The notes under the pieces were generated by a model. It did no database searches and had not been told where the DNA came from. It worked only from the letters and a program-made list of their open reading frames with translations. Source: Marchantia polymorpha subsp. ruderalis (taxonomy: Eukaryota > Streptophyta > Marchantiopsida > Marchantiales > Marchantiaceae). From it: a stretch of 64,000 nt of DNA. Shown here in pieces: positions 1-64,000 of the stretch. The stretch is from NCBI GenBank assembly GCA_037833965.1, contig AP031353.1:13394501-13458500 (forward strand), written 5' to 3'. The position numbers and the translations under genes are program-made. Position 1 is the stretch's first letter. Each line of letters begins with the position of its first letter.

Positions 1-1100
1 TGCACGTGAAGTGCTCTTGCTCTTACGAGGATGGAATGCACAGAAGATAGAGGCCAACTAGTTCCTCTGCTTTTTCACTTGGATGACATAGCCGATACAC
101 TAAAGAACGTTCTACAGCCGTGAAGGTATTGGTGAATCTCCCACAATATCAAATCTCTATAAACACTTGACAGGTGTTTTTCCCAAGATTCTTGAAGTCC
201 ACACTCAATCCAATTATTAACAAAATAAGTAAACAATCGAATAGGAAAATCAAACATCAGAATTGTACGTCTTTGGCATTCATATAAGGTCGATGATAAA
301 TAAAAATTCAAATCGTGACATGTATTGCATGGTTGTCCGCATGTAGCCTAGGGTAATCAACATCTTGAAAATTAAGATCAATAAAAGATTGAAAATCACA
401 TTACCTTATTTGTAGCTCAACTGCAGAGCTACCTGAATGGAAAATTTTGTTCTCGCTGTATGAAGAATTTTTATCTCACATAAATATATGTAGCAAGAAC
501 CATGACTCTCTTTGATTAGCAAGAAAATAAAGAAGAGTTTAAAATTCAATTTACAAATAAAATTATGTATTTATCTTTAAATCACAAGTTAGATTATATC
601 ACATAATGAAAAATTATTCTTCATCAATATTTGGATCTTATTGTCATTTACTCAATCTACAAAATCTACTTTTGGACAGAAAAATTTAATCTAATAAAAA
701 CATAATTTGTATTAGAGTAAGTCTTGTGGAGATTTCTTTCAATGAAATGCTTATCTCACTTAATATATTATAAAAATGTAAAAGTTGATCCAAAAAGATA
801 AAATTGCAATTTGAGTTGCACTTCACATGTCATGGAAAGCTTAATATAAATTTAATATGAATGTTTTTCAAAAAATTTGAAAAACAAAGATCCATATTTA
901 TTAATTTAATCATTAGACACAATATTTAAGATAGTATATTTTCTTTAGCGTTGTGTTGAATCTCATCATTTCATGTTTAAAATGACAAAATCCAAGTAAA
1001 ATCTAGCCAAAATAATTGATAATTGATCTACTGACAACAAAAATTGATTCGTACATTTAAAAAATCACATAAGATTTCAGAATATTAAATCAAATTAATA
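1..1100. repeat. Segmental duplication, left copy (truncated by window edge)
   Basis: This stretch aligns by eye with 14377-15550. The first ~180 bases are nearly identical (the shared run begins tgcacgtgaagtgctcttgc), and similarity then decays with small indels but stays traceable through blocks such as ttctcgctgtat (near 451 and 14839), cttttggacag (near 668 and 15107) and gaaatgctta (near 745 and 15160). Similarity is lost near 1100. No gene is recognised in it. Because it begins at base 1, the true left boundary lies outside the window. Confidence 0.8.
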
Positions 1101-1690
1101 AAGTAAATAAGTTATCATGGACGTGAAACACAAGATCAACTTTAGAATTTTAGTATCGTTGGTATTCATTCTTTTCAACTTCAAAGTGCATGTAGGTATC
1201 TAGTAGTACTTGAACTTGTTTGTTGTATATATAGAAAGTCTCAAGACATTGTATCTCACTCTCATCAACACCACTTATACCTACTCTTTACATTATTAAT
1301 AGCACTTTCAGTTATCTTACTTTGAGCGTTTTATATAGTCTTGTTAGAGAAATCTCTTTAAATCTGGTATATTTTGGTATCTCTTTAAGCTAATCCCTCA
1401 ATGTTTTGTTCAATCATAAAGTTGCCGTTTGCAACAATCTGACATGAGTGCACTACCGATCTTTTTCCCAAAAGTTAGTATCTAATACTTTTTGTAGAGA
1501 TGTTGTACTAGATTTTCATTGAGGATTTTGCATGGATTTAAATAGACTCACTATTTTGTCAAGTCCAGTTGTTTTTGAAGTACAATTTCTCTTTAGACCA
1601 TAGATTAAACTTAGAGATTTCATTTTATGACATAAATATGAGCAAATCTATCTGAATTTCTTTACTTTTTCACTTTTTATTATCATTCCA
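1100..1690. other. AT-rich non-coding stretch
   Basis: AT-rich sequence with no convincing coding signal. It leads into the sharply more GC-rich repeat block that begins near 1690. Confidence 0.5.
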
Positions 1691-2088
1691 ATAGATTACA
1701 ACGCACGTAACCCTAGAACATTGTGGTAACCCACTTTTTGTTTTTCGCCGGAACTAAAACATTTTTGATTAGTAAGTACCGTGGTAGTAGCTGTAAATAG
1801 TAATCGGTACGCAAAGCCAGAGTAAAAAGAGGATCGAGGACAGTCAAGGGGTTTTGGGCTTAGGCCACAGTGGAACGCTTGGAATGGAACGGGCGGTTCA
1901 CGCTGCAGGATTCGCTTTGAGCACCTTCGGCGGTAGATCACTCATAACTTCCTCAATTCTTAACGCCTTGAGTTACTTAGGGTCTCGTTAAAAAGAACTC
2001 GACGTGTTCGTTCTAACGAGCCCAAGAACGCCTGGAACGGATGAGGACTCAGGGAGTTGTGACTGTCGGAAGATGCGAAGGAGAACGC

Positions 2089-2571
2089 CTACGGATAGGC
2101 TGAAGGAGTTCGTCGTCGGCAGAATATCCACCTTCGGCCCTGGATGTTCGCCTTCCGCGACGGACGTCTTCGGGTCAACTTCAAGTCGGCAAACTCGGAG
2201 TCGGAGAACTCGGGGTCGGCGAACTCGAGGTCGGAGAACTCAGAGTTGGCAAACTTGAGGTCGGCGAACTCGAGGTCAAAGAACTTCAAGTCGGCAAACT
2301 CGGAGTCGGCAAACTTGAGGTCGGCGAACTCGAGGTCGGCGAACTTCAAGTCAGCAAACTCGGAGTCGGCAAACTTGAGGTCAGCAAACTCGAGGTCAAA
2401 GAACTTCAAGTCAGCAAACTCGGAGTCGGCAAACTTGAGGTCGGCGAACTCGAGGTCGGCAAACTTGAGGTCAGAGAACTCGGAGTCGGCGAAACATCGT
2501 GCGGGCGCCTTCGGCGATAACAGATAACAAGCCTTCGACAGTGTGCCTTTGGCGAAGGATAAAACCGGCAT
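2089..2571 (-). CDS. Hypothetical pentapeptide-repeat-like ORF over the minisatellite
   Basis: A 160-codon minus-strand frame with an ATG at 2569-2571. About 26 non-repetitive residues come first, followed by 21 consecutive five-residue repeats (FADLE, FADLK, FADSE, FFDLE) and a basic C-terminus. In true pentapeptide-repeat proteins Ala and Leu of A(D/N)LXX point into a right-handed quadrilateral beta-helix. Here several units have Ser in place of Leu, which would weaken the core. The frame exists only because the underlying DNA is a 15-bp satellite, no splice or promoter signal supports it, and it lies in a probable mobile-element block. Treat it as a candidate, not a gene. Confidence 0.15.
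   Translation of the reverse strand: MPVLSFAKGTLSKACYLLSPKAPARCFADSEFSDLKFADLEFADLKFADSEFADLKFFDLEFADLKFADSEFADLKFADLEFADLKFADSEFADLKFFDLEFADLKFANSEFSDLEFADPEFSDSEFADLKLTRRRPSRKANIQGRRWIFCRRRTPSAYP
2186..2485. repeat. 15-bp minisatellite, 20 units, with 60-bp higher order
   Basis: Twenty tandem 15-bp units of consensus tcggcgaactcgagg. Units 7-10, 11-14 and 15-18 form a 60-bp higher-order repeat in the order ..cttcaag, ..ctcggag, ..cttgagg, ..ctcgagg. As the period is a multiple of three, frames stay open: the minus strand reads FADLE/FADLK/FADSE pentapeptides and the plus strand SANSE/SANLR. The minus-strand pattern fits the A(D/N)LXX consensus of pentapeptide-repeat proteins (Pfam PF00805), but a chance translation of satellite DNA is just as possible. 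Confidence 0.9.
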
Positions 2572-2752
2572 AACTCTTTCAATTCGTAACGGTTTGACTC
2601 AGTTAGGGTCTCGTTAGAAAGAACTCGACGCGCTCGTTCCAACGAGCCCAAGAACTCATGAAACGGATCAAGGATCTGTGAGTTATGGGTGTCGGGAGTG
2701 ACTGTTACAAATAGGCAAAGGTGCGGAAGTGCGTCTTCGGCGGTCAACGCCT

Positions 2753-2839
2753 TCGGAGAACTCGGAGTCGGCGAACTCGAGGTTGGCGAACTTCAAGTTG
2801 GCAAACTCGGAGTCGGCGAACTCGAGGTCGGCAAACCGG
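2753..2839. repeat. Second, shorter 15-bp minisatellite array
   Basis: Five full units plus a partial sixth of the same 15-bp family as 2186-2485, preceded by a copy of the same leader (2567-2695 matches 1943-2070). The pair is therefore a larger direct repeat with an offset of about 620 bp in which the satellite has expanded more in the left copy. On the minus strand this array encodes FADLE/FADSE/FANLK in the same reading frame as the larger array, but a stop codon near 2683 separates them. Confidence 0.85.
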
Positions 2840-2997
2840 ATGCGGTTTAGAGATCTTGCGGAGTCCATATCTCTGCGATGGACGGTCGGATGGATCTGAA
2901 ATTTGGTGGGGCCGTTGATCTCAGTCGGCCACGCATGCCTGCAAATATTCAGCCTCAGATCTCGGATGTAACGACGCTGGCGGCTCTGTACAGTAGG

Positions 2998-3040
2998 CTT
3001 AGGATTTAGATTTAGGGTTAGGGTTAGATTTAGGTTGTAA
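2998..3040 (+). repeat. Short degenerate telomere-like motif
   Basis: The run around tttagggttagggttaga resembles the plant telomere unit TTTAGGG but has only two to three imperfect units, so it is at most an interstitial telomere-like scrap. Confidence 0.3.
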
Positions 3041-4059
3041 GTTAGAGGGGAAGGTAGCCGCCGACTCCTCAGGTGTAGGATCTGTTGCGGCTCGCACCCT
3101 AGCGGATAGCGAAGTGTTAGTTAGGACCTTAGAGAGTATACAGTAGTTCAAGGCGTTTTGCCCTGGGACTCTTCCAGTTTCGGAAGTGCAGATCAGGAAC
3201 TCACTTTCTTGGCGTGTTTGTGCATTTTGGTCCTGGCACCACGTAGAGAAGCTGCAGCATAGCGAAGTTACCGTATGTTGTAGTTGAAGGCCTTTGGCTG
3301 AATGTTCAGAGCTAGTACCCGGTTAGAGACTTGAGTAGTGCGGATCTGCACCTGCGGGTGATTTCTGATGCTCAGAGCCGGTTGCGAGTTAGAGACTTGA
3401 ACAGTTCCCCCTTACTCCTTCGAGTGACATATCCTGATTGTACTCCTACGGGAAGTTTCCCCTGAATGCCAAAGTGAAGTTTTATTACTTCGTGTAAGCC
3501 TTGGTTTGCAATTCAGGTTGTGTGTGTGTGTTACTGGATTGTGTCTCAGTTAAGTTCTCAGTCGGGCCTGTACCCCCTGCGTTTGGTGTGAGTCGAGGGT
3601 GACGTCCACGGCGTATGAAGGGGCTTCATTCCGAAGTGGGAAGTCCAGTCCGGGTTCCCTACGCTAGTTCCTGGCGGAAGGGCAGTAAAAGCCGGAGTGG
3701 GAGTCACTACCTGCAGAACCTCTGAGTGAACTTTTGAGACACTTTCCCCCTGAAATCCGAAGCGGAGGTCCTGACCGACCTCCGAGTTGTGCTTTTGCGA
3801 GTTTCAGGTGTGTGTGTGTGTGTGTGTTGAGTGACTACGCTGTACTGTGCATCCTCCGAGCATCCTCCGAGTCGAGCATCCTCCTCCGAGTCGAGCCTCC
3901 GAGTCGAGCACTGCAGTATTTCTGGGAGTGACAGTCGCCTGAGAATTCAAACTCTACAAAAGTCTGTTAAACATGACACTTTTTACTCTGTGTGTTGCCT
4001 CTGTCCCTGTGGGTTCGATCTTTTTACCACCATACTGCAGTTTTAGCCTTTGGTGGGTT

Positions 4060-5500
4060 ATTACAAACATCCGTAAAATCTTTGGAAATATCAACATCAC
4101 GCTAGAACTATCAGGCAATTCTTTTTTCATGACATCTTGCGATTTTTTCAACTCACTGATTTGAGTATGTGCAAGAATAAATTGGGCTGCTGTAGCTTGA
4201 ATTCTTGGCAAAGCTCATCCAACTCGTTCAAAATCGTTCGTACAAGTTTAAAGATTTTATATTGAAAAGCCGTTATGTAACCAACTTCACAACTTCAAAG
4301 TTATAGCTTTGTACCACTTGAAAAATTTACCACTAGTGCGCAATGTCATACCTCAGTTTCAGTTCTGGTTGACTTTTCACATCAAAAATATGGCTTGCGT
4401 AAAAGTGCAAATTTGACTTCAAATTGTACAAACCTAAAACTAAGAAAGTGCCATAATTTCGTGTGTACACCTATGTTTCATTTGAAATTTGGAGCACTAA
4501 AGTGCATTGTTACACTCCACTGCCAACAAAATATTAGCTTCAGTGGATATTTCACACTGAAGATATGACTCTCTTAAAATTTCAAATTTGACTTGACTTG
4601 CATTCTACATACTCATAACCTCGATGATTATCTTTTGTCTCAAATCTCAAGAAATTGAACTCGATCAAACACCGAGTTCTTGGCATTTTTCAACTTTGCA
4701 GAAGTTCACTCATGCCCGCGATCTGGAAGAAAATAATTGCTCAAGAAGTGGGGCCTATTGCTGCTAGTTGCAAAATTCCATCACACTAATACAACAACCC
4801 ATAAAGTGAAAACACTCAAAGAGAGTTTATATAAAAAAATGTTCTCTATATGAAGAAAACTGCGAATAAAGAAATCCACAAATTTTGATATCTTTTACTA
4901 CTTTTGTAACCCGTGAATTTCAAAACAACATAATCTTTTCTCTAGACATGATCTTTCAGTGAAATTTAGTTTGACAAATAGCTATTCTTCCATACACACT
5001 CACACAAATTTTTGAATGATAAATCAAAAAAATAATTTGTAATCTTTGTAAAAAATTGTACAAGATCAAACATTTGGTACTTGTGAAAATCCCTTGAACT
5101 TCCAACACTCATAACTTTCTATCTACATACAATTTAGTATTGAAACAAAAACTGAAACCTATTTCACATTTTGCTTTACAATTAATAATTTTTTTTAGAA
5201 TGCTTTGAAAATAATTTTTTTATACCTAAGACTACTTATCTCTTAAATTGACATCGTCTGGGAAAAAAAGCACCTTACCCTACTGATTACTCTTGTTGGC
5301 TCTATCAAATGCCACAACATTCAATGTCAAATCACATCGAGTAACAAAAAAATCTTCAAACACATAAAAACTGTAAAACAACGCGGAAATCCTTGAGCCA
5401 TCAACTTGTGAAAACACAAAGGTGGGATTGAGCAGAATGAATTGTCCATTCTTTACTATATAGCTTTTCAAGAAAAATTTCAAAAATATTACCTAGTAAG
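4060..5500. other. AT-rich non-coding stretch
   Basis: No coding, RNA or element signal recognised. Composition is AT-rich, with frequent homopolymer runs and only short frames. Confidence 0.5.
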
Positions 5501-5533
5501 TGAATAGTACACTGTAATACAATTTGGAAGGAC

Positions 5534-5700
5534 GTAGTACACTCAACTCTAGTACAACATGTAGTACGAGTTTGTAATACAACTTGGAAGTACAAGTTTG
5601 TACTACAACTTGAAAGTAAGTACTACACTCAACTCTAATACAACACGTAGTACGAGTTTGTAATAAACCTTGAAAGTACGTACTACATTCAACTTTAGTT
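5534..5700. repeat. Short degenerate tandem repeat (gtagtac/acaactt words)
   Basis: The phrase actcaactct..tacaacaYgtagtacgag occurs at 5541 and 5627, with a shorter related piece (attcaacttt) near 5687. These are imperfect local duplications of about 86 and 60 bp. No gene function is suggested. Confidence 0.7.
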
Positions 5701-5811
5701 ACAGTAAACACACATAGCATTCACATTATTTATGGTTTTTTTCCTTAACTTATATTCACACAAAACACTAACCACATTGTAGTCTCAAACCTCAAATAAA
5801 TCCCATGACAG

Positions 5812-6860
5812 CGGACATGACCCTCACAATGTTTCTTTTATGTTTGACTAAAGTGCAGTACTTGACCCTTCACATCAGCCTATATGTCACTCACAATGTT
5901 CCACTTATGTTTGGCTAAAGTGCACTACTTGGCTGACGAGATTTTGCTTTGTGTTGTGACATGATGGGACTCTCTTTCAGCTGTATAAGGCCCCTCTTTG
6001 AGTCGGTGTAAAGAGCTTTGTCCTTGACTAGAAATATGAAGAGTAATGATGCAATCACTATGCCTAAATCTCTTCGCATTGAGCTAATGATATAAAAAGA
6101 AATGATGCGGTCATTGTAGCATGAGACTCTTATTATGCCGTTGACAGTTAACGAGTATGAAAGGAGTATGATTCATACTCCTTTGTACAATGATTCATAC
6201 TAAATAGATCATTGTATGTACATGGGTAACAAGGATTAAATTTCATCTTGAACACCAACTCATTTGTATATCAATACCTTAGATTTTTACTCTCTGCAAA
6301 TCTAAGATGAGTTTTGTCAGCTAACTATGCAAGATCGATTGAATCTTGCTGATCCACTCGGATTGTTAAAAGGTCGTGCAGAGCTAATGATCATCTAGAT
6401 TACAAATCTTTTATATCACTTGATATGACCTTCACAATGATCCCGTAACTTTTGGCTAAAATGCACCACTTGACGGACGAGATTCTGCTCTGTGTTTTAT
6501 CATGATGGAACTCTCTTTGTTAAGAGTTTCATGAGTCGGTGTTTAGAGTTTCATACTTGACTAGAGATTGAGAGTGGAATGATGCAGTCACTATATAATG
6601 AGAGACTCTTCACATAGTGCTGTTGACAACTAACAAGTATGAAAGGATTATGAATCATCGTATGTACATGGGTGACAAGGACCAAATTTTATCTTGAAAC
6701 CCAAGTAATCCATAAATCAATTCCTTGAGTTTCTCCTCTATAGTGTTGAGGTGGGTTGTGTCAACTAGCTCAGCAAGAGAGGTTGAAGCTCGCCGATACA
6801 CTCGGACGAGCAATAACTCGTGTAAAACAAATGATCACCCAGAATACGAATCCTCCACAT
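5812..6860. repeat. Local direct duplication, ~0.5-kb unit
   Basis: The phrase (t)tcacaatg..tttggctaaa.tgcac.acttg occurs three times (near 5825, 5890 and 6430). The last two begin longer matching units (about 5881-6395 and 6422-6860) that share gacgagatt, gagtcggtgt, acttgactaga, gtatgtacatggg and the block after it. Each unit ends with gatgatcA-type sequence and no gene is recognisable. Confidence 0.75.
6161..6183. repeat. 23-bp near-perfect palindrome
   Basis: Arms aaggagtatga and tcatactcctt are exact reverse complements around a single central T. The palindrome sits inside the left unit of the 5.8-6.9 kb duplication and is broken in the right unit. Confidence 0.8.
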
Positions 6861-6869
6861 CATCCAATA

Positions 6870-9600
6870 TGTACTAACATTTTTAAACCTACTATTAATA
6901 ATACCATAACAAATAACATTAATCTTAAAGTATTTACATAAACGTTTTAATCATTAAGTAAACATTGATGAAATGTTTTAGTTATCAGCATATAATGAGA
7001 TTTATAAAAATTTTAGGTTTTGATTTAATGATAAAAAGTTATCCAAAATAATTTCGTGTGTCAAAAATTCAAAACATATTTGAACAAACTTTTACGCCAT
7101 TTATTCTTTGAAAATGATTATAAATGCCATTAGTATCAGTTCAAAAATCCATTTAGATTATAAACTAAATATAATGCAAATCGAGTTTTTTTTATAATAA
7201 AAAATGTGACAACATGTCGTATCTAGCTCTATCCCCGACCATAAATGGAAAAGAACTGACAAAAAATACAAAATAGAAAAGACGAACAAAGGGAAGAGAG
7301 TCCACTAACTTCTCACGCCTTCTGCTTGCTTCGCCGATTATCACAAATATTTCGTCCCTGTTAAAGGAAAGATCGGTAATTTGTTTTCTTTACAATTCAA
7401 ATCTATGAGTAATAAGGATTTCAAAGCTGAATAACAACGTTATAACTAAATAAGTAATTATTATTTTTACATAGCAATAAATTGAAATAGTTCAATTGAT
7501 CATCATGGAAATTAACTGTTATTTAGAAAATTCAATTGATGAATTTATTAAGTATCACCACTTAAAGCTCTAAAAAGAACTTGCAAAACCTGCAATTTAG
7601 AATATTGTATACTTATTTTGATATTCATATATTTAAATAAATGAAACTAAGTAAGCTAAAATAAAACATTGGCTAGCTTTGAGGCACATGGAGTTTCAAG
7701 ATCAAGTTAAGCGTGCATAATTATTAGAAATATCTCCAAACAATGATCTCCATCTTATTATAAATCGAAACAAAATTTTCAGATTATCATGCCCATGTCG
7801 CACTATATAATGTTATAGCATGCATGTCAGATATCTAATCGTTTTAAAGACAAAAAAGGCATACGATGAAATAAGCAATGTCAATTATTTTAATTGAGAT
7901 TTCTGATAAAAAGTTACAAGGATAATTTAAATTGCAACTTTGAACTATACTTTTTATCTTCAACGTGATCGCTTTTTACACATGATCAAAATAACAATGT
8001 AGATATTATTTTAAGTTTTCAACTTCAAATTTTAATATACATTTTGTGAAAAAATTATGATACAAAGCATCTATGATCTTTACAAAAACATCTTAATTTT
8101 TTGAATCACCAAAAATATAGGTACAAAGTTCAAACATCAAAATTTTCAAAATCGTGATGTTTTGAATATATTTTTTATTTTTTTTCATCTGTTTAAATAT
8201 TATATCTTAGATGGTCCTACAATTTCAAAATAAAATTTGAATTTTTATGACGATCAAACATGAAAGAAAGAGTTCACTACAATAACAAAAAATAAAATAC
8301 CAAAACAATACAGGTAGCTAGCAAGAAAAATATGACATTCGTCGTATTATGTCCACTCAACCTCAACAAGCTTTGCTGATAAAATCTTAACTTGTGTTGC
8401 AGAGACTTACAAGCATCTTTCAAAAATTATTTAGAATATCAATTGATTAGCTTAATCAACAAGGCTTAAGCTAATGAAAGTTGATATAAAATGGACTTTA
8501 TACATGAAAATCATTCTTTTGACTCACATCTTCAAAACCATTGATTTTCATAAAGCATTTGATTCTTTAGAGAGATTATCTAGAAGAAAACCGACAAAGA
8601 ATTATCTCAAAACTAGAGCGAATTAAAATCATAGTCATAGAGTAAAATCTGATAAAGAGATTACAAGTTTGATGTGAACTTTAACTTGTGCTTCTTGTGC
8701 AAAATATGCAAAGGAGCACAATGTATTCTAAAATTTTTAAATATAATAATTTGGGTCAATGCATGAACTGGATTTAGTTTCTCATCAATGTGTACAACTT
8801 TAATCTTCTTATTGAGACTATATCGTTTTATAAAGCGATATTATATGTTGATGTATTTCATAGCTTTTCATATACTCTATATGGTGCAAGATATAATGGA
8901 CTCTTCTTATCACAATAAAGATTGATAACATTCTATTGTTATCTCATGTCATTGATCCTTGTCATTTCAAAAGATTCATTTCGTATTGTGATCATTTTTG
9001 TCCTAAAGATATATTGTTTGTTGTAATGGGATATTTCAAGATGTTTGTTTCACTTTATTTTTGGTTTACAAAGACATATCTGTTATAATTAAAGGATTAG
9101 AAAAATAATGTGAATTCTGAAGACCAGGTTTTACTTTTTAACTCATAGTCCCTACAATCATCCTTATTCAACACAGTGCATTCTCAAAAATCTAATTTTA
9201 GAAACTGCATCCAAGTAGACTTATATATTTGACTATACATATATTATGATGCAAATGCACAATTGGCTTCAACAGATATATTAGATAATGCATGAATTAG
9301 TCTTTTCAATTATCAATAAGGATGAATATTTGAGTCATATATATCAGTTTATTTCTCATTGAATCAACATGATACTAAAGGGCCTATGATATACTCATAT
9401 TGAGTTCAGATATGTGAAAGACTGAATACATCTCTAACAACTCGTAGAGATTCTCTTGCATATTGATTGTTATTTTGAATCAAACACACAATTTTGTACA
9501 TTCATTTGTCATTAACTGTTCATACATAATTTTTGGATCTGAATTGATCACAATGTGACATAGAGTGATATTTTCATAATCAACAAACCATGCAGTGTGA
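6870..9600. other. AT-rich non-coding stretch
   Basis: Very AT-rich DNA with no credible gene, RNA or mobile-element signature that I can recognise. Confidence 0.5.
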
Positions 9601-11065
9601 TTGCTGTAATTAGTGCCTGCAGATCGTCAAACTCAAGAATGTAACTCGCGTTTTGCTTTGGATTGGTTGCTGTGGCTTGAGATGAGATGTTGCCTCCATA
9701 GGGAACACATGGACTTCATTTCATTCACTTCACTTCATTTTTGGGATTCAGGTCTTTCAAAGTTGTGCCAACGCATGCTCGAATGATGGCCCAGTTTACC
9801 ATTTGTGAACATTTTAATCTTTACGGCATTAAGCTGGAATGCGTTCTTTATAAACAATGGGGTCTGTGCAGTTCCTTGGAGGTAGTTTCTCAATGGCAGC
9901 GACGGCTCAACTTGACACTTTCCTTGTACACGAGAGCATGATTCAAAACTTCTTCTGTTCTTTCTAGAGGAATGTCTCAGTTCCAATAGTACCCAATGCT
10001 CATGACTCTCTTCATATTCTCAGAACGTCATTACGCAAATCCATCTGCAAAGTTTACAAAAGTTCATATACTACGCAGCCATAAGTTATCTACGACAGTT
10101 CTTACTCTACGCGTAAAGGCCCCATCTCTCTTGCTAGTATGCTGAGATTCGCGTTAGCGTAACTGATAATTCAATGATAAATCATCGCCATAATAGATTT
10201 CTACAGATCATAATCTGTAGATGATGCGATTTGACCCGGGCAGGTCTACACAGTACCGGAGTAGTTGCAGCTAAATCGGACAAAGCAGAAAAGACTAACA
10301 GACCTTTGTTTTCTATTTTTTGTAATTTTCTAACATAGGGAGGCATAGATTAGAATACATTAGAATTCATATCAGCTAGCTAAAACATAGATGTGACCAT
10401 TCGAACACCCTGGAAGCTGACTGTAGGCAGCCTTTGGTCAGACTAAATCCCAGAGACTTTCATCTATGAGGACTGAAAATTTATAAGTTTTTCGTCATAT
10501 TCCACTAGCTTATTTCACCTTGCGTTGATGATTCATTCTGACATATACTGTTATAAACCAGAAGTTTCTGAGGACGACGTGCTTCAGAACTAATGAACAT
10601 TTCAAGTCTTCCTTCCTATTTGGCGACCATAACGGAGTCAAATTCGGGTGGACTGATGTCAAAGGCCGAACGAGAGATTATCTTTGGAACGTCGATAGTG
10701 GCACTTCTTTATTAGAATAGGAAATTGTCAGGATATCGAAGGCAAAGTTAAATTATCAATTAGCCTCAGTAGAAATTGGATTGATCATGTACGTTTATAT
10801 AATATAAATCTGTACAGTTGCAGCAGTGTGAAATCTGGATTCTTCAGGAATATCTCTCTGTCTTGAAGAGGTTGTACATGTCGCTTTTCTGTTCTGGTAA
10901 AACTGGTCCGCAGGCATAGTTCTCATAGGGTCGATTCTATGTATGCAGAAACAATAGTCCTTTCGATAGATAAAAATAAAACTGGTATTTTCTGTGAAGA
11001 ATTGCAGTGCCATTCCCTAAACAGCTCGGATTGTAATGATCAGAACTCCGTCCTGGACATATGCA
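9600..11065. other. Moderately GC-balanced non-coding stretch
   Basis: GC content rises relative to 6.9-9.6 kb and short frames overlap on both strands, but none has a recognisable domain, start context or exon structure. It may be the remains of an older gene or element. Confidence 0.4.
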
Positions 11066-11068
11066 TAG

Positions 11069-11155
11069 AGGTGTCTAGGCATGCCTAGACACCTTGTGGA
11101 GGAACAGATTTTACTTTGGAGGAACCATTTCTGAGATCTGGTTCCTCCAAAGTAA
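11069..11155. repeat. Two adjacent perfect inverted repeats
   Basis: First, 11069-11094 is a perfect 26-bp palindrome with half-site aggtgtctaggca. Sixteen bases on, 11111-11127 (ttactttggaggaacca) pairs perfectly over 17 bp with 11139-11155 around an 11-base loop. Both are exact, so the structure is either recent or maintained. It lies about 1.6 kb upstream of the germin-like gene and does not resemble a terminator or a tRNA. Confidence 0.9.
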
Positions 11156-11159
11156 CCTT

Positions 11160-12600
11160 ATATGGATCTTTGTGACTCATTTCCTACGCTGTGATTGACC
11201 TTGATCTGAATCTCCTATATCTAAAAGCCAGTTCACAGACATCAGAATTATTGACCCCCTGGCGGGTCCCAGTAACTAAAATATGAAAGACCAAGATCGT
11301 GTACTTGTCTATTAACTTCACTGGATGTCAGTCATCGCACAGCACTCACTTTTGGAGGCACCACACTCTAAATAATAACCGGTAGTTAGCGAAGGCTATA
11401 GAAACTCGTTCAGTTTTAGTACGAAAACTCGTAGATAAATGACTCAGGATGCAGAGTCTATGTGGAAGAATCAGGATATACCAGTAAATGTTGCTAAGTA
11501 TATGATCTCGCATCTGCGAAATCCAGGGCAGACGATTGCAGATTATTCTGAACCATAGGAGCCAAATTAGGCGAATTGCTTTTGCTTCGCAAATGCTTAA
11601 GTCAATTAGCGTCACTTGCTTCTGACAGACCCTGCTGTCCGAAAATCCCTGTCGCAGATTTTAAAAGTACTCACAAAATGCATACATAAGCGATACTGAC
11701 TGCCTCAGCGATTCTGAACCTCGCTGCTTCATTTATCAACTTCTATACACGTTTACTTGCAATATGCGTTTGGAAGATCGTACTACAATGGGATAAGAAC
11801 AGACAAGAAGAACGGGTTGAATTTTCTAAGCCCAGAAACTGTTAAAAAGGAAACGAAGACTCAACTCTGTGAATATTATAAGATAAACGCTAGAGTCTAA
11901 GCACTACTTACTATAGTGGTCCTATTGCATAGGAGAACAGAGTCTCGAGAATATTTTTATCTACATTTTCATTCGGAAAATTTTGAGAAGTCATGTCTCA
12001 CAAGTTTATCAACTCGAGCAAGGTGACAAGATCTTTCGTCACCTCATCTCTGTTCTACGATGTAATACTCGACGCTTTATTAGACAAACACGATCCTAAG
12101 AAACCGTCAGCTATATTGAATGGGAACCTTACATCCAAGGGTTTTGACTCCACCTCTGAGAGACCAAACATCTCAGAGTACAGTCAACACGAAGTCTGGT
12201 ACTATGTGAACAGCACTCATTAGGATTCCAGCCGCAAAGGCTGCAACTGAGCAACATGCTATATAATAATGGTTGTCAACGGCCGTCATAGAGCTCGTCG
12301 GAATTTGAAATATATAAAATCTAGCGATTGGATCGACATATCATAAATACAGCAGACCCAGCTCCATGTACATTAATTTATAGACAATTTTCTTCATCCT
12401 TGAAGTTAGATCGATAATAAGACAATCAAAGGGCCAATGAATCTTAGACACGGGCATATATTCATCTTATGGAAGTCCACAAGAAAAATTACAACACTTG
12501 AATTCTCCCCAGGTTGTGAACTCTGTGCAATGATTACAGCAATTTCTATGTGCTTGCCCGATCCCACTTTTCACATCCTCACTGGTTACGGAACCTAGAA
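11160..12600. other. Upstream region of the germin-like gene
   Basis: No second gene is recognised. This is probably intergenic and promoter sequence of the germin-like gene that starts at 12744. Confidence 0.4.
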
Positions 12601-12609
12601 GCTGGACAC

Positions 12610-12618
12610 TATAAATAT
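12610..12618 (+). promoter_or_regulatory. Probable TATA box of germin-like gene
   Basis: The sequence tataaatat lies 126-134 bases upstream of the ATG at 12744, a normal distance for a plant TATA box plus a ~100-base leader. A C/A-rich leader follows. Confidence 0.55.
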
Positions 12619-12743
12619 TTCAACCATTCTAAGGTTGCTCATCATTCAGTTCGAACCTTGAGCTCCAGATTGCCAATTGAAACACAGCAGTGTTCGAGGT
12701 TTACTTTCTTGTTCTAAACCTCTACCTTCGAGGTCACTCTGAA

Positions 12744-13376
12744 ATGGCATCTTCCTCTATGGCGGGTCAAGCAGGATGTCTGCTGTTTGGAATGCTGCTG
12801 TTAGCATTCTATGGAAGTCTTGTCCTGGGATCTGATCCCGACATCGTCACCGATTTTGGTATCAATGTAACATCGGGAGCAGATCTCCACTTCACAGGCT
12901 TCCGAGATCTACCAGAACAACCCACGGGACAAGTACACATCACGTTCGCTTTCGACACAGAATTCCCCGGCGTGATCGGTATGGGAATCGCACCTGCACT
13001 TTTGAAATTTGGTACGGACTCAGTCAACTCGTTCCACACACATCCTCGGGGCGCTGAGATTTTCGTCATCCTAGATGGAGAGCTTGATGCTGGAATTGTT
13101 GACACAGCCAACAACCTGTACACTGCAACGCTCAAGAAAGGAGATGTGTTCGTGTTCCCCATGGGTTTAATGCACTACCAGATCAACCGAAGCAAGACGA
13201 AGACAGCCACTGTCCTTGCAGCTTTCGCCAGCCAGAACGCAGGACGTGTCAGCCTCCCTCCCAACATGTTCAACACCGAGCCCCGCATTGAGACCGACAT
13301 CATAATGAAGTCTCTCTTCTTGGATAAGAAGACCGTCGAGCGCTTGAAAGCTTCTGACTTTCCCACCTTCGCATGA
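12744..13376 (+). CDS. Germin-like protein (secreted cupin)
   Basis: Intronless 210-residue cupin. Residues 1-29 form a signal peptide with a hydrophobic core (CLLFGMLLLAFYGSLVLG), so the product should be secreted to the apoplast or wall. Germin box 1 is HTHPRGAE at 98-105 and box 2 is PMGLMH..N at 139-148. H98, H100, E105 and H144 are the expected Mn-binding ligands. Germins are hexamers of cupin monomers, and family activities include superoxide dismutase and oxalate oxidase; the activity here cannot be read from the sequence. N-glycosylation sequons occur at N41 (NVT) and N148 (NRS). The mature protein has no cysteine, whereas classical germins carry an N-terminal disulfide pair. The start at 12744 is the first in-frame ATG; the frame is open upstream but has no ATG. 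A TATA box lies at 12610. Confidence 0.93.
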   Translation: MASSSMAGQAGCLLFGMLLLAFYGSLVLGSDPDIVTDFGINVTSGADLHFTGFRDLPEQPTGQVHITFAFDTEFPGVIGMGIAPALLKFGTDSVNSFHTHPRGAEIFVILDGELDAGIVDTANNLYTATLKKGDVFVFPMGLMHYQINRSKTKTATVLAAFASQNAGRVSLPPNMFNTEPRIETDIIMKSLFLDKKTVERLKASDFPTFA

Positions 13377-14376
13377 TGATACTCAGAACTAACGGTTTCC
13401 AGCCTCAGAACTGTCCACTTATAGTCGTTCTACCATATACAGACATACATAAATAACTACTATTAATTCTGAACTGAGGATTACACTGCACGAAGAGATT
13501 CCATGATTATGCTGGTTCTAAGGCATGGAAGGGATTAGAGGAATAATTCCTCGACTGCAGCAAGTTGCATTTGTAATTTTGAACTTTTGGATACCAGTCC
13601 ATCTGATCAATATATAACCAGTTTTGGGTTTGTGACCCCTGAATTGTGATATGTGTGTAGTACTTAGTCGAAACATGTCGCTGTGGTAGAACAGAAAATC
13701 TTCCTTTCACTTCCTTACACAATATCATGATGTGTTTGTTGTTGAGTGCCCAATTGACTGCTTAGCAAATAAAGCTATATATATAGCATAGCAATCAGTG
13801 ATTTTATCTTTATGCTTCTTTAAGATATCCATCAATCGAACGTGTATTCGTATCCAGACAACTTTGTTTGAAGACCTGAACAGAATGGAAAGAAGGTCCG
13901 ATCATGATATGTGTGCACTTGTATTCTGAAATTTCTGCTGTTGATTCCAACTGTCTCAACGTATCAGAGTATTAGTAGGTCCATGCTTTTTTTTCCAGAG
14001 AGAAAACCAAGTCGTTAGTACAACACGTCTAGACTACAGAACACACAACTTGCAAACGCAGCGAGTTCACTACTTTCGGAAGGTCAACTTGTGAGAGACT
14101 TGTTTTCAACCAGTTCTCGGGGAAGATTTCACTGTCTAGTCCAGTACTATGGAAGCTTATCGGTATCTGCAACGAATTGAAATCGTAAAAGATCCGTGCA
14201 TCCTAGTCGCATCCAAGGGAGTTCGTAAACTGCCATTACAACCGTCGATTCTGTTATGCCCTTGTGATGATGCTTCTGGAGATGTGAGCAGAGGATCCAG
14301 GATAAGGAAGGACACCAATGCTTCCCTGGCTTACAGATTTTGTACATCTTTCAACAAAGCACGTCCAGCATGGATG
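13377..14376. other. 3' flank of germin-like gene
   Basis: Holds the likely 3' UTR. A candidate polyadenylation signal aataaa lies at 13768-13773, and weaker AT-rich candidates lie near 13450. A 92-codon frame at 14149-14427 has no recognisable domain. Its last codons fall in the segmental duplication that is also found at base 1. Confidence 0.4.
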
Positions 14377-15550
14377 CTGCACGTGAAGTGCTCTTGCTCT
14401 TACGAGGATGCAATGCACAGAAGATAGAGGCCAATCAGTTCCTCTGCTTTTTCAGTTGGATGAGATAGCCGATACACTGAAGGGGTTTTGCAGCCATGAA
14501 GGTATTGGTGAATCTCCTACAATATGAAATCTCTAAAAACACTTGACAGGTGTTTTGTCCAAATGTAAAAAATGAACGAGATTCTAAAGTCCACAATCAA
14601 TCTAATTATTCACAAAATAAATAATCAATCAAGTAGAAAAGTCAAACATAAGAATAGTATTTCTTTTGCATTCATATAAAGATCGATTTTATTAAAAAAC
14701 TGAATTTGTCTTATTTACTACATTGTGTTCCCGCATGTAGCCCAAAGTAATCAGCCTTTTGAATATTAATAAAACCTCGAACAACACATTATCTTATATG
14801 TCGCTCAACTGCCTAACTACGTGATTGGAGAAATTCTGTTCTCGCTGTATAATGAAATATTATCTCACATAAATGATTGTGGCAAGAACCATGATTTATT
14901 TAGAAAAGAAAATCAAAAGCGTTTACAATTAATTTTACAAAGACAATTCTGTATATATCACAAGTTCGATAATATCTCAGAATGAAGCAAAAATAATACA
15001 TAATAAATTTGGCCTGTTTTCAGTATTGGTCGTAAAAACCGTTTTCATCTGTCAATCTTAAAACTGATGTTTATTGATTTTTGAGAAAAATAACAACTTG
15101 TGGACACTTTTGGACAGCAAATTTTTAATTTTAATAATTCTTGTAGAATTTCTATCAACGAAATGCTTATTACGCTAATATATATGATAAGATGTCCAAA
15201 AAGAGAAAAATACACTTTAAATTCATTTTGAAAAATCAGTGAACATTTTCAAATTTTTCCATGTAAGATTTAAGAAATTACAATGTAAATCTATAAATTT
15301 AAAATCAAAAAAATTCGAAATAAAAACATCAAATTTGTTAATGAATCATTATCAAATTAAAATAATTTTTTTTTTTGAAAGCAGTGTTGAAATTTAATCA
15401 TTGCATTTTTGAAGTGACAGAAATCAATCAAAAGTTTAGCGAAAGTAATGAATATTTGAACTACCTACAACAATAAATGATAAATAAATAAAAGATAATT
15501 AAAAAACCTATATATTTTGAGAATAATAATTCAAATTTACAAAGAAAAAT
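14377..15550. repeat. Segmental duplication, right copy
   Basis: Matches 1-1100 (see that entry). The two copies are 14376 bp apart in direct orientation and the germin-like gene lies between them. Confidence 0.8.
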
Positions 15551-18120
15551 GTAAGCTGTAATGAGGAAGTAAATTTTTTTTTATCACATGGTGCAATAAT
15601 TTGAATTCTCATCAATGAATTCTTTTGATGATGAAAAAAATTATATATGTTGTGAGCAACCTTATAATGATGAACGAATGATTGCTTTGATACTTTAAAA
15701 AATGTGATGTGTTATACATTTCAAATTTTAACACAATACAATGTGTGAGCTTGAATATTTTATATATCAGAATTTAAAATTTATGAACTGAAGTTTTGAT
15801 ACAAAAACTTCATACAAGATAAGAATCAAAAAAATAAGAGCTCGCATGAGGATGTAAAAAAATTTACAAATCAAGTAAACCGTTTTATAAAATCTTTGTT
15901 TATAACATTCTATAATACTAAAATTCAATGTTTCCTTCATTGCAAAAGGTTAAGAAGATACAACTCGAGTTAGTTAATTTTGTAAAAAGGCTAGTAAAAA
16001 GGCTAGAAAGTAATTTTGTAATTTTTTTACAAAAATTCTTAAACTTTTTGTTCTATATGTCTCTATGTATTAATCAATAGACATGCTTGAAGTGAATAAA
16101 TTAAGCATTTTCTTTATATAACTAAAGTATAATGTAAAATGTGGATTGAATGAGATAAAATCATAATAATTGATCACTTGAAATGCATACATGATCTTAA
16201 AGACATTGATGAGTTTCACAAAAGTCCAGCATATTTTTTTAGATATTGTTATTTTGTTTGTATCTCATAATTCTGCAGGGTTTTGATCTTGCAATTTATA
16301 CAAATGACTTGCAAATCATCTATTTGTACTCTTGGCAATTTAGTCAAATATACTGCAAAGAATTTAAATCATATGTTTTTCAATGACATATTAAAATACG
16401 CAGAGAATACTAAGATCAATATTAAAAATAAAAGGTAAAAAATGTGTACTTTTGTGTTTCTATAGATATTGATTATTGAGTGGAAATAAAATTAACGAAA
16501 TTCACGAGAATGTCTTGCGTTATTTACCTGTAGGTTGTATAATTGTACTTATTTTTTTTTGGAAATCTTTTTAATGGTAGATAATGATTACAATCCAATA
16601 TTACCAACAAAATTGAGTGCAACCTATCTAACATATACAGTTTATGCTGTTACTTATTACCCATACTCAATAGAAAATCATTCCGATGTCAGTTCTTAGA
16701 AAACCGAACATTAATTATTGCATCAGTTTCAAAATTTATTTATTTATTTATGTTTCGAAATTTAGCTCTATAATCTGACTTATAGAGTTTCAAGACATGC
16801 AGTTTCAAGTTGTAGATCTTTGCATTTTTTTTTTGCTAAAAATGTTCATATTTCTCTTGAGACTTTCATATACATGATGATTCTCTGTATATTCTATTGA
16901 AAATAACATACTTGACGAGTAGTATCATTTTTTCAACCATTATCATTATTATGCAAAAGAAACCTTTTTTTGAATGTTAATCTCTGATTTTAATATATAG
17001 ATGGTTTTTTAATTGATATTATTTACAATGAATCAAAAGAATATAATTCATAAGAAAGAACAAATTATTCAAAAGAAAAATCACTTAAAGGTTTTGAAAA
17101 GATGTTGTTTATAGAACAGATTGTTGAATTTTTCCTTTAAAATTTATTGATATCAAATACACATCAGCTTGGTTTGCTTTCAACATTCAGATTGAATCAA
17201 AATCTTTGTCTGAATTACATTATAAAAGATCGTATATAAGATTAAAAAACATGTTAGCATTTTTCTAGCTAACAATTTTTCATCTAGAGCTTCAATATGA
17301 GGAATTGATACCACATTTTGATATTGAAGTTAAAAAATGTGCTAAATTGTGATTAAAAAAGGATATTTTTGATCATATGATAATAATAAATATTTCAATA
17401 TAATGGAAATAACTTTTTAAAAGAATATACATACAAAAAATTTCAAGAGTAAAAAAACAGTTATAATTTTTAATAGAAATATAATTTGGAAAAAAAATTT
17501 AAAATTCAATGAATATAGTTTCTTTCAAAATTCATAAAACATCAAGCTTGATTCCTTGAATTTCATAAAATCATTTTAAAATTCGAATTATGATATAATG
17601 AAGAATTAAAACTCCACAACATTGAATTAAGAATTATAACAGACCCTATAAAAATTTTATAATTTTTGAAGTTTAACGCATAATTATGAATTATTACCAT
17701 TTCACATAATTATTTACGCACTTAATATTTTAGACCGTTATTTAAAAAAATTTGAAATCTTTAAATACATCAATATACCTTAAAATATATATTTTACAAT
17801 ATAGTATGTAGAATTCTATTGATGATTTTATTTAAACAAGTAATGGATAAAAACTATATTTAATAAATGATATGAGATTTATTTTACAACTTCATATTCA
17901 ATAATTTTTTTTCAATCCTTATTTCAAATTTTTTTTATTAGACTTGTGCACAATATTGGGAGTTAACTAAGTTGTTATATACTATCTAGGTTAGAGTTTA
18001 GGTTTAGGATTTCAAATAATCATAAACACAAAAATCTTGTAACACTTTTGTTCACATGAACTCAAGTTGGAAGTTTGATCTAGTAAGCTTATATATTTCC
18101 AGAAACTTATCAGAATCTTT
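15550..18120. other. Very AT-rich non-coding stretch
   Basis: Long AT-rich DNA with many A and T runs. No gene, RNA or element recognised. Confidence 0.5.
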
Positions 18121-18124
18121 CCTT

Positions 18125-18189
18125 TTTTTGTCTGACAGTGCCTGGCCCTGTCAGACAAAAACATTTCTCGGCCCTACTGGCCGAGAAAT
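18125..18189. repeat. Two adjacent perfect hairpins
   Basis: 18125-18138 (tttttgtctgacag) pairs perfectly with 18148-18161 around a 9-base loop. One base on, 18163-18173 (atttctcggcc) pairs perfectly with 18179-18189 around a 5-base loop. The GC-rich stems stand out in a very AT-rich neighbourhood. Such tandem hairpins can mark transposon ends (Helitron 3' ends carry one) or structured RNAs, but no terminal motif or coding partner is visible. Confidence 0.9.
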
Positions 18190-20600
18190 TTAAGATTTTT
18201 TATATTTTTAGGCATTCTGGTTTTAATGTTGCAGTTTATTTAATATTTTCTTCTTCTTCTTCTCCTGCAGTCAACTTTTGACACCATTAGAATTAAGTCA
18301 CAAATGGATATTGATCATAGTTATTTAAACTTTTTATCGTTGTAGGACTTATACTCTCATACCTAAGTAAAATATGATCCACTTGAGTAATACATCTAAG
18401 AAGTTTGCTTTTTATGAATATGTTAGTGGTGTGAAAGGTTAAAGATCTTGGGATTCATAAGCCTGTAAAATTATTTTGGGTTTTTGATGAACCCAAATCA
18501 TTGAAATAGTAGGGGGTGTTTTAGTTTTCTAGTATGCACAAGAACAAATGTACTGCATTTATATAAGTTGATAAGTGAAAGATTGATCATTATGAAATTA
18601 ATAATGTGACACTAGAAAAAGTTCTAACACAGATGGATCAAATTTCTAAAGAGCAGAAATTGGAAAAACATATTATCTTTGGTGATATTCAAGTAAGGGT
18701 ATTAAACAATAGAGCTCAACCAAAATTGTCTACTAAGAGATCATTTAATTATAGAATTTCTAGATTCATAGAATTTCTTGGAGTTATGAATTATGACCTG
18801 ATTCATTGATTATTAAAAATCATGATATTGATATTGAGTATGATGATAACAGCGGTTGATCTTGGAAGAAGGATAGCATTATTTGCAATTGGTGATAACA
18901 AGACTTAAAAATCTTCTGAAAAATCAACTTTGATTGATAGTAAATGGATGTAGAAGCTAATAACAATTTTTTTGCTAATTCAAAACAAAGTTGATAGCTA
19001 GAAGTTTCATATAAGAAAAAGATGTGGATCAAAATAATTTTTGATCACCTATTGTAAAATATGTTACGATTTTAATGCTATGTGCATTTGCTTCAAATTT
19101 TAGCCTAGTTATGGATCATATGCAGAATAGGGTGAAACATACTACATCATGTTTTACATTATGCAAGTTCTGTGAAAGCTACTTTGACTATTAAACACAA
19201 AAAACTTATTTTTTGCATGTTTATTTGAAGATTGAAGCTAGAAAATTAGATTACATGAGAATGACGCTAAATTCAACTGAGCTGATGCAATATGAAAAGT
19301 TATTTCTGGGATAATTTCAGCAGATTTTTTGTTATTTTGCAAGTTTTGCATGAGAAACAAAACAATTACAACTTATCAAAAAATTTATAATCTTCATGTA
19401 TATATTGTTTTTATAAATTTTTTTGGCTACGACTTATTTAAGTTAGCTCTAGTTCAAGTAGTAATATATGGTAATTTTTGTAAAAGAATTTTTTTGTGTA
19501 GAATTTAGAATAAAGATTTAACTGGTTAGACTAAATCTAAAATTGTCTTAGTATGAACTGTAAGTTCTAAAAGTTTAAAGATCTCAAATAACATGTTGAA
19601 ACCTAAACATTGATACAATAAAACTTCTAGAACGTTTAGATAATCAATGACATATAGTCACTTGAAGAGATTAATCAACTTTACCAAGATTTATTTTTGT
19701 AAATCTTGGTATATTTGATTAAATTTGATTAAAATAAAATATCATGTATCATTATGGTGATTTTAAAGTAGTATAAAAGGAGAGCTAGACAAGAGATTAT
19801 CAAGAAAATTTAAAAAGATCATTGTGTGAAAATTTGTACTATTAATAATAGTTTGAGTTCCGCTGTCATCTTCAAGTGTTGATGAGTGATTGAATTTGAG
19901 AGATAAATGAAAAAAGTTGTGTGAGAGTTTGTTTGCAAGATGGAAATATAATACAATCATGAACAATCAAAAAGCCATATGAGATAAATTTGAATGATAA
20001 TTAATTAGGAACTCACATTTTTGGTTCCGTTGACAATATTGAAATAAATTTCTTGCGCGACAGAAAATGAAAATATATGTGATGTTGACATTGGGACTAA
20101 GAGAGCAAGTAACAAAAAGCATACTTGAAATCAATGTATACTTTGTGTATCCAATAATCTTGTATCATGACTTAAAAATTATTTTGTATGTCCGTTCTTT
20201 TGAACTTGTAGATTTGGAAGTAGAGTGATAAAAAATTATAGAGATTAAAAAAATTACGGGAAGAAAACATTTTTTTAAATATTCATTAATTTTGGAGTGA
20301 AGAATAAATTTTTATAACTTCATTTTTAGATCTAAATTTTAGCAAAAATCATGATCGTTAGAAGTACAAATTGTACGATGTTGTGCATAAATTTTTACTG
20401 TTCATTATGTCTATAGCAAAAGTAATTTAGCTTGATCCAGTTATCTTTTCATTGATATGTACTATTCTTGTTCATAATCTACTCTATCATTCTTAAATAC
20501 AATGTATGATAACATGTTATAAGAAAAAAGCTAGATTTTTATCATATCATTTAAGCCTAGTAAAAATACACTCATTTTCAACAAACATAGGTATAAGAAT
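18190..20600. other. AT-rich non-coding stretch with one small hairpin
   Basis: No gene recognised. A 67-codon frame at 18606-18809 sits in sequence with a weakly protein-like composition but has no known motif and no open continuation. A perfect 12-bp hairpin (arms taccaagattta, 6-base loop) lies at 19682-19711. Confidence 0.45.
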
Positions 20601-23244
20601 CTAAGCACTTTTGGCTGCTAAGATTGCATAAAGAACATAGATTGGACCAAATCTCTGATTCACATCACTAGAGATCTACAAGGGCATAGCATGAACTCAA
20701 TTTAGTTGGAGTCACTAGCCTCGGAGTAATCCCACGAAGTCATGAATTTATTACTCAGCTTGAGCTTGCTGAACGACTCCCTAAATATCTTATTATTAAA
20801 CCAGTCAGAATCTGTAAGATCACCAAATGAACTTTTCTAGGGTCTGAACTTGGATTGTCGACCTAAATTTGCCCTGGAGACCTAAATGTGTATCTAGGTT
20901 TCACGACACACCTGCGTCTGCTCTTTTGTTGGTCTATGTTGATATACAAGAGTAGGACCGCATCTGTTTATAAGTTCCTGTCATCAAGTTGCTCCTTTAG
21001 CGGGATTTGCCTAATCAGCTGCAAAAGTAAGCCTTTTGCATTGTACTCACTTTATGGACCTCTGGACTTCGAGCGTCTCCTCGTGCTTTGGCTCTTCAAG
21101 CATGTGTTTCTGGAACACACGCTGCCCAAGCCTTGTGCATGCAATAAATTAATGCTCTCGTGATGCGAGCATACCAACAGGGTCTTCCGAATGAACCGTT
21201 GTGAATTTATTCTTCAGTGACATTGAGAAACGGCAACGACTCAATATTTATATAGCATCAAGAGTATGTGGCAAAAATAGAAATTATACTGTGGTTGACG
21301 ATTAGATCGCTGCCTTTGAATGAACGACGCTGCGCTGAAGATGTTTCAACCTGTGGTCGACATACCCTTGAACTGATCTGATGAAAGCTGTGATGAGGAT
21401 CCCCGGTTGATCATGTATTTTGAGTATCAGGATTCTTCGCATTTGCAGCTTGTAATGTAAAGTCCTCCATAGTCCAGAATTCACACTATTTCGAAACTCG
21501 GAATACTCTATAATTGAAATACTCATTTCTTCGATTTCATTTTCAGTCAAGGCCAATGTTCACGTGTTTTGATGTTTATTTGTCTTGTTTTCATTAGTCC
21601 AAGCCATCGAGATTCTATATACCAGGCTGTACGCTGCATATCTTGATCCGGGCCGCTAACTGTGCCAACGTAACGTCGAAGAAGAGAACTGCATAGATTG
21701 ATATCGCATCGCTTGCTAATCGTCCACTCAACAATCAACTTGTACACAACAACAACGTTCACTAGACAGCGTCGCTGTGTACAAGTGGACGCTTCCCTAT
21801 TTATTATTGCCAGAATGTTCGTTCCATCCATAGAGTGATCGCTTTGGATTGGCACTTCTTCCCGATATGCAAACTCCACAGATGTTTTCGAGTCTTTTCT
21901 TTGGTATATAATGACTCTCCCGTTCCGCGAGGACTTCGGGTCCTAAAATTTTTTTCAAAACTACAGCGGAACCCAGAAAGACCCGCCACACATCTGTATA
22001 TTGAAATCAAGTTTTAGAGATATGTGCTCGCTTGTTGGTTATTTTATTTAGTTGAGCCTATATGGTTATATCGACCATATATTCTCTCTCTCTGTCTCTC
22101 TCTCCCTCAATTTGTCTATATAATAGTTCGAAGAATTTTGAGAGTAGCCGCTGTTGGCAATGATAGACAACAGAAAGACAAAATATACAAACACCGACCA
22201 TTGAGCAAGGTTTTCTAATGATAGAATCATAGTGAACAGAAACTCCGTCGATGTGTACAAGCAGTCATGAATTTGGGCTGGTGGTTTCGATATCGATGAC
22301 CGGATTCTCCACAGATGTCTCAAAATGCGCAGCGGCGTGACGGTCATCTCAGAGCTGCGTTGTGCATGTTGACGAGGAAGACAAAAGAATTGTCCCAATC
22401 TGAATATGATAAAGTTTTTGCCGACGAGGAGAGATCCTTCTGGGGACGTGAACGTGATTGTGCATGTCTTCCGCCTCGTGGATGCTAATACATCTGTGGT
22501 TATAATAAAAGATTCTCCGTCTCACTGTCATCTGAACGGATGAGTACGGTTCATGCAGCACCTTCATTCTTGCTTCTGCTTCATTCACAATCATTTCGAG
22601 GTTCATTCCTTCCAAGATACCACTTGAGTGACGAAAGGCCAAGTTGTTCTGAACACACTGCCATCGCCTTCAGTTGTCTCCTCAATTCAGTGTGTTACAG
22701 TGCAGGTCTTCCTGGTCTCGAGGACAGTGAATTGTGATCATTTCTACTTTAATCTCGCGGAGGTTGTATGTCAGGAGATCACCCTGAAACGACGTGTCGG
22801 AAGCTAGAGGGGAGTGTGGTCTCGGCTGGATGGGAAGCTCGGTGTAGCTTACGCCTAGCCAGGGTAGCGGCTCGCTGCAAGCTTAAGGTGCACTGCAGAG
22901 ATATACCTGCAGCAAAAGAAGACAAAGCGCACCATTAGGCACGGCCTGCGTGATATATGTCTGGGAAAGGTTCTGACTGTAGGTGAATCTGGTGATGACT
23001 CCAGCCATGTGGCAAAGAAAATTCTCCCAAAATTATGGAGATGTGGCGAGGCTCTGCAGGGACGATTGTATGGCAACAGCGAGGGGAAGGCCCGAGGAGG
23101 CGGGGCTTTTGCCTGTGGAATTTTTGTTCTCTCCTCGGACGAGCAGTGATGTCGTGATTTTCTGGAGGATCACAGGCCAACAGATTCACACTGTGAGACT
23201 CTGCGGAGCTTGACCTGCCTCCCCCATGCTGAACCTGGTGGGAG
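20600..23244. other. GC-balanced upstream region of H+-ATPase gene 1
   Basis: Composition becomes more balanced here and overlapping frames on both strands (21.3-23.2 kb) carry no recognisable domain. A CT microsatellite lies near 22082-22108. The right part is the likely promoter and leader of gene 1. Confidence 0.4.
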
Positions 23245-23252
23245 TGACGTCA
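23245..23252 (+). promoter_or_regulatory. TGACGTCA bZIP-type site upstream of gene 1
   Basis: A perfect palindromic ACGT element (TGACGTCA) lies about 300 bases upstream of the gene 1 ATG. Such sites bind plant TGA/bZIP factors. Its position near a promoter is suggestive only, and no clear TATA box was found for gene 1. Confidence 0.3.
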
Positions 23253-23548
23253 GAAGGCGTTCACTGAGGAGTTTAAAGACTCGGAAGCCGAGATGTTTCT
23301 CACACCTCCAGCCTGAACGTGTGTGAGTGTCTTTCTTCTCCTTCAATTCGAGCGTGCCTGGAGCAGCTCTTCAGCCCTTGCATACGTATGGACCTTGTGG
23401 CTCTGAAGTGATGAGCTAAATCAAACTGAGAGAATGGTGGGACACGAAGAAGAAGAGTTTTGTTCTGAACACCGATCACACTGACGGCAATTGAATATTC
23501 AATTCGTCGACTTGAACGAGAAGAATTTGTGCTTTTCAGCCGAGCAAG

Positions 23549-26500
23549 ATGAGTTCTCTGGAATTTGATGAAGCTGCTGACTTGGTACGTAGCTTCTCGA
23601 GCTTCTGAGAAGAATGCCCAGTTTTGTTTGGCTTTGATAACAGTTCTCTTTCATTGTTTAGAATCAGTTGAACTCGAACATTACCACCATCATGGTCTGA
23701 GTACTGCATCTAAGGAGGAGAGTATATAATTGAAAAGAGAATCCTTTGTCCTGAGCAATCGTGCCTTGTGCAGGAGCACATACCGGTCGAGGAAGTTTTC
23801 GCTCAGCTAAAATGTTCCCCGGAGGGCCTGACGTCAACAGAGGGCGAGGCTCGTATCAAAATCTTTGGCTACAACAAACTTGAAGAGAAATCGGTGGGAG
23901 CTAAAATCGAGATTCATGATTCAATTTTGAAATAAATTTCAATTATGGAGACTCCTAGATGACTTAAAGTGTGTTGAGTTGATTGACGAATATTTTGCTT
24001 TTGCATTGCATTTCAGCACTCTAGAAAGATAATTTCCCTGCAACCTTTGCCCTCTCGTCCATGTTTGAGGAGAATATGAAAACATCACTCTCATGTCCCA
24101 AAATTACAATACACCTTATCAGGCAGATAATCTTGAGTCAAACTCATTCATTGTATTGATTATATAACATGAGTTATGTTTGCTATGTGAGCTTTGCAGG
24201 AGAGTAAGATCTTGAAGTTCCTTGGTTTTATGTGGAATCCATTGTCTTGGGTCATGGAAGCTGCTGCAATCATGGCCATCGCTTTGGCCAATGGCGGAGT
24301 ACGTTTCTTCCTAGTTGTTTTCTTTCATAAGCTTTCTTCACTCAAATTCAAGGAAAGGAATAGTCAAAATGTATATAGTGAATAGCCTAAAATATTCACA
24401 AGCTCTCTCTGTCTTAAATATTTAGGAGATGAGTACAGTTCGTTCATAGATGTGGAATACAATATAAACAGGATGGCTTCACGTGGACTGTCACCCATAA
24501 ACAAGATATCTGAATGGTAACGCATGTATGCAGGGAAAGCCCCCAGACTGGCAAGATTTTATCGGTATCTTGACACTTCTCGTCATCAACTCCACAATTA
24601 GTTTTGTCGAGGAAAACAACGCAGGAAATGCTGCAGCTTCACTTATGGCCCGACTTGCTCCAAAGACGAAGGTATGTGATTTGATCAGACCTGCTATTTG
24701 TAAATCTTTCATTTAAGTGTTTTAATATCCAATAGGACTTGAAGTCTGGAACACCGTCGAAGCTTCGCACGTAGCTTCAGTGTCTAATTCTGGCCTTGTA
24801 GGTCCTTCGAGATGGCAAGTGGTCCGAGCAGGACGCAGTGATTCTTGTACCCGGAGACATCATCAGCATCAAGCTTGGTGACATCGTACCTGCAGACGCT
24901 CGTCTTCTCGAAGGAGATCCTTTAAAGATTGATCAGGTACTTTAAACCATCCCAACAATGAGGCTTTCCAAAGTCTGTTGAGTTTGAGAATCAACGGTAA
25001 CCAAAATTCTACTGCAACAAAGCCATATTGACATTTCTCAATGATTGGCCCTATCACAGTCTGCACTTACCGGAGAGTCTCTTCCAGTCACCAAAAAGCC
25101 AGGAGACGAAGTGTACTCAGGCTCTACTTGCAAGCAAGGAGAACTTTCAGCGGTGGTGATTGCTACTGGTGTGCATAGCTTTTTCGGTAAAGCTGCTCAC
25201 CTCGTTGATAGCACACACCAAGTGGGACACTTTCAGAAAGTAAGTAAGGAAGTAAAGCACAGATCGTTTTCGCAAATATTCTCTAAAAATTTTGATCTTT
25301 TCTTGGCGACAACGATTCGAATTCTTTTAGCTTCTTTATCCAATTATCAGGTTCTGATTCCTTGTTGACGAATGCAGGTGCTGACGTCGATCGGAAATTT
25401 CTGCATCGTCTCCATCGCAACAGGCCTGATCATTGAGATTATTGTAATGTACGCTGTTCAAAAAAGGAAATATCGAGAAGGAATTGACAACCTTCTGGTG
25501 TTACTTATCGGAGGAATTCCCATAGCTATGCCAACTGTGCTATCTGTCACCATGGCCATTGGTTCTCATCGCCTGTCTCAGCAGGTAAGATTAAGTGAGA
25601 AAAGGCCTGGAGCAGTGCATTGCTGCAACTCAGTTGCTAGTTAGCTCCGGTGAATTATTTATCTATGGCACTCTGGTGAGATACAGGAGCTAAACGCATG
25701 TGCAGTGCTTTATCGCTGATGATCAGTATGTGTTTCAGCAAGTATACACCACACTGGTAACAACTAACTCCATCATGAATACTTTCTCTGTAGGGTGCTA
25801 TTACGAAGAGAATGACTGCCATCGAGGAGTTGGCGGGTATGGATGTGCTGTGCAGTGACAAAACTGGAACGCTAACTTTGAACAAGCTGACCGTAGATAA
25901 GAATCTCATTGAGGTATAACTTATTTCATTAATTTAATCTCCTGCATGTACAACCCTTCAACATTTCTAGCACGATACTCTTTAACAGGGATTCTAAAAC
26001 CAATACTTGAATGCTGGGTTGCAGTGTTTCACAAAAGGTATCGACAAAGACTATGTGGTCTTATCGGCAGCTAGAGCTGCTAGGACAGAGAATAAAGATG
26101 CAATCGATACCGCCATAGTTGGGATGCTCGCAGATCCAAAGGAGGTAACTATATATATATATATGTTTAGATATCAGTCACATCAATCTCATTTGAAAAT
26201 ATATTGAGGTACTCAAGCTTGAGCTCGACAGAACGAATGCTAACAAGTGGTCATCTCTATGTTCAGGCTCGTAATGGCATTCAGGAGATTCACTTCCTCC
26301 CCTTCAACCCTACGGACAAGCGTACCGCCATTACCTTTATTGATCAGAGCGATGGGAAGTGGCACAGAGCTACCAAGGGAGCTCCAGAAGAGGTCCAAAA
26401 TGCTTCCTGGACTTAAAACTGCATTCAGTAGCCAAACACTTCAGTGGAGGAGAGCACATTATTTCAAAAATTAAACGTTCCGATCAGCAAATTTGCTTTG

Positions 26501-29500
26501 TTACTTACTGAAGTCTTTTTCCAGATCTTGGCTTTGGCGAAGAACAAGGATCAAATTTCTGCCAGGGTGCACACTGTCATTGACAAATTTGCTGAGCGAG
26601 GGCTTCGATCCCTTGCTGTCGCCAGACAGGTACAATCCTCTTCCACATCTTCTTTGTCGGAATAAGTTTCAAGGTTGAAGTCTTTCAGTGATTCGGAGAT
26701 TGCAAAGACACCGAGATAAAATTAACATTTCCGTGATACTTCTGGTACTTCAGGAAGTACCTGAAAAAAGTAAGGATAGCCTTGGAGGTCCTTGGGAGTT
26801 TCTTGGTCTATTGCCCCTGTTCGATCCACCCCGTCATGACAGTGCGGAAACTATTAGCAGAGCTTTGAACCTAGGAGTGAACGTCAAGATGATAACAGGT
26901 ATACATTTCAAAATCACGTAGCTTGATAAAGATTTATTCATTTATGATTCTATCATCTATTTCTTCCACTGCTTCATTCTTGGCTCTCTTTATCTCTCAC
27001 TCACGTTTTTCTTTGGTCAATAGTTCCTTATTCTAGAATTTCTTTCTCAAAAACCTGTGAAGAGGTATTATAAGGACAACCATCTGTTCCAACCATAGAC
27101 TTCAAACTAGGGAGTATTAACATGTATTCGAGCCGGATTGAAATCAGGTGATCAGCTGGCTATTGCAAAAGAAACTGGACGGAGACTTGGCATGGGGGCC
27201 AACATGTATCCATCTGCAGCACTATTCGGAAATAAGAAGGATGCAAGAATATCAGAAATACCAGTAGATGAGCTTATTGAAAAGGCCGACGGATTTGCCG
27301 GAGTCTTTCCAGGTACGGAACCTTCATGTTTGTTTGATAAAACTTTCTGTTTAGCATGATCGGTGATTACATTGTAAACGGAAAATATATTGAACTTCTA
27401 GTGACTTTGTGTGACCGAAACTGTGCAGAGCATAAGTATGAAATCGTCAAAAGGCTACAGGAGAAAAAACATATCTGTGGCATGACCGGAGATGGAGTGA
27501 ATGATGCACCTGCATTGAAGAAGGCAGATATTGGAATTGCTGTTGACGATGCTACCGATGCAGCAAGAAGCGCGTCGGACATTGTGTTGACTGAACCTGG
27601 TTTAAGTGTTATTATTCATGCAGTTTTGACCAGCCGAGCCATCTTCCAGAGGATGAAAAATTATACGGTAACATTATACTCATGCCTCAAATTTACATTT
27701 GCAACTATCATTGCAGAAATGGAAATTCAGTCGCTTAGAACTGAGTTTCGGTCTCCGAAGTAAGATATAGGGATACATGTTTTTCTATTCTAATTTTCGC
27801 CATGGCGCTGATTGACAGATCTATGCAGTTTCCATCACAATCCGTATTGTTGTAAGTATCTCGTACACTTCAGTATTCTTTGGTTTCTCTTTCGGTTCAG
27901 TCATGGTATGCTGCAGAACGGAAATCATTTCCTTACTGACGAGTTTTACCTGTATACAGTTGTAATCTCTTTTATGAGTAATGGTTGGAAACATTAAATA
28001 ATGAATTCTGTTGTCTGTGTAGCTTGGCTTCCTCTTGCTCACCTTGATTTGGAAGTTCGATTTCTCTCCCTTCATGGTTCTGATCATCGCAATACTGAAC
28101 GACGGTAAAAATTTCTCAGACCCAAAAACTTCAGTACTTGATTTTTTTCTTAGTAATCAGAGTTTTTGGCTTTGACAGTCAGAACATTCATCTGAAGCTT
28201 AGCTCATGTCTCAACTACCAGCTTTGGGATTCAAATCTAGAATGATGTAACTCGACCTTCCGCTTCGATTATCATAAGGAAGTTTTGTAAACAATGTCAG
28301 GAACCTGAAGTCGTCTTTTGCCTGGCCTTCAGGAACAATCATGACTATCTCTAAGGATCGTGTCAAGCCATCTCCTCTTCCTGACAGCTGGAAGCTTGCC
28401 GAGATCTTTACCCAGGGAGTGGTAATTGGGACATACTTAGCGCTCATGACCGTCCTTTTCTACTGGGCAGCAGCGAAAACCAATTTCTTTGAGGTAATAT
28501 TTTACTGTCACACTCATAAACGCGAAGTCCTTGCATATCGGACATCAACGGTTTTTCCTTTCAAGGATTACCTTTTTCGCCTGGCTAAAACTAGCTATGG
28601 CCAGCATGCAAGTACAAATGCATACCTAATTTTTCAGTTCAATCTACATAATTTACCTCTTTATGCAAGGGACTGACTCTGATATCTCTTCCTTTCTCTT
28701 CTCAGAGAACTTTCAACGTCCATTCTCTGAATGGATCTCATGATGAGCTCACAGCAGCGGTTTATCTCCAAGTCAGTATCATCAGTCAGGCTCTGATCTT
28801 TGTGACTCGATCGATGAGCTGGTCATTCATGGAACGACCAGGATCATTGCTCATGTGTGCATTCTGTATTGCACAACTGGTGAGTGTTGCGAAAGACCTC
28901 TGCACTGGAAATTCTAATTTTAAGTCATAATCATGGCTAGTTTGTCTTGAAGAAATTCAACCCATGATATAAGCATTCACTTTCATAGTGCTCTTCGAAC
29001 CCTGGTTAGGATGATCAATGAGAATTTCAAATACCAAAGACTAGTAGTAAGAGTCTTATTGAATCAAGATCTTTCTATGCTGCAGGTTGCCACTTTGATC
29101 TCTGTTTACGCAAACTGGAGCTTTGCTCACATTAAGGGAATCGGTTGGGGCTGGGCTGGAATCATCTGGATATACTCCGTTATTTCTTACGTTCCACTCG
29201 ACCCAATCAAGTTTACTGTCCGATATGTTTTGAGTGGAAAGGCTTGGGATCTGATGCTCGAGCGCCGGGTACGCAGAACTTTCTGACATTCTATAACAAA
29301 TCACTGCTGTCTTTTCACTCGGAGATGTATGGTTTGTGCTGGTACGTAGCTGAATCAATTTGATCAAGGACCAATTTTGTTTACTCTAATTCTATCGATT
29401 TGTTGTAACTCAGACTGCTTTCACTTCTAAGAAGGACTTTGGAAAGGAAGATCGTGAGGCACAGTGGGCTAAGCAACAACGTACCCTTCATGGCCTCACT

Positions 29501-29975
29501 CAGCCTGGTTCTGAGGTCGGAGTTGACTTCCATGATGTACCCGAGCTAGCGCAAGAGGCTAAACGCCGTGCCGAGGTCGCAAAGTAAGTGGAATTTTACA
29601 TTGTACAAAATGGATCCAGGAAATCTACACCACTTACAATCTTTGCCTCACCCCAGACTTATAATGGATTCAATGTTTTCTTGGTTGCCAGCATCAGTTC
29701 CATTTGATATTTATGACAGAAGAATTAACTAGCTCTCCAGCCAATCCCGCGAAAAATTTACGTCTGTAGTAGTTTTACTTGAATATTACATTATTGCACG
29801 CAATCGTTGGAAGGGGTGAAATACTAAAACATCGTTCGATTTTTCGTACTGCGCGAGGAACAGGTTGAGAGGTGAAATTACATCATTGGATGATGATACG
29901 GCCTCCGTGAAGGGAGAGACTGAGAGGTACAGATTTCGAAAATATTCCGCAAGCCTGTCTGGCCGACAGCTCTAG
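23549..29975 (+). CDS. Plasma-membrane H+-ATPase (P3A), gene 1, non-pT tail
   Basis: Proton pump that hydrolyses ATP to export H+ across the plasma membrane. Assembled from 21 exons: 23549-23584, 23774-23893, 24200-24298, 24534-24671, 24802-24936, 25060-25239, 25378-25584, 25794-25913, 26025-26144, 26267-26392, 26525-26629, 26754-26898, 27148-27312, 27429-27667, 27819-27851, 28023-28104, 28333-28493, 28706-28879, 29086-29268, 29414-29583, 29864-29975. These total 2850 nt, or 949 aa, usual for the family, with no internal stop. Visible: TGES 180-183 (actuator), DKTGT with phosphorylated D327, TGDGVNDAP 585-593, M2 N104, M5 R654, M6 D683 (proton site). Regulatory region I (QRTLHGL, T880) is kept. 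The last exon lacks region II and the penultimate Thr, and ends in a basic RYRFRKYS stretch plus SGRQL. Oddities: an extra Gln412 absent from genes 2 and 3, AFCIAQL where they have AFWIAQL, and weak donors GTGGGA (intron 2) and GTCCAA (intron 10). Confidence 0.95.
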
Positions 29976-32900
29976 ATAGAAGTGATTAGTCAGTCAGTCA
30001 TCCATCGACAATGTTTTTAGTGTTGCGATGGAAAGGCATAGTTTTCGAGCGAAGAGAGCATGGACTTGTAGGAATATCACGAGGAGTACTCTCTGTCACT
30101 TCCAATAATTCTACTCAAGCTGATCTCTAGGAACAGGACGTAGATACTATTCTCCAATTTGCATTAAGAGAAGGATGGTAGTTCTGTGAGGTACAGCACT
30201 TCTTGCAAACTTCTGTCAGTTTGTACCGCAGACTGTCTTGTACGTTCACGTCTGTCATCAATATAAGACTGGTTCGCTTTTGCCCCTTCAAACAAAACTA
30301 TCTCGATTCTCGATGCTTCTTGCTCTTGGAAAATCTAAACCTTTGCTGCGAGCACTGACCGAAGGCACTAATTGCCAAACCACGGCTGTCTTGGGTTTGC
30401 TTTTAACTTCGGACCTCAGACTCATGACTTCGAGCCGACGTTGCTACTCCATATATATAGGAGAGGATTCTTCAAGAATGCACATGCAACCACAAAGTTG
30501 CCAGCATGAGTAGTAACTAGTCTTCACCGTCCAGACGACTGAGCATACCTATCTATACTCACATTCAATTTACTCTCAGATGCATCATGAAGAAAAGTCA
30601 ACCAGTTCTTTGTGTCTTCACGTTTCAGTTTATAACAGTGCAGGCCGGTTGGATGGTTTTGGAACTGTCTTTATTGAGTCTTCCAGTGCAAAATGTCTAG
30701 AGTCACTCTGGGGAGTAACGACCTGTTTCAGTGTTTCAAGGTTTCGTACAGAAAAACTAAGTCAAACCTAGAATGCCGAATTTTGTCATGCTCTCGTTTT
30801 AGTACATGGCCCCTCACTCCTGTACCTTCTGTGTCCCAAATGCCGGTATCAGAATCCCCATATCAAATTGTGGGCCCCTTTGTTTTTGTTTGCGTCACAG
30901 GACAGGTTTCTTCATCCATTTGTTAATACTATATTCACTTGTTTGGGGTTCAGCATATTGAAGAAAGCTAGAAGAAGAACCTAAGAGCTTTAGACAAATA
31001 ACCTCTCATCACGAGGTCCAAAGGTTTCTCAAAGCACTGCCTCCCAAAACTTGTGCATCATGGTATAAACGTAGCTCATTTTTTATTAATGTGCTCAGAT
31101 CTCGGCATTTCACACTCTAACCACTATCCGGCTCTACATTAACGAGAATGAATATCTTTGTGCTTTGCATGTATTTTGCACGACCCATGGGAACATAGTT
31201 TCACATTGTTATATTCCGATTGTTTTAATAAACTGGAAGGTGCAATTCAAACAGAATAAAGGAACCGGGTTTGCTGGTGAAGAGGCGAAGCCATGCATAT
31301 CATGGTTGCAGATATATTAGTATTAGTAGGGATATCAGTTGTCATTATGACCTCACCAACCGATCTGGACCACTGCCCTAGGAGCCGTACAACATAGTGG
31401 ACCATCACACGTCTCTTTAACCTAGCCTGATTTTCTTCATAGGTTTTTCGAACACGTGTGAGTTTTTGTAAATCTAATACGTTTTTCACACATCAAACAT
31501 TAATAATACATAAACCCTTGGATCTTGAAACATGTTGCTCCTTATATAAAAACTCTTTCTTCTATATCACTTTCTTTTTTTCATCCACCCATCTTCATAC
31601 CAGTTTCTTGACTTCTTGTATATGTGTTTTCGGTGAATCGTGAGTTTCAAATAAAAATGTGTTGATGCTAGAAATATTTAAGGTAGTCTATTCGTTGATA
31701 AGAAAATTTGGATACAAAATTAAGAGACTAATGCCATATTACACCAGAGAAATTTACACATGTAGGTAAAGGATACTAGTGCAATAAATAGCGAAGTAAA
31801 GATGCGATATTTCTCTGTGAACTCTGTAAGATGTTATCCACTAGTTATGGAAATAACATTATTATACCGAAAAGGAGCAGATCCAGTCTCTCAACCTAGA
31901 CGATTCTAGTTCTTGTAAAGATGTCGTTTTTATGTTCAAGTCAGATTTAGAGTCAAATTTATCAAATCGGAAGATTCATTCATAGATTTTTAGCTATGAT
32001 GTCATCAAGAAATTAAAAAAAATAATTTGAGTTGTCCGATATAATTTTAACATAAACTTTGTATAAAGCTTTACAGATGTACAGTTCTGAAGGCATATAT
32101 TTTTTTATTCTCAAAACAACAAAACTTAACTATAATGATCAATTATAAGTATTTATAATTACTGAAGTCATTAAATGTATTGACATTAAAATTTCAATTG
32201 ATTCACTTATTATAAAATTGATTGACTATTGGTGCATGATAGATCATTTTTTGTAAATTTTTATCTGTATAATTTGATGATTCAGAAAACAAATAAAAGT
32301 TTCAATAAATTTGATAAATCTAATTTAATTTTCCGATAAGCTTGATGGCTTGATTCTGATCAAGTTTATAATGATTTTTAATACTCACATTTTAATCTAT
32401 TTTTAAAAATTTAAAAAAATTTAAAAAATTTAAAAATTTAGAATTCTTGTTTATTTTCCAAGTCTCTATTCCAGAATTTTAAAAAAATTTAAAATTTTTT
32501 TGATAAGAAGATCTATAGAACAGTAAGATAGTATAAGATTTAACTTCCAATGAAATTATTCTAAAAAAAATAAAAATAATCCTACTGTAGAGAAAAAATG
32601 TAATCCATCAATCTTATAAAAGTTATAATTATATTTTTTAATTGAATTAAGCATTATCATATCTTTATATTTCACTTTCAAAGCAAAAAATATCGCTTTC
32701 TTATACTTCTTCTTGATATGTGTAGCAATATTACATCTCCTCAAGTTGTTGATATTTTTTATGCTTTTATTGAACTTTTCACATATATGCAATGATGCTC
32801 AGGGTTACTCAGTCAATTATTTTACAACGATACAATATATAAATATATCACAAATTTAAGTATTCGTATATATTTTACATGATAAGCTCATAATTTCCAA

Positions 32901-33480
32901 CATTGATGAATTTTTATTTTTCATTCAAAGCTTCTTATATAAATTTGACAATTGGATAAATAAAAGTGAAATTTTAAAACCATAAATGTTACTATATAGT
33001 AGATCATAAGTTTTCATTTATACGGTTTAATTTGTTATTGGATTCATTCAAGACATCATTTGATTAAAAATATCTAGTAGATTTGATCACAAAGTAGATG
33101 GGAAAATTGACATTTTGACAAATAAAAATGAATATTGAAAATAATGGAAATTTCCAAATTCATTTGAAAATTTAATTTAGAATTTTACTTTCAATGATTT
33201 CTTCTTACTGTTCAAACCTTGCTTAGATAGAGTTAAGGCTGCATATCTTTAATTTGTCATTTGCAGTGGGCTCATGAGCTACAATGCGTGTCAAAGCTAG
33301 TTATCCTTCCCTTATTGGAGCCTTTCGTGTACTCCTTTTCTTAAGGCCAACGTTCATTGTCGCATGCAAAAATACATTGTTAATTCAATAGAGATATGAA
33401 CTTATCTTTTATGGAGGCCACTACCTAAATGAATGGCTTTTTGAATTAAAAGAAAAAGGCTTTTTCAAACCACCGTATAA
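29976..33480. other. 3' flank of gene 1 and AT-rich spacer
   Basis: 29976-31640 is moderately GC-balanced and may include the 3' UTR; an aataaa lies at 31227-31232. 31650-33250 becomes very AT-rich, with A/T homopolymer arrays near 32400-32500. No gene recognised. Confidence 0.45.
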
Positions 33481-35234
33481 GTATTAGTGTGGTCCTGACC
33501 ACTGAGCAGTTGTGAACTGCTCTCTCACACCTTGTGTTCATGTTCACGTGATTGCTGCTACAGAAAGTCAAATTTTATGGTCTCTACTTAGAAGACTATA
33601 TGAACCCTTCTAGATGTAAAAAAAGGAGGTGTATCTTACTAAGCCACCAAGAAGTCGTTGTTGCTAACGACGACTTCACAAATGTAGACATGGCAGATCT
33701 CACATATATGGCTATTATTACGCCCAACCCTCGTAGCTTCGACCCTTCGTCAAACTTGGCAGAAAATGACAAAGTTCTGAAGATTAAAAGATATTGAGAT
33801 TACTAAGTCGTTCGAATTGGAGATTGTTGGGAAGCCTCACTTCACTACTTAGTACACCACGCAGCAGGGCATATGATATGTAGCCTAGAAGTTTCACAGG
33901 TGCTCAGGTATGGTTCTTACAATAACTATGAGCTGCAAAATTCGAAAGTCATCAGAAATGTATAGTACTCACTCCTAGTAGAAAAAATTATTGCATCTCA
34001 CATCTGCATGGACTAACTTTATGGATCAAAGTATAAAGCAAAAGCCCAGATACATTTAGAAAAATCCAATTGGGGATAAAAAAACAAAACGTGAGTAAAT
34101 CTATCTGCTTTCTAATCACTATTCTTCCACCACAACTTTGACGTCTATTGCGTGCAGAAAGTCACATGTTTCAAGAAATCATCACCAACCTGGAACTATG
34201 TTTCTCAGTAAAAAATTCGGAGGCAGGTATAGATGAAACATATTGACCAAATTGTTCATGAGGGATAAGAAAAGCACATTCTTTGACAAATGTGCCCATG
34301 TTTTCGTCCAAAAATTCCGTGCATCTGCAAAATGGATGGATTCGTACGTTCGAGATACTTTCATTAGACTCTATTAGACATTTGCCTCTGACGTCACTAC
34401 ACTTTATGTTGGACATATAATGCAAGTATCGAGAATTGCATTGGACATCAACCATGATGTCTAAGCTATAGTTTCTTGAGTCAGATAAATAACCACTCTC
34501 TCTATCAAAAAGTGTGAATTACCTTTCAAGCAATATTCGGGATGTGAGGATGAATCATCGATCTTTTTAAACTCCAAGATCACTTTCTGGAACGATCTAG
34601 TATCCTGAATTGGATCCGTGCATATGAAATTAGTCACAACGACTAATTACTCCACCTATATCCTCCATAGCGCACACATATTGGTCTTGATATAAGAGTC
34701 TATTACTTTCTCTCTTGCTTATATGACCATTCTATCAAATGACAATACGAGTGTAGCGATGATCTCAACTCAAGGAAAAGTAACCCTCACTCATATGTAA
34801 GAAGTAAATGCTTCATCAAGTCTTATCAAAAGCCCATGGCTATCTTAATGCATGGTGTGAGAAGTGAAGGTAGAGGATCACTTGATTAACCATACATCTA
34901 AAGCTTTGCTGGTGGAAACATGAAAAAAAACTATATTCAATGGAATAAAACCCTTATGGATGAGGGATGAGAATATTATCTTGGTGTAATCTCATCCAGG
35001 AATGATATCTACATCTACTGTCCACTATCAATGACTAGATTTTCAAAAGACGTGTGGTCATCTCAGGAGATATGATGGCCACATATATAAGATGCTGAAG
35101 GTCACTTGAGCGTTTCCCAATTGTGAAGGTAGTCAGTGTGCCAAGATTCTCTCATAAAGCACAAGTTGCTAAGAACTTCGACGCAGTAAAAAATTAAACC
35201 TACCATGAAAATCCATTAGAAAAAACTGGTAAAA
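33480..35234. other. Spacer with unrecognised frames
   Basis: Frames at 33552-33797 (+) and 34171-34455 (-) reach 81-94 codons but show no domain I can name and no splice continuation. Old element debris is possible. Confidence 0.35.
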
Positions 35235-35965
35235 ACCAACTACGATACGACAAAATATATTTGTCATAAGAGGAGAAGGGTGCCAAATGTCATAAGAATG
35301 ATATGGGCTACAAAGCAAACTAGGTGCACAACAACTATATCACTACAATATTACCTCGGGTCTTTCCTCCTCTTGGAATTACTCTACGCTGACTCAGAGT
35401 TTGTTATCTTGTCATGATGATCGTAGGACTCGCTCCAGTAGGCACAGGAGCGAAGAATTGGAACCAGTAAAATAGAACTCCGTAGTATGGAAAAGTTGAA
35501 TCCTAGGGGAAAAAGGGAGAGGTTAGTTATCTCTCACTTTACTATATATTTTTCACTAATTAACCTTATAACACTACACAAACTATCAAATAAAAATATA
35601 TAATGGAGTGAAAAATAATTAGCACTAAATGGAAGATAACTAGCCGTTAAATTTTTATTTTTTATTACCAACTACAATGGGATCAAATGTATTTGTCATA
35701 AGAGGAGAAGGGTGCCAAATGCCATAAGAATGATATGGTCTACAAAGCAAACCAATCGCACTACAATATTTCAACCGGGCTTTACTCTACGCTGGAGTAC
35801 CTGTTAGACTGCAGGTTCTGAGACTCAGAGTCTGTTATCTTGTCATGATGATCTCAGGACTGGCTCCTGTGCCTACCGTCCGTGCTCACTCAGACAGAAG
35901 GGGAACCAACAAAAAAGACGACGTAATATGGAGAACATAGAGTCTACTGGAAGGAGTACAGGGTC
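35235..35965. repeat. Direct duplication of ~300 bp flanking a small TIR element
   Basis: 35235-35530 matches 35667-35965. Shared blocks include atttgtcataagaggagaag, agaatgatatgg, ctacaaagcaaac and gttatcttgtcatgatgat. The two copies are separated by about 136 bp that is mostly the inverted-repeat element at 35521-35645. Confidence 0.8.
35521..35645. mobile_element. MITE-like 125-bp inverted-repeat element
   Basis: The left end reads ggttagttatctctcac and the right end, reverse-complemented, reads ggctagttatcttcca, so the termini are imperfect inverted repeats (11 of the first 12 bases match). Complementarity continues inward in the atttttcactaatta and taattatttttcact segments, giving an overall foldback. 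It is AT-rich, short and non-coding, as expected for a MITE. A clear target-site duplication is not visible. Confidence 0.55.
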
Positions 35966-37525
35966 AACTGAGCTGAACGGTTACATGCCTTCACGCTTTG
36001 GACATGATGTACCGCGAAACTGAAGACGATTTTCTGTTGTCATTTTCTCAGTCCATATAAAGTCGACGACGTCCTTTGTACTGGATTGTGAAGGTTTGAC
36101 TTAATGGCGTTTTTTAACTCCTACGAACCGTTCACAGACCGTCGTCATTAACTCTGAGCTTGTGGGTATCGGATCTGCACCACACGCCGTCGATTACGTC
36201 CGCCCATAGCCCCAGGGGTGGGATTCTCATGTCACCATGTCACCAACTTCTGTGACATGAGAAAGCAAAATGTTGAATCCAATCTACTTTTGCTGATCCC
36301 GAGGCCCACTGACCTCGTGCGGCGGTCCCTTACGTCAACAACCTATGGACTCGGAGCGTATGTCAAAGATCCTGGGTAGGCGGAGGAGGCACCCGCAGCA
36401 CCCCACGCTCGCTCGCCAAGGGCAGCAGAGAAAGATACGACCAGAAGAGTGAGATGAGGACCGAGGCACAGAGCTTTAGTGCGTAACCGATCAGAGTGTC
36501 CGGTGGCTTTGGGGCACCGGGAACAGTATCTTCTGATCGCTGTTGCCCTGTGTTTTACACCTCGCTCTGTTCTGCATCGGACGCTCACTAGGTAGGTCCG
36601 CATCGAGTGGCAGTGGGGGAGTCCCGTATCTAAGCTACGAGGCTTTATCCAGTCTCCGCTGCACGACTAGATTCTAGAGCTCCATGTAGGATGCGAGCGA
36701 ATGTCTCAACTCCCGAACCAGCGCTTGATGATCTGAAGCTGAAGCTCAAAGCCGAATATACAGCAGCAGAAGTAGAAGCAGTATTAGCAGATTTTTCCGT
36801 CCAAGGCTCTTAATCATGGGAACTGAAGCTTCGTGATTTATATAAGTGACTGGTAGACAGCCATTAATTTGCAAACGCTGAACATGGGCCGGTCGACTGG
36901 TCGACCCGTGGCCATCATGTGTCCAGATGCGTCCTCCATCCGAAGAGGCAACTAGCTGAACATACGCTGAAGCAGAAGACGAAGAGGATGGCACAATGGC
37001 TAGGCGATCCTGCTAATCATTGATGAGATCGCACAGAACAGAAGGCACATGAATCGCGTACTGTTGGGTGTCTTACTTTTAGCTGGTGTTGCAACACTGT
37101 GCGGTGCAAACAATGCTTTTTCGTCTCGAATAATAATGGATGTGTGATCCGGGAGCTGCAGCACAGTAGCACACCTCCTCAACTGGCACATGAGGACAGA
37201 GAGCTGAGCAAGGGAGGTGTACTCGAGCACCCTCTTTCTGGGTCAGGTTCACCGATTCCCAGCGTAGGGAAAAGTGGCCAAAACCGCCAAGGTTATGGTA
37301 CAGCCAAGATGACCGAGGCGCTGCGGATTCAAGATGCGAGTGGCAGTGCGAGACCTTAGGCCTGAAAGGTGGGGCTTTTGTCCCCGCTCCGAGGAGTGAC
37401 GCAGGGAGAGAAGGCAACCACTGGCACTGGCAGCGACGCTAGCGTGGCTCTTCGAAGGCTCGAGTCCAGCCTCCCCTCGTTCTGCCCAGAGAATGGGCGT
37501 GAGTGTTTGAATGCGGATGGGAAGC
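35966..37525. other. GC-balanced upstream region of gene 2
   Basis: Overlapping frames on both strands have no recognisable domain. An inverted repeat with 12-bp perfect arms (ttctcatgtcac, 36224-36235 with 36252-36263, 16-base loop) is present. Near 36890-36906 the sequence ggtcgac-tg-gtcgacc forms a short palindrome. The right part is the likely gene 2 promoter. Confidence 0.4.
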
Positions 37526-37533
37526 TTTATATG
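37526..37533 (+). promoter_or_regulatory. Candidate TATA box of H+-ATPase gene 2
   Basis: The sequence gctttatatg resembles the gctttatata motif upstream of gene 3. It lies about 290 bases before the gene 2 ATG, giving a plausible leader of ~260 bases. Confidence 0.35.
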
Positions 37534-37818
37534 TGCGAATTCCGCATGGCAATTTCACCTCCTCTTGCCATTCCTTCCCTAAGCTGTGCATCTTTCCTCC
37601 TCCTCTGTCGGAGTGTATCAAGGGGCAGCTTCTCACCTTGATACTTCCACTGCATGGCGCTCGTAGCCCAGCCTTGATTGGTCGGACTTTTAAACGGAGT
37701 GGAGGCTTGAAGACATGCACATGCAGTTTCTGGCTATGACGCTCTAAATTCAAATCAGCCTGGACGTGAACAATTTGTCGATAACAAAGTCCCAGTTCGT
37801 CTTCGCACGTAGGCAGCC

Positions 37819-40800
37819 ATGGATGACAAGCTGGGATCCCTCGAGGCCGTCGTCAATGAGACGGCTGATTTGGTAAGAGAGTCTGAACACGACAACGTTT
37901 TGAGTTCTGTTCTGAAAATTCTTCCTTTGTTTCTGTCCAAATGTGGAGATTGTCGGGACTACGAGAGCTCGATGTCTGGAGGTCCGAGGGGTGAAGATTT
38001 GATAAATGCTGAGCATTCCTTACGTGTTGGAAACTTGCAATGCCACAGGAGAACGAGATTCTAATATATATTCCAAATTCCCGTTATATTTCAGGAACAC
38101 ATACCGATTGAGGAAGTCTTTACTCAGCTCAAATGTTCCACCGAGGGACTGTCTCAGGCCGAAGGGGAGCAGCGTCTCAAGATTTTCGGATATAATAAGC
38201 TTGAGGAGAAATCGGTGAGAGTTATCAATGCATTCACGTTTCTGTTCTGTCCTTTGTAAATGCACGTCGAATGAAAGCTTGTTTGTTCACAGACCGCGAA
38301 ATCCGAGAGTTTTATCGAATCGCTTTGCGGCTGTGAGTTGAAAAATTAACAGCGACAGCAGTTGCCGGTCGCAAATTCAGAACAATCCGCATCTTTAATA
38401 TGTCCAGAATTGTGACACGGTGAACTTATGTCGCTCATGATCAGCCGGAAAGGGCAATAGCAGCTCAGAATCTGTTTCGAAGTACGAAACAGATAAAGCG
38501 TTTGTTCATTTATAGAGAGAACGTGTGGTTCATCAAGAGCAAATGCTGCGAACTCCAGTCGTGCGGTCTTCCGACTGCTAATCGTCGATTTTGTGCTTAC
38601 TGCAGGAAAGTAAGATTCTGAAGTTTCTGGGATTCATGTGGAATCCCCTATCATGGGTCATGGAAGCAGCAGCTATTATGGCGATTGCTCTGGCCAATGG
38701 AGGAGTGAGCACAAAGCCTTCTCATTTTTGCATTGAGAAACCTTGTCTGCTCATCATGAAGTTACTAAACGCTTTCATCTCTCTCCATTATGCCATCCAT
38801 TTGAGCCGCACGTATTTCTGCTCATTGATTTTCAATTTTAGAACATTCTTCAGCTAGTTAAATGTTTTTCTTCTTTCACCGTTCTGTAACTAAACTTCAC
38901 ACGATAATTTTCCAGGGAAAGCCTCCAGATTGGCAGGATTTCATTGGTATCATAACACTTCTGGTCATCAACTCAACGATCAGTTTTATCGAGGAGAACA
39001 ACGCAGGAAATGCTGCTGCTTCACTGATGGCTCGCCTTGCTCCAAAGACGAAGGTGAAGCTCATGAGCGTTGATTGGAAGAATTTATTTGTGGTAATCTC
39101 ATGACAAGTGGTGTTTGAGTCTAAATTGCTTAACTTTGCCATTCATTCACCTAAGGGGGCAAATCTGTTTTCCTACAGGTCCTTCGAGACGGAAAGTGGT
39201 CGGAGCAGGATGCGGAAATTCTTGTTCCTGGAGACATTATCAGCATCAAGCTTGGTGACATCGTCCCTGCTGATGCTCGTCTCCTCGAAGGAGATCCTTT
39301 AAAGATTGACCAGGTGAGAACAGAAGACATGTGATATGATATACATGTGATATACAGTCTTGTCTGTTCACAAGCCTGAACCAATGATCGTCTGTAAGAA
39401 CCACCCAAATTCATAGGCCTGAAATTGGAAGTCGTGTGCCTGCAGTCTGCCCTGACTGGTGAGTCTCTCCCAGTTACAAAGAAACCAGGAGACGAGGTCT
39501 ATTCCGGATCTACCTGCAAACAAGGAGAACTCCAGGCAGTTGTGATTGCTACTGGTGTGCACAGCTTCTTTGGGAAAGCTGCTCACCTCGTGGACAGCAC
39601 ACATCAAGTGGGCCATTTTCAAAAGGTGAGGTTTACAATTAATGTTGACAATGATCTTTCCCACCAATTGTCTCTTTTGAGAAATTTAATATTCAGGAAT
39701 GAATTGAATGATTAAGGAAAATAACAGAGCAGTGAAGCCCATAGAGGGCAAGAAAATAGAAGGTTGTAATAAGTTTTAAATGATGAGGTAGATGTAAAAT
39801 CTTGCTTATACATTTCTGATCCAGACATCTCAGGCATAATTCTTTGAGTTCAATCTATCTGACAGTAACCCATTCGATGATGATGATCTGCAGGTGCTCA
39901 CTGCCATAGGAAATTTCTGTATAGTCTCCATAGCCATAGGGCTGGTGATAGAAATCATTGTCATGTTCCCAATTCAGAGGAGAAAATACCGCGAGGGTAT
40001 TGACAATCTCCTGGTGCTGCTGATTGGTGGTATTCCAATCGCCATGCCTACTGTCCTGTCTGTAACAATGGCTATAGGATCTCACCGCTTGTCTCAGCAG
40101 GTAACTTTTGATATGGCTCATCCTGTTTAATAGTACATTTATGTATGTTCCTGGTTTCACCAACCTGCATCTATCTCTAGTGGAGTTCAACCTTCAGTAC
40201 GTGTGAAAGGTGAGGAAATGTAGTAATCTAATGAGACAGTCAGTACGTCTTGGATGGCGACAGTGTATCTTGCTGATCTCATCTTCTCTCTGGTTCAAAC
40301 AGGGTGCCATCACGAAGCGTATGACTGCTATCGAAGAGCTTGCTGGCATGGATGTCTTGTGTAGTGACAAGACAGGAACTTTGACTTTGAACAAGCTGAC
40401 AGTTGATAAAAATCTGATAGAGGTATTAGTGCCTGATTCAGTACATGTTCTTTGGCTCTTGTAAACTGATTTCAAGATAGCTTTGTCTTCGTTCATCCAT
40501 TTCGTCATATTGAGACTGACTTGCATCTATGTGAATCGTTCAACCCATTGCAGTGCTTCGCCAAAGGTATCGACAAGGACTTCGTGGTCCTATCGGCAGC
40601 TAGAGCCGCAAGAACAGAAAATCAAGATGCAATCGACACGGCGATCGTCGGAATGTTAGAAGATCCTAAACAGGTAAGCTAGAAGAGCTCAGTGTTTTAC
40701 CACAATTGTTCAGCTTTTGCAGAGTGCGGATTTTCTGTCGGGACTGCCAAAGAGTGACACATGATATCCTACTTTTTCCCAGGCTCGTGCGGGTATAAGA

Positions 40801-43800
40801 GAAGTACACTTCTTACCATTCAACCCTACCGACAAACGGACAGCCATTACCTACATTGACAGCGATGGTAACTGGCACAGAGCAAGCAAAGGAGCTCCCG
40901 AAGAGGTATGCACATTACCGATTCACTGTATGTAGGTTTGAGCTCTGCTATTTCTGGCCGTTCATGGGCATTGTCTAGAGATTCAGTAGTTTGATTCGTT
41001 TCATTATAATCATTCACCTTGCAGAGTTGCTTATTACCTGTTCAAGGCAGAACATCTGAAACTAGAAGAACCTGAGCATAATTATGGAGATCTGAACCTG
41101 ATGATGAGATCCGTGCACGCAGATTCTGCACTTGGCTCATAACAAGGAGAAAATTTCTGCCAGAGTACACTCAGTTATCGACAAGTTTGCTGAGCGAGGG
41201 CTTCGTTCACTTGCTGTTGCCACTCAGGCAAGGAAATTGAATAACTATCTTATTATAAATTGCTAATTTTAGTTTAGCTATGGCTATCTACTAAGAGGCC
41301 ACCTTGATGAATGCAGTTGTGACGTACAGAACGTGAAGTCTTTTTAATCCTCATTCCTCCCGTCTCATGCAGGAAGTACCTGCCAAAAGCAAGGACAGTC
41401 CTGGAGGTCCATGGGAATTCCTCGGATTGCTTCCACTCTTTGATCCACCTCGTCATGATAGTGCAGAAACTATCAGCAAAGCATTGAATCTGGGGGTCAA
41501 TGTCAAGATGATAACAGGTTCGTTTCTGATCACTGATGAGCCCTTGACATCGTGTTCAATTCTTTGAAATACATTATTCAGCCTATTATTATACCGCACG
41601 CCAAGAAAGAAGACTGCTTCTCCTGTTATAAACTTTCAATCGTCCACATCGATGTGCAGGTGATCAATTGGCCATTGCGAAAGAAACTGGACGTCGTCTA
41701 GGCATGGGAACCAACATGTATCCTTCTTCAGCACTCTTCGGCAATCGAAAGGATGATGCCATGTCAGAGTTACCCGTCGACGAGCTCATTGAAAAGGCCG
41801 ATGGTTTTGCTGGGGTCTTTCCTGGTAAAGTTGCAATTCCCCAAGAACCTTCTACGAGCAATTTCTGGCTTTTTGTGCTGTGGAATTCCACCTCGAGATT
41901 TGACACATTGGTCAATGGACATTGACGCATCTCACAGATTGGATTAACCTGAAGTCATCCTTTCCTTGCAGAACACAAGTACGAGATTGTCAAAAGGCTT
42001 CAAGAAAAGAAGCACATCTGTGGTATGACTGGAGACGGTGTGAACGATGCACCTGCTCTGAAAAAAGCAGATATCGGAATTGCTGTCGATGATGCAACAG
42101 ATGCGGCCCGAAGCGCCTCTGATATTGTCCTCACTGAACCTGGTCTGAGTGTCATCATTCATGCCGTGCTCACCAGTCGAGCTATCTTCCAACGGATGAA
42201 AAACTACACCGTAAGCCACTCTAACAATCGTAATCAACGCTACGTGAACACCATTCCACTAGAATTCCGCAGAATTTCTCATCTTTGGTGACCTTCTTTC
42301 TTGTCTTAGACCACCTCAAACGTGAACATCAATTTTTCTTATTAATTTCCGATCATGTTGGTTGCAGATTTACGCTGTCTCTATCACAATTCGTATTGTG
42401 GTAAGTAATCAGAAACCCTTATGATTCACCTCTTTCTTGTTGTTTGAATTGGGACGCAAGGTGGAATTGAAAGAGGTTCTGATACGATTCTAATCTGTTT
42501 CTGCAGCTTGGATTTCTTCTGCTCACGCTTATCTGGAAGTTTGACTTCTCACCATTCATGGTTTTGATCATTGCCATTCTAAATGACGGTAAGTTATCGT
42601 TCCCGTCTCTCGACGAAAGTCTTCAGCATTTTTGCATATGGATGAAATAGTTTGGTCGGTATTTGCTATCGACAAATTCCTCATTCATTCTTATTGGCGT
42701 GTTCTTCGTCAATCTACCGTAGAATCGTCATCTTCCTTCAAGATTGCACTCACCATCTGCGGAATTGTGCTTTGACTCTCAGGTACCATCATGACTATTT
42801 CCAAGGATCGCGTCAAGCCATCCCCTCTCCCCGATAGCTGGAAACTTGCGGAGATCTTCACGCAAGGAGTTGTCATTGGCACTTACCTGGCCGTGATGAC
42901 TGTCATCTTCTTTTGGGCAGCTGATAGAACTGACTTCTTCGAGGTAAGCTTGCAAACTCTTGTGCTCAGTGCACAGAAGCCCTCGACGATTGCCGCATAA
43001 AATCTTAAACTTCTTGCTGGAATGCAAACTAATGTGGCATTCTCCTGCGCAGCGAACATTCGGTGTAAGGTCACTACGTGGAAGCCCCAACGAGCTGACA
43101 GCCGCTGTGTACCTACAAGTCAGTATCATCAGTCAAGCTTTGATCTTCGTCACAAGATCCAGGAGCTGGTCGTTCACGGAGCGACCGGGTCTTCTACTCT
43201 TGGCAGCTTTCTGGATCGCACAGTTGGTAAGTATCATTGACTGAGACAACACTCTCTTCCATCGATTCTTGTTAGAACCCTCAGCTCATCAATTCCACCT
43301 CGATTGATAAAATTGGTTCTCTTTTCCAGGTCGCGACATTCATAGCAGTGTACGCCAACTGGGGCTTCGCTCGCATCACGGGTATCGGTTGGGGATGGGC
43401 TGGTGTCATTTGGCTATACTCCATCATCACCTACTTCCCCCTCGATATCATCAAGTTCGCTGTTCGTTATATTCTCAGCAACAAAGCTTGGAACCTCATG
43501 ATGGAGCCCAGGGTACGTCTACCTCCGTCTTACATCTTCCTCTCTCTCAGAAATTACTCGGATTCTTCACGACAACGCGCTCGTACAGGCAAACTCAAAT
43601 TTTCTTGTTTGTGTGAAGAATCGTGTTCCTAATCATGAAATGCGGCACTGAATGACTGTGCAGATGGCGTTCACCCAAAAGAAAGACTTCGGAAAGGAAG
43701 ACAGGGAAGCTCAATGGGCTAAACAACAGCGCACCCTTCACGGGCTGGACAAGCCTGGGACGTCAGCTGAGGCAGAGAACTTGAAGGACGTGCCAGAACT

Positions 43801-44082
43801 CGCCGGAGAAGCCAAACGACGGGCGGAGATTGCCAGGTACATTTCGATAGCCAATCTCGATTTCTTCTCGTTCTAGAACAAGAATGCTTCCGAGAACGTC
43901 AGTCTTCTTCATATTGCTATCACCTCGAAATGCTCACATGTCCCATCTGTGAATTCTTTTCGATCTTTCGATTGTGCAGGCTTCAAGAATTGCTCACGCT
44001 GAAGGGGGCGACCGACGCGACTTGCGAGGTGGAGAGATTTAGATACAGAAAGTATTCCGTAGGCCGCCAAGTAGCGCTGTAG
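37819..44082 (+). CDS. Plasma-membrane H+-ATPase (P3A), gene 2, non-pT tail
   Basis: Second tandem proton pump, 21 exons: 37819-37872, 38095-38214, 38606-38704, 38916-39053, 39179-39313, 39446-39625, 39894-40100, 40303-40422, 40554-40673, 40783-40905, 41123-41227, 41373-41517, 41660-41824, 41972-42210, 42368-42400, 42507-42588, 42783-42943, 43053-43226, 43330-43512, 43664-43836, 43980-44082. Total 2859 nt, 952 aa, no stop. TGES 186-189, phosphorylated D333 in [14 protein letters not shown] 590-598, N110, R659 and D688 are all present. The ATG at 37819 has a good context (gccATGg), and its 18-residue first exon ends in ETADL, like gene 1's EAADL. Region I QRTLHGL is kept (T885). The last exon starts like region II ([10 protein letters not shown]), then switches to a basic FRYRKYS tail ending QVAL, so no penultimate Thr. 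Intron 11 (41228-41372) has a GC donor (cag|GCAAGG). Closest in tail type to gene 1. Confidence 0.95.
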
Positions 44083-45960
44083 GATCGTGTCGTTTTAAGA
44101 CTCTTAATAGAAGAGCACCAGGGACGCCAGATTTTCAGGCGTGTCTGCAAACAGGCAAATGAAACGACCTCTTTTATGGTGCAGATGCATATAGTCTCAC
44201 TATAATGAACGATCCACGTAAACCGGCAATCTACCAGGAGGTCAAGCTTATTCTGATTTCCTTCTGGAAGGGCCTTCACATGTGATCGTTCATAGCAAGC
44301 TGCCTCAAAGTGTAAATGAACACCACATTTCTCCACATATATTCCAGCTCGATAGTTCAAAGGAACTATGATTTTCAATTCGCCATCCAGCGTTTTCCAT
44401 CCTTTGCTTTGTGATCATGTTTAATGTGTATGGTTGTCACTTCTTCATTTGTAGACTCCAATCTGATAGTTTCAATATGAAACCAACATTTCTAGTTGGA
44501 CTTGACTTCTTCAGGGACACCATTGTACCCCTTGCGATAGCACAACAGAACGATTCCTCTGTGCGCGCGAAAAGAGCTTGCGACAGAGCTCAGCCCTCTC
44601 CGATCTCGTGCCTGGCCCCTATTGGATGTTTTGCATGTGTCGGCGGCATCTCCGCTTCTTGATCATCAGTTTCGATTTTTAGTTAGTCTGTTGTGGTGTG
44701 GCATTGAGTTGGGAATCGAATCCAATTACAGTTCTCTCTCTCTTTGAGTAGTTCTACTTGACCAAATTAAGTGAAGAGGACTTGAGCAACATGTAGAGGG
44801 CGATATGTTCAGAGTCCATCGTTCATAAGTACAGAGGTTGCTCCCAGTCAAGATTATGCACAGTAATTAGAGGCAGACAATAATTCGAGCCTGAAGTTTG
44901 GTGTACAATGATAGTGTACTCTTAAGGTCTCTTAAGTTCAACACTGCAGTTTAAGATTGCATTATTTGGATATTAGCTGTAAAAATTTACTTTCTTGGTT
45001 GTGCGGAACTCGGAATATCTCAATTCCCTGTGAATTTAGATCAAAGGATTATGATTGTAGTTTCCTTGTGATCATTTTGAGGTTATAGAATGTAAGATGG
45101 AAAGTTCAAAGTGGATCGTGTGTGAATTGTCTTGGTGTACTTTGAACGTGGGATTGATTGGAGTGAAAAGCATGGTGATAACATACATATTGAGAAATTG
45201 CAAAGTTTGTGTGATCCATTTTGAGTTTCTCTTTCTCTTAATTGGTTGGTTAGTGCCTATCTTAAAATTCGGTCGTCTAAAAAAAGCCAAATTTAGCATT
45301 TAAAATATTATTTTTCCAATCTAAAAGATTTTTTTTTCAATATAGTTTATAGGGCATTCATATATTGTTTCGGGCTTACAAGTATGCCATTGGGTATTAA
45401 GTATCATCAATCTCACAAGTTAAAATGCCTTGGTTTCGGAAACAAAGTAGACTATTTGAGCGCAAACAATATTCTTTAGTATGCATTGAATTAACTTTAA
45501 ACAACTTGCAAAAATCATCATATCAATATATTGTTTATTGTGTGAGATTCAACTGTTCATTCTTGGGTATGCAAGCAACATATTATTTGAATATGAGGAA
45601 TTTGTGGCTATTAAAGTCTTCAATTATATTGCACATGGACTATCAAGGCTAATGCAGTCACCTTCACTCGTTGAATTAAAATGATATGTAATAATACATG
45701 TGTCTTATCAGAATAATTTCCGATGTCACTATCATATTATTGATGGGTTGAACAAATGTTGAGAATGAAAGTTCAAATAATAATTAGAATGCAAATGACA
45801 TATTTTGCTCTAGATGCTGTAGTGTTGATGAAACTTTGGTCAAGTCCTTTCATTTCAAGCATTGTAGACAAATATAAATACCATATGTTCAAGTATCACA
45901 ATGAAAAGCACATTAAAGATAACATTATTTGGCCTAAGAAGTTTTAAGATTAATATAGGT
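44083..45960. other. 3' flank of gene 2 and AT-rich spacer
   Basis: Holds the 3' UTR and AT-rich DNA. A frame at 45756-45947 sits next to the LTR-like block and may be element debris, but no motif is certain. Confidence 0.4.
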
Positions 45961-45964
45961 GTAA

Positions 45965-46390
45965 TAATCTTTAGTTAGTTAGAACTAAAGTAGAGTTTAC
46001 TCTAAATATTGATATAGATAATTTAGCGTGCATTAGCCATAACTGCCACGTAAGCGATCCGTGCATTTGGTAGTTAGAGATGGTGTGTTAGTTGACAGTG
46101 CCGCGTCAATGATCCGTGTGCTTGTTAGGTTAGGATTGAGTGTCTTAGTTAGTGTGTTAATTAAGAGCGACTCCTCAACAATTCGTGCGCTTGTTAGGGT
46201 TATCCGCCACGTCATCCATCCACTGGATGTAGTATGGATGGTGGGGATAAGATCTTATTTCATTGTACATGTTGGTGAAAGCTATATAAGAGAGAGTAGA
46301 ACCATTTTTGGTATCTTTCATCTTCAGAGTTTATATTTTTATCTCCGAGTGAACTTCTTTTTAAACCCTAGTGTTACAATAGTTAAAATT
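45965..46390 (+). mobile_element. LTR-like block with its own TATA box
   Basis: More GC-rich than its flanks. It contains a degenerate ~55-70-bp tandem repeat around gatccgtg (46055, 46111 and a diverged copy near 46181), then gctatataagagagag (TATA at 46283-46290) and a terminus near gtgttaca (46378). A U3/TATA/R-like order directly upstream of a decayed copia pol suggests a 5' LTR. The exact boundaries and the matching 3' LTR were not found by eye. Confidence 0.4.
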
Positions 46391-46559
46391 TAAGACCTAA
46401 AGTTTTTGCACCAGTAGCAAAATAGTTTACAATATGTTTGCTATTTTCTCTTGTAATTATGTACGATCTAGTCTTTGATCATATCAATTTTGTCATAATT
46501 TTTCGCTATGTACTATTAAATAAGGTGATATTCATGCGGAAACTCCAAGATTTTCTCAT

Positions 46560-47700
46560 GAAAAGAAAGGAAATCATGATATGCAGATTGTTTAAATTAT
46601 TATACAATTTAGGTCAAAGTACAAAACAGTGGATCAAACGCTTCAATTTCATGCATTCTCAAGAATTCTTATGAACTATATATGATCTTTGTGTTAACTT
46701 GAAGAAGTTTCTTGATGCGGCGTTTGGGCTTATCATTCTTGTCTTGTATGATCATGACATGCTTATTGCAAATTCCACAAGATCAATGTTGATAAATTGA
46801 AGACTGAATTAAGCTCAACTTTCAACATGAAAGATCTAGGTTCAATCAAGAAGATTCTCTTCATGGAAGTACTTAGAAATCACAAGGTAAGAAACTTTTG
46901 ATTATTTCAATAGAAGTATGGAGAGAAAATACTTGACAAGTTCAACATGGCGGACGCTGACTATGTGAATAGTTCATTGGCTGCTGAGTTTTCACTTTTA
47001 AGAGCACAATGTACTACAAATGTAATCAAAAAAGTTTTGATGTCTTCTTTCCATTATGAGAATGTAGTGGATAATCTCATGTATTTGATGGTTTGCACAC
47101 GATCAAATGTAGCATTTTCTATAGGTAAAGTGAGTAGTTGCATGTGAAATCCAAGCAAGGTGCATTAGGAAGCAGTGAACTGGATACTTAGATGTCTTAA
47201 GGTTTCTACACGACATGATTTATTGTTTGATGTCAAAACAATGAATACAAAGTCACTTTTGGGATATGTGTATGTTGATAATGGGAGAGACTTCAACAAG
47301 AAAAAATCAGTAATTGGATATGTTTTCACTCCTACATATGGTCGTATTAGTTGGAGATCAATTTTTCAAAATTGCATCTCCTTGTCATCTGCAGAAAGTT
47401 AATATGTTGCAGCTGTAGAGCCAACAAAGCAAACAATCTAGTTGAACAAGCTTATCCTTGAGATAGATTGCCGCAGTACGATATCAATCTTCATTGTGAT
47501 AATGAGATGTATTTCATCTTGCTGAGAATCATGTGATGGATAGTGGGATGAAGCACATTGACATCAAGTATCATTTTATCACAAATGTTATGTTTGATAA
47601 CGCTCTTAAACTCATCATGACTGATGGAGAGCTTAATCCGGCTGATGTCTTTACCAAAGTGATTTATTCTGACAAGTTTTGAAAAAAGTGTGCGACTTTA
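46560..47700 (+). pseudogene. Decayed Ty1/copia reverse transcriptase/RNase H
   Basis: Broken frames on the + strand read, in the order expected of a copia pol C-terminus: LLYNLGQSTKQWIKRF (RT 'LYGLKQ..W..RF', near 46600), a YVDD-region remnant with HDMLIAN (near 46755), FNMKDLGSIKK (near 46830), DNLMYLMVCTRSNVAF (near 47070), VNWILRCLKVS (near 47178), YVDNGRDFNKKKSVIGYVFT (RNase H, near 47270), ISWRS, SLSSAES and finally ADVFTKVIYSDKF (near 47645). At least five in-frame stops and several frame changes break it. Gag, protease and integrase are not recognisable, so it is a dead partial element. Confidence 0.85.
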
Positions 47701-49000
47701 TAGATTTTGCAGCAGTGAGTTAGATTACATGATGGTTGTTATGTATGTTGGTTCTCTGTTACATGTTTTCAGCTACGGTTTAATTCTAATTCATCCTTGT
47801 TTGTTGGAAGAAAACTATGGTTTAGTTTTACTTTCTAGAACTTACCGCTGTAACTATATATGGATTATAGAAACTAATTCCTCCAAGTCTTGGGTTAAGG
47901 TAGAGTTTGTAAAAGTAAATCTTATCTTGTTAACCTTAGTTAGTCTAATTGTAATTAGGCTTGATACCTAGTTAAGGTTTAAAATAAATTTTTAATCCTA
48001 GGATGAACATGTTCAATTTAATCTCACATATACACATGTAGGAAGAGATATCGGAGTGCTTAGCTATGGAGGTACAATGTAACATTCTCGCTTTAGTGAA
48101 ATTTTTATTTCAGACATTGTACTTTGCATTATGTGGAAATGAATCACGTGATTCTTGGTGCATGAATCTTGTATATATATCGGAAAAAAAAATGTAAAAA
48201 ATAAATATATTTAACTTCACTATAAAAGGTAATTTGTAGTATGATTTTATTAAGAGTTGAATATTGATTCATAATTTAAAATTTTATGCTAAATTCGTAA
48301 ATAATTTTAACAAAGATAAATTAAATATAAATAATACTACATGGAATCTGATTTTAAATTTTTGGTATTGGAAAAAGTTTGAGAGTAAGTCAGAAATTAT
48401 ATTTTTAGTTCTATGATTTATATTATGAAATAATGATTCAAAACTTAATCTAGTTAGAAAATATTACATCTGATTAGGCCACAAGATTTGATTATATAAA
48501 GTGTCATTTTCGTATACTTATATTGGTGTTGAAACATACAGCTAGTACGGTGTGACATTTGGACATCAGCATTTGGTAAATGAAAGGTAAGAATCTTCCA
48601 TAAAACTTGAAACATCCATTATAACACATCTAATCATCAGTACTTTCATGAATTTATGTGAACCTGAAGAATGGACTGTATTGAATGTGCTGGGGACTCA
48701 CCCTTGGACCCGGGAGCTTGTCCGGAGAGTAAACACAATCTCTAATTCCCAGAGGAGGCAATGCTCTCATGTCCATTCGTCAGGAACACCAGACAGACAG
48801 CCAGCAATGCCCGACACTGACATGATTCATCACTCAAACGAGTTCAGACAACCGAATCTGAAGGGAGCTCTACTCATGAGCCATGAACCCTCGGGCAGCA
48901 GCGATTCATGTGCGCTAGAATTTTTCTTATAGCATTGTACGAACTGTACCCGTACTCAGCAGCCCATAGCCGCCGCGTCTCGATCTGAGTCAAGCAGACA
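47701..49000. other. AT-rich spacer downstream of copia remnant
   Basis: May include a decayed 3' LTR (a tgttggaag-type start near 47799), but no match to 45965-46390 is clear. A 94-codon frame at 48648-48932 has no known domain. Confidence 0.35.
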
Positions 49001-51390
49001 AGAAGAGTCAATGAAATGAAAAGGGCATGCTTTTCTCTTATTACGTGTGAATAAATTAGAAGGAAATTCGATCGACATTGTTAGAGTCGATGGTGGTCCG
49101 GGTATGGACCTGCCTACACCACACCTTTTGATTCAAAGTGTCCTGGTTGAGCAGGGAATAGAGCTTGTCTATAGCTTTAGTGAGCTTTTGGATTCCTGTT
49201 CAAGGCCCTCCCTGATCCCTCCCTGATCCCTCCCTTGGAACCATGCGTGCGGCAAATCGTTCACAACGGTCAGAGTACTACTGGAGTTGACGAAGTTATT
49301 TGCAGAGGTAGGTGTTGTTGGTCAAGGTCGAATCATCTTATTTCCAGCATTTTAGCGGTTCGTTTATTGCACCGTCCTCAGTTCCAGGTCTACCTGACAA
49401 GTACTGTTCAAGCAAGAACATGAGCCCCAAAACATGAATGAGTTGATTTACGGGCCCTCTCACGTTGAAGATACACAAGTATCTTACTTCTCAAAGGAGC
49501 TGTGAGCTGACACCTAAGGACAACATGTAACCCTATTTGTATTCTTTACTTATCATCATATACAATATTATCAAAGAAAAAAATTTGGACATTGAACAGA
49601 AGCTAAGAGTCTCTAAAACTATCTAGCTTGAGTATACTAGTCATAGATTCATTCTCCTTCGTCATCTGAACTCTAATTCGAAAATATTAATACGCAAATT
49701 ATTCTTTTGAAGAAGACCGAGATTTGAATACATAGAATCAAGAACTCAATTACGGAGCCTTTCCCCATGCACTCTCACGATATCATCAAGTGCTCCCCGC
49801 GCGAGAACAAAGACGAGAACGACATATTTAATTGACTAAAATTAACACGTAAGCTCATGCTGTGTATGCGGTTCATGTGATGATATATTCAGTGAGGGAG
49901 GAATATATCATGTTTCTGGGTCTACCAGTGGAGTTACTTTATTATATGCTTGCCTTCTGAACTGCGATGACTTCCCGAGACCGGTCATCCATTTGCCATG
50001 CGCAAGGTTATTTCACCATTCACAGCTTAATCTTCTTATAACCACAAGGCCACGATCTGGTTTCTTCTACTGTATCATCCCTCATTGTTGCAGTTTGTTC
50101 GCTGCTCGACGTGTTGCCTGGGAAAAACTAGAATTAGAATCACGACTGAATCATTGAACAACAGTTAAACATGAGTCCTCCCTGCTCCAGTTACAGTACT
50201 CTATCACATGCTGTTCGCGCAGGTCCATGAAAGTTGACCGATGTTCTTCGTGCTCTCTAAATATACGCATGTGATAGGCAAAACTCAACTGTTCTAGCTC
50301 TCGGTATCATCCTTAAAATTCCTGAAGAGAAAGGGGGCCAAGTAACTCGCAAAAGGAAGGGAATAGCCGATGGAACCTTTGAACATGAAACCAGATGGGT
50401 AACCCCATTGAAATTAACCGTGGATAATGTTTTTCAAATCATCCAAGACAAAAATATTAAATACCTTAACAACAAAAGCATCAAAAAGTCGTCACCTAAC
50501 CCGAATGTTCTGTAATCCATTTGCGATAGGTGCAATAAACACATGGTACGTAGAAGATTTTAGCCTAATAATAAAATTGAGTGAGATCAATTACAGCTCC
50601 GTGCTGATCAAATATTAGAGAATCAAATACGTTTTAATTCTCCACCTTTGTGTTAACCTTGGTTAGGACCACTTGATTCGTTCTTTATCTATAAAGATGG
50701 CATAATCAAATCCTGTTGAGAATGTCACATGTAGTATCGATATAACCATGTCGAAAATCTAACCATGTAGTTTAGTATGTTAGAGCAAGATCTTCTCAAG
50801 CCTATCCTAGATTCAACTATTTCGTAGCTCAAAAATTTTATAATCTTACTAATTATCAATATTGAAGTCACTAGCAAAAAGTATGAGTATTACCATTAAG
50901 CTCGAGTTCCCATCAGCAAGAAATCAGTGCGCATTATATACTATAGAATCCGCAATTCCCCCACTTAAATCATATGTTTGAGTACAATAATTTACAGCGT
51001 TAAACTTAATGAGCTTATACAGCAAACATAATAAAGCCACAAGTACTTTGAGTTTTGATGAGCTTAAGGAAATCAAGCAAAACAGTCCACATTGCATTTG
51101 CGTTGAAGTTCGACAGGTCCCATTACAAAATGAAAAGTTGGACAGGAATGGAACATCCGAAGAGCAGACCTGGCTCCAAGGCAATAAGGGCAAATAATGG
51201 CGTGGGTGAAAGACGATGAGATTGGTAAGGGAAGTCGAAGAAAGTGGGAAGGCGTGGTGTGGAGAAATGGGGTTCTCAGATCATGCCCCTTAGCTACAAT
51301 CATATTTTGACATGTAAATTTATCCCCTGCATTTCAAATGAGTCAAGTGAAAACATATTCCGCTTAAGTAGTGTACATAAAGGTTAGATA
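49001..51390. other. Spacer without recognised gene
   Basis: Mixed composition. A micro-duplication (tccctccctgatccc repeated) lies near 49206-49232. No gene, RNA or element identified. Confidence 0.4.
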
Positions 51391-51438
51391 AATTAAGAGT
51401 GAAAGTCGAGGATGTCTCCTCGACATTCTCTCTTAATT
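51391..51438. repeat. Long hairpin, 22-bp arms
   Basis: 51391-51412 pairs with 51417-51438 over 22 bp with two mismatches and a 4-base loop. The inner stem gtcgagga/tcctcgac is perfect. It could be a small foldback element or a structured transcript; nothing decides between them. Confidence 0.85.
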
Positions 51439-51439
51439 T

Positions 51440-52212
51440 ACATTCTCTCTCCATCTCAATTTTTATCAAATTATATAATTAAAAGATGACAATAGTTTAT
51501 GATGTATTTGCAAGACTCATAGTTCATTTCTATGACTGAAAATTCCTATATACTACACTATAAAGATAGTTGAGTTGAGAAACAATTCTGGAGAAGATTA
51601 TATCAAACATCTTTGATGAAACCTGCAACACGTGCAAGGTATATTCTATTTTTAGCCCAATAGCGGTATAACAAAAACAAACGGCAGCCAGCGCAAGGCA
51701 AACAACCGTGCAAAAAACCATGAGACTTATGACACCTTAGAGCCGTGCGGAAGAAGACCTGACACCCCAAAGAAGAAGAGCAGGATCGGTGTCTGCCTGT
51801 TTCTGTAATTCTTCTTCTAGGCTGGAGGTTGGCTTCTGCACGCATTATTGTGCTTTTTGATCCGTTGACTTTGGGCACTGCTTTGCCTGGCGTTGGCTTC
51901 CGTCTGTTTTTGTCTCAGCGCGTTTGCGATGTAAATTGAATTCATGAGTTGCAGTTTCTGCAGGTTTTCACCAAGAAGAAGAGTGGGATTACAGCATGAC
52001 ACTGTATCCAACTCCTGCGGACAGGAGATACCGCAAGCACGAACCACCTAACAACTTGGAGAGTCCACCACGGAAAAGCCACGGAGTAGGGATTCACTTA
52101 CCCAAGCTCGAAACAAAACAACCAACAAGATATGAGATGAGAGAAAAGTAGTGAGGTGGCCTGGTCTGCAAGTCTGAAGTTGTGATGCCGTGGACAGAAG
52201 TACCCCATGCAT
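51440..52212. other. Spacer without recognised gene
   Basis: Overlapping minus-strand frames at 51603-52047 are cysteine-rich by translation but have no recognisable domain or splice structure. Confidence 0.35.
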
Positions 52213-52703
52213 GTGAGTTGGTGGTGATTTACATGTTGCAGCTGCGTTTGAAATGACTTTGATATCACTCGTGGGGCGAGGTCACGGGTGGTGGTTTGGG
52301 GAAGAAGTGAATCCTTGCATATATTAAACATCTTTGGGATATAAGACTGAAAAGGAAAATAACCATGAAAATGCTGGTAACGCAAGCTCTAGATACTGCG
52401 TTGATAACCCAGAATAATATCTCTCTTCTGGTGAGGATGAGGTGGATATGTCAGAAGTCTGTACCAATAAGTACTATGAATTGTCAACTTCAACCAGTCG
52501 ATCTGAGGTTTTCAGGTGCTACACTGATCGATAGTGAGTTGGTGGTGATTAACATGTTGCAGCTGGGTTTGAAATGGCTTTGATATCCCTCGTGGGGCAA
52601 GGTCTCGGGTGCTGGTTTGGCGAAGAAGTCAATCCTCTTATATATCATATATTTTTTGCATATATCAAACATCTTTGGTGTATACACCTAAAAAGGAAGA
52701 TAA
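52213..52703. repeat. Direct repeat pair, ~160 bp each
   Basis: 52213-52366 and 52534-52703 share gtgagttggtggtgatt, acatgttgcagctg, cgtggggc.aggtc and atcaaacatctttgg-type blocks at ~321 bp offset, with small indels in the AT-rich part. No coding meaning recognised. Confidence 0.85.
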
Positions 52704-54850
52704 TATTTGTGTTTGATATTCTCATTATATATTGCTCATGTAGTGTAGTACAAAATTTTCTGATCTACTTAGCACTCTTAGAATGCATAAGGTTGCTGGA
52801 GGTGTCATAGATTCATACTGAAGTTGCAATTGAAGAGATATGTCACTAAGAGAACAATATGTACGGTGGAAAGGGTTAATCTTTAGTTGATGAGATGAAG
52901 CTCCGTACTTGATTAGTGACTAGTGTATCCAGCCTCGTTTACATGGTTATTGTGTTTCATCCGTTCATAAGTATAGCATGTAGCTTGAGATCCTCAAAGT
53001 AAAGAATACACTAAAGTTTCTAGTACATCATGAAAACGATTATTATTTTCACAGGTTAGTGTAAATGCAATTTTTTATACTACTTGAAATTCCATTTTTG
53101 GTCCAAAAATGTCCAATAAGACATTGGTTTCTTCAATGCAAAAGCCATGTCAAAAAAAAATTAAATCCTCTGAAGTAAAAATAGGAAGATACAATAAGGG
53201 CTGGATAAAAGACTACCAACCTGCCTAAGCTCTTTTAGTGATTACTGAATAAAAGAAAATGTTTAAAAGATTCTCAAAGTTCATATGCAAGATAGAGAAA
53301 TTCTGATGAGTATAGAAAAATGATCGAGTTCTGAGCAATATTGCCATATATGGTATATAGAGTTCAAACAAACTTATAGAAAGATATGGTGGAAGTAGAA
53401 TGATCTTGGATGATCATTTTAGACATAACAAGTCTCATTAAGATGATTCTCAAAGCACTAGGCTAATGCTCTTTGTGTCTTCTCCATTGCGAGAATACGA
53501 CTACTCTTTGCACATGACTAACTGAAGAGAATCTCAAATCTTGCAAGTGATGCAGTCACTGACTACAAATTCGTGAAATCACTAGATGGTGGCCATACAC
53601 GATGAATGACAGGTCTTCTCGTGGGGCTGTAGGCAAGAAGTGATGGTACACAATCTTATGACTAGTCTGGCTCATACTGCAATATCTCTAATGGAAAATA
53701 CATATGAGTCATTAGTTTTATCTGCAAGAATAGCCATGATTAACAAAAAGGAGTGTCAATACATCCATGTTATACTCCCAGATTGTCTCAAGATCCTACA
53801 CCATCGGATTCATTCCAAGTCTTCAATTCCAGTACAAGGACAGTAAGAGAGTTCGAAGAGACAACAAACTCATAGCGGAGTGACATAAGAAGTCACTAAA
53901 AAACTAATCACGTTCTTAGACTCTCAGAGCCTCGCTCTGTTCTCGTAGGGTCGACCTCCTATCCCATTGCCCTCGATAAAGGTTCACCCTTAAGAACGCT
54001 TCGGAGTTCGTACAAATGAGGTCCGCATGAAGATGAATCCTCGGAAGATTATCAGACCACATCCCAGATACGCTGTCCTTTGCTGTCCTAGACGGTAATT
54101 TGCGAAGTTATAATTGGCATGGCTATCTGCTGATAGCTCGTTATAGGTTATCTAGGAAATCTCGTCAATTGGTGGGACTACTCAACCGAAGCAACAGAAA
54201 CATGTAAGTTTTAATGAACGATACATTGAAGTGTTTTTTACATATATGTTTGAGCGGCTAATAAAATTCAGCATCTGAAGTTGTGTTCATACTCTCGATG
54301 TATGTACATAAATATTTAAACATACTGAGAAAGTCGACGAAAACTATGTTTGGAAAATTCGATTTCGAAGAAGTGTATTTACCAAACTGGAATGGATTAG
54401 AGATAAACCTGGAACTAGATTGAACTTTAAAAGTATCAATCGATGTATTTTTATAATTTTGGTTACAATAAAGGTGTAACATCCATGTCATGGATATCGA
54501 TTAAACCTGCAACTGTCAACAGATTTCCACTGAGAAATTGCTCTTGTGGTAAACTTGAAAGTACAGTACCTGGCGCGTTCTGCAATGCAGCAGGAGCTGC
54601 ACAAATTTTCCTCTATTCAACAAGTTGACAATATAAACACGGAATTGGGATGCAATGCCTTATTTGCAAAACTACCGATGTGGACCCCGCCAATCGTGAG
54701 CATGAAGCCCAAACCATTTCTTTCAAGATCAGGACCCTCCGTGAGACTCCACAGAAATGAGCAGCTTACTTTTGGTTCGTTTACTGGCCCTGAAGGACGT
54801 CTTCGTGGAATTTTGTGGATCTTTCTGTTTAAGCAGTCACATTCATGCAC
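52704..54850. other. Spacer without recognised gene
   Basis: AT-rich to about 53900, then more balanced. Short frames at 53640-53846 and 54546-54878 have no known domain. Confidence 0.4.
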
Positions 54851-56343
54851 CGCTGTCCGGGTCCAGTCGAGCAGTTGAAATTACATCAACACCACCCTCC
54901 AATGTTGCATAGCCCGTTGAAATTTACTACCTCTAGCACTCTCTCTCCTTCCGAAGAATAATCTGCAGCCACTCGGACTACGGATCCTTGACTCTTCCTC
55001 AACGATAGAGACTGCGATGATAAGCATAGCAGAGGACGATGTTAGAGTTCGAGGCAGGCTGCCAGTTTGTATTTCAGTTTGTACAAACCACTCCTGTGCA
55101 TGCTGGTCTGTGGAGCCCGCCGGCTTATCGTGCCTTCATGCTCAGATCCTGCAGGCTCATATGAGCAGAAGGTAATTTCTGGTATTTTTGACACGTCGAG
55201 AGATGAGTAGAAGTGGAGTTTTACTGAGGCTCGGCTAGCACACGCAGCGAACTATGTGCTGGAAGCTGCTGTTAATGTTGCAGTGGAGATATGTCTGCAT
55301 GCGGCTCTCCTCGGTGAGGACGCAGCAGCACGGAAGCTCAATGATCAGGGTCCTGGCCTCTTCCGGGGCTGGGCATTATTTTGCGTATATAAAGGGCTGC
55401 TAGAGGGTGCACAGGATATCGATCTGAGAGCACAGCTCCTCAGTCCTGGGATCGTCAATTGGTTCAATCTCTGGCCCAAGTGGAGTCGAGTCTTCTTCGC
55501 CGTCTTCATCATCTGCCTCCGGAGAACGTGTTTCTGAGCCATCATGCCTGGACGGAGGTAAGGACATAGTGCAGTCAAAGTAGTGTGCCTGGCTCTTCCC
55601 GGTTCTCCTGGGGTTAGCGACTCTGGGCCATGCGGTGCACGGACGATGTCGAAACTCAACACCCGTGCGAGTTTCATGCGGGTCTCAGCTCCGATGAGAT
55701 TCTCCTTCCGTCAAGGACCCCGACCCTTCGCCAGTATCGTGGCGTTGCAAGTGCAATTAGGCTCCACATGTCTGGCTAGACTATCTCGTGCCAGAGATGC
55801 GGGGCCTCGAGCTCGTAGATGGCTCAGAGATTCCTGGAGAGATTTGTGGTTCATGGTCAGTCAACGTAAGCTGGGTCATCTGGGTCCACATCGTCAACAT
55901 GCATCTCCTGTTCGACCACTGCTGGTTCAAACATTTGAACTGCATGCGTGAGTCTTCGCAATTCTACTGCATCCTTCGTGAGCAGAAGAAGAATAGATTG
56001 CCTGAAGCCTGCGCAATTTGCCCTCGAGAATTCTCGCTGGACCTACCACGAGTTGATGAGTCTGATCAGGAAATGCACGGGGTCTTATTTTTGAGGGGCG
56101 GCCGTCCTGTTTTCCGAGCATTGCACAACAGAAAGTTGCCAAAGACAGAAATGGATGTCGCATCGGAAATCTAGCGGGCTAATGACTCGCTGGAAAATCA
56201 GCAGGTAGCTGCATCGGCAGCTGCAGCGACGGCCATCTCCATTGGGACTCTGCGACTGAAGCTTGTCTCGCCTCCATCATGCACCTTTAGATCTGACCCC
56301 TCGCCAGGTGTACTGGGCGGAAGGTGCTTCGCGAGGCTGAGGC
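54851..56343. other. GC-balanced upstream region of gene 3
   Basis: Several overlapping 90-128-codon frames on both strands (55256-56174) carry no nameable domain. A strong TATA-like tatataaagg lies at 55386-55395, 1.1 kb before the gene 3 ATG. The block could be a distal promoter with a spliced leader, a separate non-coding transcript or simply promoter DNA. Confidence 0.4.
55386..55395 (+). promoter_or_regulatory. Strong TATA-like sequence, distal to gene 3
   Basis: tatataaagg matches the plant TATA consensus well. No coding region clearly follows, so it may start a non-coding transcript or a long, spliced leader of gene 3. Confidence 0.3.
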
Positions 56344-56351
56344 TTTATATA
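56344..56351 (+). promoter_or_regulatory. Candidate TATA box of H+-ATPase gene 3
   Basis: tttatata lies 168-175 bases upstream of the ATG at 56519 within gctttatatagcagc, similar to the motif upstream of gene 2. A start about 30 bases on would exclude the open upstream codons from the protein. Confidence 0.45.
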
Positions 56352-56518
56352 GCAGCAATTGCATGAATCTTCCATCCACTTCTCTCCAGCATTCCCATTT
56401 TCTTGCTCAGTGTCTTCGCTACTCTTGGACAAAGCTGAGTGGAAAATGTGTGTGGTGCTGTGACCTTAGTGCCAACCAAGCTTTGGAGATCGTCAGTGCG
56501 TTGCAGAGCTCTCCAGAC

Positions 56519-59500
56519 ATGGAATCGACTGATGAGAAGACGTTGGCCAATCTGGAACATCTGACAAATGAAACCGTGGACTTGGTAAGTGCCAATGGAG
56601 TATATTTCGAGCTCATGCAGTTCATGTCAACCATCACACTCTTGGAGCTGCTACGTTTACTTGCCATCATAAATTATTCTCATTGATTGCATATAGAGGA
56701 TGATAAAAAATTCAAGTTCGGACCCAGTCATGTACGCTTTCGAACCTCGTAAAATCTGATTCATTCGAATTTGATGACTTTTGCAGGAGCATATTCCAAT
56801 CGAGGAGGTTTTCCAGCAACTGAAGTGCACAAGGGAGGGACTTTCGAAATATGAAGGAGATGCTCGTCTCAAATTATTTGGATACAACAAATTGGAAGAA
56901 AAAAATGTCAGCCTCTCGCTCTTGAATGGAGCTTATGATTTCATTGATTGCTAATGACATCCTTTTGCAACCATGATCTTCCAGCATCAGAGATACGAGA
57001 TGAATCTGTCCCTTCTCTCAATCTAATTTATTTCAGCAGTAGTCCGGTCTTGGCTGATCTTAAACGGTCGTCCTCAGAATGCTTTCACAATAGTCGAGCA
57101 TTTCCACCTATTTCCAGACAGAGTTTCGCCCTCCCATTCCCTCATCGAATTTCCAACTTCTGGCCTGGCTGGCAGGCAGGCAGTGACGTGACTGCATGTC
57201 TGTTAGGCTGTTCGAAACGCACGGAGTTTAGCAAACATTCCTCGACCTGCATTGGCCGTGTCCACTTGGTTTGTCGTGAGGTTTCAGGACTTTGGAGGCA
57301 GTCTGCCAGCCTGAGAGAAAGGACCAGAAAGCTTATGAAATCTTCCATAGGACTCTTGTGATGTATTTCTTCCTTAGAATGTCATGTGCAACCGGTAAGT
57401 TGGTATTTGGTAGTTTTTCATAAAGAAGCAGTCAAGAGGACCGCTTAGACAAGGCGGCTCTTCTTCCTCTTCCTGGATGGCTTGGTATTGCTCAGACCCA
57501 GGGACATTGTTCAGATAATGACATTGCTCGTCTTATTTTTTGCATTGCAGGAGAGCAAGATCCTCAAGTTTCTCGGTTTCATGTGGAACCCTCTGTCATG
57601 GGTCATGGAGGCAGCAGCTATCATGGCTATAGCCTTGGCAAATGGCGGGGTGCGTAAAATTTCATGACCCAAGCTGCTTTACGGATTACGCACGTGTGAT
57701 GAGAAGATTTGTCATCGTTGTGTAAAGTTTCGTTCGTACTACATCTGGAAATTATTTGCTGATGAAAGTGAGCGATTCACATTTTGCAGGGAAAACCACC
57801 AGATTGGCAAGACTTTATTGGTATTTTGACGCTGTTGGTGATCAACTCGACCATTAGTTTCATCGAGGAGAACAATGCTGGTAACGCAGCTGCTTCACTA
57901 ATGGCCAAGCTCGCACCAAAGACGAAGGTAGCTATTCTCCAGGCTCAGCACTGGATTCATCTTTCTTCAAATCTCCATACCAGAGATACTTCCACAGGTT
58001 TCATTTGACCACGATTCTGATTCGTTTCGACTCTTGCACAGGTTCTGCGAGATGGCAGGTGGTCCGAGCAGGAAGCTGATATTCTTGTTCCCGGAGACAT
58101 TATCAGCATCAAATTGGGAGACATCGTCCCCGCCGATGCTCGCCTCCTCGAAGGAGATCCTTGTAAGATCGACCAGGTACGAATGTCCCGAAGATCTAAA
58201 ATTTGAATTATCGCGCAGAATGATGAAGGCCCGCCCACGTTAGTTTCCAGCTCTGACGGCCGAGTCCATTGTTAATTTAACTGAGTTACAACGCTTTGCG
58301 CAGTCTGCACTCACCGGAGAGTCTCTGCCAGTTACAAAGAAGCCCGGAGATGAGGTCTACTCAGGATCAACATGTAAACAAGGGGAAATTGAAGCGGTGG
58401 TTATTGCCACGGGAGTTCACAGTTTCTTTGGAAAAGCTGCTCACCTCGTGGACAGCACAAATCAAGTTGGCCATTTCCAGAAGGTAAAATTTCATCAAGC
58501 GACTTATATTAATTTCGTTGCCCGGTTAAGAATCGATGCAGTTCTCTGCAATAGTTGTGGTGGATAACTGATAATAATGTCTTCACGTTCCCATTGCAGG
58601 TCCTTACTGCTATTGGAAACTTCTGCATCGTTTCCATTGCAGTGGGTCTAGTGGTAGAAATCATCGTCATGTTCCCTATTCAGCAGAGGAAATACCGGGA
58701 GGGTATCGATAACCTGCTCGTGCTTCTTATCGGAGGAATTCCTATCGCCATGCCGACAGTCCTGTCAGTCACTATGGCTATCGGTTCACACAGATTGTCT
58801 CAGCAGGTACAATTGAATTGACCTGCTGTGAGTTCGTAACCGGACGTTGAGTTTCTTCGGCTCCAGAAGGTCGCCACCTAATTGAAATCATCGGCCGGTT
58901 TTGTTGATTCAGGGTGCAATAACAAAACGAATGACGGCCATAGAAGAGATGGCTGGAATGGATGTTCTGTGCAGCGACAAAACCGGAACTTTGACTCTGA
59001 ACCAGCTGACAGTAGATAGAAATTTGATCGAGGTGAGTGGCATTCCGCATTGACTACGTGTTAATCTCATTTTGCTAATTGATCATCCACTCGAGACAGA
59101 TTCCAAGTAGAAATGCCTGATAGTAATTAACCAGACAACTCGAAATTTTCGATGACTGCTGCAGTGCTTTTCCAAGAAGACGGACAAAGAGTTCGTTGTC
59201 CTCTCGGCGGCAAGGGCAGCCAGAACAGAGAATCAAGATGCCATCGATGCAGCTATAGTTGGCATGTTGGCTGATCCCAAGGAGGTTGGTGCATTGCAAC
59301 TTTGAAATTTTTTGGAGCTCACTCAGCCCTCTCAGACTTTAGGATTATTTGTGCTTGCTAATTGTGCTTGACTACTTGTTTACTTACGCAGGCTCGTGCT
59401 GGAATCCGAGAGATCCACTTCCTTCCATTCAATCCAGTGGACAAACGTACTGCAATGACATTCATAGACAGCGACGGGAAATGGCACAGGGCAAGCAAAG

Positions 59501-62500
59501 GAGCTCCCGAAGAGGTTCGTCCATCTCCAACATTCAGTTCATGATGTGCATATTTCATTCTATGAGTCTGTACGTTTGTGATGTTTCTGGTTTTTGTAAC
59601 TCAAACTACTGAAACTGCAGATTCTGCACTTGGCCCACAACAAGGATCAAATCTCTGCGAGAGTCCACGCAGTCATCGACAAGTTTGCAGAACGCGGACT
59701 TCGATCTCTAGCTGTCGCAACGCAGGCAAGATTATAAGCTACACACTATCAAATGCAGAGTCTTGTACTCGTCTTCATGGTAACATTTTACAGGCTTTGA
59801 CTTTTATTACGTGATTGACAATGCTTGTTGTCGCTAAACTGCCATTTCCAAATTCGTGTGATAATGCAGGACGTGCCGGAGGGTTGCAAAGAGAGTGCTG
59901 GAGGTCCCTGGGAGTTCCTCGGACTGTTGCCACTCTTTGATCCTCCCCGTCATGACAGTGCCGAAACTATTCGTCAAGCACTGAATCTTGGGGTGAATGT
60001 GAAGATGATTACAGGTTCATGACAAAATGCCATAAATCTGGTTCTCGATTCCTCGTCTTCCAAAGCTTGGCATGTTCCAGCATGTAGCTTCAAAACGCTA
60101 TCTAGAATTCGATATCAGACTTTTCAACCAGCAATGTTGAGGTATAATTCTCAACTTGAGAACGGGCATGAGATTTTAAAATCATGGATTTGTCCTTCCT
60201 ATCAGGTGATCAGTTGGCCATTGCAAAGGAGACTGGACGGCGATTGGGCATGGGTATCAACATGTACCCATCGGCAGCTCTGCTCGGAAACAGCAAGGAC
60301 GAATCGATCGCCTCTTTGCCTGTCGATGAACTGATCGAAAGTGCTGATGGTTTTGCGGGAGTCTTTCCAGGTATAAATTCGTGGCAATGTTGCATTTATT
60401 TATCCTCAGTCACTGCTGAAAGAGATGTAAAGCACATAGAGCTGCAAGATAATGGAATTCCTTGGATTTTGTCATGCAGAGCACAAATACGAAATTGTGA
60501 AGCGCCTGCAGGAGAAGAAGCACATCTGTGGTATGACTGGAGATGGTGTCAATGATGCGCCAGCACTGAAGAAAGCAGATATTGGTATCGCAGTTGCTGA
60601 TGCCACCGACGCTGCACGAAGCGCTTCAGACATTGTTCTCACTGAGCCTGGTCTCAGTGTTATCATCAGTGCCGTGCTTACCAGCCGCACGATTTTCCAG
60701 AGAATGAAGAATTACACAGTGAGTTTCTTCTTCATTCCTATCTATAATGCTATTTTCTTAGTACTACATTTGAGTCGTGTTATTATACGCGATCTCTTCT
60801 TTAGCTCAGATAGATTCACCATCTCGTTCTCGTGATAAACGCACGACTTCAGTCAGCTTCGGAAAGTCTTATAAACATGTGGTCAACCTAAAGCCACCTT
60901 TCTTACTACTTTTTAACCTAAAGCACACGTTCTGGCTTTTTTATGTCAGATCTACGCAGTTTCCATCACCATTCGGATTGTGGTACGTATCTTGTAGTAC
61001 AAGTCAGCTAGTCTTTCACAATAGTTTCTTAGTATTAAAAATTTGGAGAAAGATTGCCAAGTAGGAAAACTAGAAATCAAAGTGACCAATAGAAGTTGCT
61101 TGAGCTTTCGACCCCAGGAAAGGTTGAAATCGCCGATTTAGATATTTTTTTATTAATGAAGAAAAGAGAGAACGCAAATGGTTGACGCATGTACATTTTG
61201 CTGCTGCAGCTCGGATTTCTGCTGTTGACTCTCATCTGGAAGTTTGACTTCTCTCCTTTTATGGTCCTGGTTATCGCCATTCTGAATGATGGTAAGCCAC
61301 GATCATGATCGCGAAATCCGTTGCCATTGCCATGTTTGCAATGCTTGGTGTTTACTACTTGTACCTCAAACAGATATTGAGAAAACTTCTCGTAGGAAGA
61401 TCAACAGTCAGACTGTTTGATGGAAGTCAACATTTAACCCAGTGTTGATTTATCACCGCCTTCTTGACATCTATGTCCTTGCTAACTACTCTTGATGATT
61501 CCAACAGGTACAATAATGACAATCTCCAAGGATCGAGTGAAACCTTCTCCACTTCCGGATAGCTGGAAACTCCAGGAAATTTTTGCTCAGGGGATCGTCC
61601 TTGGCACATACCTTGCGCTTATGACAGTGCTATTTTTCTATGCCGCAAGCGAAACACAATTCTTTGAGGTGAGCTTCAGTCGACCTTGGATTTCTGAGAA
61701 TGAATTTTTTTTGAGGTCCCTGCATATATGGTTAAATTGTGATAGTCAATTATAGTACCTGACACATTTTTTTGAGTCTTCCAGACACACTTCAATGTGC
61801 ATTCATTGAATGGAAGGCACCAGGAGCTAGTTGCTGCCATTTACCTTCAAGTTAGTATCATCAGTCAAGCTTTGATCTTCGTCACCCGATCCACGAGCTG
61901 GTCCTTCTTAGAGAGACCAGGTCTACTTCTTCTGAGTGCTTTCTGGATTGCGCAGCTGGTAAGTTTCAACTCCACCCAAATCAAATATTTTCATCTTCGT
62001 CTAATTTTCCTAAGGGTCCTGCAGCTTGAGCTGACGATATGTCCTTCTCCGTCGAAACTCCATGTGATCACGATTGAGCCTGGCACCTTGCAACCACGGT
62101 ACAGACGTAAATGATTTGACGCGATGGATGAAATCATATCAAGTTTATGGTACTAGGATGTTAGGAATAGAAGAAGTCTATCCGAGACTAGTAGTGGCCA
62201 GATAGGATAGTATGAGGCTCATAATTGCGCCGCACTGACGGGAATCTGTGTCTTGCAGGTGGCAACACTTATTGCAGTATACGCAAATTGGTCTTTTGCT
62301 CACATTGAGGGTATAGGATGGGCATGGGCTGGGATCATTTGGCTGTTCAGCCTCGTCACTTATCTCCCTCTGGATGTGCTCAAGTTCGTTGTGCGCTACA
62401 CACTGAGCGGAAGGGCATGGGATAGCATGATCAACCGACGGGTAAGAGCATCAAGAGTTCGCATTGTATATTTTATTTCATTCTATCTAGTTTACTCTTT

Positions 62501-63019
62501 ATCTTTCCAGCATCGTGATATAGAAGACCCACAAAGTCGTTGCTAGAAAACTTTGCAAATAATCCTCCAGATCTTAGATTCATACGCATCTGATCTGGTT
62601 TTGTGTTCCACAGACTGCTTTCACGACCAAAAAGGACTTCGGTAAAGACGATCGCCAAGCGCAGTGGGCACAGCAACAGCGCACTCTCCATGGACTCGAG
62701 ACACCCGGTACCGTGACAGGCGTTGAGCAGACTTTCAAGGATGTGCCGGAGCTAGCAGGAGAAGCCAAGAGACGAGCAGAGATGGCCAGGTAATCAAGAC
62801 ATGTTCACCGTCACAAGTAAATTTTCGGTACCTATAGTCTGTCACTAGCTCTTGATGCAACTAGAATAAGAATGGGAAGTGGCGTATTGTGGTCTGATTC
62901 CTACCTTTCATGGCATGTACAGGTTAAGAGAACTGCACACTCTCAAGGGCCATGTGGAGTCGGTTTGCAGGCTGAAGAAGCTGGATTTGGAAACCATCCA
63001 GCAGTCGTACACCATGTGA
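56519..63019 (+). CDS. Plasma-membrane H+-ATPase (P3A), gene 3, pT tail
   Basis: Third tandem proton pump, 21 exons: 56519-56584, 56787-56906, 57551-57649, 57790-57927, 58042-58176, 58304-58483, 58600-58806, 58913-59032, 59165-59284, 59392-59514, 59621-59725, 59870-60014, 60206-60370, 60480-60718, 60950-60982, 61210-61291, 61508-61668, 61785-61958, 62259-62441, 62614-62789, 62923-63019. Total 2868 nt, 955 aa, no stop. TGES 190-193, phosphorylated D337, TGDGVNDAP 594-602, N114, R663, D692 present. The C-terminus has both autoinhibitory regions (QRTLHGL with T889; [15 protein letters not shown]) and ends SYTM, with penultimate Thr954. In angiosperm pumps that Thr is phosphorylated and binds 14-3-3 to release inhibition; Met replaces the usual final Val. 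Intron 11 (59726-59869) has a GC donor (cag|GCAAGA), and donor 2 is GTCAGC. The frame is open upstream to 56324, but family alignment and the TATA box favour 56519. Confidence 0.95.
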
Positions 63020-63583
63020 GCTCGAAAGTTATTCTTCAAGATTCTTCTTTAAGCACTTGCAAAGCCCCATTCTCAAACCAGCTGATTGTTACTTTACTGA
63101 CACCCGTAGACCTGTCAGCTTAGCAAGTACGTCAGCTTTGGGTCAACGTTCTGTGTGTGCAAGTGCAACAGATGCATGCAAAGCATTTCGCCCTGCACCC
63201 ACTGAAATAAAAGAGAAGTTGCAGTGATCAGAGTAAGACCTACAACTGCTTACATAGATTACACCAAACTTCCAGAAAACCTCATCGGACCCAGTGAATC
63301 AAGCTTACAAGTGTCTAGTGATCCAACCAAGTTGAAAACTCTCCGGTCCACAGGCTCAGCAAGAGAGGCAAGGAAGGACCTCTCTCGAATAGCAAAATCT
63401 GATCTTTAAGTGTACCGTTGTCATTTATACAAAATAAATCATAAAGCTCGTTGTGATCAAACCATCTATAGTTTCGAAAATGCTTCACTCTGTTCTTCTT
63501 TCCTCCAATTTTGTGACAGAAACATGATTTAGCCAGGGTTTCGCAGTCAGGTTCAAGCTAGTAACTATGCCAGTAATAGACGT
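63020..63583. other. 3' flank of gene 3
   Basis: Likely 3' UTR; candidate polyadenylation signals aataaa lie at 63206-63211 and 63434-63439. Confidence 0.45.
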
Positions 63584-63733
63584 ACATCGTCAGCCATGTG
63601 TTTTCCAGGATATTATTGCAAATGACCTGCATGTTTAGATAGAAATACACGATAGAGTACATCATCAGCCATGTGTTTTCCAGGATGTTGTTGCAAGTGA
63701 CTTGCATGTTTAGAGAGAAATGCACGATAGAGC
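63584..63733. repeat. 75-bp tandem duplication
   Basis: 63584-63658 and 63659-63733 are adjacent copies sharing cagccatgtgttttccagga, tgcatgtttaga and acgatagag. The unit is exactly 25 codons, so the minus-strand frame 63558-63809 stays open and repeats a LNMQV..NNILENTW-type peptide. No domain is recognised. Confidence 0.9.
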
Positions 63734-64000
63734 TTAACGATGTACGTGGAGCTCTAAAGGTTGGAGATTCTTGAATCATTATTGTGGACATGGAACCGAA
63801 CCCAGTCAATTACCCGTCAGAAAGCGATGAATGTTTTGACAAATCATGATGCTTGTTGTTTCATGGGCCGGTTCTTCTGAAATGTTGTCACCAGTGTCCT
63901 CATTCCTCATTCCACCGAAAGGGCGGTTAGAAAGACAAAAATTCCATTCCCCTTCTTTCTCATCCGATAACTCCATAGCTTTTGGCATTCCAGAATAGAA
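63734..64000. other. Right edge, possible end of a minus-strand gene
   Basis: A minus-strand frame of 60 codons (63806-63988) begins with ATG close to the edge and has a soluble, protein-like composition. It could be a last exon of a gene lying to the right, but there is no homology I can name. Confidence 0.25.

Follow-up and report, generated by a model that had tools for sequence, protein, structure and literature searches.

The window analysed here is a stretch of 64,000 nucleotides (C4:13394501-13458500) from a genome assembled into 9 contigs that total 241,466,482 bases. It contains three P3A H+-ATPase genes, which stand collinearly on the forward strand (Table 1). Spliced alignment to Arabidopsis AHA2 divides each of them into 21 exons with no internal stops. 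This bears out the sequence-only reading of the locus, in which three intact genes of the same orientation and exon number had been described, and whose end points coincide with the gene 1 ATG and the gene 3 stop codon. Two further genes are located 3′ of the window, and the array thus comprises five genes in total. The start of gene 3 is a choice, since a second in-frame ATG is present further upstream. The last acceptor of gene 1 (29864) was placed by homology; a slightly better-scoring acceptor occurs 6 nt upstream and leaves the frame unchanged.

Genes 1 and 2, the two that were scanned against the plasma-membrane H+-ATPase model TIGR01647, scored 1143.5 and 1139.8 bits, respectively, at a cut-off of 615.5. 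The core of genes 1-3 is 81-83% identical to that of AHA2, and all three genes encode the Gly of the TGES motif, Asp329, Arg655, Asp684, and Asn106 (AHA2 numbering). The last four residues are found in 18 of 18 aligned copies from the genome, the broken K2 and N1 being left out. Near the C-terminus, residue labels are shifted by one, as the AHA2 reference used has 949 letters against 948 in the table of PMC3355532; the conclusions on the tail are based on the DNA and are independent of AHA2 residue numbering. A Pfam scan covering 10 out of the 63 listed open reading frames of the window gave a match in one of them.

Table 1. Location of the P3A genes and of the features discussed in the text; positions given without a contig are those of the window
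Feature	Position	Strand	Description
Gene 1 (B1)	23549..29975	+	P3A H+-ATPase, 21 exons, 949 aa, C-terminus ...SGRQL
Gene 1, exon 20	29414..29583	+	Autoinhibitory Regions I and II, RTLHGL (Thr881), AKRRAEVA
Gene 1, exon 21	29864..29975	+	Frame-shifted descendant of a pT last exon (likely direction); pT-like in the old frame
Gene 1, motif ERYRFRKYS	29922..29948	+	New frame; GRQ at 29961-29969
Gene 2 (B2)	37819..44082	+	P3A H+-ATPase, 21 exons, 952 aa, C-terminus ...GRQVAL
Gene 2, exon 20	43664..43836	+	Autoinhibitory Regions I and II, RTLHGL (Thr881)
Gene 2, exon 21	43980..44082	+	pT frame at the start, then shifted frame; old frame readable downstream
Gene 2, motif ERFRYRKYS	44032..44058	+	New frame; GRQ at 44062-44070
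Gene 3 (B3)	56519..63019	+	pT P3A H+-ATPase, 21 exons, 955 aa, C-terminus ...ETIQQSYTM
Gene 3, exon 21	62923..63019	+	Canonical pT tail
Genes 4 and 5 (B4, B5)	C4:13465749-13471966 and 13475747-13481642		Both pT P3A, 3′ of the window
Array A1-A3	C4, 8.02-8.05 Mb		Three intron-rich P3A genes
C1, D1, E1	C4		Single intron-rich P3A genes
F1	C5		Single intron-rich P3A gene
G1	C2		Single intron-rich P3A gene

Regions I and II, the mark of the land-plant R domain, are encoded by exon 20 in genes 1-3. Genes 1 and 2 thereby differ from the algal-type pumps without a penultimate threonine (non-pT), which are defined by having no R domain. The Tyr-Thr-Val/Met/Leu-stop end that defines a pT H+-ATPase is present in gene 3 (SYTM) and absent from genes 1 and 2, and on this point the modelled C-termini agree with what had been read from the sequence alone.

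The last exon has the same splice position and entry phase in 13 of 13 intron-rich P3A genes of the genome. Its length is 97 nt in the 10 pT genes, 112 nt in gene 1, 103 nt in gene 2, and 100 nt in C1. When the frame is moved by one base, in the identical direction in both genes, exon 21 of genes 1 and 2 resembles a pT tail (e.g., KGLDIETIQQA; the E1 reference is RLKGLDIETIQQAYTV). Scored against pT tails, this old frame reaches 39 in gene 1, a value attained by 1 of 1000 dinucleotide shuffles, and 30 in gene 2 (19 of 1000). The actual reading frame scores 24 in gene 1 (170 of 1000 shuffles) and 45 in gene 2 (0 of 1000), the latter because the first codons of the gene 2 exon are pT-like. A profile of the pT exon, run with nhmmer against 94 kb, matched the last exons of genes 1 and 2 weakly (E 0.13 and 0.59). 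At the frame change, the alignment gives gene 2 one extra base and gene 1 about seven. In the old frame, both genes have a Pro (ENIP, ESIP) where the pT tails have Gln.

An alternative pT last exon for genes 1 and 2 was also considered and rejected. Among the acceptors scored up to 3 kb downstream, none led to such an exon. A scan extending to just before the next gene (7,956 and 12,203 bases 3′ of genes 1 and 2) returned one Tyr-Thr-[VMLI]-stop match for each gene, neither of them resembling a pT tail. These matches are preceded by 3 and 7 open codons, which contain 0 and 1 AG, respectively.

Across the genome, 13 intron-rich P3A genes were modelled, with 21 exons in 12 of them and 19 exons in E1; in the A3 model, a GC donor was set by hand. 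A Y-T-V/L/M C-terminus is found in 10 of the 13, the exceptions being gene 1, gene 2, and C1 (...KAQTVP). In C1 the motif is gone in frame, with Gln replacing Tyr and one extra residue. Since C1 lost the motif in another way than genes 1 and 2, the penultimate Thr seems to have been lost at least twice among the R-domain pumps of this genome, apart from the class that has no R domain. Four genes without introns, H1, I1, J1, and K1, have no R domain; their open reading frames span 862, 890, 858, and 870 aa, and they are likely the counterparts here of the algal and bryophyte non-pT pumps. The inventory is a lower bound, with 48 of 241 candidates scored in the protein search and 77 of 77 in the Pfam search. 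A divergent P3A copy, M1, has a 10-exon model; two others, K2 and N1, are broken or partial. Genes for 14-3-3 proteins are present in the genome. A fragment of a P2D (ENA-type) ATPase was observed in L001 (856.6 bits, cut-off 645.05); its presence fits a moss or liverwort, as the available excerpts of PMC3355532 place this class in mosses, fungi, and protozoa and mention related liverwort pumps.

Trees were built from the genome copies, in part with AHA2 added. The 19-sequence protein tree, for which a fixed LG+G4 model was used, separates genes 1, 2, and 4 and A1-A3 from all other sequences (96.5/87) and joins gene 3 to gene 5 (94.4/84). The same two groups recur in three trees of 13 genes (one with AHA2 added), from which topology only is taken, since their printed labels shift on rerooting and are given no weight. 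The sequence-only reading had proposed that one pump class arose from the other by local duplication. The best tree unites the five array genes with the array of three genes at C4 8.0 Mb, although the split is weak (64.3/54), and a link between the pT and non-pT classes through local duplication can be retained. Among the pT genes, gene 3 is not the one nearest to genes 1 and 2: it stands with gene 5, and they stand with the 8.0 Mb array and gene 4; forcing gene 3 together with genes 1 and 2 gave AU p=0.019 and SH p=0.234. The 8.0 Mb array groups with gene 4, and a clade made of the five-gene array alone was accordingly rejected (AU p=5e-41).

The part of the earlier proposal that made genes 1 and 2 pumps of the algal non-pT type has to be given up. 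Their grouping with the intron-free pumps lacking the R domain was rejected at AU p=0.0006, in a test that included no algal sequence, and so was the union of genes 1, 2, and C1 with the four intron-free pumps (AU p=4.9e-5). Since these non-pT groupings are rejected, Regions I and II are kept, and the last exon has the form of a frame-shifted pT exon, pT is likely the starting state and the change likely ran from pT to non-pT.

The sisterhood of genes 1 and 2 as judged from the core is weak (34.2/60 in the 19-sequence tree, 49.2/60 and 63.1/70 in 13-gene trees), and one of the three 13-gene trees, that of codon positions 1+2, separates the two genes. Therefore, the main evidence for a single event is the shared frame. 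The introns of genes 1 and 2 have no similarity, as in 20 of 20 pairs the score was equalled by at least 3 of 100 shuffles; for comparison, the introns of A2 and A3 score 57-301. The new-frame tails, in contrast to the introns, have the pattern ER[FY]R[FY]RKYS..GRQ in common. The gap between motif and GRQ is 12 nt in gene 1 and 3 nt in gene 2, a difference of 9 nt and thus a multiple of three. The stretch before the motif is strongly diverged in gene 1 (19 residues, compared with 17 in gene 2).

A 27-nt segment of the tail is identical at 20 of 27 positions. By codon position (1/2/3), its seven differences divide into 1/2/4 when read in the new frame and 2/4/1 when read in the old one. Among the codons that differ, 3 of 5 are synonymous in the new frame, the other two being Phe/Tyr swaps, compared with 0 of 4 in the old frame. 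The BLOSUM sum of gene 1 against gene 2 is 38 in the new frame and 17 in the old. For 45 pT pairs over the same segment, the means are 10.0 (new) and 25.4 (old), with the new frame higher in 2 of 45, and the new-frame sum is at most 16 in the 33 pT pairs that have at least seven differences. In a simulation of random substitutions, the BLOSUM sum gave P 0.00025-0.00125 for nine codons and <=0.0002 for twelve codons including GRQ, and the count of identical residues gave P 0.011-0.023 and 0.0009-0.0024, values that refer to a short segment of two sequences only, with borders set after the peptides had been seen and with 2 of the 9 residues different (F/Y swapped). A search of 241 Mb for the codon pattern of the motif returned two occurrences, those in genes 1 and 2, and 0 for the reversed control. 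Judged from these comparisons, the substitutions in the tail of the two genes track the new frame and not the old one. The new tail has been kept, probably with a function behind its retention, and a role for it is suggested by the fact that it was retained.

A change of frame is the usual mark of gene decay or of a base-calling error. Genes 1 and 2 could on this ground be decaying pseudogenes, or the products of assembly errors at the last exon, and both are very improbable. The genes run through 949 and 952 codons without an internal stop, their catalytic residues are intact, their branch lengths are similar to those of the pT copies, and the same frame occurs at two loci that differ at many sites. 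Between their cores, dN is 0.060 and dS 2.43 (saturated), a ratio of 0.025 by a simple counting method; many gene pairs have no dS value because of saturation. From the intact core and this ratio, we infer that genes 1 and 2 pump protons. It is likewise hardly tenable that the two genes are retained algal-type non-pT pumps, either the source or the neighbours of the pT type. The penultimate Thr is absent from them, and bryophyte pumps both with and without it are reported (PMC6985207 and PMC10003446, in the portions available). However, genes 1 and 2 have Regions I and II and nest inside the pT clade, the AU test, run with no algal sequence, fails the grouping with pumps lacking the R domain, and their last exon is pT-like in the other frame.

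The remaining alternatives accept a frame change in pT genes and concern its number and its consequences. A frame change that arose twice, independently in gene 1 and in gene 2, would agree with the weak core sisterhood and with the tree that splits the two genes. In the corresponding frame, the pT gene F1 encodes EGFRYRHYS; the peptide is therefore nearly ready-made in some pT exons, and similar peptides could arise twice. Two events are nevertheless improbable, as the net frame is identical, the residues are similar, and the genes share both the old-frame Pro in place of the pT Gln and the GRQ block. It is rather unlikely, though a reading of some weight, that the frame change simply cut the tail off two constrained pumps and that the residues gained in its place are neutral filler and do nothing. 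This would explain the strong divergence, in gene 1, of the sequence ahead of the motif and the modest conservation by identity over nine codons, and in Arabidopsis, lines carrying nonsense residues behind an engineered truncation were viable and were studied as plants (PMC9708826, as excerpted). The changes in the 27-nt stretch fit the new frame, however, next to introns that are unalignable, and the spacing between motif and GRQ has changed by a multiple of three.

The preferred reading, which we hold to be quite probable, is that genes 1 and 2 are working pumps descended from a pT ancestor, in which an old frameshift took away the 14-3-3 site and the resulting tail was then retained. In Arabidopsis, the phosphorylated penultimate Thr binds 14-3-3, which relieves the inhibition that Regions I and II exert; phosphorylation of Thr881 activates the pump without 14-3-3 (available text of PMC9708826). 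In the common ancestor of genes 1 and 2, a net one-base frame change in the last exon would have swapped the 14-3-3-binding end for a peptide of the same DNA in another frame, with Regions I and II and Thr881 staying in place. Since the 14-3-3-binding end would thereby be replaced, the pumps are predicted to be insensitive to 14-3-3, to fusicoccin, and to kinases that act on the penultimate Thr. Control would be left to Thr881 and to a raised basal activity, as in aha2Δ30, and such pumps would sit beside pT neighbours that answer to 14-3-3. A point against this reading is that a pump can fall silent when nothing but the penultimate Thr is lost. Yeast expressing aha2T947A has no pump activity from it (PMC9708826, in the part available), and in PMC10879185, likewise an excerpt, AHA1-T948A is without light-induced stomatal opening, although Thr881 and the penultimate Thr are phosphorylated independently.

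The new tail may have taken on a role of its own, through a basophilic kinase, calmodulin, or lipid contact. To regard RKYS as a basophilic-kinase site is speculation. It is equally speculative that the alternating aromatic and basic residues in the tail of genes 1 and 2 could form a calmodulin-type contact; an alternation of basic and aromatic residues is described for calmodulin-binding sites in the excerpted PMC3355532. The further proposal that the shifted tail is a new regulatory module, drawn from the overlapping frame of a 14-3-3-binding exon, selected since an ancient duplication, and using another input (kinase, calmodulin, or acidic lipid) in place of 14-3-3, is offered tentatively, as a possibility that may well turn out wrong. 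If it is true, one chromosome segment carries two alternative pump switches, encoded by two frames of homologous exons.

Compared with a canonical pT pump, such as AHA2 or gene 3, genes 1 and 2 are alike in Regions I and II and in Thr881 and differ in lacking the terminal Tyr-Thr-Val/Met/Leu. With the algal and bryophyte non-pT pumps they share the absence of the penultimate Thr; the green-algal and Chara pumps, unlike genes 1 and 2, have no R domain (PMC6985207 and PMC9708826, in the portions available). Land-plant non-pT pumps would accordingly split into at least two kinds, those without the R domain and R-domain pumps with a later loss of the 14-3-3 site, and therefore the counts of non-pT genes in bryophytes need not mirror algal inheritance. 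No report of frameshift-born tails in these pumps was found in the literature searched, the reach of which ends short of the 2012 liverwort papers.

The closest laboratory system is aha2Δ30, a CRISPR one-base insertion by which the 14-3-3 site alone is lost (this and the following from the accessible part of PMC9708826). As is proposed for genes 1 and 2, the site is gone through a change of frame; Regions I and II are left in both cases. It partially rescues yeast at pH 5.5 and does not do so at 4.5 or 3.5, and across the CRISPR aha2 truncations, the more residues are deleted, the more efficient is the proton extrusion by the plants. The likeness has its limits, as aha2Δ30 is laboratory-made and has one extra residue at its end, whereas for genes 1 and 2 a natural, old change is proposed, with about 20 new-frame residues behind it in each. 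The two genes would be a naturally occurring analogue of aha2Δ30, through which the costs and uses of a 14-3-3-free pump could be examined within a plant that retains one. A parallel for the origin of the tail is the euAP3 motif of the MADS-box genes, a new conserved C-terminal motif that came from a frameshift after duplication (PMC1513400, in excerpt), as is proposed for genes 1 and 2. The euAP3 case concerns a eudicot transcription factor; here, the protein is an ion pump of a bryophyte, and the conservation is between two paralogues only. After euAP3, genes 1 and 2 would be a further plant example of a conserved C-terminus with a frameshift origin.

Four P3A pumps of the genome are free of introns and encode proteins of 858-890 aa without the autoinhibitory C-terminal (R) domain. 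In the protein tree, these four pumps form a single clade with a support of 100/100. They are the likelier candidates for the algal-like class that lacks the penultimate Thr (non-pT), and they may be retrocopies.

In the intron-rich gene C1, the penultimate Thr was lost by a route different from that of genes 1 and 2 of the window, namely by an in-frame change leading to ...KAQTVP. In the divergent pump M1, Ala is aligned at the position of Thr881 (AHA2 numbering). Its frame reads ...NFYTV with no stop at this point, and GTGAGT directly follows the Thr codon; the open frame ends 14 residues past NFYTV, at LYLYTL*, which is Tyr-Thr-Leu once more.

The tree places the second tandem array, A1-A3, with gene 4, a pT pump lying 3′ of the window. 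The dS between A2 and A3 is 0.07, and by this sequence comparison the two are recent copies. GC-AG introns are predicted in six of the 13 intron-rich genes (genes 2, 3 and 4, A2, A3 and D1). In genes 2 and 3 the predicted intron occupies an equivalent place, after exon 11 (window 41228 and 59726), and A3 has an additional GC donor after exon 5. N1, a broken or partial copy, appears by eye similar to the middle part of the intron-rich gene F1.

Positions of further P3A genes, other features of the window and a P2D ATPase
Feature	Position	Locus	Details
Intron-free P3A pump	C3 5.64 Mb	L029	
Intron-free P3A pump	C4 29.54 Mb	L030	
Intron-free P3A pump	C5 9.02 Mb	L031	
Intron-free P3A pump	C3 10.51 Mb	L033	
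M1	C5:15816001-15826000	L034	R-domain pump; 10-exon model
C1	C4 16.14 Mb	L016	
A1-A3	C4 8.02-8.05 Mb	L009-L012	three pT pumps
K2, N1		L032, L035	broken or partial P3A copies
Cupin (germin-like) ORF	window 12681-13373		+ strand; Pfam PF00190, E 1.5e-26
Direct repeat, 75 nt	window 63582-63731		immediately 3′ of gene 3
Repeat pair, 131 nt	window 52213-52664		intergenic in array
Repeat pair, 100 nt	window 35235-35766		intergenic in array
Low-complexity stretch	window 2089-2598		encodes ADLEFADLKF-like units
P2D (ENA-type) ATPase	C4 11.94 Mb	L001	

The genome also encodes a P2D ATPase, which scores above the curated cut-off; PMC3355532 reports this class from mosses and liverworts.
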